Part shown: positions 1 through 64,000 of the stretch, piece after piece | Layout: every line of letters starts with the position of its first letter | Numbering within the stretch: position 1 is the first letter of the stretch | Source of the DNA: Sipunculus nudus | Lineage: Eukaryota; Annelida; Sipuncula; Golfingiida; Sipunculidae | NCBI GenBank assembly: GCA_026874595.1 | Contig: CM049322.1 | Span: forward strand, 46,311,340 to 46,375,339 | Direction: 5' to 3' | DNA length: 64,000 nt | Position numbers and translations under genes: made by a program | Notes under the pieces: generated by a model | The model's database searches: none | The model's input: the letters and a program-made list of their open reading frames with translations, nothing else | What the model was told of the DNA's origin: nothing

Positions 1-356
1 CCCATTGAAAAGCAGAGTGATAATAAAAAATATTGGACTTACACTTTTTACAATTGCCTATCTATAAATCTGATATGAGGGCCTGGACATGCCTTTTGAA
101 TTATTTTGGGCATTCATTACTGGATAATTTGCCCCAAGTTTGGTCTCTTATTGGAGAATGTGGGATATCAAATGTCATACTTGTTAGAAATCCATTATGT
201 CTGCCAGTTAGCCACCTTAGAAATTCTTTCTTTAGTGCAGTTTCAGTAATTTTTCTTTAATGTTTGGTCCGATTTAGAGAATGTTTGTTGTCTGATTTCA
301 GACTTGTCAGAAGTCCAATATGGCCACCAGGCAACCATCTTTTAATTCCTTTTGAT
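1..356. repeat. Two degenerate repeat units of about 120 bp
   Basis: Two related units begin near 139 and 262. Each starts with TTTGGTC, then a run like TTAGAGAATGT, then a CTTGTTAGAAATCCA or CTTGTCAGAAGTCCA phrase, then GCCACC and a TCTTT end. They look like diverged units of an interspersed or satellite repeat that may continue left of the window. The 75-codon open frame across it shows no domain. Confidence 0.45.
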
Positions 357-856
357 CATATTATCTCAAGAACAGTTAAAGTGAATGCAGTTGGATGTAT
401 ATTTATGTAATCTTGTAAAGGATTGGGTCAAATATTTCTGAATAAATATTACCATCATTTATAAAAGTGCAGTACAGTTGGCTTGTATTGAATAAAATTC
501 ATACAGAAGCACCTGTTTCTCAATAATTCTTGCATGTATTTCCTAGATTTTTGCTATATATTTTGATCTTATATTTGCTCTTTGTGGTGTTCCTTTGAGA
601 CTGACAGGTTTCAAGCAAGCTGTTGGAATAGTTCCTGATAGCTTAACAATCATGCATTTTCCTCAGACCATCAATTCACTGTGTTTTAACTAGACATAGG
701 TGATATATATTTCTGTTGTCATAGAAAATTTTCAACAAATTGGCAAATTGGTTCTTCAAAATTTGACTGGAAGTTGTGAATCTCAGTCCATGATGTCACA
801 GGTCATGCTTGGCAGCTGAGCGTCATGACCCATGGGTCACTTGTTTTCCAGTCCGG
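357..856. other. AT-rich intergenic, nothing recognised
   Basis: No long frame, RNA gene or repeat was seen. The last 60 bases lead into the 30-bp minisatellite. Confidence 0.5.
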
Positions 857-1345
857 CTCACGTGACTTTTTTACCTTCCGTTCCGTCTCACGTGACCTTT
901 AACCCCCCGGTACTTCTCATATGACCTTTAGTCCTTCCGAATCTTCTCACGTGACCTTTGTTTCTTCCAGTCTCTCTCACGTGACACTTTTACCTTCCGT
1001 TCCGTCTCACGTGACCTTTGTACCCTCCGAACCTTCTCACGTGACCGTTGTACCTTGTGGCCCTCCCTACATGACCTTTTTACCTTCCGGTCCATTTCAC
1101 GTGAAATTTGGATCGTCTACGGATACACACGTTCTAACGTGTCCACTGGATCTTCATTTCTGCTTCACGTGACCCTTTTACCTGCCGTTCCTTCTCATGC
1201 AACGTCTGTGTCCTCGGGTTCTTCTCACGCGGCTTTTGTACCTTCCGGTCTACATCACGTGACTTGTTTACCTTCCGGCCCTTCTCACGAAACGTTTGTG
1301 CCTTTGTGTTTTTCTCGCTCGGCCCTTGTATCTATTGGGATTTCT
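857..1345. repeat. 30-bp minisatellite carrying CACGTG in most units
   Basis: About 16 units of 30 bp. A unit reads roughly CTCACGTGACCTTTGTACC followed by TTCCGGTTCCT. The E-box palindrome CACGTG is intact in about half the units (near 859, 889, 949, 979, 1009, 1039, 1099, 1167, 1256) and mutated in the others. The period is divisible by three, so all plus frames keep a 10-residue repeat (SHVTFVPSEP-like), and two overlapping open frames of 83 and 100 codons result. They lack a start context or splice signals that would suggest a gene, so I read them as a by-product of the repeat. Confidence 0.8.
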
Positions 1346-2984
1346 CACATTCTTTAGCAGCTGCTGAACGTTTCCCTCCTTGACCTGTACTTCCATGTAA
1401 TTTACGTTCTTTATTGTTTTTGAGGGACATACTTCATTAGAATTTTATTTGGTTTTAAGCTGTTCTGTAAATTGAAAACATGAAACGATAACGATGCAAT
1501 CATACCTTCTTTGCAAACTACCATTGTAAGCAAATGATTTATTAAAAAGCACCCCACGAGTGCGGTGGTCTCGCGACACGAATATAGCCTAGTGTTTTGC
1601 CTATCAAGACACGTGGAAGGTCCATGGGGACATCATATCTACCTGACCTTATGTATGAAAGTTGTAAACTGGTTGCGTTTTGCCGGATCTGAAATGTCTG
1701 CTTTGTCCTACACGGAGTGTTATTGTTTTCCCAAGCACATACTAACCCAGTTTGAAAATGACGAAACAGCCGTTCAAAATGACAAAGTTGTTGGTAAATG
1801 CCGATAATCCTGTCTTACACCCGGTTCCGTTTATAGCATAAAAGTTTCAAAGACACGACAAATATGTCCGATACGTTCATGGATTTCTAGCGGTGTTAAA
1901 TAAAATAAGACCTCTTTGATATATATGTTTAATTCTCACTACAAGTGGAGAATGATTTATTAAGTTTTGGATCGTTCAACATAAAGTAGCCAAAATGGTA
2001 TTAAGGAAAGCAAGTCTTTCTACTCGCAAGAGAACAGATTTTCAATTTTCATATCAACGCATATTGTCCTAATTAACGCAAAGATAAGGGTAAGGATATA
2101 AATGTGTCATAAAAAGAGTAGAGACGAGAGAAGGAGGAAATTGCCGAGTAAAAGCCCGTTGTGAATCAGAGCTGGTCCACATACGAGGATTTGGACGGGG
2201 GCAGGGGGAATGGACGACCCAGCTTGGCAGGGAGACGTCAACCAGTGACCTATACCTACCATAAACAAACGGAGAGAACAAGACCAATTTTGACATGTAA
2301 GTAAATGTGGCTGAGGGCAGCGGGGGGCCTGGTTAGCGGGTCCCGGGGAGGACGCCTCCATTACGTATAGGCCAGCGTTATGTCTGCCCAGGACCGAAGG
2401 GACCAGAGCGGGTCCCCAGGCGCTGATAAGGAACGGCCAAAACACAACCAGCGTCTTGTCGTACACCATCTCAGGCGGCAGGAAGACCACGTGACCTCAT
2501 CACATGACTACGCCCACCATCGCACGGGTTTGTGAAAACAAATTTTTTGGACTGAATATAAGTTTTATTTGAGAAATACCCCTGTTTCCATCACACTTGT
2601 TTAAAAAGGGAATGGTAAGTTTATCATCGTTATTGAGTTTAATAGACGCCGTAACTATCTAAAGATAGGTGACGACAGAGTTGACGCATATGTTATAGCG
2701 GTTTAATAAACACAGTTTATAAAATTAATTAAAGCAGGTTTGCACTCTGTGCTACAACTTGGAACGGACTTTCTGCTCTAGTGAACTGAACCGCAAGTTA
2801 AAACTTACGTCCCTAAATACAAAAAGGGTCTTTTGATGCTCAGGTATAGTATATTCTGCAGAAGTTTGTTATACTGCTAACTCCTCTATAAAGAAGTACT
2901 CGCATGCAGGTACGATACTTTTGAGCCTTAGGGGCCCAGGAACAGTACGGTCCTGGGAGGGTGTGTGTTAATCAGTGGCGCCAT
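1346..2984. other. Unique intergenic with a GC-richer stretch at 2100-2520
   Basis: Mostly AT-rich. The 2100-2520 stretch is clearly richer in G and C and carries a CCACGTGACC site near 2488. On the minus strand it holds a 127-codon open frame (2490 to 2107) with a hydrophobic middle that I could not match to any family. It may be regulatory DNA or an unrecognised exon. No splice pair was convincing. Confidence 0.35.
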
Positions 2985-3000
2985 TTATATATAATATTTC

Positions 3001-3031
<31 letters not shown>

Positions 3032-3062
3032 ATATATATATATATTATATATCATCTATATA
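2985..3062. repeat. (TA)n-rich tract
   Basis: Interrupted TA dinucleotide repeats broken by TTTATATA and AATATA. Confidence 0.8.
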
Positions 3063-6000
3063 CCTTTTGTGTCTGTATGACACATTTCAAATATATTACA
3101 ATTGCGTAAAAGGTTTAAGAAAATGTTTTGTTTCCAGTATAGGTTAATTCTAAACCAGGTCTCGATATATTTCATTGTAAAATTCATAAATGGAACCAAA
3201 GTATATAATTGTAGTTATTAATATATTTTATTTCAAATGTATAAATGTAATTCTCTGAATAGCAGGGGGAATGATCACATTGACCATCCCCTTAAATTAA
3301 AAATTTTGGGGTGGGGATATATATCCCTCATCTTCCTTTATTGCCGCTCCTATTGCGCATGTGCTATTTAAAATGTTTTAAATCTCAATGTAATTTCTTT
3401 AGATGCACGCGTCACGGTGCTAGTTTTCAGTTAAGCAGTGGTCGAGAAAGGTTAACATGTTTATGCATTTTAGAGTGAAACCAAATCATAGATAAGGATG
3501 ATTTTCACACGTCCGAGAATAAAAATAATGATGGAGTCATGATATGATCATTAAAACTGAGTTCTTATATTTAGCAAAAAAAGTTAAACGCCTCTGGACT
3601 ATTTCTTCGGTTTGGGCATTCAAAGATGTACGATGAATGTTCGTATAAGAATGAACATTGCACTTTTAGGAAGACTGTTCTATAGTACATTTAGACCAAT
3701 TTTTATATATTTATCATAAAATGTTTCGGGGATGAGCCGTTCATGGCTTTATATCCGGGTTCGTAATCACACGATGATTGGTCAGGGTTGCTCTGCCCGA
3801 GACAAGACGCATTAAATAATTATCTGAGCGGTAACATGAAAAACCTCTTCTTCTAATTATATTATTCGTAGGTACAGCATTACACCACTCCTTTACTCAA
3901 TTTGTGTCTATACTGCAATTTTAAAGCCCAACCACATCCCTCCAAGGGCCGCGTAATCAAGACAAATGGACTCTTTTATAAATCATAGGCGGCCGGGCCG
4001 CATAGCACAAAGACTAAAACACGCGGGATCAATGTGAATTGAGGTTTTGTTGGACGCTCATTGAGTGTGGAATGGGAATACTGCTTAGGCGAGGCAGGGC
4101 GGGTTAGATGCTCCATTTGTTGCCGAATTCCTGAATTATCTCCAAAGCTAGCGCCAACATAATGTACCTTACTTAATCTGTTAGTCTCTCCGAGTCCTGA
4201 CGTCACTACATCAAGCACTAGCTTTATTGGAAGTACGCTAATACAGCATTCACAGACAAAACTTTTAAATGTTCTTCAAAGCTATCAAATCCTAAGAAGA
4301 AAAAGGCACCAGATGTGATCTAATGGAGAGTAGTGGGAACTCACGGGGTGGTGGTCAAGTCAAGCAAGCTGGGTTAACTGGGCTTATTTGGTATTATCGG
4401 TGTACAGAACACAAAAGTTCCGGCTTCACATCAAGTCAGCCTTCCTGTATTCATTTTCTCATTAACGTCTTTGTCGGCGTCCCTTGGCTCGCTCTCTCCC
4501 CCTCGGCTGCGGTTCTGTCGTTCCTCCTCACTCAGATTCTCGTCTGGCTAACCACTCAGCTGTTTTGATAGATAGATCGATTGATAAACACCACCATTTA
4601 GAGTAACGAGCCTGCTTGTCATGTTTTAAGTGACACCGCCATTTTGACTTTTTTTTAAACTTACAGAAGCTTGTTGTGAGCTAGTCCTTTTGGGTTGTCA
4701 CTATAGCGACGCTCGAGGACCCTTGACGACCAAGCCACAAAGAAAACCGTAATTACTCCTATTACCGTAAATACTTCAAATAATATGATCTCGTTATAAG
4801 GCGGTGCAGCCTTATTAAACCGCTGCCAGGATGAGATCTATCAGGGACGACGTATAGATTGTTGGGCTACAAACATTTAAGTCACGTGGTAGTCACGTGA
4901 CGGTGTTGAATAGAGAGCAATATTATGTCACACTTATAAAAAATGACATACACACGCATATTTATATTCACTGGTGAACTTGGATGTAAGTCTGTACATT
5001 TGTTACCAAGACAAACGTTGGAGCCATGTTTCCCGTGTTTGGCCGCAATTCATATATCCATTCATTTTATCGTGAACATTAATTATCAGTTATTAATCCG
5101 GAAACCCTGGAGTTTCTGGTATTAACTGATTATCAAAAAGATAAGCTTGAAATCCTTTCATTCGATGGTGACGTTATTACCACATTCCAAATCGTGAAAA
5201 CCTTTCATTTTAAAGAGTGTACTAATTACAATACACAGTTACAGCAGATAATTATATAAATGTGTCAGAAATGCTTATTATAAATGGGTTAATTTTCCTG
5301 ATTGGAGCAACTATGATAAAAACTTGGTAATTAAATGAAAGACATATTGCAACTATCAAATTCCCTGACATTTTCCTATATTACCACACTTAAAATAATA
5401 GAGGTATATGGGCTTCAATGAAACGCTCATTAATTTAGTATATGTATTCGTATAGTCTTCTGGAAGTCTACAGATAAATAATGGAGACAGCTGACAGTTT
5501 CCTCTACTCAGTCAATTCGGAGATGGAATTGTAGCCATGAAATATATCAATATATGATGGTTTGAAAGAAGCAATTTCTGAAGTAGTGTTATATGGAAGG
5601 AAGGATGCATAGCTTTATCATGACTTTATCACCCAGTCACGTGGACGGTAAATCCGCAGTCATAGGATCAGCAGTCTCACAGTCGCTGGTGAATTGAACA
5701 AGATGTAAGAAGCGGGAACTCGGACTAGCCATCAGTTTCTGTGGCTTCACATATACACGTGCTGGTGCCGCCGGTCACCGCTCACTTACCCGCTTTTTAC
5801 GGTCGTCTGCTCTGATTAAGTCTCGCGGATCCATAGAGGCAGAGAGCCATATTGGCGACAATCAAGACATTATATTAATACAATCAGGAATTCATGAATT
5901 TATTCCCTGAATAATCAGAAACATATTGCTTTCCTGTAATGCAGGCTGCTACGTGGTGTCTCGTTTCTTGTTCCTGCGTCATAAAAATCCGCTCCCGAAG

Positions 6001-6563
6001 CCATATATAACCAGCGACCAGGCGGATTGAGTGTTCCATGTCACGTGACTTTGGTATCAGAAGTTCATTGTCGTGTTTTTAGTAAAGAGAACCAATTTTG
6101 AAGCGACAACTAGTTATCGTAGATTGTCATTAGCGGAACACTAAGTATGAGGGAATTGTATTTATGCTAGCGCCTGGGCAGCCCAATTAAGGAGAGACTA
6201 TTCTAGCAGCCAAAATCAGCGTAGTGTATTGTCTGGCACTGATGGCCCGTGACAAAATATCCCGAGTCATTTCTTCATTTTCCTGAATCAGCTTTATTCA
6301 ACGGTAACGCGTTCCGACACTCCCAATCAATTAAAGGATAAAAGTCCGCGCATTTTATGATTAATACACCTGCAGTTTCTTCTTAAAAGGATTAATGATG
6401 GGGAAGAAAAACGGCTTCAATGTACAAAACGAGCCTAGTGGGAGGAGCTTTCCCTCTAATTGGAAGCCAGTAAACGGGATTTAAAAGCAAGTTACTTTCA
6501 CCGATAGTCACTAGCAACCTCGCTGTACATAACACCAAGCGGCAGCATAAAACGCCGTGTTTA
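3063..6563. other. Unique intergenic DNA, no gene seen; possible regulatory DNA
   Basis: Non-repetitive sequence without a supported coding exon. It includes TCACGTGG and TCACGTGAC near 4881 and 4893, CACGTGG at 5638 and GTCACGTGAC at 6041. Between about 5640 and 6330 the base composition is balanced and many short open frames end quickly, as expected for non-coding DNA under possible constraint. Confidence 0.4.
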
Positions 6564-6902
6564 GGCCAAAATAAAAAAAAGGTATGGTTCTCTGGCACTT
6601 TTTTTTTCAGAAATCAATGCGGGCGGGCGCTTTTTTTTTTTTTAAATTTTTTGGTATGTTTCGACAAAAATGTCAAATGATAAGGGAAAAGCATGAAAAT
6701 AACAGTTTTATTTTGCTAAATAAGTAAAAGCACTACAAAACCAAAGAAATTGTATGGTTTATCTTCTTGAAAGAAATGTCAGAGCTGCAGCAGCTCAAAA
6801 TTGGAAAGTTTCTTTGTAAAATCAAAAAGAAAATTTGTTGATGCGGGGGTTTAAAATTGATGCGGGCGGTGCCTGAGAACCATACCTTTAATTTTTTTGG
6901 CC
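6564..6902. mobile_element. MITE-like element with about 34-bp inverted ends (copy 1)
   Basis: The left end reads GGCCAAAATAAAAAAAAGG then TATGGTTCTCTGGCAC. The reverse complement of the right end reads GGCCAAAAAAATTAAAGG then TATGGTTCTCAGGCAC. About 300 bp lie between, with the phrase GCGGGCGGGCGC just inside the left end and TGCGGGCGGTGCC inside the right. No coding capacity. It is a non-autonomous DNA transposon; the superfamily is not clear because no clean target duplication was seen. Confidence 0.7.
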
Positions 6903-7439
6903 TTACTGCTAGTCTGACCAGCATGTGTTCACCTTCGGTTTATTTTTTGTACCCCTCGTTTGAAATGAGTTTAATGTATAGGCGGGCCGCGGGAAAACTT
7001 CTGAGGAGGGTAAGAACATTGTAAAGCCGGGAAAAGGAATATATTAAAGACATATTAACGGTATTGTAAAAAACCCGGGGAAAATAATGTTCTACAGACA
7101 GCTTGACGAAATCGTCTTCCAATCTGATTAACGAAATTGTAAAAGAGGGGGCAACTAATTAAATTATTTTAAAATGCCTGACACGCGCGGAGTAGACGAA
7201 TTATTAAACCTGGCTTAAAGATATTCTATAAACACAATAAATTGTACTTTATAATTACAGTCAGATAATAGATATTAAAAATTCATGACAAGGGACAGCT
7301 TACTGGATGGAAAAGCCATTGTAAAAAGTAAGTAAATAACATCTTGATTAACGTCAAAATAATATTAAACTGAAATTTTAGGGTAAGCGACTATTTGCAC
7401 ATTAGAAACAGGTCATTGCAGTGTTGGGTTAAAAAAAAT
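6903..7439. other. Spacer between two MITE copies
   Basis: AT-rich, with no gene or repeat seen. Confidence 0.4.
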
Positions 7440-7735
7440 AATAATAAAAGGTATTGTTCTCAGGCACCGCCCGCGTCAATTTTACCCCCCCCCCCCCCAT
7501 CAACAATTTTGATTTTGATTTTCATCTTTCAAGGAGATCAGATAATAAAATTTTGATAATATTTCCTTTGTTGTGTAGTGCTTTTACCTGTTTATAAAAA
7601 AATATGTTATTTTCATGCTTTTCCCTGATCATATGACATTTTTATCAAACTATACAATAAATGTAAAGATAAAATATCGCCCGCCCGCACTGGTTTCTGA
7701 AAAAAAAGTGACTGAGAACCATAATTTTTTGGGCC
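7440..7735. mobile_element. MITE-like element, copy 2, inverted relative to copy 1
   Basis: Left end AAAGGTATTGTTCTCAGGCAC, right end GTGACTGAGAACCATAATT followed by a GGGCC. The internal phrase CGCCCGCCCGCAC near the right end matches the reverse complement of the left interior of the 6564-6902 copy, so the two lie head to head about 540 bp apart. It contains a run of 14 C at 7485-7498. Confidence 0.65.
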
Positions 7736-7827
7736 TTGGAAAGTTAGGGGAATTATGAATGCAGAGGAAAAACAAAAACGTATAGAACTTGGCGTAAAAT
7801 GTATAGTAAGTATTTCTTTAAAATGAT

Positions 7828-9755
7828 GGGCCTACATGGCGAACTGGGTACAGTGAGGTTTTGTTTAATTGATGGACCTGCATGGCGACGACCTGGGTGC
7901 AGTGAGGTTTCGTTAGATTGACGAGCCTGCATGGCGCTTTGGGGTATACAGTGAGGGTTTCGTTAATTTGATGGACCTGCATGGCCACCTGGGTACAGTG
8001 AGGTTTCGTTAAATTGATGGACCTGCATGGCGACCTGGGTACAGTGAGGTTTAGTTAAATTGATGGGCATGCATGGCGACCTGGGTACAGTGAGGTTTCG
8101 TTAAATTGATGGCCCTGCATGGCGACCTGGGTACAGTTAAGTTTAGTTAAATTAATGGGCCTGCATGGCAACCTAGGTACAGTGAGGTTTTGTTAAATTG
8201 ATGGACCTGCATGGCGATTTGGGTACAGTGAGGTTTCGTTAAATTGATGGGCCTGCATGGCGACCTGGGTTCAGTGAGGTTTCTGAAAAAAAGTGACTGA
8301 GAACCATAATTTTTTTTGCCTTGGATTGTTAGGGGAATTATGAACGCAGAGGAAAATAACCGTATAAAACTTGGCGCAAAATGTATAGTAAGGATTTCGT
8401 TAAAATGAAAGGCCTACATGACAAACCGGGTACAGTGAGGGTTTCGTTAATTTGATGGACCTGCATGGCGACCTGGGTACAGTGAGGTTTCGTTAAATTG
8501 ATGGACCTGCATTTCGACCTGGGTACAGTGAGGTTTAGTTAAATTAATGGGCCTGCATGGCGACCTGGGTACAGTGAGGTTTCATTAAATTGATTGGCCT
8601 GCATGGCGACCTGGGTACAGTGAGGTTTCGTTAAATTGATGGGCATGCATGGCGACCTGGGTACAGTGAGGTTTGCGTTAAGTTGATGGGCCTGCATGGC
8701 GACCTGGGTTCAGTGAGGTTTGCGTTAAGGGGCTTATATTGTGACCTTGATACAATAAAACTTTCACTAAAGTCCATTTCCCAGGATCGTGACCTTGTAC
8801 AGTAAGATTTGCATTTAGTTGAGGGACCTGGATTAAGACCTGGGTATAGTGAGATTTGCGTTGTTAGGCCCGCACAGTGATCCTGGTACAGTGAGGTTCA
8901 TATTAATTTCACGGGCTCTATTCATTTGCCCAGATTGTGAGTTTGCATAGTTAGATTTGCATTAAAACTGTTGGGCCGGGATTATGATCTGGGTACGGTG
9001 AGGTTTACGTTTAAATGATGGGCCTGGATTTAGAGTTTTTGGTTAGGAAGGATTAAAACCTGATTCAGCTGTAGAGTGAGGTTTGCGATTAGTTTTACAT
9101 TAAGTTGATTTGCTGGATTGTGACCTTGCACAGTGAGATTTGTTTTAAATTAATGGGCATGGGTTTAGCCCTGGGAACAATGGGACTTGCGATGAGTTGA
9201 AGGACTGCACTGGTATCTTTGTACAGTGAGGTTTGCATTCAGTTGATGAACCGGGATAGTGGTTTCGGGAACAGCGAGTTTTGCGTTAATTAAACGGGGT
9301 CAGATTGTGACCAGGATACAGTGAGTTTTGCCTGGATTTTGACCTTGTACAGTGAGATTCGCATTAACTTGATGGGTCGGAATTTAGACCTGGGTACAGT
9401 GAGGTTTTCCTTATGTTGATTTGCCGGGAGTGTGACTTACTTAGGCCTACAGTGAGGTTTGTGTTAAATTCGTTTGCCTGGAGTTAGACTTTGAACATTG
9501 AGATGTGCATTAAGTTGATGGGTCAGAAGTTAGACCTATGAACAGTGAGGTTTTCTTTATGTTACAGTGAGATTTTCTTATGTAACTTGCGTACAGTGAG
9601 TTTTGTGTTAAGTTCAGTTGCCAGGATTTTTTACTTTGTTCAATGAGATTTGCATTAATTTGATGGGTCGGAAGTGAGACCCTCAGTACAATGCGATTTG
9701 CTTTATGTTGATAGGCCGGCAGTGTGACCTGAGTACAGTGAGGTTCTCGTTAACT
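7828..9755. repeat. 46-bp minisatellite, about 42 units
   Basis: The unit is close to GATGGACCTGCATGGCGACC then TGGGTACAGTGAGGTTTCG and TTAAATT. Units from about 7940 to 8740 are nearly identical. From 8740 to 9755 they diverge strongly and vary in length, as at an old array edge. A higher-order duplication is embedded: 8281-8420 repeats 7698-7840, including the right end of the neighbouring MITE copy. No coding significance seen. Confidence 0.9.
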
Positions 9756-10120
9756 TGATGGACCGTAAGAAGCAGGTGCAAGGATGCCTGCTTTATCACT
9801 GTCAGCTGGCGTTGTCCGGCGGGCGTGAGGCCACTGTTTATGATTCCAGTCAATTCGGCCCGAGACAACTAGTCGCACGTTACGATTTAGTAACGAAAGT
9901 AAAAGCTTCAAATGTCTTGTTTGATTTCAGTTTTAATAGGAGCAGAATGATCGATGTCATGAGATCGATAAAGTCATGAATAATAGTCCTTTTTGGCTCC
10001 GTCTTTTCTGACTTTTGCCAAATGAAAACTACACTACCAATTCTTACCAAGTCTATATTATCTATATTATACTTTAATACGATACGTAATGGTGCTTGAA
10101 TATTTTTGCAATTAAACTTT
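9756..10120. other. Unique sequence between two arrays
   Basis: Short open frames occur on both strands (9755-9979 plus, 9868-9683 minus), with no recognisable product. Confidence 0.35.
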
Positions 10121-10400
10121 TTTACTGCACAAAGTAATCATGCTTTGGTAATTAAACTTTTATACTTCAGATGTTAATTTCCTTCATGTTTTGGTATTTA
10201 AACTTTTATACTGCGCATGATAATGTTATCATAATTTGGTAATTAAACTTTTATGTAGCACATGTTAATGTTATCATAATTTGGTAATTAAACTTTTATA
10301 TAGCACATGTTTATGTTATCATATTTTGGTAATTAAACATTTATCCTGCTCATAATAATGTTATCGTATTTTGGAAATTAAACTTCCGTAACATACATAT
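10121..10400. repeat. About 45-bp tandem repeat, 6 units
   Basis: Units contain TTTGGTAATTAAACTTTTAT, then a GCACATGTTAATGTTATCAT-like half. They begin near 10143, 10190, 10233, 10278, 10325 and 10370. The last unit is the most diverged. Confidence 0.8.
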
Positions 10401-11294
10401 TGTTGTCTTATTTTGGCTTATAAACAATTATTACGCAAATACAATACGGTCAATATACGTCTGTGATTTCATAGGTATGCATAATATATTAATGATAAAA
10501 GATCAGTTAAAATGATCATTTAAAAGAATAATTATTAGTATAACGAACAATCGAATATTTTAAGGTATTATCGTAAAAGTTCCAAATTTATTTAGTACAA
10601 ACGCAGGCCTGTTCTGTGCGACGTACATATGTTGTATTGGGAATTAAATAAATAAGTGGGTTTCCTTTCAGTTTCTTCTATCGTACGGTTTCGTTCTGTT
10701 CCTCTTGTGGACGCCTTTGTAATCGCACTTAAAGAAGACCACGTGACCACGATTCTCTCAGGACCACAAAAAGGTTATCTTTTCTTTGACGGCCCCGTAT
10801 TCTTTTCTAAGAGACCTTCGTATCACACACAAGTGAAATAAACACTTTTTTCGACGTTCCATCTATACGGTTTATTGTCACTGGACACATTTTTCTTTAT
10901 TATATGTCTTCCACAGACTGAGCCTAATGTAGTAAAGTAAAAGTCACGAAATTATTGATGCGGGAACTTCTTCGATGATTTGTCATAATGGGTATATATA
11001 TATATATATCTATCTACAGATATATCCTACCTTGAGGAAAATTCCTCACTTTTGAAATGTCAAGGGTCAGATCATGCCGTCGCAACATATGTCATCCAAA
11101 AATGGTATACACAGAACCCTTTATCATCAGGGGACTGTAGCAGTGCTAACAGAAATCCTGTTACCGGAAAAGGGTTTGGAGTTGGCACCATGACTCTGGT
11201 AGAAATGAACTTTGTGTTAAAGATTTTGCTTTTAGGTGGAGGAAACAGCCTTTAAGTATTCTATCTTATATAATCCTTAATCTAAATATGTACA
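10401..11294. other. Unique intergenic with a small (TA)n
   Basis: A pyrimidine tract ending TTTCAG at 10667-10672 precedes a short open stretch with a CCACGTGACC site near 10739. It could be an acceptor, but no partner exon was found. TA repeats lie near 10992-11010. Confidence 0.35.
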
Positions 11295-11560
11295 TCTGCA
11301 GAGTTCCATTTCGGGTTGGTACCTCGTAACATGATATTTTGTATCCTTGTTTCAAACAGGCCCGTTGTCTACCGCACGTACAGGTCATGGGTGTGTAATC
11401 TACCCCATTGCTGGTTCAAAACACCGAGACTCACTGGTTTGTGGGTGATAAAATGCTTAAAAGCACAGCTTTTCAATTAAGCCTGCAGAGCGCTCATCCT
11501 AGTTGGGGGCTGAACGTGAAAAATATCAGCGCTTTTCGTCTGACATTCGATCTCACAATC
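11295..11560 (-). mobile_element. Degraded tRNA-derived SINE, copy 2
   Basis: Aligns by eye with 24054-24378 over its whole length. Shared phrases are TCTGCAGAGTTCCATT at the start, ACACCGAG, TGAGAGTGAAA versus GTGGGTGATAAAA, AAGCCTGCAGAGCGCTCA versus AAGGCTGCAGAGCACTAA, and a final ATTCGAACTCACGAT versus ATTCGATCTCACAAT. The tRNA-like head lies at the right end, so the element reads on the minus strand. It is older than the other copy. Confidence 0.65.
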
Positions 11561-12264
11561 TTTTTAGTTTTTAGTCAATCTTTTAAAGTTTTTAGTCCTG
11601 TGCCACCCCGTGTTACGTTGTCCCAAACTAAATGGAAATATTCTAATGCACTCGATAAGATGAATAATTAGATAAGACAGCATATTACTTGAGGCGTGAA
11701 ATAAACTAGAAAAATATTCAATAAAAACTGAAAATAAACTTATAATAAACCCAGTGGTCTGATATCACCCATGCAGGGATCGCGAAAAAAGCCTCCCCTC
11801 GACGACCCTGAAAGTTAGGTCAAGGTAAAAAAATAAATATTAGGTGCATATTTGTCACCTATTCTGACCAAAGTCAGTTTTTTTTAAATCAACAGTATAC
11901 GATCTCAATGCGATTGCCACCTTGTTGTACGGAGGCAGTACTCACACGTGCTGCTCACGTACGATGCCCTTACTAACTCGCATGTTGTAAGTGCGTGCAA
12001 GTGCGATGAACGTGAGTTTTTCCGGGATGTTTGGGTTGAATACGTAGCCCGAACGCAGCGAAAGTTCCTCCTGCACTAAAAATGCTACGGCGTGTCTGCG
12101 TGCTCCCAAATCCGTACTGAGGCGGTACTCACCACGTAGGGATCCCCAAGTTTTGCCCTCGTTTTTGCAAGTAGACAGCACGCACTTGCAATTACGGCGG
12201 GTTGGGACCACGGCTTTACTCGAATACTTGTTCATTGTTTGTCGTTCGTGTATTCCTGTTGTGT
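11561..12264. other. Flank of the long inverted-repeat element
   Basis: From about 11935 the sequence becomes rich in CG, CGTG and TACG words like the element that follows, and may belong to it. Open frames here (12235-11942 minus) have no recognisable domain. Confidence 0.35.
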
Positions 12265-13796
12265 AAAGCCTGGGTCATAACCGGCCGTACGGGCTCTAAT
12301 TACCTGTTTGCGTCCAAATTGTGTGCAGAATATCGCAAGTCCTTCTTGCGAAATGTTGGGGTCGCAGACAGCCTGTAATGTAATGTTTTCACGGGGCACA
12401 CAAACGATTTGCCAAGGTGCGAATGTCGAAAAGATGGCAAAGTCTAACATTCTTATTTTAGTCTCCAGACCTACCACATGCGTGGGGTTTCAGAAGCGTC
12501 GTCAATTGTATGCGGGAGACGCATTTTGTTCGACGGCAATTTAAAGAAAAGTTTGAAATTTCTTGCGAACGTTTCCCGCATTCCGGGTCGTGATTTGTTC
12601 GTGCTTTGCTCTCGAAAATATCTTGAAACCTTCGTCATATGCGCAAAACATTCTCGGGACGTGAGTGATGTTCGCAAGATCTTCGTGAAACCGTAAACAG
12701 ACTCCGACAGAATGGAGAATGTCTCGAAATAACAACGAAGTTCATCCGATCATGTCTCGACCTATTTACGACCTGTTCGCCTACTTTTTGAAAACAGGTG
12801 TCGTCGCCTGAGAAGCAAACGAGAGCATTTCAAGTAGGTCGCAGGATAACCGCGCGACATATGTACGAATGTCACATGAATGTTGCACGGCGTTAGTTAT
12901 TCGCTTCCTATTTGATATAAATAGCTTCCTCTTCATACATACATGGCCAGTCAGTCAGTTCTGGGAGCTTGTGGGTCCATATCCTGATCATCACTGACGT
13001 CGGGTCAAGGACTGATGCTGGCAATGCACTTCAATGCTTATCATTGCATTTATATACTGTCCAAGTGTCGGTTGGATCTCGGGTCGCAAAATAATCAATG
13101 TACAGATGTCTCACGAATATCGCAGGATGTTCGTTATTCGCGAAATATGCGCAAAATGTTTGCATGTGTCGCGAAATGTCCATACGACTGTTGCCGGAGA
13201 TTCGTGGGACATTCGTGTTGTTTGCATTTTTTTCGCACATTCTTCGTGTGTGTTGGACAACCACGTTCTGCAACGTTACACAAGACATTCGCACAAACGT
13301 AGTGAGAACTACGCACAAACTGCGCAAGATTGGTTTGAGGCTCGATTGTCGCGAAACATTCTGAGAAAAACTTTTGCCATTTTCGATATTAGCGTCATTC
13401 GCGAATCGTTCTTGTGCTCCGTGAACGCCCCACCTTAGCACGTACGTTGGATGTTGGACATGCCTTACTCTGCAGGCAAGTGGCACCTGCTGCCTCAATG
13501 TGTGCGACGTGCGTCCTAAACCACGAATGTTCTTCCCCATGGTACCTTATAGATTGCACGTCCCGCTTGCTCCTTTTGGAAGGAGCTAGTTACACTTGCG
13601 ACCTCGTTGTTCGCTGAGAATTCGTAGAGTTGTTCGACATGTTCAACAGCCTCCGTACTTTCTTACGGGCTGTCTGCAGCCTCGAAATTGCGCAAGAAAG
13701 ACTTCCGTGCTACGTGAGATTGAGCACAAAATTTGGTCGCAAACAGGTCGTAGGAGCCCGTGCGGCCGGTTGTGACCTACGCTTAGACTAGGCTTA
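12265..13796. mobile_element. 1.5-kb element with 115-135 bp inverted arms, CpG-rich
   Basis: The left arm (12265-12378) and the reverse complement of the right arm (13662-13796) share AAAGCCT, GGTCATAACCGGCCGTACGG, CCTGTTTGCG, AAATTGTGTGC, TTCTTGCG and GCAGACAGCC, with a few indels. The interior is dense in TTCGCGAAA-like and CGCACGA-like words. It holds overlapping open frames on both strands (the longest is 13540-13031 minus, 169 codons), none with a family signature, which suggests stop depletion from composition. Best read as a non-autonomous TIR transposon or foldback element. Confidence 0.6.
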
Positions 13797-16700
13797 AAAC
13801 ATTCGTATCAATAGCAGTAGCACTTCGGCGTTATAAGCCATCCCGATGATGTAGGTTATCGCCTGTACCTAAAGTGTAGGGGAACCTCTGATTCTGTCAG
13901 ATGTGCCCCACTTACTTTTAAGGGGAGGGGGACAAAGTATCATTGGTCCCCACAACTATTTATGGGTGAATAAAACGCATAGGTTTGTACCTAGCGGCTA
14001 CGAGATTTCCTTCTTCAACTTTTTAGTTTCTTAATTTATACTAGATATTCTTCCAAATTTGCATCTCATTATAAGGAAAAAAAAATGATATTTTACATGG
14101 AAGCCTAGAGTTATCTTAAATGTTCGGATCAAATGTAAATTATGATTTCAAATAGTGTTGAAGTTTTGCCAAAATTACTTTCATAACCAAAATATAAATA
14201 CCGGATTTTGTGGTGGAAAATAAAATGAAGACATTTTTGATATTCTGGGCGTAGGCTACTGTCCGTTTTGTCATGAGCGGTGTTATACTCTGAATAGGTT
14301 GGGGGGGGGGGGGGGGGGGGGCACCCGGATTGATTGTCCCCAGCACCTTCTCTCTGCAAATAAGGCCCATAACCTGAATGTCTCGATATCCGTGTCGTGT
14401 GAGATGCACCATTCCCCTTTTTATCTATCCTCGTTACTGTGCAACTACAAAAGGAATATATGCGTGTGTCTGACAAATGACACACTTTGAGCTGTACTTA
14501 CAGAAATGGTCTTGTCGCAGAATGTCTCCGGAACAGGCAAACCTGAGAAATGGCTAATGGAAAGCTTTCCGAAAAACAATGTACATGACAAGGACTGGTG
14601 CAGATAAGCCACCTGTAAGGAAACATGCTCTCATAAGGAAACAGGATTCTTATGACGGCAAGAGGCTGGTAGGGGGTCTTAATCACAGAGCTCTTTGATC
14701 TCTATGTAAAACAGACATGCTTTCTTCTTGTACTCCACTTCACCCATGTACATAAAAATAAAGATTTTGTAGTGATGAGCAGCCTGAAGGTGCCCGAAAG
14801 GTACATGAACCTTTGCAATTATATGTTCATTAGTCAATTTTTCATTAGTTCATTTTTAATGAATACAAAAAGTGTCCTTGCATAAACATAGACGGATTCA
14901 CCATCTCCAGTTCAATTGTTTTTTACGCCGTTATGTGTAGATCTGATAGTGATTAAACAAAGTTGACTTGTATGTTTACCATAAAAATACTGCTTGACCA
15001 GAGGCCCGATCTTGCCCATGCGCCACATCTCCAAAACATGATACATGAAAGAAGAAACATAGAATAAAATACCGGTTAGAAACTTGAGAAGTCTTCATTA
15101 GTGAAGTTGCACTTTACGGCTACCAGGCGGCGTGCATGCTATGTTCATGTTTAGATTATGGCAGCGATCGTGCACGTTAGAAACTTTTTCGCCACTCATT
15201 ATACATGAGTTAGCAAACGGTTTTTGAACGAAACATCATTGACAGATATCGTTAGAGAAAACGCTGTATTTCGCACTGCTATGTGAATACAGCCCTTTAA
15301 ATGCTTTAAATTTATTTACTTGCGGTGCTAGATATGATTTTATGCATATCATATATAAGTGTAACCCCACTGCAGCAGTAGGAGAGGTTTTATCAATAGA
15401 CAGAAAATACGTTAAACATATTTTGAACAAATATTCATGTAAAGGAAGCTTCACAGCTTTAGCTTATCCAAGCGTTCCAGCAGATGGACGCTGTCACCAA
15501 GATCTTCATTATTTAATTAGTCAAATGTTTCACCTTCTCTGTTACCCAGAGCACGCCCCGGGCTAACTGATGTGAGGTCTCTGTCTGCATACCGTCGCTC
15601 CCTCGACAGTCTCGATTCACCGCAGCTTTATCTTTACAAATCAGGAATCCACTTGGAATGAACCTCGGGTCACGTGACTTCGTGACGTTATCTCTGGTGA
15701 GGTCCTCGGTTTACTTCACGGACACCGCCCCCCCCCCCCCCCCCGACCACCACCACACACAGTGACACTCACACATAATATCACTTGTCACGTGACTACG
15801 TCTGCTACCACCCCCTTACGTTATCTACGGCGTAATTATTGCCGACGTCAGAAGAGTATGAGTTCATTCCTGTTCGTATATGTGGGAATATGGGTCGAAT
15901 AAGTGAATGTTTTGGGAAATTCTGCACCAATGAACCTGTGAATATTAATGAAAACACGGGTTGCGGAATACCCTAAACTAAGGACCACCCACGTGGTGGT
16001 CGCCTGCATTCGTGAAAAATGCATATTTCTAGTTTCGTTATAATATTTCAGCATATATAATAGCTTTACTCCCGCCCATATATATTAGCCGTGGAACTGG
16101 AAATGCGCTATAAATCAAAATATTTAAAATAAGTTAATAAATTTGTTGTCTCATTTAATTCATCTAAATTGTCATAATGATTGATTTTACTGAGAGAGCA
16201 TTTTCATGTTTTAAGCATAACAGACAATAAATTGACTTTTTTTCAACCGTCCTGTTGTCGGCCATGTCGGAGTCGACTTCAATACATCACTTAGAATGTT
16301 CAGCACCAAAATCTTCACTTTCGTTCCAATCAGAAAAGAAATGGAAGATTTTGCGCTTGAATTGTGTTTGTGATGGCCTGTTTATCCATATCTTGCTCTA
16401 TTTATGAGGAAACTGTCAGCGCCTTAATCCTGATCTCCCAGAATGCATCATGTGATTGGACTTCCGGTGGATTTATGCATTTATGCTGGAGGTGCTTTCA
16501 TCAAGGATTGAGGTGGTCTTTTCCGGTCTATCTGGTGTCGCTGATAAATTTAATACACAGTCAAGAGGAGCTGAATGCTGCATATATCAGTCAGTTGTCG
16601 CTGAAGCTGTGACGATCAGCCAATAACACGGAGCCCCAAGATGACCATCAGCTTTACACGTTGATCCGGAATCCATTTACAATCATTATTTTATCATATA

Positions 16701-17479
16701 TCAAACCTAAACCTTGTCGGGGCGTCAGCATTCCGTGTTTTATTTGTATTACGGCGCGCGGTGGCGCAGTGCTCCCCACTTTTCACTCCACAGTTAAATG
16801 TCCACTTTTTATTTATCGCAACTCTTATATACAGTGACTGATAAGAAGACGAGGTTGGTTTATCTTTTACGGTCAGTTTGGTTAATGGAATGGCTGATAT
16901 GAAAATAGTGTGGCACACACAAGTTTTCACCCCCACGAGGGCCTATAAATAATAAATAAACGCCATTGTTTCCACTTGCACCGTGATATGGTACCCCCAG
17001 TTCCGCCCGAGGCAAAAATAATCTTATTTATCCGTCTATAAACAGCCGGGCGGGGGGTGTGAGCGCCCATTCCATATCCGTCACATTCATCAAAATGCCC
17101 AATGCCCGTTTTTATATTCGTTTTCCTGTCTCACGCCACCAATCAGCTAAGTGGGATTTTAATGGACAGAAAACCAAGATACATAGAACGGCGGCAGATA
17201 AGAAAAACGAATCACAGGGAGCTGTCCGAGACACGCCAGCGTATCGATCTGATTACACCATGATCAAAAGTGACTTCATAGGAATTAAAGCAGCGCTCTG
17301 TCCGGGAGACCAGACTGGGGAAGCATTATACCTGCTAACACAGAAACCCAGTCCGTGCATGTGTATATTTATAGCTCCTAACCTGTCAGTCCAAAATAAT
17401 GAAATCTGGCCCAACAGTCAACCCCCGTGATATGACTACCATGTTTATACAGGACCGCCTCGGTCTACAACCATACCAT
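13797..17479. other. Unique intergenic, homopolymer tracts, possible regulatory blocks
   Basis: Contains 21 G at 14301-14321 and 17 C at 15728-15744. GTCACGTGAC sites lie near 15669 and 15788. Higher-complexity stretches at about 15560-15960 and 16580-17440 stand out from the AT-rich background and may be conserved regulatory DNA. A 123-codon frame at 17059-17430 shows no known domain. Confidence 0.35.
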
Positions 17480-18035
17480 CATGGCTGGACGACCACCACA
17501 GTTACACGGTCATTATATTATGACCACCACGTGGTAACATGAAAACCATAAACATGATAACCTTAATGTATGGTGATCCCCAAGAAAACGCCGCCACGGC
17601 GATTACAGGACCACCGCGGTAAGACGACCACCATGGTTACAAGAGAGTCGCGATTACAAAACCATCGCAGTTACAAGACCGTCTCGGTTACACGACCACC
17701 ACGAATACACGACCAACGCGGTAACAAGAACATCGTGGTCACACGGTGATCCACCATTACACGACCACCATGGTTATAAGACAATCACGATTACACAATC
17801 ACCAAGGTTACAAGACCATCACGAATACAAGACCACAAACAGCGGTTACAAAACCGTCACGATTACAAGACCACCGCTGTTATAAGACTGTCATCATTAC
17901 AAAACGACCAAGGTTTCAAGAACATCTGGGTTACACGGTTACTACGATTAAAAGACCTACGCAGTAACAAGACCATCACGATTACAAGACCACTGCGGTT
18001 GGAAGACCATCTCGGTTACAAGAGTATAACGATAA
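17480..18035. repeat. 18-bp minisatellite, about 30 degenerate units
   Basis: Alternating half-units such as CGATTACAAGACCACCG and CGGTTACAAGACCATCA. The 18-bp period keeps reading frames open in places (73 codons at 17746-17967), giving a six-residue repeat with no protein meaning that I recognise. Confidence 0.85.
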
Positions 18036-18935
18036 TGCTACTGCACTAATGTGCCGACTAACAGGATTTGACAACCCCCCTGTCCACCACGAGTGTACAA
18101 CAACCATCGCTAAAATACCATCCCGGAACCAATATACGTCATTGAAAATTCATGGATGCAATGGGCAATCACACATATACATAAACACAAATCTATGGCT
18201 GTCATTCTGTTACTGATGTGACTGACTTGTGACCTCAAATATATATCAATCAACCTGAAAAAACCCTCAACTTTAACCTTCTGCCGCAGAAATAACGGCT
18301 TCCATAATCCCGTATTATTTATTCATTAACTGTATTATGACATTTGGGCATGAGTAAATATACCGTTACATGATACACAGGTTGGATGGTATTTTAACAA
18401 TGTGGCTTTTCAGACAACTTCATTATATGATGGTCGTTTAGGATTGTCGTATCGAGAGAAAAAAAGGAGACGCTTCACATAAGGGCACCCTTAGGCTAAA
18501 TACGAACACATTAATGGTTCTTAGAAGATATGTACCCATTGTATATGGCCGTGGTCACATTTTCAAATTATACATGCACCAATATTGTCTCGTTTCACCG
18601 AAAGGGGTCGATATTTTCTTCTATTCTAGTCTTGTGTACCGGTTCACCCTGTTTACAATATATCTTTTCATTTAAAGGTTTCGGTTTTCAAAGCGGGTTC
18701 TCTTCACAAGTTCTTTTGTTTTAGCATGACGCCCAGTTTACACTTTTGTCATATCAATTAAGTAAATATTAATTTTAACCCTACTTGGCCATTTGATAGA
18801 ATTGTAGTTAATGTGTTGGGCGGTCGGTTAGAGTGCAAGGCAGGATACGCGATGCTGTAGGATAATCGAGATATCATTATAATTTGCAGCTGTGTGTGCT
18901 TTCATTGTTGAACTGACCATTTGGACTACGATATA
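18036..18935. other. AT-rich intergenic, nothing recognised
   Basis: No supported gene, RNA or repeat seen. Confidence 0.4.
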
Positions 18936-19065
18936 TAATATATATACATATATATACATATATTTATTTATATATATATACGCACACACACACACACACA
19001 GTGTGATATCTCTCATACACCCCCGCGCAAGCCCACACGCCCACATACACGCACACACACACACG
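18936..19065. repeat. Compound TA / CA microsatellite
   Basis: TATATACATATATATACA-type repeats pass into (CA)n at 18980-19000 and again at 19050-19065. Confidence 0.85.
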
Positions 19066-20189
19066 TAAATACAGTTGAGCATCGGATGAAGCCGGAGTTA
19101 GCGTGTACCTGTAAAGCTGTCGCCATCATTGCCTGTTACCCAGGTCACACCCGGCCCGGACATATTGCGTTATGAATCAGCAGAGCGGGCGTTGGCGTTC
19201 ATTGGTTGGACTGACACAGCAATATCGTGATGTCAGACAATAAGGGAACAAGGCGGCGCCAGACCTTAACGGCGACACGCTCACATCACAGAGAAAAGAC
19301 CTTCACAGGTTCAGCAGATTAAATTATAGACAAGGGGGAAAAAGAAACTAACGTATACAGCATTCACAGTGCTCGGGCCATATAATGAACACAGCAAAAT
19401 GCAGAACACAAATTAGTAAACCATCTGGATTTGTGACGTCAGCAATAGGGTGATGACATCATAAGCCGGGGTTATGGCTAGTGTGTTATGAGACGCTTTT
19501 TATATGCAGAGCAGAGTTGATATAAATAAATGTCGTTTAAAAACAGAATGGCCGTGAAAACGGAGCGTCTGCGAGTTAACTAGAGCAGCCCGCGTGCAAT
19601 ATGAATCCATTAAACGAGGGATGCCTTGAGACGGAAGCATGATTCCGTAAACCAAGCATGATGCTGGCCCTGGGATCGTCTGGTCGTAAAGAAAACGCGT
19701 TCACCGGATCTCGGGAGATGCCGACGGGACTGCTTATAAACCCGGGGATCGTAGCTGGTGGCTGTCCGGAGCTGGACCGTCCGAGGGAACGCGGGGGACG
19801 TCGGGAGTGTGAGGATGAGATTTTCATCAGCACTAGATGAGTTTTTGAGCGATCTGTCAACGACACGTCATTATCTGTCAGAAGCGTCTCCTTCCCCCTC
19901 AAGCCGGGTCATCGATTTGGTCTAAAAGGCAATTTATCCTTCATACCGAGACCCCCAGCACGGCTTTCATATAATACATTGTTTTACCTTCACCTTAAGT
20001 CATTTATAAACACACGTGTACCCGACCGTCAAAACTGTTGATGTGTATACTGGTATACCACGTGTACCATCGACAAGTAGGTTTATATAGCAAACTCTAG
20101 GGCAGAGCAGAACATTTAAACTGACGACGCGGTACAAAATGTTATATATAGAACACGGTATAAAAAGGGAACACAACATATAGAATCTA
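19066..20189. other. Unique, GC-richer intergenic
   Basis: Sequence at 19090-19310 and 19560-19910 is more GC-rich than the surroundings. Overlapping open frames run on both strands at 19576-19902 without a recognised domain. Could be regulatory. Confidence 0.35.
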
Positions 20190-20850
20190 AGGCCTAGCAC
20201 ATGTAAAATCTGTTATGTTGTTGGTAAATCCACGAAACTGTATATAAAGCGTTATATCTACAACGCATTAGAAAAAAAGTGTGTGACACAGCTAAATGTA
20301 CGACATGTGAAATTGCTAAATGTAAGACACAACAGAATATGATAAATGTACGACACAGTACTAAGTGTCCGCCACAGTAGAATATTCCAAATGTAAGAAA
20401 GACGGTAGAATATGTTAAATGTACGAGAAAATACTTAAAACATGCTAAACGTACGGCACAGTACTTGCACAATATTTCAAAAGGACAAATCTCTTAATAC
20501 ACGACACTGCGGATTCTGTTAAATCTTTAAAAAATATAGAATTCGCTTATTTTGCGACATCCTAGAATATGTTATATTTATAAAACAACAGAATATATTA
20601 AATTTATACAACTTTCATGGTAGTAAATGTTAAAATTACAACACAGTATAAATTATAAAATATAAAAGGCAGTAGAATATGTATAACGTATAGTAAACTG
20701 TAGAATATGTCAGATTTAATATAAAGAGGGGATATATGTTCTATATTTTCCAATTTGTAATGTTCATAGACTTACGGCACCGTCGAATATGTTAAATGCA
20801 GCATTTGTCTGTTTCACGACATCCTAGTATATATTTAATGTACAACACGG
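20190..20850. repeat. Degenerate tandem repeat of about 26 bp
   Basis: Recurrent words GTACGACACAGTAGAATATG and TTAAAT, spaced 24-28 bp and decaying to the right. About 20-25 units. Confidence 0.7.
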
Positions 20851-21769
20851 GAGAACATGTTCAATCTTCGATTCCGCCTGAATATCGCTACGACCTTTGA
20901 CCTGCAAGTGTCATGATAATTTAGCCTGGCGATAGCTCTTCGTAATGTTGTGGATTCTTGTCGGCTCCCGAAGGATGCACTATTTATGCCTGGACATATT
21001 CTCCGTACTCTTGACAATAATGTTATAACTGATGTGTCGGATCTCCAGGCAGCCCCTGGGTCTGTAAGCTCCGTATATGATTGGTAGTCTAACTGGATTA
21101 CAGTCATTCAGTCCGACACAGACCGACATGGGAACGCCGACGAGGAAGAAAACACATATGATGAAAGGGACCAGAGTGGTGCGGGCCGCACCTCTACAAG
21201 TTATCATGAATGATACGACGTCGCCAGATATGGCTGCCCCGCGTGCTGGGTAAAACATAAATAAGTTAAGAACAAAGGGAATAATGGCATATGATACATA
21301 AGAGGTCAACCTCGTGTGAAAGAGAAATGAAAAATGATCAGAGAACCGGTCCCTCTCGGAGACGCCGCGCTCTCCTCTTGGTCGTGTGAACCTGTTTTTG
21401 GTGTGAGCTTTCCCTCGTGTTTCGGGCCAGCAGTCGGCGTCCACGCGGGGATTCACGCCACCTTCGATTTGTTACTATTGCCATGAAAAGTTGTCAGAAG
21501 TCCCTGGTGTGGAGTGCAGGCCGCCTTACATGTTTATGTAAACAGACGGATACTTGTGCTGCGGTCACTTACATGACATCTCTCAAGTTCTGTCTGTTGA
21601 CTAAATAAGAGACACACGTATGCTTCGCGTGTATATAATTTTGTCCCGGACACACGGGTTAACCTTGCTTGATTATAAAAAAAACCCCACAATACTAAGA
21701 ACCATAATATCGTCCACCCAACAACACAGGATAATTTAGTTACTATAGGTAACAAGGCTAAGCTGCCAC
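20851..21769 (-). other. Unique DNA with an unassigned minus-strand open frame (21456-20980)
   Basis: The 158-codon frame has two hydrophobic stretches in its second half. Codons there favour G or C in third position, unlike the AT-rich surroundings. A possible acceptor (TTTTACCCAG, minus strand) ends at about 21250. The stretch from GDVVSF through LVPF to FFLVGVP loosely follows the TM1b-TM2 spacing of SLC6 transporters, but the family's NVWRFP core is absent. It may be a diverged exon, a relic or chance. I would not call it a gene. Confidence 0.2.
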
Positions 21770-22107
21770 AATACAGTCAGCTCAGCAAACAACACCATAC
21801 AGATAGATAAAAATACCGCCAATGAAACGACTCTACGATACAAACAGTTTTATTACCGCTCATCAAACGACTCCACGATATATGCAATTACAATAATGTC
21901 CATCCAACGACCCCATGAAATATACATTTACAATACCACCCACCAAACGACTCCAATATATATGTAATTACAATAACGCCCATAAAACGACCCCACGATA
22001 TAAACAGTTACAATACCAACCATCCAACGACCCCACGATATATACAGTTACAATACCGCACATCAAACGACCCCATAATATATACAGTTATGATACCGCC
22101 CATCAAA
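21770..22107. repeat. About 45-bp tandem array, left part
   Basis: Units contain CCCATCAAACGACCCCACGA, then TATATACAGTTACAATACCG, seven to eight times. The array is interrupted at 22107 by a transposon and resumes at 22580. Confidence 0.85.
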
Positions 22108-22579
22108 TACGCTCTTTACACAGCGCTTAACCAATAGGCCAACTACCTATATCGTGAGCGCTATTTGTTTTGACCTTGTATCCTGAATCTTTACACCAGA
22201 GGGGAGGCCTGTTTTTTGGTCCAATCAGATGAGACCCTGTGCTGGAAGACGAAACGGTTTACCAGCCAAGCGAGGAATACACGAAGCCAATGTCGTTCGT
22301 TTCATTTTGAGTGACAGCTCATCGCCCCGGCGACTGTTTGAACAGGCCACAGGCTCACAGAGAATGGCACCTCACGTGGTTTCAGGGCGGAGCCTAATGT
22401 CTGTCGAGTGTTTTTTACTTGCATTTTGTTGGCTGCTAGTCACATCAGCAGTTTTTTTTCAGGAGACAGGCCCATGTGCACCACCTGGTGTTTAAGTGCA
22501 TCATCAACGGTCAAAGCAGGCAACGGGAAAATAAGTAGCTTCTTTAGAAGCGCCAGATTTCCGCTGCCTCGGGAGCGTA
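22108..22579. mobile_element. 472-bp TIR transposon inserted in the tandem array (copy 1)
   Basis: Ends are TACGCTC at left and GAGCGTA at right, extendable to an imperfect 18-bp inverted repeat (shared CAGCG after a 6-base gap). It is flanked by the identical 9-mer CCCATCAAA at 22099-22107 and 22580-22588, consistent with a 9-bp target duplication; the array itself contains that word, so this copy alone would not prove it. Copy 2 at 48560-49253 is clearly the same element and has its own near-perfect 9-bp flanks. No transposase is encoded. TSD length fits Mutator-like or Merlin-like families. Confidence 0.8.
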
Positions 22580-22695
22580 CCCATCAAACGGCCCCATCAT
22601 ACATACACTTAGAATACCGCCCATCAAACACCTTGTCGATACAGACATTTGCGTTACTTTCAACTAAACGCTACGATACAGGCAGTAACACCCCC
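22580..22695. repeat. About 45-bp tandem array, right remnant
   Basis: Continues the 21770-22107 array with CCCATCAAACGGCCCCATCA and related diverged units. Confidence 0.75.
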
Positions 22696-23777
22696 GCCCC
22701 CGTTCGTTAGCCCACAGAAAAGCCCAAGCAGTTAAATGCCATAAACTGTCACAGAGACAAAAGTTATTTAAGCAGGGCCTGCAACCCCGCCCCCAACCCC
22801 CTGCCCCACCCTCACTCTAAAATACATACATAACGCAACGTGATAAGGGTAAACTAAGTAATTAACCAGATTACTCCTAATTGACAGAAAACTATGTCCT
22901 TCCCTGAAACAGGTCTTACGTAAAGCTTACAAAAACTGCTTTTGACCGATACATATAGTATAATTATAAGTAATATTTGAATTATGATTAATGTATATTT
23001 CCTTAACATATTAGGCAAATGTATGCAAATTTTCTAATTAAATATTCAAAGGTGAAAACTGTGTTTGAATTCTGCAGGAAAAATCACCATAGGATCCCGG
23101 GTGAAATTTTAGATGATAGCATACAGTTGATCATTGAAACATCCCAATATTGTACATTTGAGGTATGTCTCATTGACAGAGTTGCGTACAAATGTATTTA
23201 ATGGTTTAGTGAGTACGGGATTGTTTAACATGGAATATTATAAGATTTCACATATTATATTTAACATTTTCTTATTTATAAGATTTGATTTTTCAACTTC
23301 CGTAAGATATAACCTTGATAAACATTAAATGAAATTCTCAACTTAGTATATATCAATATTTTCTGTGAGTAAACATCCATATTTTCTGTGAGTCAGTCGA
23401 CTTTCAGACTCCCCGAACTCACTTTTCAGCTCTGTGGTGACAAGAGGCCCTGTTAACGCATTGGTCGAAGCCTTTGCCGGGGAAACGTAATGTGTTACTT
23501 TCCTAACTGGATGTGTCGTAAATGCTGGTAAATGCCCGCTGGACAGTCACGTGACCGGCCTACGTCCCACGGTAAATGCACAATGGTGGTAAATCACATC
23601 AAGACTGTGTCATACAAAATATTGCATGGTCTGTTAGTTCATCAGCGGCGATTGATCAGGCGATGACCATGATCTGGCGGTAACCACGGTCTGTTAAATG
23701 TCCGCTAATACCAGAGACAGCCAGGGGCCCTCATATCTCACCTACTGTCTGAAGTTCAGATCTCGATTCATCCACGG

Positions 23778-23778
<1 letters not shown>
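22696..23778. other. Intergenic; possible isolated exon-like stretch at 23077-23162
   Basis: TTCTGCAG at 23070-23077 and GAG|GTATGT near 23162 bracket 86 bp open in one frame only, with no recognised product. A GTCACGTGAC site lies at 23547. Otherwise nothing seen. Confidence 0.25.
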
Positions 23779-23836
<58 letters not shown>

Positions 23837-23866
23837 GATAGGTAGATGGAGAGAGAAAAAAATCAC

Positions 23867-23912
<46 letters not shown>
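23779..23912. repeat. (TA)n followed by (GA)n
   Basis: Long TA run at 23779-23835, then AGAGAG repeats at 23865-23912. Confidence 0.95.
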
Positions 23913-23914
<2 letters not shown>

Positions 23915-24053
23915 GCATCAAATATATATTGGAAATTTATCATTACATTAAAAAAAATGTTTGCTTTATTTAATAACATTTTTTTTTTAAATAAAATAAT
24001 GTTTTGGTGGAGGTAACCGCCTCCATTTTTAATACTTAATAAGTAAATATACC

Positions 24054-24378
24054 TCTGCAGAGTTCCATTCCGATTTCGGACAACGTTACAGGGCTTTTAT
24101 CCGATTTTTCCTGGTGTCAGCCAGGTTCGGTATACCACTGGTGCGGGCGTTGGGAGTGTGCCATCCCCATTACTGGGTCAATACACCGAGGACCCCCCGT
24201 AAGGCGCACTCGTTTGAGAGTGAAACACGACTGATGGGCAGAGTCTCCCCATTAAGGCTGCAGAGCACTAACCCTGGGTGGGGGGCGACCTTAAAAATCC
24301 ACCGCCTCGGCTGAGATTCGAACTCACGATCTCCCGGCTTTGAGTCCTGCGCTCTATCCCTGAGCCACAGAAGCCGGT
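24054..24378 (-). mobile_element. tRNA-derived SINE, copy 1
   Basis: On the minus strand the element starts at about 24378 with a tRNA-like head: an A-box-like TGGCTCAGGGA, an anticodon-arm-like ACTCAAAGCC and a B-box-like AGTTCGAATCTC. A 250-bp body shared with 11295-11560 follows. The two ends of the head cannot pair as an acceptor stem, so this is a SINE and not a functional tRNA gene. Confidence 0.75.
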
Positions 24379-26609
24379 TAATTACATTCATCAAATATCA
24401 TACATAAGTTATATTGTTATAGTGACCATATTTGTGACTATTCCTCGATTACCCTACTGAACGCGGGTCATGTGCCAGATCCACACCAAAATTCAATCGA
24501 TTCTTGCTTAGTCAATTCTCGGAAATTTCCAGAAAATTTCATGAGATTCCTGTCAAGATTGCCTGTTGTGAAAAAACACACACACGAACGGGGATGAACA
24601 CATAACATCCAGGTGGAGACAATAGAGAGCATTAAGCAAAGCTTCGGCTTAAACTGTTGGACACATATTTTGAACTCAATAGTACATTTCTTGATGCATC
24701 ATTAAGTAAATAGCCTATTTTTATGAAAAAAGCGTGGTCTTCCTGGCCTACTTCCAGGCTTGTAATCGTGTAATTTGAATCATATTATAAAAAAAGAAAA
24801 CCGCAAATATCCTTTATTTATTGAAGACACGTTGGTTCAAAGCACTCTTCTAGATATATAAACATAATAATTTTAATTTGCGAATAGTTTGAAAGGGTTA
24901 TTTGTCGGAATTCATTTCTCCCAATCGTCCATTTTTTTACATTTTAATTATTGTAGACATTCGACTTCGCTTGCGCTTCTTTTTTCTCCATTTCAAATGT
25001 CATTCTGTAGTTTACTAAACAAAATAGATGTGGCACCGCCATGGACGTTAGGAGCAGGATCCGGGAATGTTTAAGGAAAAACGTTTTTAAAACGGTGTTA
25101 GAACTCGGGTTTATGTGCCGTTAGTGTCAGCCCGATACCTCTATGAAGACAGAAGGCGTCGTTACCAGTCTGATTTAGAACCATAGGCAAGCATTTTTAA
25201 CTCATCATCTTTAACTCCGGCAAGAATGAAGTTGTTCTTATCAAATTAAATGCCTTGCAGAGGAACATATTGTCTTTTTGATAGACGCCGAGCTCTGTAT
25301 GATCAGCGGACAGAACATGTAGTTTTTAAGGACTCCTTGTGTCGCATAATCTCTGGACAGGGCAGGGTATTTTTTTAAGACCGCCAGGCGCCGCGTGATC
25401 TGAGCTTGCAGAACCAACAACAGATCTCTGTCAAGTCTCGCGGTAATCTCAGGGGCCCCATTTATCTGACAGCGCATCAAAGTTTTTACACCCCTAACCA
25501 TCCCCATCTCATTGTGCCGGGCGCCCTGGGCATAATTGTCCATTTAGACTATTAAATACCCGGTAATTTCCAGCTTTGCGTTCTTTCATTCCCGGCCAAG
25601 GCAGCTAATTCTCTATAATAGAATCGCCTGGCGCTCTCTCATGCCGACTCCTATAATTTGCGCTCCACTTGTTAAATTCCCGCGGAGAGCTTGTTATCTG
25701 TGCACAATCCAGTCATTAATTTTCGCCTCCAGCTTCGATTCTGACGTTCCCCTTAACCCAACCGTAAAGTATCCAGTGACAGCCCGCGGAATGACTTAGC
25801 CGGGAACACCTACAGCCCAGGCCACGTGACCTCGGATAACCCGGCTCCAATTTAACATGTAATGGTAAAGCTTAGATTGCAATGAAAATTGAATTTGGGG
25901 ATTAGCACTTTGACAGATAGCGGAACACTTCAGAGCATTCAAAAATCAATAAAAACCATCATGGATTCAAATATAAAAGAGACATCTAAAACCTGTTTTG
26001 TAATCAGCCTGAGTGATAGAACTTGGCATTATTCACTAAATGGATCGGGCTATTGAGATACAGTTGTCTGACATGAAACGTTTAATAACATTGTGATAGC
26101 TTAATTATCCCCCTGAGATGCTCATCTGTCAAAGAAGTGTTTCTAAGTATAACACAGAAATTGTACAGGCTTAGAGGTAAACGCCCCTAGCCATATCACA
26201 TGACAGTGACACTCCCCCCCCCCCCCCCCCTTATATGCCGCAAAGGACGAAATGGTATCAGGCCGATGTCACTGTAAGGCAACATGAATGATGGATGAAA
26301 TGGAAAGAAATTAGATGATTTAAATTAGACCAAAAAAAAACCAAAAAAACAAAAAAAAAAAAAAACTACGCAGCTTGTGAAAAATTAAATGGACAGTATT
26401 CAGTATCATTATAAGGAATCTATATTTATTTCGGTGACTGGGTTTAGTGACTTTTGCGAGTCGAACCAGCCAGGGCAATTCATAGGATTCCAGACATTTT
26501 TAAGCAAACAGTGTGCCACACAGCGTAGAATCGAACTGGCAAGAGTAATCATGGTTAAAAAAGCATGGTTTTCAAATAGTAATTACCCCACACCAATTAA
26601 CAAAGAGGA
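24379..26609. other. Intergenic; candidate conserved non-coding block at 25250-25860
   Basis: Most is AT-rich. The 25250-25860 block is non-repetitive, about half G+C, and rich in TAAT, TTTAT and one CCACGTGACC (25820). It holds only a 100-codon minus-strand frame without a domain. A 17-C run lies at 26214-26230 and A-rich runs at 26332-26365. Confidence 0.4.
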
Positions 26610-26610
26610 A

Positions 26611-26675
<65 letters not shown>
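26610..26675. repeat. (TA)n microsatellite
   Basis: About 33 TA units. Confidence 0.95.
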
Positions 26676-26677
<2 letters not shown>

Positions 26678-29084
26678 GCTATAAAGTACTATATACACAT
26701 AACTGCAAATATTCTGATCAGTTAAGTGGACAATGGTGGATTTAACCACCGAATCACTCTTAAGTAAAGCCCTCAACCTCGCTTGTTATTCTGGAATTTC
26801 AACATATCTTTTTATACACAGTTTAATATTTGTTATCTTTTTCATTTCAAGATTTAAACAGATATATATAAAAAAATCACTTTCAGAATTAAGATTGATT
26901 TATCAGGTGTCATATACTATATACTTATTTATTTATAGCCTAAGTCAGCTTTGCCATTAATGAAACACTCTTATATTCAAAAGTCTAGCAAATGTGGCCT
27001 GAAACCGCCGTAAGCCGAGGATTATCCGTATACATCTATGCATGTCAACACCATCATTCTCCGGGGGGAGGGGGCTTGGGGAGGGGGGGGGGGGGGGGTA
27101 CATGATCTTAGAAAGTGTATGCATCCATGACCAGTGCTAAGGGACTCCTGCTTCATGTTTGGCCATCGAGCATATATTAAACAACTTGTCTATTTTCTCT
27201 GTATAAATCCACATTTGACCATTTTACGATAAATAAATATATATTCCTTTTGGATGTATTGAAGTTGTAAGATATCAGTTTTGATTATTTCTTTAACATT
27301 GCGTGTTACTTATTATTTAACCTATTGTTCACCTCTTTGGCCATACTGTGCAAGCTGATCGTTAGGCGGTGAAATCCTGTACTTTATTCACAACAGCTTT
27401 GTGTCACGCAAACGTATTCAGAATCCAAAACTTCACGTTATATCATCTACTTTCTTCTCCAATAACTGGATATTATGCGATTTTTTTTGGTAAATATTGT
27501 CATAATTTTACCCTGACGCATCCATGACCAGTACATAGGGACTGTTACTCATGACCAGTTTACGATATTTAAACATTTTATTTTCAGTTATAAATGGGGT
27601 TGTGGATTCCGATCACCCTAAGAATACAACTTTAAATATTAAAAACGCTCGGCAACAGCCCGTTTTACATCCCCCCCCCCCAAAAAAAAAAAGATTACTC
27701 ATCCCAAGAAGGTTAAAAATAGAGAGGAGAGTCTACTTGAAACACGGCTGTCCGGCCGATGAATCTTACGATTTTGATAAGTAACCTTCCCCCTAGGTGT
27801 GACAGCTCTTCTTATCTGGCTACAGGCGCTTGCCTATTGCGCCAGCTTTATCCCCGATATACCGCGTTGTCCTCACCGAGTACCGCAGTACGCTTGGCAA
27901 GGAAGCTACCATATTAGTCCCCTACCAGATAAACAGATAAAGTTTTCTTTCAGATCAGTGAAGCTGTAATATATAAGTTTTAGTTATTTCTTAACCGATG
28001 TGTGTTTCTTATTATTTAACTTGTTGTTAACCTGCTTGACCTTACTTGACAAACTCATCGTTAAGCCCAAAACAGACGGCTCGCGACAAATTCAAAACAC
28101 ACTAACGCTGCTACAACGCACACGGCACGCGTCAGATTGAATGAGTATTACCAAGCACCTATTGTATATTTTTTTATCTTTGTAAAAATAGTAATTTTGA
28201 TAATCAGCATTGGTTTCATTGTATCCAAATATGTATCTTCATGTATTTGTAAGTAAACATGTACTAAATATGGCAGAACTCAGTCACTATTCTTAACGAT
28301 ATTTATATATTTGTGTTGCTTTGTTGCACGTTTTCTATCCAGACACAAATCAATAATTATAGTTCAATGAATTATAACGAACTGTCTACCCGCAGTTTAA
28401 TATAGATTGCGAGTGCTGGGGAGGGAAACCCTCTCTTTAGTTATGTCATTATAAGGAATACCAACGCAGCAAGCGCGTCACTCGTCGATAATCGCTCCAG
28501 GATAATCGCGATAGCTGACGCGTGACGCTTGACGTGCGCGTGACGCGTGCGTTTTTCTGTTTTGTTTTTGATAAAAAGAGTGGAGCGACTTTTTCCAGAA
28601 TGACGCGTGACGCTTGACGTCTGTTTTCGGCTTTAGGCGATGAAATCCTGTACCCGTCAATCACTGGGTTAGACAAAAAGTAAAAAATAAGTGTTCTTTT
28701 TAACCGAACATCTGGGGGGTGGGGGGGGTTCTCGGATCAAGGGTCATGTGCAAAATAAATTCGTGACATCGATATGATGCATGATGCATGAACTATTTAT
28801 TCAAGATGGGGACAACCTGTCCTTCTGATTCCATAAATAATACTTTCAGATCGCCAAATTAACTTATGTAAAACTGTTGGATAAATGGTCATCATTGCGT
28901 TCTCAAGATTCAATTATGGATAGCCGGTTTTTGGATAAACGGTGTTCAGATGAAAAGCATTCCACTGTACATCACAAGACAACATTGCCTCTTTTTTCTC
29001 TGTTACCATGAAATGCATGAATATGCATGAATTGCATTGTTAATATACCTTCCGCAATGAACCGAGTCTTTTCGTTGCGTCCAT
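26676..29084. other. Upstream flank of the SLC10-like gene, no exon recognised
   Basis: Searched for the missing first membrane segments of the SLC10-like protein, which would end in phase 0, and found no convincing exon. Holds 16 G at 27083-27098, a G-rich run near 28711 and tandem TGACGCG words at 28517-28620. Confidence 0.35.
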
Positions 29085-29150
29085 ATGTGTCTGTCGTTGT
29101 AATTTTCCCTCTGGGTGTCTTACAAACTCTCGTCCGACCTCGTCAAGATT
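29085..29150 (+). repeat. Degenerate copy of the SLC10-like acceptor and exon start
   Basis: The stretch TGTCGTTGTAATTTTCCCTC, TGGGTGTCTTACAAACTCTC and CGTCAAGATT parallels 29188-29255 (TGTCATTGTAATGTTCCCTG, TGGGTGTTTTACAGACTGTC, TGTTCAAGTT). The AG of the acceptor has become AA here, so it would not splice. A short tandem duplication about 105 bp upstream of the real exon. Confidence 0.55.
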
Positions 29151-29221
29151 AACAACAGTATAATTATAGCTGACGACCAGTCGTTAGTGTCATTGTAATG
29201 TTCCCTGTGGGTGTTTTACAG

Positions 29222-29393
29222 ACTGTCATCCTGCTGTCTGATCTGTTCAAGTTGGACGCCGATGCTTCGTCAGGTCTGCTTGGGTTAGCCGTGCTACAGG
29301 CAGGTGGCGCCAGCGTCCTGTACGTGTTACTTCTGGATGGGGATCTCTCGCTCAGCCTTATGATGACGTTTTTGTTCGGGGTAGCGGGTCTCG
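29222..29393 (+). CDS. SLC10-like transporter, internal exon
   Basis: A 172-nt exon between acceptor TTTTACAG (ending 29221) and donor G|GTGAGT. It is entered in phase 0 and left in phase 1. It encodes 57 residues with two hydrophobic segments and the stretch LLLDGDLSLSLMMT. In SLC10 sodium/bile acid symporters this corresponds to the conserved region after the CPGG..SN motif (family form roughly L..DGD..LS..MTT). Here CPGG..SN is replaced by QAGGASVLY, so the family's sodium-site asparagine is missing. The frame is also open upstream to an ATG at 29198, but the pyrimidine tract and AG make an exon boundary more likely. Exons for the N-terminal membrane segments were not found, so the gene is incomplete as read. 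Joining to 30496 restores an uninterrupted frame. Confidence 0.8.
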
Positions 29394-30495
29394 GTGAGTG
29401 TTTATGTCTACGCACAAATGCGTGTTTGTGTGTGCTCATGTGTTATTTTATTGTTGTATACATGTATGCATGGTATGAGGATGTTTTGCTTTCGTATTTG
29501 TGCCGGACGCGTGTACAATGTATGTTGAGTATTGTGCCCCCACACTTTGTATTTATACTTTTTTTTCAACAAACATAACATTTTACATTTTTTTTCCAGT
29601 TTTTATTTCAAAGATTGGTATTATATTCTACTTAATTGTAAAAATAATCATCTCGAATATGTTGAGTTTAGGTTGTTTATAAATATTTTTCATTAGTTAA
29701 GACAACGATACAGAAACTGTGACAATAGTATCACGGGTTTTGCTGTAATCGCCATTTTTATTTTACAAAATTGATTAAAAAATAACATACGGTGATAATT
29801 CATCTGCTAGTTCTCTCCGCAACTCTGCAAATATCATAAATGAAGTTTAATTTAGAAGCGTAACAAACAGTCATTAAGTAAAAAATACCATGGTTGGAAA
29901 TTACACCCTTTTTAATATTTTTCTCATACCTTTTCCAGAAAAGTTGTTTTCTTGAAAGATTTTATACATTATCCCATAAAATCTATGGCGAGGACACTAT
30001 AGGCATTTGTGGCTATTTATATGTGTCTAAGGGTGATAGTTGTTTTGTTGTGTGGGTAGACGCTATTTCCTTGTGCAATTAGGCCCCTGATTTGATTGCG
30101 TATGTTTTTAAATTTGTATGAAACATAAGACAAACATCCCGGCTTACGATAAAAACAGGCACTATGGCCTATTATGACCGCTTAAAATTTGCAAATTCCA
30201 TTCTCTTTTTACTCTTTACTCTTCAGTGTACCCTAACATAAACATAACAGTGTCATCCTACAGATAAAACACAGTTTGTATGACAACCTTGTATGTAATT
30301 GCACAATGGCTTGTTACAAAGTCTGTTCATGTTATATACATGTATGTTCAAATATTTCAGTGATGAAAGAGAAAATAGCAAAATCCTATTTTTATTTCGT
30401 TTTACCTTTATGGTTTTTACAGATACATGTTCTTGTTTGTCAATTAGCCTCGTTTCCTATCATTTTCTGAATTCCGCTTTTCCTTTCATTTCCAG
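29394..30495 (+). other. Intron of the SLC10-like gene
   Basis: GT-AG intron of 1102 bp, phase 1, AT-rich. No other feature seen inside. Confidence 0.75.
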
Positions 30496-31211
30496 GGTTC
30501 GCACCCTTGTGGTTCCTGGTTAAGCAGACGTTCCTGCCATCTAGCGACACTCAAGTGCACTTACCTTACCTGGGGACCTCTTGTTTTCTGGCCGTCAGTC
30601 TTACTTTAGTTGTAGTTGGTATCGTAATCCGGCGTTACTACCCGCGATTCACAGAGAAATGTCACAAATGTCGGATCCCCATAGCTTTAGCGTCCCTGAC
30701 CGCAGCGCTCCTGGTGGAATTCGTGGGTCACATGTACGTGTTTCGCATGACCCCCGCCAAGAACGCCCAAGTCGCCGCCATATTTGTTTTGTGTTCTTGT
30801 ACCATCAGTGCCGGTTTGGGTCTCATCGTTCGCAGGCCTTGCAGGGAAATCATTGCCATAGCAGCAGAAACTGGCATCAACACTTCGGCTATTACGTCAT
30901 TACTTCTTGCGCAGAGCATGAAACAGCCGGGTGTGGATATTGCACAAACGGCAGCAATAGTTACCGGTTTAATATCACAAAGTCCAGCTCTTTTAGCGTC
31001 CTATGTGTATCGGGTTTTTCTTTTATGCAAAAATAACAAACACGAACAGGTACCTCCGCGTAAAACGGTGACGTTTACCGAGCCCGATGACGTCAGCGAG
31101 ACGTTCCTTGAGAGTGATGGACAGGAGGACACGTGTACCCCCACTCAGGACGGGAGTATACACAGCGTCCCCTCCATGGAAGTAGTGGATACAAAAGAAA
31201 CCAATGTATGA
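30496..31211 (+). CDS. SLC10-like transporter, last exon
   Basis: Begins after TTTCCAG and ends at TGA 31209-31211, giving 239 codons including stop (with the upstream exon, 295 residues). It has about six hydrophobic segments. LGTSCFLAVSLTLVVVGIVI matches the IGTSLV...PV.IG.F region of SLC10 proteins. AAETGINTSAI matches the family's FETGMQNxQL sodium-binding helix, keeping E and G but with N in place of Q. The membrane part is followed by a hydrophilic tail of about 50 residues rich in D, E, S and T. Family members carry bile acids, steroid sulfates or unknown organic anions with sodium across the plasma membrane. The altered sodium-site residues make the transport mode here uncertain. An SLC10A3-like orphan is an alternative reading. 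Family assignment is firm; substrate is unknown. Confidence 0.85.
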
Positions 31212-31231
31212 TGCACGGCCACGTGACGTTC

Positions 31232-31237
31232 AATAAA
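31232..31237 (+). terminator. Polyadenylation signal AATAAA of the SLC10-like gene
   Basis: AATAAA 21 nt after the stop codon, preceded by a CCACGTGACG word and followed by a T-rich stretch. Gives a very short 3' UTR. Confidence 0.7.
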
Positions 31238-32036
31238 ACTAGGTCATTTGTTTTTATCTTTCACACATATCATGTTTGGCGTTTGTTTTTCTTTACACTT
31301 TGTGTGTAGTTGATGTGCAATGAATGTATCGTGTCCTTCTCTGCTGTGTACTGGTACAGTGAACCAGTTCTGTGGGTTCGTTAAATGAAACCAGATACAT
31401 TCTATAAAGAGACTTCGACATGCCTTTAAAATTGATATATTTTTTTTAACTTTTACTATTTTAACGTTTTCACCTTGTATCATTTTACTTTTATCATTTA
31501 ATAAAAGAACGATTTCTTTTTGACATGATAACGGCCCAGTACAAATACATTCAGTTGTCAGCAAAAGATTTCGCTTATGTGGAGAAACGTTGTGTCAAAA
31601 TCTTTGTGGGGGTCATCACGAAAAACAGCCCAAAAGGAGACGATAGCTATCCAAGTTCCTAAGTTTCCGCACGTCAAGACCATAGAAAGTTCATATTTTC
31701 ATGCACAAGACAGACGTGACTTAAGTCATTTAATACTAAATCAATTTTTTTTATGAAGCCAGATATTACAGTATAATGACAAATAAAAAAGACTTGAACA
31801 AATTATAGCTGTATTTACTCCGACGAAATACCTTGTTTTTAGTAGAATGTGTAGAATGTGTTACCATGCTCATGTAACAGTTTTTTTGTTTTTATGAGTT
31901 ATTTGTTTCTTCCTCGTTCTGTCCGGGGGTATAATTGTTAACATAAGGTATGCAAATAATCCACACCTTTCAGGGCAAACCCCTTGAAGACTGAACCTGA
32001 GCTAACCTCTTTATAGTTGTATCTGTGTATTCATTT
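31238..32036. other. Intergenic, AT-rich, nothing recognised
   Basis: No gene or clear repeat seen. Confidence 0.4.
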
Positions 32037-33560
32037 TTTAGCTCAGCTGAATGAAAGTTGTCTGAGCTATAGCGATCCATCTTTGTCCGTCGTCCGTTCG
32101 ACCTGGAATCTTCTATCTAGACATGTAGGGAGGCCCATTAAATGTAATGTGTTCTTTCAAACCTAAAATTAGGTCTATGTTACCCAAAACCTCTGAGCTA
32201 TGGAGCTTCAAAGTTACCCCCAGAAAAATGAAAAATTTGATACAAAAGCCAAAGTATCTGAACAACTAATGTAGAGATCACATTGATCCTTTGCATAGAT
32301 ATTGGTCATGGAATGTTTCATCAGTTTCTGCAGACTGGTGGCGCCACCTGTATTTTTTTCGATTTTTTCTCTCTGTTTTTAAGACCTTTAAAGATGTGGT
32401 CATTTGTCAAAAGGGCACTCATCATAATGGCTGGACCTAGAATCTTGTATCTTCACATGCAAGAAGGCCCATGAAAAGTCTCCTCGGAAACCTAAAATTG
32501 GTTCTCTGTTATCCATAACTTCTGAGCTATGAAGCTTCGAAGTACCCCAAATATAAGGAAAAAATTGATACAAAAGCTTTAGTATCTTTAGAACTAATAT
32601 AATGACCGCCATGATTCTTTGCATGCATATTCATCATGGAGTGTTTCATCATTTCTGTAGACTGTTGGCGCCATCTAGACTTCTCGAATTTTTACGCATT
32701 TTTATCTTTATTTTTGAGACCTTCACAGATGTGGTCGTCTGTTAACATGTCACAAATCGTAACCACTGGGCATGGAATCTTCTAACTTGACATCCAGGGA
32801 GGTCCATTAATCTCCATGGGAACCTGATATTATGTCTCTGTTACCCATATCCAAGTAGTCCCCAGAATAACTAAGAAGTTGATACAAAAGCTCCAGTATC
32901 TTAACAACTAATGCATTATCTCCATGATTCTTTGCATGCATATTAATCATGGAGTGTTTCATCAGTTCCTGTAGACTGGTGGTGCCACCTTTTTTTAAGT
33001 TTTAAGCATTTTCTCTCTATTTAACCATTGGACCTGGAATCCTCTAACTTGACATTCAGGAAGGTACATGAAAAATATTCCTGTAATAAGGTCTCTGTTA
33101 CCCATATTCTCTACGCTATGGGGCTCAAAAGTACCACCCAGAATAATTAATAATTTGAAACGAAATCCTCAGGTATCTGAACAACTAATGCATTGATCGC
33201 CATGATTCTTTGTATACATATTCATCATGGAGTGTTTCATCAGGTCCTGCAGACTTGTGGAACAAATCATAAACACTGGACCAAGAATTTTCTAACTTGA
33301 CATCTAGGGAGGTCCATGAGAAATCTTTTTTGAAAACCTGAAATAAGGTCTCCGTTTCCTATTTTCTAATATATACCCCCCATTAATCATTGGACCAAGA
33401 ATCTTCTTACTTGACATCCTGAGAGTTCCTCAAACGTTCTCCAAAGGAACCTGAAATTGGGTCACTGTGACCTATATTCTCAGAGTTTTGGGGTATATTT
33501 GAGCACCCCAGAAATTAATGCAAAATACACACAAATTCTTCAAGAAAGCCTGGTTTTATT
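32037..33560. repeat. Tandem repeat of about 260-380 bp, five diverged units
   Basis: Each unit carries in order: GACCTGGAATCTTCTAACTT, GGGAGGCCCATGAAA, CTGTTACCCATA, a GAGCTATGGAGCTTC-like word, TTGATACAAAAGC, and CATCATGGAGTGTTTCATCA. The first two units also carry GGTGGCGCCACCT and AAGATGTGGTC. Unit starts lie near 32100, 32430, 32768, 33025 and 33270, with the later units shorter. The head (32037-32100: TAGCTCAGCTGAATGAAAG ... TCTTTGTCCGTCGTCCG) resembles an interspersed repeat I know as common in mollusc genomes. No coding frame. Confidence 0.8.
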
Positions 33561-33911
33561 GTCATCAAATTTGGTGTGCTTATGAGTCTTGATGAATTTA
33601 AGCTAGGTTTTGTTACTAACACCACTGCCTTATAATTACATTTCCTCATGTCTACGGTATATTTCTAGCGTTGTATATTTAAAGGAAATTTTAGAAGTGC
33701 ACAAACTTGTCACCAAATATAATTGAGTATAAGGCTTATGCATCAGCATAGAATGCAGCCCACAGGGCCCATGTGACCAGAATTAAATTGAAGGCAAATT
33801 AATAAACCAGGGTCATTTTAATTTTAATGCTGAAGCAGTACCATTTGATTTCGAGTTGGTATATTTACATTATATGAATATAATGAATAAAAAAATATGA
33901 CAAAATAATCA
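33561..33911. other. AT-rich spacer
   Basis: Nothing recognised. Confidence 0.4.
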
Positions 33912-34800
33912 GATTCTCGTCTGCCTTGGTGTACTTTTATGTTCATCCCCTCGCTGTTCTTGTTTAAGGTTTATTTCTCCCAATTTCTCGAGACTGCTAA
34001 TGGTCGCTGCCATTTTGCGTAAACTAAAATCCGATTGTCACAGGTCGCATGTCGAATTTATAGGTATATCCCTATTATTAGAAATGTATTTTCCCGTGTT
34101 TAAGGATCCTCGTACTCTCACTATTATTCTATTTATCGCGCAATTGAAAATAAAAAGCTGTATTATTCGTTAAATGATGGCTTTATTATACTCAATATAC
34201 GACAGTGTTACATGTCCGCATAAACACATTTGAAATTTATTGTAATTAGGTATCATATGAAACTGGTGGGTAGCTGAATAAAAATAACCAAAATTAATCT
34301 TAATTATCCTTGATTATTTGTTTGAAAAGGATATAACTCATATAAAGGTCAACGGGTCATTTAGTTGACAAGGATATAACCAACTTAAACTCTTGTTAGT
34401 TCCCAGCACGGCGGTTGTACATACAAACTTAGGGGTTACATTTTCTCGGGTATATATGATACTGAGCCCTTGTAAATTAGATAATGGGACTACTTATTTC
34501 CTCTGTAACATTAACAACTTCACCGATAAAACCTGCCATTGTTGGCATCGCTGTTCAGAAAAGATTAACCGATTTGTTTTTTTTTGTATGAGCTAGAACT
34601 CAAATAGGATTCTCGGCATTGTGCACAGTATTCAGCACGATTTAGGTCACACGGTGTTATGGATGCATGTTGTATTTGTATTTTAGTGTACGCAGAATGG
34701 CAGCCCCCATTAGTAGTCTCGAGAAACTGGGAGATTATAAACCTTAAACAAGAACAGCGAGGGGATGGAACATAAAAGTGTTCCGAGGCAGACGAGAATC
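33912..34800. mobile_element. 0.9-kb element with about 120-bp inverted arms
   Basis: The arm at 33912-34030 and the reverse complement of 34679-34800 match closely: GATTCTCGTCTGCCT, ACTTTTATGTTC, CATCCCCTCGCTGTTCTTG, TTTAAGGTTTAT, CTCGAGACTRCTAATGG, CTGCCATT, ACTAAAAT. The interior (650 bp) is AT-rich and non-coding. Consistent with a non-autonomous DNA transposon with long TIRs; no target duplication was clear. Confidence 0.75.
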
Positions 34801-35034
34801 CATCGGAGGCGATATTTGTGGCAAATGGGGACGTAACTCGACAAAGTTTCAAGCAGAATAATGCTTTTGTTGTACCACACCCAAATCCTCATATCATGGT
34901 AGAATAAAATGTTTGATTAGAAACACTGTGAGGTTTTATCCAATATTAAATGGAACATATAAAAAGTGTCATCGGGCATTGGTATATAAATTGGATACAC
35001 ACACACACACACACATATATGATGCAATTACTGT

Positions 35035-35105
<71 letters not shown>

Positions 35106-35619
35106 TTATCCTGTCCGTGGTTAATACCAGCACTGATCATTTTAATTAGCGGTCGTTCGGTTTTGACATATCTAACACATGTAGATCTTGGGTTATCAAC
35201 CAATTATATTCATCATATGAAAGTTTACTTTCAATAACATCATCAATGACTGTCATTGAGCTATTTGTATTATAATGTATCTGTGATACCTTTTGATCTT
35301 TTTGCAAACAATACACTCATTGTAAGGATTGGTTTATCACTTGCCCCTGCCCGGATTTCCATTATGTTGGATAATCATTATGCCTGTATTTTCATTACAC
35401 TTAACCAGTTATTCACTACACACTATTATATACAAATTATTTCCTGATTTGAACATTTCATTGTATGCTTGTGTGGTTCTGCTTTACAAAACAAAAATAG
35501 AAGTGTTTAAACACAGTACGAGGAAAAAGCAATGTGTAAATACCCAGTTCTACTAAACCACAATAATCTATAAGAACAAGGGAAACAGTTTTGTTATAAA
35601 CGACATTGCAATAGATCAC
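34801..35619. other. Spacer with (CA)n and a long (TA)n
   Basis: (CA)n at 34997-35016 and about 32 TA units at 35038-35101. The rest is AT-rich without a gene. Confidence 0.8.
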
Positions 35620-35859
35620 TCATATTGCGGTATCCACAGCTGCAGTGCCTGTACTTTCCTCCTCATGAACGGGGTATTTAGCTTTGTCCCTAGTCTCCTC
35701 TTTCGATTTCCTCTGTTGTCCCCTCTCTTCTTCCGACTTCTTCGGTTGCCCCGTCTCTTCTCCCAAATCCCTAAGTTTCGCCGACTCTTCTTCCGACTTC
35801 CTTGATTGCTCCCTCTCCATTTTTTCCATGGCGTCGAAGTCTAAATCAGCGTAGACGAC
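35620..35859 (-). CDS. ITIM receptor, alternative or final tail exon
   Basis: On the minus strand the acceptor CACCTCAG is followed by a frame opening with VVYADLDF and closing at TGA (35622-35620), 79 residues. VVYADL fits the ITIM consensus (S/I/V/L-x-Y-x-x-L/V). The rest is very charged with recurring KSEEE and EET blocks, and the C-terminus DTAI could be a class I PDZ ligand. It begins in phase 0, which matches the donor AAG|GTCACA at 36313 (or AGG|GTGGAC slightly upstream). With the 36313 donor the full protein would be 390 residues. If unused, the gene ends in the previous exon at 36271. The splice link is inferred from frame only. Confidence 0.6.
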   Translation of the reverse strand, partial: VVYADLDFDAMEKMEREQSRKSEEESAKLRDLGEETGQPKKSEEERGQQRKSKEETRDKAKYPVHEEESTGTAAVDTAI

Positions 35860-36100
35860 CTGAGGTGACGATAAGAACAAAGGTTCACAAATTATGCCCA
35901 AGATATAAATATACATAAATGACCGATGCTGTAAAATTATAACACTACTAATCAGAACCTAACGGGCCGGGGTGGGGGGGGGGACTTTTTCATGGGTATA
36001 ATCACAGGTAATCAACATGTCCGTGTTGTCATTAAAGCACTTATATTTGTAACTGTCACTGATTTCCGCGGTGATTGCCTTGCAAACATTAAGCATTGTG

Positions 36101-36106
36101 TTTATT
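36101..36106 (-). terminator. Possible AATAAA for the short receptor isoform
   Basis: AATAAA on the minus strand about 165 nt past the TAG at 36271, in the right place for a transcript ending with the 36481-36271 exon. Confidence 0.4.
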
Positions 36107-36270
36107 ATGAAATGTAAAAAAAAAGAGTATAAAAAAGACTAGCACAAAGGGAGGTCAATACGACAGACGGCGTATTTGCCGCATAATCTTAAGAAAAGAG
36201 GGAATGTTAGGAGAGGGTTTTTTTTCAGAAATTAAATTGATGACAAGTATTAATGCAGATTTTTCGTGGA

Positions 36271-36481
36271 CTACAAGTTTTTATCAGGTGCCTGTGGATA
36301 AAATTCTGTGACCTTATCAAATCTGCCGTCCACCCTGTCCTTGACGTCACATGGTGTGTCCGTGTGATTGTCGTCTCGGTACAGGTCAGCGTAGTTGAGG
36401 GTCTGTGTAGTACCGGGAGTGTCAATACTGCATATGTCACACAATGGTTTTCTTGGTTGTTGTCGTCCAGTTCTTCTTCGT
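36271..36481 (-). CDS. ITIM receptor, cytoplasmic tail exon
   Basis: Acceptor GTCTTTAAG on the minus strand; the exon is entered in phase 2, completing an Arg codon (CG|A) with the membrane exon. It encodes a basic start (RRRTGRQQPRK), two cysteines, and TLNYADLYRDD, a textbook ITIM (L-N-Y-A-D-L). It then runs to EFYPQAPDKNL and a TAG at 36273-36271. An internal phase-0 donor at 36313 would replace the last residues by the 35859 exon. In vertebrates phosphorylated ITIMs recruit SHP-1/2 or SHIP; the same role here is inference. Confidence 0.7.
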
Positions 36482-36588
36482 CTTAAAGACATTTGACATT
36501 CTAATGCTCATGTTTATTGAAATATAAAAAGAAAATTCCTTCTTTCCTTCTTTCTCATGTTACTTAACCTTTCCTTTGAATAATAAGT

Positions 36589-36591
<3 letters not shown>

Positions 36592-36620
<29 letters not shown>

Positions 36621-36622
36621 TA
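36592..36622. repeat. (TAA)n microsatellite in a receptor intron
   Basis: About ten AAT units. Confidence 0.9.
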
Positions 36623-36789
36623 AAGAGTTATAACTATTAAGGGAAACATACGTTACTTTTTAAAAACTGAGGACAGAACTCTTTTATTACAGACAGCCTT
36701 TTCGCGTGAAAGATAATAATAATAAATTTAATATGCATATCACAAGGCATGTTATAAAAACAATGACGAATCCGAAATAGGATACACAC

Positions 36790-36871
36790 CGATAACAAAT
36801 GACTGCAACTGCTAGAATACATGATAGGGTCAAGGCCGTGAGAATCAGCGATATAACAGCCGTATGGTTAT
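36790..36871 (-). CDS. ITIM receptor, transmembrane exon
   Basis: An 82-nt exon between TGTTTTAG and CG|GTGTGT on the minus strand, phase 1 in and phase 2 out. It encodes DNHTAVISLILTALTLSCIL followed by AVAVICYR. This is one uninterrupted hydrophobic helix of about 22 residues ending in a basic residue, as expected for a type I membrane protein. The phases and position match the membrane exon of the plus-strand paralogue at 62959-63055. Confidence 0.75.
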
Positions 36872-37865
36872 CTAAAACATAACATGAAAATGATATTCAT
36901 ATTAAATTTGTTGAGGTAGCTCACCAACGTGCACTGCGTAAGCGTCTGTATATCAATGTTTAACTGAGGAGATCATGACCACTTTATTCTATACAACAAT
37001 TAAACTTTGAAAACAAATGTTGAACTAAATACACAACAGAAATACGAGAAGAGACGGGCCATGCACAGATATGCTTATAAATCCATTCGCTCTCATATCA
37101 TATATTTAAAAGAACAGACAATATAAGTTAAGATCCCTGGTCTGGGTACTTTATAAAGCTACTTTGATTTGGGGGGAGGGGGAGGGGGGGGGGGAGGGGT
37201 TGAGCAATTTTATATCATTTGCTTTATATTTTATTCACAACAAGATGCAATATACTAATTCCCATTGGCCATTTTAGTAACTGGTAAGGCACACCTTGCT
37301 TAACGCGTGTATTCCTAACATGATTGGGATCAAGTGTGATTCGCTGCATATGCAAATGGAATATAACTTTAGAATTTCAAACGCAAATGCGTCCATTAAT
37401 TACTAGATATAAATGTGAATGCAAGTGCATTTCTATAAGTGCAATAGCAATTACACAACACCAGTTATCTTAAATTCTTTGTAATCATATATTACTTATC
37501 CAGACTAGAAATGCTTGTATTCAATGGATGAGTGGTTGCGATAAGGCTTTTTATCAGTAAAAATATGTTTAAGCGACAGTATAATAATATTTAGTAAATA
37601 TTGGGACAAGACAAGTATGACAAAAGAAAACTCACATATTTTTAATCACTGGACTTTAGATGACTGCTCTTTATGTATGTATAAATGTTGTAATTTATAT
37701 TTTTATTCTTAAGCTGACAAATCAGTCTATATTTCGGTTTAAACAAATATTACACTATGAAACAAAATATAATATCACATCACCGTTAATAAAGAAACGG
37801 GTAGGACTTAAAGAGCAAGTTTCTATCAGTTTTAAATCAAGATGTTTCATGACTTAATCAAATCG

Positions 37866-37902
<37 letters not shown>

Positions 37903-38120
37903 ACTACTCAGGTAAATTTAGCACCTAATTATGAATGCATAATGAACCAAAATGCAGGTTTTATATAATATTATTAAGATCGGATTATCCATTTTCATAA
38001 ATACCCATGTACAGTTATTTTATTAAAATAGGAAAGAGAAAGGTAGCATATTGGATCAATATTTGCTCGTGCTTCTATACAGTATAACAAAAATATGTAT
38101 TAGAAGTGTCATAAGCATAC
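36872..38120 (-). other. Intron of the ITIM receptor gene
   Basis: GT-AG, phase 1. Contains a G/A-rich run at 37171-37200 and (TA)n at 37867-37900. No further exon recognised. Confidence 0.6.
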
Positions 38121-38174
38121 CTATCCCATTTTGCGCAATTCTCCCATTCTGGCTCGCTGTTCCATTCTTTGAAA
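38121..38174 (-). CDS. ITIM receptor, stalk exon
   Basis: A 54-nt exon, minus strand, acceptor CTTTTAAG and donor G|GTATGC, phase 1 at both ends. It encodes VSKNGTASQNGRIAQNGI, a polar N/G/S/T-rich linker with an N-glycosylation site (NGT). It corresponds in place, length and phase to the 57-nt stalk exon of the plus-strand gene (61441-61497). Such symmetric 1-1 exons can be skipped without breaking frame. Confidence 0.65.
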   Translation of the reverse strand, partial: FQRMEQRARMGELRKMG

Positions 38175-38331
38175 CTTAAAAGATATAAATAATTCAATGA
38201 TGAAATGTACAACAGTTCAAACCTGAAGACCTTACAAAATGGCAAGTCGAAAATAAGGGTATTGTCACCCAATTTGGAGTACACAATCTACAATTCCTAG
38301 TTTAAGTGTAAATGTATTTTGATATGCTTAC

Positions 38332-38889
38332 CGATTAATACCGCAACAAACCCACTATTCTCCTTAGGATCGCACCTGTAGTTAAACTGAAGTCCTTCAG
38401 TATGTTGCGTTGAACGCTTACCACATGTGATGTTTTCGACACTCATAAAGTTAACATTTGTACATTCAGTTATGTTAAAGTAAATCTCAGTACCTATGAT
38501 TGACGTTATATTTATCATGCATTCTGCATATCTTTCCTTCATATAGTCCTGGCTCACAAGTGCATACACTCCTGGGTACAATGTTAGCGACTCACTTGGA
38601 CATTCCTTATATCCAATTACTTCATTTACACAGGTGTATTTAACATTAATGTTATATCTTTTTTCGTACCAGAGAGGTTGATGCAATGAATATTCCTCCT
38701 TGATTTCATCGGCTGAAATATAGCATTCACTTACATTGCGGACCATGCATTTTTTATTTAGAAACCATTGGACACTGTTGCGTTCTTTTTCCGGGAGAGA
38801 GTCATATGCTACATCAGTTATGATGCTCTTCTTTTTATACAAACAAGACACTTCAAAAGGTTTCTCACGACTGAAGATCAACGACGAAA
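38332..38889 (-). CDS. ITIM receptor, ectodomain exon (SUEL-like and CUB-like)
   Basis: A 558-nt exon, minus strand, acceptor TATTACAG, donor G|GTAAGC, phases 1-1, 186 residues. Nine cysteines, eight of them matching the plus-strand paralogue at 59367-59924 in order and spacing. The N-terminal half (first Cys in EVSC; C..x5..C pair; KYTC) recalls the second half of a galactose-binding SUEL lectin domain (C....C then a K-L-x-V-x-Y-x-C strand). The C-terminal half (YALVSQDY, AEC.INITS..GTEIYF, LQFNYR, NSGFVAVL) follows CUB-domain spacing. At least four N-glycosylation sites (NVS, NIT three times). Domain names are inferred from pattern and need profile search; homology to the 59 kb gene is plain. 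Probably a cell-surface recognition receptor; ligand unknown. Confidence 0.85.
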
Positions 38890-39503
38890 CTGTAATAAGA
38901 GGGTTAACAGTGAACCCCTGAATATGGTGTGCTCTCATTAACAAATAAATATAACATACGACTTTCAAGCACTGAATTATGTTAATTGTTCACGTTTGTT
39001 TTATTAAATCAAAGGAATAACTGGATTTAAGGGGCGTAAAGATGCACCGGTGCACCGATATATCGCAATAAGTGAATATCGTGTCGATGTCGTCAGCTAC
39101 TCCTGTACCATCAGATTGAAAATATACAAGAATCCAACAAATATTCTGTTCTTTTATAATAGCTAGCGGAACACCTAATGTAAAGCAAAACATCACTGGT
39201 CAAAATTTGGGTTTCTATCATTTACAATCTTGCGAATAGATGCAACAATAGAAACATGACGAGTAATGACCTGAACTCTGATACTACTTGTGTGTTTTGT
39301 ATCGTGAAGTATCGGGATGCATGTCATATCTAGAGATAATGTATCGTTACCGCCGTAAATTTAAGAAACCAAACCTGTGATACACCAGTGGTAGTTTTTA
39401 CGAGGTGAAAATAGGTCATTCAATAATAATAATAAATAAAGACACAACCGTGCATGTGGAAGCGAAATTCACATTTTTTTAAACAGTACACACGCCGACT
39501 TAC
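38890..39503 (-). other. First intron of the ITIM receptor gene
   Basis: GT-AG intron, phase 1. From about 39020 it is shared with the duplicated block at 44981 onward. Confidence 0.65.
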
Positions 39504-40690
39504 CATGTTTTTCACACATGACGACAACTATGTACAAGGAAATTAGAACTGGAGTCCTCTGATGGCATCTCATTGTGGGGCGGACTGGTTCTGGTCGCTA
39601 CCATTTGGTAACTCAGATCCGTTAAATATAAAAGGGGAGAGCCGAGGGGTATGTGTCCCTGTGACTCAGGCTGGTTATACCGATATGATAATAACATTGC
39701 TGAAAATTATTGTTATCAAGTAATTGTGTACACATCTACATCACGATTATGATACATGAAGCTGTTTTACACAACTGGGTAAACATATCCAAAGTATACC
39801 AATAAACGCTCTCGTGTTGCACACAGCATCGACAGCATAATATTGCGAGCCTAACATGAAAAAGTTCATATAAGGCATTAATCCAGCAACAGTGTAATTA
39901 CGGTGCATACTGTAACGTTCTTAAACCATAATGCCAAAGTAGAGCCTATAGTAGCAAAAAAAAAAAAAAAAAAAAAGAAAAAAGAAAAAGAAAAAAATGG
40001 TTTTTGTGCATATTCTACATACACATCTACCTTTCCCAGAATAAACACATCTGAAAGAAAATAAGATTCAGAGGGATCATATATCATTTAATGTGCTAGT
40101 TCTCCGCTATTTCGGACTGATGAATGTTTTACCTTGACATGAAAAGAATCTGTGACAGTACTTGTAATCACACTCATTCAGAGGAGGAAATATATTTTCT
40201 ATTATAACCTACAAGTACCACTTATAATAAACAAGGACAGCCATTTAATACATATGTGTAATTTCGGACAGCAACCAATCTGTTCGAAAATATAACTCGT
40301 TATAACGTGGTTTACTGGTAAACTGCATATTTGTTTAATTTCTTACTCTATATTAACATTTCCCCTCAGAATTATGTGACAGAAAGCCAAATGACGCTGC
40401 TTACCATAAAGACGGATAATCTTTGGTGTTATTCTTCACTGGAATCCAATGTCAGTTAACCAGCTCTGTATATATACCACTGACTGGTTACAAGAAATAA
40501 TAGGACAACTTAGACAACGGGTTATGTATTCTCTTTTCTGTTATATTTTGATTCATAACCGTATCATTTTTAAAGCCCAGATACAAAAATAATTAAAAAC
40601 CCGTCTGTGACATGTTTGCAAAATATAAGCGTAGTATTTTTAGTAGCCACATTCATTGAATTTGTATTTACAAATATGGCAAATAAAATT
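39020..40690. repeat. Segmental duplication, copy A (promoter and first exon)
   Basis: Matches 44981-46440 and, after an extra 1.4 kb there, 47845-48030. Shared landmarks are TTTAAGGGGCGTAAAGATGC at the left edge, the whole coding exon 1, TATAAAAGGGGAGAG-type sequence at about 39627, CAAATGACGCTGCTTACCAT at 40390, AATCCAATGTCAGTT at 40444, and GTGACATGTTTGCAAAATAT at 40608. The block contains 5' flank, exon 1 and part of intron 1 of the ITIM receptor. Confidence 0.85.
39504..39573 (-). CDS. ITIM receptor, first coding exon (signal peptide)
   Basis: ATG at 39573 on the minus strand, 23 codons plus one base to donor CATG|GTAAGT. It encodes a basic N-terminus (MRCHQRT) followed by a hydrophobic run PVLISLYIVVVMC, a typical signal peptide. 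It ends in phase 1, fitting the 38889 acceptor. The exon and 1.1 kb upstream are duplicated around 45478-45547, where the same frame, donor and start are kept. Any untranslated first exon was not found. Confidence 0.75.
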
Positions 40691-43600
40691 TATGCTGGGT
40701 CTTTAATTTAAAGAAACTTCATATATTCATATATTAGCAGTCATATCTGACCCTCTGGCACCTAGCTTCACAATACACTGTGACTGTGCTATGGACGTCA
40801 GTTTTTATAAACAGCTTCTCCGTAATTGAGGAACATCTAATGTACTATTTTTGGTAAGTTGAGTAACTAGGGTTTTTGTGCATGTTGGTCAAGAAATGTG
40901 GTGCAGGAAAAAGATCAGCATTTCATTTCTCGATAAGTAATTCTTAATAGTATTTATAAAGCCCCAATTCTCTGACTTAATGCGCACACTTACCCATTGA
41001 CAAAGCACAGTTTCTCGGAAACCTAATCCGTGTACAAGCCCCACTTCCTTTCTCATCTTCTCTTCGTGTTTACCCATTTTAATTCATTAAAAAAATATGA
41101 TACATATGAATGACCATCAACTTGCCGAAAGAGACGTTTTTCAATTTGTTTTAAATGATACAAGAGAAGACGGAAGCTAGACAAATCTGAAGATACTGAG
41201 ACCGAGGTCAGCACGAAGATTGATTCTGTTTTTATGATGAGGATGCTAAGTAACAGGCATGACAATGTTCTGTACTTTCTTGGTCAAATTAGCCTGCACT
41301 GTTTGTTATGTAATGTGAGGTTAACATATGAAAGGTAAGGTTGGTATTGTATTGTTGTCATTTGGAATACAGCAAAACAAAATCATTAAGTGTTATTTAT
41401 AACCGATAGGTCTTGCTGTTGTGATTATATTATCTACAACTAATAGAGTGTTTCTTTTTCAAAAAAGAAAAACCTGAATAAAATACACAGAAATACATGA
41501 ATATGAAAAAATATATAAAAAAATCGTACATTTTCTGTTCGACAGAAAATTGTATTTTGTAAGGCGTAATGGGTAACATCACAGCTATGTTTAAAAGACT
41601 GTGTCAGCACATGGTAAACCTAAGCAGGAGGAAGATGCCTTCAGGGTTAAAGAATACATTGGTCCAAAATCTGATGTACATGTAACCTGAAAATTATATA
41701 TATATATATAAAATATTATATATAAACAAAACAGAAAACGGAGTAAATGGATTAAATCCTCCTGTGCAACCCTTTTCATTAATTGTTTTAAAATAAAAAA
41801 TCCTGTCAATCCAAGAAAATATTTTATAAATATTTAAATACAGTAGACTCCGCCTTTCGTCTTCTCCGGTCGATCTCCCCCTCTTTGTGTTCTAGCCTCA
41901 TGCCTTACATGGAACATATGAGCACACAAACATAGGGTTCACTTTCAGATTGCACATGTTTTCTTTCTGGAAAGTATTCTGCATGAATTCATTTTCATTA
42001 TAAACAATCGTAGCTTTACAGGTTGTTATATGGTTCTGTGAAACGTTGTGTATCATTTTTTTTTGCATATGGCAGCAGCGGATTCAGGATATCGGAAAAG
42101 TTTGGATCCTACCCAGGAGGATTAATGACAAGGCGACTCTCTTAAAATCGCATCGATCTTTGGTTTGTTATGACAAAACGATGGAGGATACCTATATTTG
42201 TTTCGCTGCTACCAAGACAATTATGGGTAAAATTCATCAAAGTGAAATGAGGATATGGAGACCGCCGCATGTACTAACACAGAATACAAGAAACAGAAAA
42301 GGCAGTTGGCTTGGCTTTAAGGGCACTTTGTTATTGCCTTTACTTTCATATTTACAGTTTTTCATCGACCAGAATCAATGTGTCAAGTATTTTTCTTCCT
42401 TTATTATTGAACGAGCCACACCATCATCTTTATTATATAAGGACCTGGCTTAATTTGTTGCCAGCCTTATTATTCAGTAGTTTCCATATTAGCCACCAGG
42501 TTCCGCTGTATATTGTATACTGTAACACAATAGTCCCTTTATTTACATACATTTTCCATAGGAATTCGGCACTTCATTCAACACTGCTTTCATTTGAGAA
42601 TGCCAGTAGATATTTCATATTTTGATTTAAAAAGCCATCCGATATAACCTTGTCTTTATCCTGAAGTCAGTTTAAGAGTCAGTTTCCTGATAATATTCCA
42701 TCATGTTTTTCCTGAGAAGAAATCTTTTGGTTATTACAAAATTACAAAGTTATAATCTTTAAAACTACACCTAAAGTTCAATCAAGATATTTGCTATCAC
42801 TATATTAATGCCCTGTTTAATGTACAGTGCACTCGTATTAGGTTGAGTTGAAATATTAGAAATATAAATAACAAATTGCAAAATGTACAAATGGAATTCG
42901 ATGCGCCTTTGATATTACAGTTGACACTGACCATTGGCTCCACGAGTGTCAGAATGTGATCTTATTTTTTCAAGACTCAGATCATCACGTCAAGAAGATT
43001 TGAATATGAAATTCCAATCGACAAACGTAGAGGAAGTCTTGCAATTATTAGAGGTTGAATTGTGATCGTCTTTCTATCCACAAATTTTTTCTCTCCTTTT
43101 ACCCTTTTTATTAAAATGTGGCATGCCACAATAATTTTAGACTATATCTTAAACACGTTTATATGATAAGTAAGAACAGTTGACCTTCATAATCTTTCAT
43201 TGCGATAAAATATAATAATGCAATGTTTGGTAAGACAATGTTATTCACTGGATATACATTGCGGATAAATTGCAGATATTTGACACATATTTGACGCATA
43301 TCAAATACTCTACATATCGCCGTATTTCAAGGATGCTCGATGGTTAAATTAACCCAGTTTATAGTGTTATTTAAACTGTATTGCACCAAATCATGTCGGA
43401 TTCCCAGGATGTTATAAAGTCAAGCCACAATAGCAGAGGTATGAAAGACTAGGAGTAATGGGCGCTTGAGGGATAATATTTTGCAGGGAATTAACATAAT
43501 ATACAACATTCATTTATGCATGTAAAATTTGCGAATATTTCGATCTTGTATTTGGTGTTTTTTATTTGAATTTATAAAATATCCTCGGAATATATCCTTA

Positions 43601-44338
43601 TTATCCCAGGTGGCAAACCTTTATTCTTCAATATCGTAGCCGTATTATATCTCTTAGTTGGCTTTTCTAACTGTCGGTGGTTACTGAAGGACTCGAAGTT
43701 GGTGTCACTGTTGCCTGTGTCGGGTCAATGCCGGGTTATCAGCATGTCTTCCATAATATCACATATGATGTATTCTTCCCCAGTAACGGGTTTGGAGCTC
43801 CTGAGTGCATTGCTGATGTCTGAGAACTTGTTGTCAAACCCTGAACATGCCTTGGTAGCTTATTGAAGTCGGAGCACAGCCAGTATACATTTCCGAATAT
43901 CGGCAATGGTTTCCTAGTTTTATTATTTTACACTTTCATAACTCACCGATAACCTCGTCTCCTCACAAGATATTGTTTACACTAATTGAGCAAGTAACGG
44001 TTGTAAATCCTTTGATAAATCTGTAAACCCTAGTATCCATTTGCTGAATGTCTGCAGTTGTTGGTGACAGGAATTCTACGCGGACTGAATTTTAGTTCTC
44101 ATTGGACACCCTATTGTGTGTGGCTTGTCCACTAGCGAACAGTTCTTGTATCCAGTAGGCGCGATGTACTTTTGATCCGTTCAACGACTTATTGATACAC
44201 AAATGAAGAAATCGTTACCTTCTTGTCAGTATAGTTATGGATGGAATTCACTGTGTTTGGTGATTTGACATCAACACATGAGTCAACTTTTAACAATTGC
44301 CAACAAACATTAGGAACTCATTTTTTTGTTTCTTCAAG
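40691..44338. other. Intergenic, no supported gene
   Basis: AT-rich. A 135-codon plus frame at 42046-42453, preceded by TATGGCAG, has no recognised product. 43640-44330 is less AT-rich and may be a decayed coding or transposon segment, but every frame is broken. TA repeats near 41697-41710. Confidence 0.35.
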
Positions 44339-44482
44339 TGTTACGGGGTGACATAAAAGCGGACCGAACTCGCTAGTGAAGCTTGCTTTGCTGGCGAAGG
44401 GGTTTGACTTGTGTGCCTCCGTTATGGGTTCGAATACCGGATCGGCCCCATATTTTCTCCTGAACAATTTGTCTTCGTAACA
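44339..44482 (+). mobile_element. tRNA-like SINE/MITE, copy 1
   Basis: Starts TGTTACGGGGTGACATAAAA and ends CGTAACA. Inside are GCGGACCGAACT, a partly degraded A-box region, and GGTTCGAATACCGGATCGGC, a B-box like that of tRNA genes. Same family as 44601-44756 and 49923-50077. Confidence 0.75.
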
Positions 44483-44600
44483 AAATGGGGGCTCGTCTAA
44501 CGTGACGGTTAACTTTGTTGCCCAGGGAATAAGCTCACCAAAGTGTTACTCCTGGGATAATTAGTGTTGTTCTGGTAGCATAACGCTCTTATAGGGTGTG

Positions 44601-44756
44601 TGTTACGGGTTGACATAAAAGCGGACCGAACTGTCTCGCTAGACAAGCTGGCTTTTCTAGCGAAGCGGTTGGTACGCCGGACTTGTACGCCACCGACCTG
44701 GGTTCGACTCCCGGATCGACCCTGGATTTTCCCCTTATTTATTTGTCTTTGTAACA
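44601..44756 (+). mobile_element. tRNA-like SINE/MITE, copy 2 (best preserved)
   Basis: Ends TGTTACG and GTAACA are mutually inverted. The inside has an A-box TAGCGAAGCGG fitting TRGYNNARNNG and a B-box GGTTCGACTCC fitting GGTTCGANNCC, 40 bp apart. There is also an inner palindrome (CTCGCTAG ... CTAGCGA). The combination of Pol III-type boxes with short inverted ends is unusual for a plain SINE. Confidence 0.8.
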
Positions 44757-44864
44757 CAAGTTACAAACCGTTACGGTCTAGGTAGTGAAAACTAAAATGT
44801 ACTATTGCGGCGAACTAGAATATGCTTTTTTTTGTTTTTTGTTTTTATTTGGGTTCGTCTGTCT

Positions 44865-44945
44865 CTCTGTCCGTCTGTCTGTCTGTCTGATTGTCTGTGT
44901 GTACGTTTGTCTGTCTGTCTGTCTGTCTGTCTCTCTGTCAGTCCG
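44865..44945. repeat. (GTCT)n microsatellite
   Basis: Imperfect GTCTGTCTGTCT repeats on the plus strand. Confidence 0.9.
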
Positions 44946-44980
44946 TTAGGTTTCGTTTCCGTGCGATAACTTTCCTAAAT

Positions 44981-47900
44981 GGCTGGATTTAAGGGGCGTA
45001 AAGATGCACCGGTACACCGAGATATCACGATACAAAGAGATGTAGTTAGAGATCTCTGTATCCTTAAGTTCACAAAATATGGCCACCCAACAAAAAGTCT
45101 GACATTTTATGAAAGTCAGTGGTCCAGCGTGTAAAGCGAAACATCACTGATCAAAATCAGTTAACTGGCATTTTGTTATATATTTTGCACCAATACTGCA
45201 AAAAATGCAACAACATTGCATGAAGAGTAATGACCTGAACTCTGATGCTACTTGTATGTATGGAACCGTGCCTCATACCGTAAGTGATCTATCTTGATAC
45301 ATATCATATCTAGCGATTATGTATCGTTACAGCCCTACATTTAAGAAATCAAACCTCTGATACACCTGTGGTGAATTTTGTAGTGAAAATAGGTAGTTTA
45401 TTAAAAACAAAACAACAACTCTACATGTCAAAGCGAAATACAACACATTCTTCGAAACAGTACACACGCCGACTTACCATGTTTTTCACACATGACGATG
45501 ACTCTGTACAAGCAAATTAGAACCGGCGTCCTCTGACGGCACCTCATTGTGGGGCTGACTGGTTCTGGTCGCTCCCTGTCGGTAACCCATATCCGTTACA
45601 TATAAAAGGGAGAGTCGGAGGTATGTGCCCCTATGACCCAGGCTCGTTATACAGATATGATAATAACATTGCTGAAAATTTTTGTTATCAAGAAATTGTG
45701 TACAAATCAACATCAAGAGTATAATAGATACAACTGTTTTATAAAACTGGGTAAACATATCCAACGTATACCAGTTAACGCTCCCGCGCAGCACACAGCA
45801 TCAACAACATAATATTGCTAACCAAACATGAAAAGGTTGATACATGCCACTTAGCCAGCAACAGTGTGATTACGGGGTATACAGTAACGTTGGTATAAAC
45901 TAATACCAGCACAGAGCCAAAATAGCCAAAAAAAGAATGCTTATTATGCATATTCTAATACAAATCTACTTTTCCCGTAATAAACACATATTAAAACAAA
46001 TAAGATTCAGAGGTGTTCTGTTACATTTAATGTGCTAGTCTGACCAATCTTTCGTTATTTTGGACAGATGATTATGAATATGTGAATATTCTCACTCTCT
46101 CAAGAAGTAATGTTTCCCTTGATATAAAAAGAGTCTGTGGCACAGAGACATATTATTTTTTTCACAACCTACAAGTACCATATCACATAATAAACCTGAC
46201 CAGCCACTTAATAAATATGTGTACTCTCGGACAGCAACCAATCTGTTCGAAAATATAACTCGTTAGAACTAAGTTTAGAGGTAAACTGCATATTTGTTGA
46301 ATTTCTTAGTTCATATATACAGGTATCCTCCGAATTATGTGACAGAAAGCCAAATGACGACGCTTACCATAAAGACGGATTAACTTTATGTGGTGTTATA
46401 CTTCACTAGAATCCAATGTCAGTTTACCAGCTCTGTACATTGTATTATAGTTGATCGTTGTATCATTTAAATTAAACAGACATTGTTGTTTTATCTCCAA
46501 GGGTTTCACCACACAACGGAACCCCTACCGAGTCGTCTATTCTACACAAAATCTACGTTGTTAAGTTTCAAAGCAGCTTGCGTGGAATTCAGTTTTAAAG
46601 CATATTCCGGGATGACTTTAGGTCACCTACAAAAATAATATTTCTGCCATTAACTGGTCTAGTATGTTGCAAACACCGGCACAATTTATTTCTAACCGAA
46701 TCTGCAATGATGACACAACCTATTTTGTTTCCTAAAATGTATTTTTCTGTCATGACAATATTGTTCATAGTGATAATAGCTGACTAGGTCTATGGGAATG
46801 ACTGACTTACATTTAGCATATTATAAATCAATGTTTCTCTTCCTTAATTATTACGTCAATTCCCTGCCATCATTCTGTTTGTTTGACGAGTTGAAGCAGA
46901 AACGCTTCTTTCATCAGATAAGGAGTAATATTACTTCTAATCTCTTAATTTTGTTAGATCAATTTCAATTATGATTATAATATCTTTAAACTACGATATT
47001 TGTGTTTTTCTGGTGCCCTTAAATGTTTACATATGTGTGTCGAGCAAATGTTCATTGATAGCGATTGGGGTAACTCTATGCACACGAGGTCCCAGGAGTT
47101 TGAACATCCTCCTTAGCTGGACTTCTCATAGAAATATGTCTTATATATGTGTTCCTATCTGGCGCTTATGTAATAGCTTAATAAACTGTAGACAAGTGTA
47201 GGAGGGTATGAAAAAACCCCCAAAAACAACTGGAAGATCGATAAAAAGTTAGTCACTAATTGTACAAGCTTGAATCATGTATACAGATGCTTACCCGCTG
47301 TGCTGTTAGTTGGATTTTACCGTGGAGGAGGATTGCGATTACATGAATATGAGATTAGAGTATGAGATTAGAATCGATGGGTTCTATAAAGAAACTCGAC
47401 CGGAATAATTATATCTGTATATATAGATATAGATATAAGTATAGCTTGGTGAGAGGACATGTTTTATTTTGATAATTTGGTACTATAGCCAATTTTGCAA
47501 GTAAATTTTACCACTATTTACATATTTTACATATTTTAAAAATGTTAAATTATTGCCCTTGCATGTTTTAAATGAACAATAGGCATTGAAAGTACACTTG
47601 CAACAGATATGATTTAATGAAAATGTATAAATTCCTCTCTTTACGGGAAGAAACATTTTTCTTCGAAAGCTCGGGTTTACATTCTTGATTATTAAGAGAA
47701 TAAATGAGATAATGCTATAATAATCTGGTTACACAGTTTAATTTACATTTGGGTGAGGTAAGTTTCATATTGTTGAACTAGTTAACGCATACGTTCTGAA
47801 GTGTGTTAGAAGAGTATCCTTTTCTTCTACCCGTCACAGTCGTCCTGGTACCACTGACCGGTTACAGGAAATTAGAGGACAACTTAGACAATTCTCTTTG

Positions 47901-48030
47901 CTGTTATATTTGCATTCATAACCGTTTCACTTTGAGACCAAGCTACAGAAATATCTTTAAAACCCATCCGTGACATGTTTGCAAAATATAAGCAATATTT
48001 GTTTTTAGTATTCATATTCAATTCATTTGT
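44981..48030. repeat. Segmental duplication, copy B, with a 1.4-kb extra segment
   Basis: 44981-46440 parallels 39020-40465 and 47845-48030 parallels 40466-40690. Between them 46441-47844 has no counterpart in copy A. Copy A reads CTCTGTATATATACCACTGA where copy B splits into CTCTGTA ... TACCACTGA. Whether B gained or A lost the segment cannot be told. The extra segment shows no inverted ends and no gene. Confidence 0.8.
45478..45547 (-). CDS. Duplicated first coding exon of the ITIM receptor (orphan or alternative)
   Basis: The 70-nt exon is identical in length and phase to 39504-39573: ATG at 45547, MRCRQRTPVLICLYRVIVMC, donor CATG|GTAAGT. An Arg interrupts the hydrophobic run (LYRVIVM versus LYIVVVM), which may weaken it as a signal peptide. 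No ectodomain exon follows before 44.3 kb. The exon could only be used as an alternative first exon spliced to 38889 (phase fits) or is a relic. Confidence 0.55.
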
Positions 48031-48559
48031 CTGTATTTACATTCATGGTAACCAGTATGTATGCTTGGTCTCTCATGACGATGAATTTAATTTATATTTA
48101 GATTGTATAATGGTGGTCATAATCCTGAACAAGCAGGCAACCCTCTCTGAGAGCATCTTTTGTTATTTTCCGTTTAACCCATGGGGACAACACAAGATAT
48201 ATGTGTAATGATCTTTATCTTAAGAAGAAGAGATATTTCACCGATATTTCCTTCCGATAATAAATTTGTATCACTCTCAGAAAATGTGTGTAAAGCGAGT
48301 TCGTCTCTATTGGTGAACATTATATACTATTGGAAATTAAATACTTGCAGTAAATAGTGGTGTAGTCGAGTTCACAGCATCTGAGTGGAAGTCTAAGTCC
48401 TTGCCATTTGAGTTCGAATTGAAGTCCTCGATGTTTGAGTCCCAGTCCACCTTATTCGAGTCCGAGTCACCAAGAATCCTTGCCCAAGTCCATGTCCAAG
48501 TCCGAGTCTAATAGAAATTTCCATTTTAAATTAAAAATTAATGTTTACTCACGCATTTT
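48031..48559. other. Spacer with a GAGTCC-type short repeat
   Basis: 48366-48520 holds imperfect AAGTCC / GAGTCC hexamer repeats. Nothing else seen. Confidence 0.5.
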
Positions 48560-49253
48560 TACGCTCTTTACACAGCGCTTTAACTATAGGCCTACTGTCT
48601 ATATGGTAAGCGCTGTTTGTTATGACCTCGTATCCTGAATTGCTACACCAGAGGGGAGCACTGTATTTTTGTCCAGTCAGATGAGACCTTGTGCTGGAAG
48701 ACACGGCCAAGCGAGGAATAGACGGAGCCAATCAAATCCATTTCGATTAGAGTGATAGCTCATCGTCCCGGTAACCGGCTGAACAGGCCACAGGCTCGGA
48801 GAGAATTGCCGCAGACGTGGTTTGCTTGGGGCCTTGAGCACATAGGAAGCCCGGCCGGTGAGCTGTAATTCAAACGAAACTTAACTACAAAGGCTGCGTG
48901 CACACCTCGCTGGCTGGTTTTAGTTCTGCAGACAACAGATACATGGCTACGCTAACAAAGTCATACTGTCAGAATCGATTCGGTTGATGATGTGAGAATG
49001 CAGAGGGAGCAATTAAAATTCGACCGTAAACTTCAACGGCGCTTGAAGCGCAGCTATTGGCGGAGCCAGGATTTCTGTCGAGTGTTTGTTTATTGGCATC
49101 TGGTTCGCTGCTTGTCACATCATACGCGCGTGTTTTTCAACGGACAACGAACCGCCATCTGGTGTCTAAATATATCATAAACGGTCAAAGCTGGCAGCGT
49201 GAAAATCAGTTGCTTCTTTAGAAGCGTAAGATTTCCGCTGCCTCGGGAGCGTA
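48560..49253. mobile_element. 694-bp TIR transposon, copy 2 (fuller form)
   Basis: Same ends as 22108-22579 (TACGCTCTTTACACAGCGCT at left, CTGCCTCGGGAGCGTA at right). It is flanked by ACGCATTTT (48551-48559) and ACGAATTTT (49254-49262), a 9-bp duplication with one mismatch. It carries about 220 bp (48830-49055) absent from copy 1, so copy 1 is probably an internal deletion derivative. No transposase frame. Confidence 0.85.
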
Positions 49254-49855
49254 ACGAATTTTTTACTCGAGTGATTACTTATATTCTGTAACCGATGCCG
49301 GTTCTAAAGCAGCTGACGATACTGACTGTGCCTCTCTGTGCCTACAAGGAAGTCGCAGCACAAAAGTATCCACAGGTCCTTCTGGTTGACAGTTGTGTTA
49401 ATTAATTCCGCACATTGTATTTTCAATGTTGCTTTCTTTTTCCTTTTATACCATGCAAAAAAGTCATTCCATGTACCTGCAGTCTTTAAAACTAATCAAA
49501 AGAAGTGTAATAATAACTGCACAAGTGCTACAAAAAAAAAATCCTATATACAGCACAAAGAAACCTACATGAACCTATATTACATTCTACGGTCACGGTA
49601 TTTAGATATCATTCATGAGTTTTATATGGTTTAAATTATTTGTGCAAATAGAAACTTTAGCCTAATTCACAATGTCGTGTTACAGCATTAACAGGAATAT
49701 AAATACCCTGTGTACATACCTTTTATGTTTCTAATTGCCCAAGATTATAATTAAATTTATATGGGAAATACCTGACATAAATACAACCCTAGTTTACTAA
49801 TGGTTTGTATGTACCTAATTCAAAAGAGTAACTAGTTATATTGGGAAACAACCCC

Positions 49856-49922
<67 letters not shown>
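49254..49922. other. AT-rich spacer ending in a long (TA)n
   Basis: About 32 TA units at 49859-49922, abutting the SINE copy. No gene recognised. Confidence 0.6.
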
Positions 49923-49926
<4 letters not shown>

Positions 49927-50077
49927 AGGAATACATTTTGCTCAGGGGAAATATTGGGCCGATCCTGGATTCGAACCAAAGTAGGTGGCGCACATGTCCG
50001 TGGTTCCAACCGCCTCGTTAGAAACGCAAGCTTCACTAGCGAGACAGTTTGGTCCCCTTTTATGTCACGCCGTAACA
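49923..50077 (-). mobile_element. tRNA-like SINE/MITE, copy 3, minus strand
   Basis: Reverse complement starts TTGTTACGGCGTGACATAAA and ends CCTAACAA. B-box GGTTCGAATCC present, A-box TAACGAGGCGG slightly changed. Lies directly beside a (TA)n tract. Confidence 0.75.
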
Positions 50078-51687
50078 ATATAGTTCTGGTGTTCAAATGT
50101 GACTTTAATTTCTTCCGTTGTGCCTTTAAGATGTCGGAACGAATATACGATGATAAATTTTTTTGGATGATAAGTCTACAAACAATTGAGGTGTCCATTA
50201 TATATACTTGAATAAACTTGTATATTTCGTATTTTCAGATTTCCTCTAAATAAGAGTTTATAATTCACATGGTCATTACCTCTCTCGATAACGTTTCTTT
50301 CTTTAAAAAAATCTAAGCAAGTCTTAAATGATTAAAGAATTTATCATCATATGAAATTATGAATATGATAAAATATCATTTTCGATACATTCACGTTAAA
50401 TCGTTCACTTTGCCGTATTCCATAAAGATGTGTACCTGCAATATACAATGAAACACTTGAACAATTAATGAACACAATACCACTTAAAATGCAAAGCCAT
50501 AAACATTTTCAAACTCTGTTTTTTTAATTCAGTTGTTTGTTGTTTTATGGCTAATATAAACCGTTAAATGTCACACAATAATAAAAAATAATCAGAAGAT
50601 CATGCATGTATTTATACATATATATATATATATTTACATTTATATGTATATAAACATATAATATACAAAATAAACATTTTTGACGCTTGATCTAAAATTG
50701 TTTCATTATAAGAATACGTTATTGGTCCTACGCGAAGAGCTAATATAATAAAGAACCAGTGTATTGGTTTTTGAATCAGATTCATAATTACGAAGCGGGA
50801 TTCCAAATACCATGCATGTGTATGCATACATGACATGCACTAATCACATTAGTGAAAAAATACACAAATTACATACATAATGATAGAAAATAGCACATAT
50901 CAAACACACCTGCAAAGTATTAAAAACTAATAAATTACAAAAAAAAAAAGAATTTTACACGTTACATTATGCATTTATTTATATATTCCATTATGCATAT
51001 ATGTATTTTAAAGTGGTCACGAATATCCGTGTTACGAATGAGTATTAATATAAGTAATATACCAGCTTTCTTCGGAAAATACACTCGCTGATATAAATGT
51101 AGCATTGAGCAATAAACTATACTAAACATATAAGACCAAGCTTAAATAAAATAATCTTACCCGGTATAGAGGACTATGCGTGAGGTATGTCTGTAACTAT
51201 ACATAGAACCATCGAACATTAGATATCTATGATCATTATTAACAAGAAAGAATCCTTTTTCTAATATGAGCTTTTCATAATATCAATCAGTAACGAAAGT
51301 CTACATTTTGAAGTGTAACTCCTAAAAATAAATATACATTGGGCAATTTGATAAAGTTACTTACATATGCGGCATCATTTAAATTTAAATGATATTTGTG
51401 ATTATTTATTATAAAATAAAACATTATCCCCTGTATATTCAAACTCACGCCCTAAGGAGTCCTGTGGTTTTCTAGAATACAGCTCTGGTTAAGCATAACG
51501 TGCTAATGACTGATCCTGCCCGATCATTTAAAATGTTGAATCTGAAAAACTGTAGAATCCTTAATGATGAAGTTAATTATATTCGTGAGAGAATCAAACT
51601 GAGTGAAGTCATTTTTGCACAGTATTACATTCATCCTTTTGGGGATTACAGAAATATTATAATTCTTAATTATTGTAAACTGGTTAC
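50078..51687. other. AT-rich spacer; downstream flank of the pseudogene
   Basis: No further receptor exons (stalk, membrane, tail) were recognised below the pseudogene ectodomain. Confidence 0.4.
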
Positions 51688-52240
51688 CTTCAGCCAGGAA
51701 CAGGAACCCAGCATTCTTGCAGGGAAATGCAGTTTACGAGAAATTCCTTGAAGAATATTTTGGAAAGTTACATATTTCTGTTTTCATTTTTTCACAAACT
51801 CGAGATTCACGTAGTTAATCATAATGAACGCCACTTCTGTACCCGGCTCTAAAATGATCCTGAAATCGCACTCTCTTTCGTACTCTGTGCTGTAATCTTC
51901 ACTCAGCATTGCATACTGCTTATTCTTATGGAAGGTCAAAGTTTCCTGGCGGCATCCTGAATGACCAAATATTTGGTCAACACAAGTGAGATTAACAGAG
52001 AGCTTCCATATGTTTAATGTATTATTGCATTTCGTCTTTCTTAAATTGATTCTGAATATCTGAATTCTTTTCGATTTATGAAAAATGTGCTATCGAAATT
52101 ACATTTAGCGTTTAGAAACTAAAGTTCTTTCTCGAGAGGTTTGCTCAGGTAATCATTTGTAACGTGTGTATTCAACATTTTTCGTGGGTCTTCACATGCC
52201 GCGGATAAACTTCCGTACCGATGTAAAGAGTGTGATGAAC
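51688..52240 (-). pseudogene. Decayed ectodomain exon, inverted copy of the 59 kb receptor
   Basis: The reverse complement aligns along its whole length with 59367-59924, most bases matching, between a kept acceptor (ATTTCAG) and donor (GAAG|GTAACC). Lesions: a Glu codon became TAG (52121-52119), small indels break the frame in the middle, a conserved Cys became Tyr (51813-51811), and a TAA lies near the end (51736-51734). It cannot make the ectodomain. Confidence 0.85.
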
Positions 52241-52443
52241 CTGAAATAATAGAGATAGCTTACATATTATACAGATTTTAACTATGAAATTTAAACCTAA
52301 TGATTTTACATGGCCATTGTAGTCCTATGGCTAGATGAAACGTTCATTTTGTGGACATGTCATGTTATTTCTCTTAATAATGTACTCTAGCTGATTGATT
52401 GTGATGTTGCTTCTATTCAAATACATTAAATGCGTTTCCTTAC
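52241..52443 (-). other. Intron of the pseudogene
   Basis: About 200 bp, GT-AG borders intact, similar in size to the 232-bp first intron of the intact gene. Confidence 0.6.
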
Positions 52444-52498
52444 CTTCTTGTAAATACATACATAAAAAACATATCCCTCTCCATGAATTGTACCACAT
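52444..52498 (-). pseudogene. Signal-peptide exon of the inverted pseudogene
   Basis: ATG at 52498 (minus), MWYNSWRGICFLCMYLQE, donor GAAG|GTAAGG. Parallels MWCNSWILVFCLYLHE of the intact gene at 59086. Homology continues upstream (CTGCAGTCAGCCGTTGT near 52560), so the duplication included some 5' flank. This exon alone is intact. Confidence 0.8.
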
Positions 52499-54240
52499 AC
52501 TGACAATTAAACTTCTAACAGTAGCTGTCAAAAATTTATGCCACAACGGCTGACTGCAGCTTTATCAATAAAACTGGATACACTGCCCATAACCCCTTAT
52601 AGTTCCTTGCTATGATAAACATCAAGGACATGAGTCGCACGGCCTAATATAATCATTTAGTATAGTACAATTAATATAGTGCTAATCGTTGGTGATTTAC
52701 GAGATTAACATGGTACAAAATAGTTAATTGCCTATATAATTTATAAAAATATTTAATTGAAAGTCTTTTTCTTGACTGGTGTTAAGGACAGATCACAGCT
52801 ATCATTCTGATGCATGGCAGGCAAATTTAATATGAAAACAGGAGCTGCAAAAATTCCCTTTTAAGCCCAATTTAGGTCACTGTTGCCTATATTTTAAGCT
52901 AGAGCATAAATATTGTGTCAAATTAAGCTGAACTTCACGGCCAGTGAGCTATTTCATTTATAAATATATTTCACCCTTTAAACAGTATTAAACAAATAGC
53001 CCTCAGGTCTGAGTGGAGAAATGGAGAAAATAGATGTAACACTTCATCATTTGGTCACAATCAGCTGTGTAAGGACCAGGATTGTGGTAAGAGTACTATG
53101 TAAGAGTAATAGTGCTAGAATATTACAGGTTTTCAAAGTAATAGTAATAGTAATAGGCAAGAAATTTCAACCCGTGATAGTAATACTAATAGCAATAGTA
53201 ATAGGACCCCAAGTAAAAGAATAAAAGTGATTACTTTTACAACTACAACATTTGACTTAAGTAGGTCAGAGATGGAGTGTTTGTTTCATTATACTGAAAC
53301 AGTAAAGGACTTAAGTTGTAGTGTGATTAAAATCATGATAAATGCTGTCATGATCCAGTGGTCACTGGGCATGAGGTAAAGGCTTTGGCTTGAGGTGATA
53401 ACCAGTGAGATAAATCATGGACTTGTTTGTAGATTCATTAACTAGGCTTGGTCAATGTACATTGCAGCAGTGCTTGGTCAGTTTACCCACTATGTGGAGC
53501 AAGTTATTGTCACAGGAGGCTAGATAATAGTGCTGCTGCAGTGCCTTTGATGTTTGGGTACTTCAGAAGGAGATATTGTATAGTCGTAACCTCTGGTGAG
53601 TTAATTAGTGGGGCTACAGACAGTGAAAAAGGCCCTGTGTGTATTCACAAGTATTGCAGTTTAAGTACTAGGGGCTGAACAAGTAAGAAACGAATCAGAA
53701 ATACTTACCTTATCAAGTGTATTAACTTTATACAAACTACTAATAAAAAATGGCACAAGGTTATCATAAGTTTGAAGAAATACACAAAACATCGAGACAA
53801 TATACAATAATAATATGAAGGAAATAGATTTAATTACTTATTACATTGAGCAACCTAAAATAAAATGAACAATTTAAATTTATTAACCATGAAAATTGCA
53901 ATGTCTCAAGCAATTGACAAATTATACAACATAATTTAGTCTAAATTCATTTGACCTGTTTTGAAGAAAAGCCTTAAGATTTTTCTCTTTTAAGGCAGTG
54001 ATATTGTATATATATGGTTTAGGTCAACTTGAATGTTCTTGTATGCATATTTAAATTGAGTCTTTTCAGTCAATGGCTGTTCACATTTATTGTGACGGAA
54101 ATTATCGAAGAACAAACGACATATTATTTACTGTTTTCACTTACTTAGTTGGTAAAGTAAACAATTATTATAATTAAAACTGTCAGCTAGACCATGCTAA
54201 TGCAACATATTTGTAGTATCAACATATATATATGAATCAT
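52499..54240. other. Intergenic with (AGTAAT)n-like repeats
   Basis: Imperfect AGTAAT hexamers at 53090-53210. Rest AT-rich, no gene. Confidence 0.45.
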
Positions 54241-54559
54241 TTGAGCAGATGCGTCTTTAGCGCAGCATCCGTGCAAATACAATTCCCCGTTTGAGCCGTT
54301 AACGTATATGCCTTTTTGACGATATATTTATGGCAATATCCAGAATCTATATATATATTTTTTTATTTGCCCATCAAATTCACCACGAATCCTCACCCAA
54401 ACAAATCCCTTTCCTTGATGTTTTAGTCGCCATAACCTTAGGGCATTTGACCATTTATCCTAAACCGTCACAGCTATCTCCACTGATTCTTCCACCCTCA
54501 GAATCTAAAACGAGGGATTGTGTTTGCGCAGATGCTATGCTATAGACGCATCTGGTCAA
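54241..54559. mobile_element. 320-bp MITE with about 38-bp inverted ends
   Basis: Left end TTGAGCAGATGCGTCTTTAG then CGCAGCATCCGTGCAAA. The reverse complement of the right end is TTGACCAGATGCGTCTATAG then CATAGCATCTGCGCAAA. Interior non-coding. No clear target duplication. Confidence 0.75.
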
Positions 54560-55413
54560 CTGATTCAGATTTATAATCTAAAGCCCTTGAATTAGCCAAA
54601 CATCTCCGATTAAGAGTACCTTTTCAATAAAATTTGTAAAATTTAATGTACATGACTCCTCAACTACAAAGGAAAATTCATAAATTTACGCATCCCCATG
54701 ATTTTTGAATTTCACCCGGCCATTATCCCTATCAACAAAAAATACAGAAATGCTGGGAGAACTCTAATTCCAAATCCGTGAGATATTTTCTCTTCTCTGC
54801 ACTTTTTTCTCTTTTCTTTTGTGCACTCGAAATTACACAAACATAACAGTCCGTCAGGGAATGCTAAGTGACCGTCGCTGTCAGATTTGCGATATCTTAA
54901 ACATCCAACCCTCATTTCAGCCCCCAGGATTTCAGTTGTAAAAAATACATGAAAAAAATATACTAATGGCCGGGGGGGGGGGGGGAGATATTATATAGAA
55001 GAAACTAGTACCATTTTCAGGCTCAGAATGAACCACAGAAAAAAAAACATCCGCGAGAACACCTCCGGCTTCTCTGTGGCTGCACATTTTAACCAGTCCC
55101 GCCATACTCCTCAAGATTTAACATGCACCGTCCTAAAGGCTATTTTCCCTCAAGCAAAGACAGATTAATTAAAGCAAATTCATTACCTACGAATACAGAT
55201 AAAAAGAGTAAATAAGGACTGTCTTAATGCCCGACAATCAGCACATAAACCTTATCCCTTGCAAGGTATTGCAAACAGCCCAAATTACGGACACTGCCGC
55301 AATAGAGAGGTGCCTTAGTAGGAGGCTATAAATTTCGGGAACTACTTACTTACAATGCACACTGCTAGGTCTCATTACAAGAAAATAACACCAGTTAAAA
55401 CAAATATAAATGC

Positions 55414-55452
<39 letters not shown>

Positions 55453-55780
55453 CACAAATGTGTTCGGTATATATAATTTCAGAATTGGAAATATTTTTTT
55501 CTAAAGCATTTATATTAATTAATTTTATTTCGTTCATTCCGCAGGCTTTCTAGATCCATTTCCTGGCAAGCAAGCTGATGTTCGCATTCTCGGCTAACAG
55601 GTGCTGAAGGTCATCCTTGTTCTCGACAATATGCCCAAACCGATGGACAAATCAAGTAATAATCCAACAATAATGAGAATGATAACATTATAAAAAAAAA
55701 CTGAACAGATCAACAATAATGTTATTAGTAATCTGACAGTGATTCGAGAGCAAGTAAAAAGTAGTTCTACTGAGACTGAA
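54560..55780. other. Intergenic with poly-G and (TA)n
   Basis: 14 G at 54972-54985, TA units at 55415-55447. A short plus stretch at 55630-55795 reads like degraded coding sequence but was not assigned. Confidence 0.4.
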
Positions 55781-56147
55781 TTTGGCATTCTTTAAGTAGT
55801 AGTAACTCAAGTGTTTATTTTATGAACCAACCACTGATTTCGCACACCCGCTCATAACATTTCCTGAAACCGACACGTATGAGTCAGCTGAGTTGAGCTA
55901 ATCAAGTTCAGTTCAGCCGTCAGGCCGACCCTCTGCCCTGATGTAGGCACTACACATAATAAAGGTCTAACAAATTAAACGTAACCACAGAGATGCCAAT
56001 ACGTTCGTAACTTTTACATCTAGTACCAAAACGGCTCAGCCCCGTGACCCTGTGGCCATATCATAGAAGCCCCTACGAACATTTGATGACCACGCACACT
56101 GCGCATGATTCGAACATTCGCTCGGCTGTCCTCTAAACATAAAAAAT

Positions 56148-56193
<46 letters not shown>

Positions 56194-56411
56194 AACTTCT
56201 GCAAATAGAGGCTCGAGTGTATACAGACCTACGGGAGAATAACATTACAAAAACCTACAAAACGTGAGCCAAACCGTCATCTACTCTATCGAGCAAGAAG
56301 CATAGCACAAGCTACTTGATAGAATTAACACAACAGCCAAACGAGTCATTTATAAAACTTAAAGACCACAAGCCAAATTTTGCAAAAAAATCCTACATGC
56401 CCGCCCATAAA
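55781..56411 (+). mobile_element. Tandem partial copy (pseudo-LTR) of the Penelope-like element
   Basis: A direct repeat of 56412-57104: both begin TTTGGCATTCTTTA, then CTGATTTCGCACACCC, CATAACATTTCCT, ACATAATAAAGGTCTAA, CCACAGAGATG, GTGACCCTGTGGCCATATCA, a (TA)n tract, CAGACCTACGGGAGAA and CTACATGCCCGCCCATAAA. The copy stops at that last phrase and the next unit starts at once. Head-to-tail partial duplication of this kind is known for Penelope-like elements. Confidence 0.75.
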
Positions 56412-56802
56412 TTTGGCATTCTTTATGTATTCGTAAATTAAGGGTTTAATTTATGAACCCATTACTGATTTCGCACACCCATTCATAACATTTCCTCAAA
56501 TTGACGCGTGTGAGTCAGCTAAAGTTGAGCTAATCAAGTTTAATTCAGCCGTCAGGCGCATCCTCGGCCCTGTTTTAGGCACTATACATAATAAAGGTCT
56601 AAGAAAACAAACGTAGCCACAGAGATGGCGAATTCGTCCGTAAATTTTAATCCTAGTACCCCAACGGCTCAACCCAGTGACCCTGTGGCCATATCAGGTA
56701 AGTCAGTTGTACGAACGTTTGATGCCCTACGAACGTTTGATGGCCACGCACATTGCACATGATTCAAAAAGTCGCTCGGCTCGCCGCTAAAGATCAAAGA
56801 AT

Positions 56803-56869
<67 letters not shown>

Positions 56870-58860
56870 AAACCAACTGCTTCTGCTAGATAGAGGTTCT
56901 AGAGTAAACAGACCTACGGGAGAAGAACATTACAAAAACCTACAAAACGTGAGCCAGACCGTCATCCACTCTATCGAGCAAGAACATAGCATGTTACAGA
57001 GAGATTGATGCTAGCTGATAGAATTATCAAAACAACTAAACGAGAGACATCCTTAACAAGTCCACAAGCGAAATATGACAAAAATGCTACATGCCCGCCC
57101 ATAAACCCATCGAAATCCGAGGTCTGGAAGATTAGTAAGCAGCTCTTAGACAACAAAGTCTTAGAACGTTCAGGTCTAAATCAGTGGAAGTATACGGCAG
57201 CTGTACTATCATGGATCAACGATATCACACAAAGAAGTAATATTCCTTCATCACCTTTGATGTTATAGATTCCTATCCATCAATTACGGCCAACCTGTTG
57301 AATGCCGCACTCGACCTTGCCTTGAAAAAAGTAGACATTATTCCAGAAGAACGGAAAATTATCGTACATGTAAAAAAATTCCTGCCAATACTAATCGAAG
57401 AAACCATGGGGGAAAAGGGCTACATCTGAATTATTCGATATCACAATTGGCAGTTAAGACGGCACCGAAACCTCTGAACCAGTCGGTATATTCCTACTGC
57501 ACGAAATCACAAAAAAGCACAACCAAAATATAGGGACGATGGCCTTGGAGTAATAAAATATCCCCCCAAACAGAAAACATAAAAAAAAATCGGTATAGTA
57601 TCAACGGCCATAACCCGAGAATAACAATTTCAGCAAACAAGGAAAATGTTCAAGTTCTTCGACGTCACATGACATCTCTCGACTGGAAAATACGCACCGT
57701 TCAACAAGCCCAACAACACACTACTATATGCACCTCGCAAATCCAAATACCCACCGAACATCCCTGATTACATTAACAGGAGACTAAGAGAAATATCATA
57801 TGAGGAAGAAACTAAAATATGCAACACCCTCATACAAGGAAGCTCTCCAAAAAGTGGCTCCAAGACCAACTGAAATTCACACCAAAAACAGACAGACACA
57901 GCAGACAAAAGAAAAACGACATAAAAAACCATATGGTCCAATCCACCATACAGTAAAAATGTCGCAACCAACATCGACCGGATTTTTTTTAAAATGCTTG
58001 ACGAAGAATTTCTCCCAAACTATGTACTACACAAGCTGTTCAACCGAAATACAATCAAAATCAGCTACAGCTGCATGACCAACCTAAAACAAAACATTGA
58101 TGGGCACAATGAAACTATCATCTCCAAGAAGAGCAAAACAGCACTAGCCAAAAAATGCAACTGTAGAAATCTGCAGACTGCCCTATAGCCGGACAATGTC
58201 TAACAGAGTAAGTGATATATCAGGGATCAGGTACACCACTGTAGACAACAACTTTAAAGCAAACCAGACATACGTCGGCTCAACACAGATCCCCTTTAAA
58301 ACTAGATGTTATAACCACAAAACCTCGTCTAGGAATGCAGCCAGCAAACAAAGCACAGAACTTAGTCAATTTATCTGGGAAGTAAAAGATAGCAACGTGC
58401 GCCACAACATATGGGAAATTCCTCAAACGTGCAAAACCCTACTCTCCGGCAACAAACAGATGTAATTTGTGCTTCTGGGAGAAGTACTTCATCAAATGCC
58501 AAACCCAATTTGCAACTCTAAACAAACGAAATGAATTAGTGACGGCATGTAAAAACGCACATAAAAATTCCAACTGCGGGACCTATAACAACAACACATA
58601 ACAGGCGAAAACGAACATATCAGCAACGAAGCACACTATTATTCTTGGGTTTCCATGTACACAGCTACCAGCACTCGGACCAGTGACAATACCAGATCCG
58701 GCCCTCAACAAAGATAAATGGCACTACACAGCTGACCCTGACACCATACACAAAGACCTCTACAACTGATATTCACATCAACGAGAACTATAAGGCTACA
58801 ACATCTGAAGAGTGTCACACGCTCTGAGCGTTTGCTACGAAACTGATTAGTCACGAAAAG
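56412..58860 (+). mobile_element. Decayed Penelope-like retroelement (RT plus GIY-YIG)
   Basis: Broken frames along the plus strand give, in order: a short 5' leader from ATG 56624 (MANSSVNFNPSTP) ending at a TCAG|GTAAGT donor-like site near 56697; RT N-terminal motifs at 57005-57265 (NATCPPINPSKSEV, KISKQLLDN, GLNQWKYT); FDVIDSYPSIT near 57260; YRDDGLGV near 57550, keeping the catalytic DD; then SYSCMTNL and CNCRN near 58060-58170; and a GIY-YIG endonuclease core at 58200-58460 (TYVGSTQIPFKTRCYNHK, STELSQFIWE). Several stops and frameshifts separate these, so it is inactive. Penelope-like elements insert by target-primed reverse transcription and may retain introns. (TA)n tracts lie at 56150-56190 and 56807-56867. 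Confidence 0.9.
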
Positions 58861-58892
58861 ACTGAAGAAAAACGTGTTTATTTCTTTCCATT

Positions 58893-58941
<49 letters not shown>

Positions 58942-59085
58942 GTGAATCACATCCTTGATGTTTATCAAAGCAGGGCGTCATATGGGCCTATGAATTGTGT
59001 TTCCAGCATTACAAATAACAGTCGGCTGCAGTCAGCGGTTGTAGCATTATTATTCACAGTGACCCATAGTAGGTTCACAGTCAGT
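58861..59085. other. 5' flank of the plus-strand receptor, with (TA)n
   Basis: About 20 TA units at 58897-58937. The part from about 59020 is homologous to the upstream flank of the inverted pseudogene, so it probably holds the proximal promoter or 5' UTR. Confidence 0.5.
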
Positions 59086-59134
59086 ATGTGGTGCAATTCA
59101 TGGATATTGGTTTTCTGTCTTTATCTACATGAAG
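59086..59134 (+). CDS. Plus-strand receptor, first coding exon (signal peptide)
   Basis: ATG at 59086, MWCNSWILVFCLYLHE, donor GAAG|GTAAGG, phase 1 out. The start is chosen because the pseudogene copy keeps this ATG and frame but has stops upstream. In this copy the frame is open further up (to 58942). The hydrophobic run ILVFCLYL is short for a signal peptide. With the following exons it yields 396 residues. Confidence 0.65.
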
Positions 59135-59366
59135 GTAAGGTAATGTACTCAAATCTATTTAATATAAACAGAATCAAAATGTATCCCTTTGGCAAGAGTA
59201 ACCAAGTATGTAAGATTGGAATAAACATACAAAATACAAAGTATATCAATTTATGTGTCAACACACTGAACGTTTCAGTAAAAAATTAATGATGTAAAAC
59301 AATTTCACTATGGTACACTATGGTGTTTTTAACATTATAACATGCCAACTGTCCCTTATATTCCAG
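59135..59366 (+). other. First intron of the plus-strand receptor
   Basis: 232 bp, GT-AG, phase 1. Confidence 0.7.
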
Positions 59367-59924
59367 GTTCATCACTTTTCCTACATCGGTACGGAAGTTT
59401 CTCCGCGGCATGTGAAGATCCACGAAAAATTGTGATTACAAACGTTACAAACGATAACGTGAGCAAACCTCTTGAGAAAGAACTTGAGTTTCTAAACTTC
59501 AAATGTAATTTCGATAGCAAATGTTTAATTGATCGAAATGATATTCAGAATCAATTTAAGGAAGACGAAATAAATTGGTACAATAACAAATGGAAACTCT
59601 CCGTAAATCTCACTTGTGTTGACCAAATCTTTGGTCATTCAGGATGCCCTGAAGACACTTTGACCTTTCATTTGAATAAGCAGTATGCAATCTTGAGTGA
59701 GGAATACATTGTCGACACAGAGTACAAAAGAGCCTGCGATTTCAGGATTACTTTTGAGACGGGTACAGAAGTGGAGTTCATTTTGATAAACTGTGTAAAT
59801 GTGGAATTTGGTGAAAAAATGAAAACAGAAATATGTGACTTTCCAAAATATATCAGGTCTTCAATGAATTTCTCCTACACTGCATCTCCAGGCAAGGATG
59901 CTGGGTTCCTGCTCTTGGCTGAAG
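59367..59924 (+). CDS. Plus-strand receptor, ectodomain exon (SUEL-like and CUB-like)
   Basis: 558 nt between ATATTCCAG and GAAG|GTAATT, phases 1-1, the same length as the ectodomain exon of the minus-strand gene. Eight cysteines. First half: AACEDPRKIVITNVT, FKC...SKC, WKLSVNLTC, which fits the spacing of a diverged SUEL/galactose-binding lectin. Second half: YAILSEEY, RACDFRITFETGTEVEFIL, SMNFSYTAS, DAGFLLLAE, which fits CUB. Three N-glycosylation sites (NVT, NLT, NFS). No typical SUEL or CUB signature is complete, so both names are inference. A secreted-side recognition domain anchored by the later membrane exon is well supported. Confidence 0.85.
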
Positions 59925-61440
59925 GTAATTAATTTGCAATAATTCAAAGTTATGACATCAATTTCCGACAGGGTTATTGGCAGTAATGCCAAAGGATACT
60001 TTAATAAACTGTATCCTCTAGAGATTATTATTAACTTAATAATTAATGAATTAAGAAGCTCAAATTTCATATTTCAAATAAACGTTTAAATCTTCCTTTT
60101 AGGCAAGTTTAGAGGATCAGTTTATATGACTTTATGCGCGACCAGTTTTGTGATAATGTAAAATCAAAGGAATCATGAATTTGGCTATCTTGGCTAAACT
60201 GTTCACGGTAAATATCCACTCAGATTGACTCCTCTGCAGGCGTCTATCACCGACAAATGGGTGCAGGTTTGAGGGTTACTCCACTTTATGAGCCAGTCAT
60301 GGGGATAGTTACACACAGAGTTGCTGTTGACACAAACATAAGAAAATAAGAAAATGTAAGCATGTGAAAAGAGACCTGTCACCCAGTCTGATACGAAAAT
60401 TCCGGTAATGTGTATGCTTAAGAATTATACTAGGCAACATGTAATATGCATAATAATTATACTAGGCAACATGTAATAATCATAATAATTAAACTGGGCA
60501 ACATGCAATATGCATAATAATTATACTAGGCAACATATAAAATGCAAAATACAAACCATAAAAATGCCAAGGCGCAGTTCAGCCAAGGGAGAAATTATTA
60601 GGTACTCTTGTATGTGTATATACAATGAGGGTACTGTGAGAGTCTTACTTTTGTATGTTATCGTTCCCTAATTCAGCGTTATGTCCGTAAAAGGTTTGGG
60701 GTTACAGTCGATATCATGTTTATTTCTTAGCTACAGTTTATATTACAGGGGAGAGAAATAAGTGTCTTTTAAAATAAACACTATATCTCAATACTCATTA
60801 ATAAAAATGTTATTGCTATTCCATTCCTTTGGATTAGGTTCTATATTTAATTGCCATTAATTGTAATCAAGTCCAGGTTTCTAGGGGAATTTGAATTTTT
60901 GAACCAATAATATACATTTGTAATCAATATTTGCGGACAGATGGCCCTCTCAACATTGGATTTTCAGTCCTTGTTATATAAATGAGGGGGAAGGAATTTT
61001 TTTTGCATTTGAAGTATTTTTACCACAAATCTGGTGGCCGATTGATGTCCCATGGGTGACTGGTTTCGTCTTGCGTTTGTTGTCTGTTGCCATTTTTTTC
61101 TCAGTTTGTATGTTTATATTCAGGACTCCCTTTTTCCGTTCTTACCCCTACCTCGTTTTCGTACTGCGATAGTGTATGACATAAGGTCTATTATAGCTAG
61201 CTCATATCAATTGAACAATTACAACTAATACATATCTTATTACCATAGGGACATGGTAACGATACTTCTTATGTTTTTTGTTTCAAGCTAAAGTGGAACT
61301 TACAAATACAAACAGATTTTTTACTGATATTCTGATGGGTAGATAGATGGGGTGAAATTGTTATTATGATATTTTGTAATAATTCTAGATAAGTTGACAA
61401 TATCCCTTAAACTGGTAAAAAAATTTAACATCAGTTTCAG
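59925..61440 (+). other. Intron of the plus-strand receptor, with a 32-bp repeat
   Basis: GT-AG, phase 1. 60418-60545 holds about four units of ATAATTATACTAGGCAACAT with ATGTAATATGC. Confidence 0.65.
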
Positions 61441-61497
61441 TCATTCAGAATACAACCACAATAGGAAGCACAGGAAATGCGGGTGAAACAGCTGACG
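61441..61497 (+). CDS. Plus-strand receptor, stalk exon
   Basis: 57 nt, acceptor CAGTTTCAG, donor GACG|GTAAAC, phases 1-1. VIQNTTTIGSTGNAGETAD: Thr/Gly/Asn-rich linker with an NTT glycosylation site and likely O-glycosylation. Counterpart of 38121-38174. Confidence 0.65.
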
Positions 61498-62958
61498 GTA
61501 AACCAACTGGTCATCATATGGGTGCGTGCCTTGCATGATTATTTTTGAATAAAAAAAAAAGAAAACCTTTTCGACGAGCATGCGCACTCGGCGTAATGGT
61601 CGCGTTATGTACGCATTTTCCCAATGAAAAGAAGACATTTGCCAGTTACTTTGACTTGGTTCTTGATTTAAATTAGAGATTTTGTAATGTAACACATATG
61701 ACTTTTGACGATATAGCGGGACCAAATATTCGGTGTCTGTCGCCAACACATGTCACTTGTGTGATGGATAAACGCCTATTGCACCAAAATCTCTGTATGC
61801 TGAGGCTCGAACTACGAATATTAAAAAAAAATAAATAAATTATTAACTTATTCCTTTCATTCGTAACTAACGTCTGATGTTTTCTGCCTGAGATTCACTC
61901 TAAAAAAAATAACATAATATACCTGACACATCTAAACAATAAGCAATTGCACTCAAAGTTTTGATAAGGACGTACACGCATGCTGGCATGTCCTTTTCTG
62001 CTGGCAATGTAAACTGATGTGTGTGAACGAAAGCACGTAACATTCTAACAGCAAACGTAAGTAGTCATATGTTATAGACAAAATTTGTAAGATTGTTTTT
62101 TTTGTTTTAATAAAACTCTGTTTGAGAATTACCTTTCAGCTTGAAAATTATTTTCTTCTTTCAACAATCATTGTTGAGAAGTGTGTTATTGTTCTTTATC
62201 TTCATCAACCAAACAAATGGACCAACTAGCCAGATTTATATAAAATACGTTAGGGGGTTGTGCAATTAAACTGTGTAGCCATGCATAGTAAGTACACTAT
62301 AAACAACATAAAACGACACTGTAATCGAAACTTTTCCATGATGCCTATCATTTATTTTCATGGTTTGATAAAGTGCTCCATTGACGACTTTATTTAAATA
62401 CTTTTTTCTTCTTTTTCTGACTTCTCCATTCACATCATATGCCAATGTACTTCCTACTTTCTGTCGGTGTTTCCATCAACTCCAAAATGGTTTCAAGATC
62501 TTTCTGCTTGTTTGCAGTTGTTCATTCTTTTATTACTTCTGTATTGTTTATGTCATTTATTAATTGTTTAAAGACTTTTTTTACTGATTTTTAGGTCATC
62601 GAATCGCCATTTTAGATAAAAAATAATTGTTATAACAAACTGTAAGCAGTTATGAGAAAGGAAAAGTACATTTGTGTCATCTGAAAATATAAATATTAGT
62701 ACTTGGGTTTTAGGATGTTTAAGTGATGCACTTTAAAAAATAAAATAAAACCTCGCTTTCACTCGTGTTTTGTTTCGCTATTGATTTGGGTGTATTGATG
62801 ATTTTGCATCCACTTACCCAAAACATGATTTATCATTATTATTATGTTGATGATTCCAAATATTATCTCCTCAGATTCACACCCCACTAGGGGGACACTA
62901 TAAATAATGGTTTGTTGGTTTGATGCTCTAACCCTAATGTATCTTTGTTTGCATTTAG
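61498..62958 (+). other. Intron of the plus-strand receptor
   Basis: GT-AG, phase 1, AT-rich. No additional exon recognised. Confidence 0.6.
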
Positions 62959-63055
62959 CAAAACAATCTCGTGGTGGGATAGTGGCAGGAACACTTGTTG
63001 GAATCATACTTCTGTTCATTGTTCTATTGTTGGTTTGGCGGGTTCATTTAAAAAG
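62959..63055 (+). CDS. Plus-strand receptor, transmembrane exon
   Basis: 97 nt, acceptor GCATTTAG, donor AAAG|GTGAGT, phase 1 in and 2 out, as in the minus-strand gene. It encodes AKQSRGG, then IVAGTLVGIILLFIVLLLVW, then RVHLK: one membrane helix with a glycine-spaced start and basic stop-transfer residues. Confidence 0.8.
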
Positions 63056-63472
63056 GTGAGTATACAGAAAGTGTACGACTAATGTAACAATTAAGGAAAC
63101 TTGCAAGTTGAGATGAAAATAGTGCATAATTACTATTTAAACCATTCATTATCGTTATAATCATTCATCTTCTCAAAAACTGTTCAGCATTTTTTTTAAA
63201 TTAAATTTCGGTATTGATATAGCCAAAATAAAGATTTATGTGATGCAGTAGTAACTTGGAGGTATAGATAGGTTAACTAATAATTATTAGTAGAAGCATA
63301 ATTAAACTTTTATTCAACAAGCCATTATTTTGAGGTCATAACGTTGTAATAATATTAGATAATTATAATATGTTTACCATTATTAAATTTTTGAATGCTA
63401 TAATTGTATATGACAACGGTATATGTATAGTTATTTATATATAGCATATAAAGTTCAATCCATATTTCACAG
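63056..63472 (+). other. Last intron of the plus-strand receptor
   Basis: 417 bp, GT-AG, phase 2, AT-rich. Confidence 0.7.
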
Positions 63473-63902
63473 GAAACGGGTTTCCTCCGTTGGACATATT
63501 GAGAACAAGAGGGAATCAAAGGATAATGGTGATACTTCCATCGGTGTCTATAGTGACATAGATGATAAGGAGCCAAAGGAGCCATTTGACAAAGGGTCAG
63601 CCCATGCGGCAGATAAAACTGACAATGTGTACGCCGTCCCCGACAAAGGAAAGAAGAGGCTGTCACCCTGCTCTCCAGGACAACATCAACACGGGAACAC
63701 TCAAAAGGAAGGTCAAAGGTCAAAGTGCGCTGCAACAAAAGAGACAGAGGGCGGCAGTTCACCGGTAGAGGGCGCTTACGCAGTGGCAGAGTTAGGCGGA
63801 TTTACCGAACCTAAGAGTGTTCAGCATCGCTCTCAAGACAGCCCTGAGCCCACATACCAAACACTGGATCCAACCATTACAGGTTGGGGCAAACATGTTT
63901 AG
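63473..63902 (+). CDS. Plus-strand receptor, cytoplasmic tail exon
   Basis: Starts after ATTTCACAG, phase 2, ends at TAG 63900-63902. The tail has about 143 residues, hydrophilic, with four tyrosines in SH2-ligand-like settings: GVYSDIDD, NVYAVPDK, GAYAVAEL and PTYQTLDP. YAVP fits the YxxP type bound by Abl/Crk-like SH2 domains; YSDI and YQTL fit YxxI/L half-ITAM or ITIM-like sites, without the classical -2 aliphatic residue. It differs completely from the minus-strand gene's tail although the ectodomains are paralogous. Signalling output is inference. Confidence 0.8.
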
Positions 63903-63960
63903 TAGTACTGTGAGTAAAAAAATCTTGTTGTGTTGGACTGAGTACCCTTACCATCAATTT

Positions 63961-63966
63961 AATAAA
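63961..63966 (+). terminator. Polyadenylation signal AATAAA of the plus-strand receptor
   Basis: AATAAA 59 nt after the stop codon. Confidence 0.65.
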
Positions 63967-64000
63967 CGTGAATTCACCCAAGTTAGTAATAGATGCGCCT

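Follow-up and report, generated by a model that had tools for sequence, protein, structure and literature searches.

The stretch of DNA analysed here (the window, 64,000 nucleotides) probably lies at one end of a gene cluster that encodes type I single-pass receptors with lectin-CUB heads, a family evolving by birth and death. The tails of its members fall into ITIM and non-ITIM types, and the ITIM-bearing gene A would damp signalling through SH2-domain phosphatases. The gene structure, the clustering, the constraint on ectodomain and tail of gene B, and the tail classes (one intact A-type gene, three intact B-type genes) are established. A complete gene would comprise a signal-peptide-like exon, a SUEL lectin and a CUB domain encoded in one exon, a stalk, a membrane helix and a tail with tyrosine motifs.

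Gene organization

Genes A and B lie head to head on opposite strands, with two incomplete copies between them. The features of the window, obtained for the two genes by reading the sequence and splicing by hand, are as follows.

Gene A, 39,573 down to 35,620, minus strand
39504-39573, minus: exon 1, signal-peptide-like, hydrophobic segment, end phase 1
38332-38889, minus: exon 2, ectodomain of 558 nt or 186 residues, nine cysteines
38121-38174, minus: exon 3, stalk, phase 1 to 1
36790-36871, minus: exon 4, transmembrane segment, phase 1 to 2
36313-36481, minus: exon 5, tail with ITIM LNYADL
35620-35859, minus: exon 6, tail with ITIM VVYADL, then stop codon
Between the two genes
44,983-46,440, minus: second copy of the region upstream of gene A together with its exon 1 (the latter at 45,479-45,547)
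51,659-52,640, minus: inverted remnant of gene B exons 1 and 2, broken by frameshifts and a stop, aligned to 58,940-59,953
Gene B, 59,086-63,902, plus strand
59086-59134, plus: exon 1, signal-peptide-like
59367-59924, plus: exon 2, ectodomain of 186 residues, 558 nt
61441-61497, plus: exon 3, stalk
62959-63055, plus: exon 4, transmembrane segment
63473-63902, plus: exon 5, tail with YSDI, YAVP, YAVA and YQTL, then stop

The end of gene A exon 6 (35620) is taken from the open frame 35620..35958, and an AATAAA lies at 63961, behind gene B exon 5.

The two genes follow a common plan of short hydrophobic exon, 558-nt ectodomain exon, stalk, membrane exon and tail, the last in one exon in B and two in A. 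The first four introns have end phases 1,1,1,2 in both. Hand splicing confirms the preliminary description in these respects and in the placing of the genes on opposite strands. The ectodomains share 28-29% identity over 186 columns (E 7e-25 pairwise, 5e-20 by tblastn against the window), which is too distant to assume a common ligand. The eight aligned cysteines described earlier are in register, with A carrying a ninth. These likenesses support A and B as homologous receptors, and the clustering of ectodomain matches described below supports a real multigene cluster. The tails, as had been claimed, lack significant similarity; the best alignment has an E value of 1.9 and there is one short like stretch, VYADLD in A and VYSDID in B.

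Two ITIMs had been ascribed to gene A. Both LNYADL and VVYADL fit the pattern [SIVL]xYxx[ILV], which is a match of motif alone, and when the 136-residue tail was shuffled 20,000 times, two or more ITIMs arose in a fraction 0.0014 of cases. Possession of both hangs on the splice from exon 5 to exon 6, the donor of which is weak (a crude scoring gives it -1.1, and the remaining eight donors 1.4 to 8.1). Without use of this donor exon 5 reads on to a stop at 36271 and gene A has a single ITIM; splicing at the junction would give it two. Genome-wide, a search with the VVYADL exon yields one match at E ≤ 0.001, and one with the LNYADL exon yields no further match at E ≤ 0.1.

The motifs attributed to the tail of gene B are all present in exon 5. 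This tail has eight matches in the genome, all within the cluster described below and three of them without stops.

The pseudogene and the duplicated first exon noted previously between A and B are both real. The former, the inverted copy of B exons 1-2, is 74.6% identical to gene B in DNA overall, with values of 86% for exon 2 and 55% for intron 1. The segment carrying the latter, a copy of gene A exon 1, is 74% identical to 39,021-40,473 and no further gene A exon was found adjoining it.

The ectodomain

The ectodomain is probably no new fold and resembles a SUEL lectin joined to a CUB domain. In a predicted model of the B ectodomain, residues 1-87 adopt a SUEL-type lectin fold and residues ~90-185 a CUB fold according to Foldseek; a first model, built from two sequences, was poor (pLDDT 49). 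The A ectodomain would be of the same composition by homology to that of B, A itself not being the modelled sequence. The profile and structure search of the 186-residue ectodomain suggested in the preliminary description gives a fold from the model and silence from Pfam. There is no match to PF02140 (SUEL / Gal_Lectin) at E 10, with whole proteins or halves, and none to PF00431 (CUB) in Pfam or with a small neuropilin profile. YGR and DPC, the sugar-site motifs of the SUEL / Gal_Lectin domain, are present in none of the nine family members aligned.

The lectin half has the fold of the SUEL-type lectins CSL3, SUL-I and the lectin domain of latrophilin, and the cysteine register of these proteins agrees with that of the family over the aligned part, although the lectin half has four cysteines and the CSL3 domain eight. 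The second half has the fold of the CUB domains of neuropilin, MASP-1, C1r and spermadhesin, but no sequence similarity to CUB domains is detectable. It carries four cysteines, the first two of which have been lost together in two of the nine members, close relatives of each other. When the halves were exchanged, nothing was obtained from the lectin half with the CUB profile (20 of 60 controls score as well) or from the CUB half with the SUEL profile (56 of 60 controls).

An Ig-like N-terminal domain, an early guess from a C...W...C pattern, was replaced by the SUEL and CUB assignment and was not revived after the fold search. Pfam gives no Ig match in the ectodomain, and the fold list by itself does not discriminate with respect to Ig. 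A search of the PDB by sequence returned a single weak match, P113 of Plasmodium (E 0.13), and none with a two-row profile; the same protein returns at row 3 of the Foldseek list. A search for relatives on viral contigs produced five pattern matches, none confirmed.

The wider cluster

The genome searched comprises 1,426,538,692 bases in 153 contigs, and the window corresponds to C17:46,311,340-46,375,339. With the B ectodomain as query and E ≤ 0.001 there are at least 22 matches, 21 on C17 between 46.350 and 46.707 Mb and one, of 26% identity, on C8. These merge to 17 places on C17 and one on C8, such counts for a large family being lower bounds. Ten of the 17 places are broken, eight by stops or split frames and two more by a frame break. 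The A ectodomain gives 14 matches, and since only A itself exceeds 32% identity A stands alone whereas B-type members are many.

C17 was read continuously over 46,311,340-46,590,000, over two other stretches as well, and at short loci around matches within 46.590-46.628 and 46.640-46.704 Mb. A strict scan for membrane exons, over 11 genes, found that of B alone and missed the known one of A. A looser scan recovered both, and showed no membrane exon behind the copies at C17 ~46.417, 46.454, 46.473, 46.487, 46.499 and 46.524 Mb. When hydrophobic stretches were listed for nine copies, the ectodomain at ~46.554 Mb proved to have behind it a broken tail and a membrane segment resembling that of B. 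On the basis of these scans and this list only four genes are called complete, namely A, B and two B-type paralogues, and the remaining copies are not proven dead.

Relatives of the A tail survive in decayed form. A local search with the VVYADL exon identified four in which the acceptor AG is retained and the alignment stays in frame, with VIYADI, VI*ADI, VIYGDI and VISADL at the motif, one having a stop within it. A fifth A-type remnant, with a membrane exon, occurs at C17 ~46,566,300-46,566,900, the relative of gene A exon 4 being at ~46,566,800. Over the 279 kb read, each of the five lies on the opposite strand to a B-type tail or ectodomain and 1.6-7.8 kb behind it. We infer that A-type and B-type genes may have been duplicated side by side, all but one of the ITIM-type copies having since decayed.

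Selection and exchange among the B-type genes

Two further genes have five exons in the same order, orientation and phases as those of gene B.

C17:46,630,231-46,636,052: first B-type paralogue, tail 72% identical to that of B
C17:46,705,727-46,710,983: second B-type paralogue (the third gene), tail 49% identical to that of B

One paralogue tail contains YSDI, YAIP, YAVA and YQTL, the other YSFI, YAVA and YQTL, the tyrosine of YAVP being missing from the latter. The ectodomain and the tail of the three genes are under purifying selection, with dN/dS values of 0.31-0.45 and 0.27-0.51, respectively (Nei-Gojobori, three pairs); at most four of 1000 codon bootstraps reach 1 in any comparison. The tyrosine motifs are better kept than the rest of the tail. 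In columns -2 to +3 of the four tyrosines of B, 18 of 24 are identical in the three genes as opposed to 41 of 120 elsewhere (P 0.0004). The recurring exon set and the selection together support the B gene model without transcripts. For B, the concern raised at the outset that the tails might belong to unrelated genes is thereby answered, as the five-exon set recurs complete with its tail.

The B-type tails are 139-145 residues long and contain two isolated YxxI/L motifs each, with neither ITIM nor ITAM in any of the three. The ITAM spacing, YxxI/L/V x6-12 YxxI/L/V, is absent from all four tails, that of A included. In gene B and in the third gene the membrane exon has positive residues solely at its ends, while the first paralogue has a glutamate near the outer end and a lysine near the inner. 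The membrane segment of B has no charged core.

At synonymous sites B and the first paralogue have diverged by 0.34 in the tail and by 0.81 in the ectodomain, with one of 1000 bootstraps giving the opposite order. No such difference is seen between B and the third gene (524 of 1000 bootstraps), and a weak one between the two paralogues (128 of 1000). The alignment of B with the first paralogue runs through the intron at the membrane and tail exons, and most of the intron between ectodomain and stalk does not align. Exchange of the 3′ half between these two genes by gene conversion would explain both the lower divergence of the tails and the pattern of intron alignment; the suggestion derives from one pair.

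Function and alternative explanations

How might such receptors work? The lectin-CUB head would bind a surface or soluble ligand, following which a Src-family kinase would phosphorylate the tail. In gene A the phosphorylated ITIM or ITIMs would recruit an SH2-domain phosphatase, and signalling in the same cell would be damped. The motifs of the B tail, two YxxI/L and one YxxP, may dock other SH2 proteins, drive endocytosis through YxxI/L, or both.

There is almost an even chance that the genes belong to two old subfamilies of paralogues, each having its own ligands and its own role, A being inhibitory or adhesive and the B type endocytic or adaptor-docking, and that any resemblance to paired receptors reflects descent and clustering. 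In the alignment of nine members A is 20-30% identical to the eight others, which are 33-86% identical among themselves, and one intact A-type gene accompanies three of B type. YxxPhi is an endocytosis motif and YxxP an SH2 site; YSDI and YQTL fit the first; of the three B-type tails, two have YAVP or YAIP, which fits the second. Against such independence, decayed A tail exons lie behind B-type sequences at five places, as if co-duplicated.

The preliminary description proposed that the locus is an invertebrate counterpart of the paired receptors. In excerpts of a published account (PMC3533184) paired receptors are characterized by ectodomains conserved between members, one of which has an ITIM, by clustering of the genes and by shared expression in immune cells, with the textbook activating partner having a short tail, a positive membrane charge and an ITAM adaptor. 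Gene A provides the ITIM member at the level of the motif, and 21 of 22 ectodomain matches form a small cluster on one chromosome. With regard to conserved ectodomains the case is borderline, homology of A and B being clear and identity low. None of the activating features is seen in the three B-type genes. The homology, the clustering and the ITIM member stand, but tails that are opposing in the sense originally meant are not supported; with neither ITIM nor ITAM in the B-type tails, and the charges in the membrane exon of B confined to its ends, 'activating' is a guess. We class the locus as clustered tyrosine-tail receptors and not as a member of the paired receptors. A fuller version of the idea is doubtful, perhaps one chance in several. 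It holds that a counterpart evolved independently on a SUEL-lectin-CUB head, with the A/B unit repeatedly duplicated, ITIM and non-inhibitory members binding related self or microbial ligands, ITIM members lost fast and tail exons swapped among B-type genes.

Somewhat less likely still are receptors for phagocytosis or scavenging that work in the manner of CED-1/Draper/MEGF10, the B tail conveying engulfment signals and A acting as a brake. A lectin-type ectodomain and scattered single YxxI/L and YxxP motifs with no ITAM would suit that role, but Pfam gives no EGF-repeat match and NPxY is absent from the four tails.

An artefact of the gene models, in which the tails come from other genes or the loci are dead, is very improbable overall and already unlikely for B: ten of the 17 ectodomain places are broken and the exon 5 to 6 donor of A is weak, but the five exons of B recur in order, phase and orientation in two genes, under purifying selection on ectodomain and tail.

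Comparison with known receptors

The clustered birth-and-death family favoured here has several known parallels. The vertebrate KIR, LILR/PIR, PILR, DCIR/DCAR and SIRP receptors are likewise clustered and combine related ectodomains with different tails, one bearing ITIMs. Their heads are of Ig or C-type lectin type, whereas those of A and B are SUEL-CUB and 28% identical; by comparison, vertebrate ectodomains can be almost the same within a pair, those of DCIR and DCAR being 91% identical according to an excerpt of the account cited above (PMC3533184). The vertebrate activating partner combines a short tail with a charged residue in the membrane, in contrast to the ~140-residue tail and uncharged core of B.

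Among invertebrates, blocking of the oyster Siglec homologue CgSiglec-1 enhanced apoptosis and phagocytosis; the excerpted text gives ITIMs for mammalian Siglecs and states none for CgSiglec-1 (PMC5877582). Oyster CgIgIT2 has an ITAM in its tail, as excerpted from PMC11999971. Both have immunoglobulin heads, unlike the SUEL-CUB heads here, and no mixed-tail cluster is described for them in these excerpts (PMC5877582, PMC11999971). Among the matches listed, the open-licence literature yielded no receptor joining a SUEL/rhamnose-binding lectin, CUB and an ITIM.

The nearest published invertebrate case found is that of the fester co-receptors (FcoR) of Botryllus schlosseri, which in the excerpted account are clustered type I receptors carrying an ITIM, a hemITAM or a lone Y-x-x-I/L/V according to the member (PMC12065747). 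They are encoded at 53 loci, some polymorphic, and concern allorecognition; their ectodomains are of Ig and sushi type (PMC12065747), and so differ from the SUEL-CUB heads described here. Receptor clusters that combine one type of head with mixed tyrosine tails are already known, from the vertebrate Ig and C-type lectin families and from the Ig/sushi proteins of Botryllus. If the favoured reading is correct, the SUEL-lectin-CUB version, in which the tails of B and of its 72% paralogue may have undergone exchange, would imply that such an arrangement has evolved repeatedly on unrelated heads and would provide an invertebrate system for testing inhibitory signalling.

Possible exchange, and decay, within the receptor cluster

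Synonymous divergence between gene B, the plus-strand receptor gene, and its complete five-exon paralogue at C17:46,630,231-46,636,052, outside the window on the same contig, is 0.34 in the tail and 0.81 in the ectodomain. Because the tail value lies well below that of the ectodomain, the comparison of sequences is a sign that the two genes may have exchanged their 3′ halves. Other features of the cluster, its flank and a separate contig, C8, are as follows.

C17 about 46,381,000, 46,429,000 and 46,463,000: three mutually similar segments
C8:46,192,543-46,192,986: distant ectodomain relative (26%)
Window about 57,000-58,600 (+): decayed retroelement, read by eye
Window about 29,170-31,211: exon-like open frames resembling an SLC10-type (bile-acid/sodium) transporter
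Window 59,480-59,620: P113-matching stretch, residues 38-84 of the gene B ectodomain

In each of the three segments, a broken piece of a B-type tail (+) precedes an A-type tail exon (-) that is likewise broken, the two lying tail to tail. The remote relative on C8 has an open frame of 248 residues.

Directly upstream of gene B, the pieces of the retroelement include stretches resembling reverse transcriptase and a GIY-YIG-type motif (YVGSTQIPFKTRCYNHK), and from its appearance the element may be Penelope-like. The transporter-like open frames, which adjoin the receptor cluster, were likewise judged from the sequence by eye.

Resemblance to Plasmodium P113

The P113 protein of Plasmodium appears for the gene B ectodomain in sequence and fold searches alike, weakly in the former (E 0.13) and as row 3 in Foldseek.
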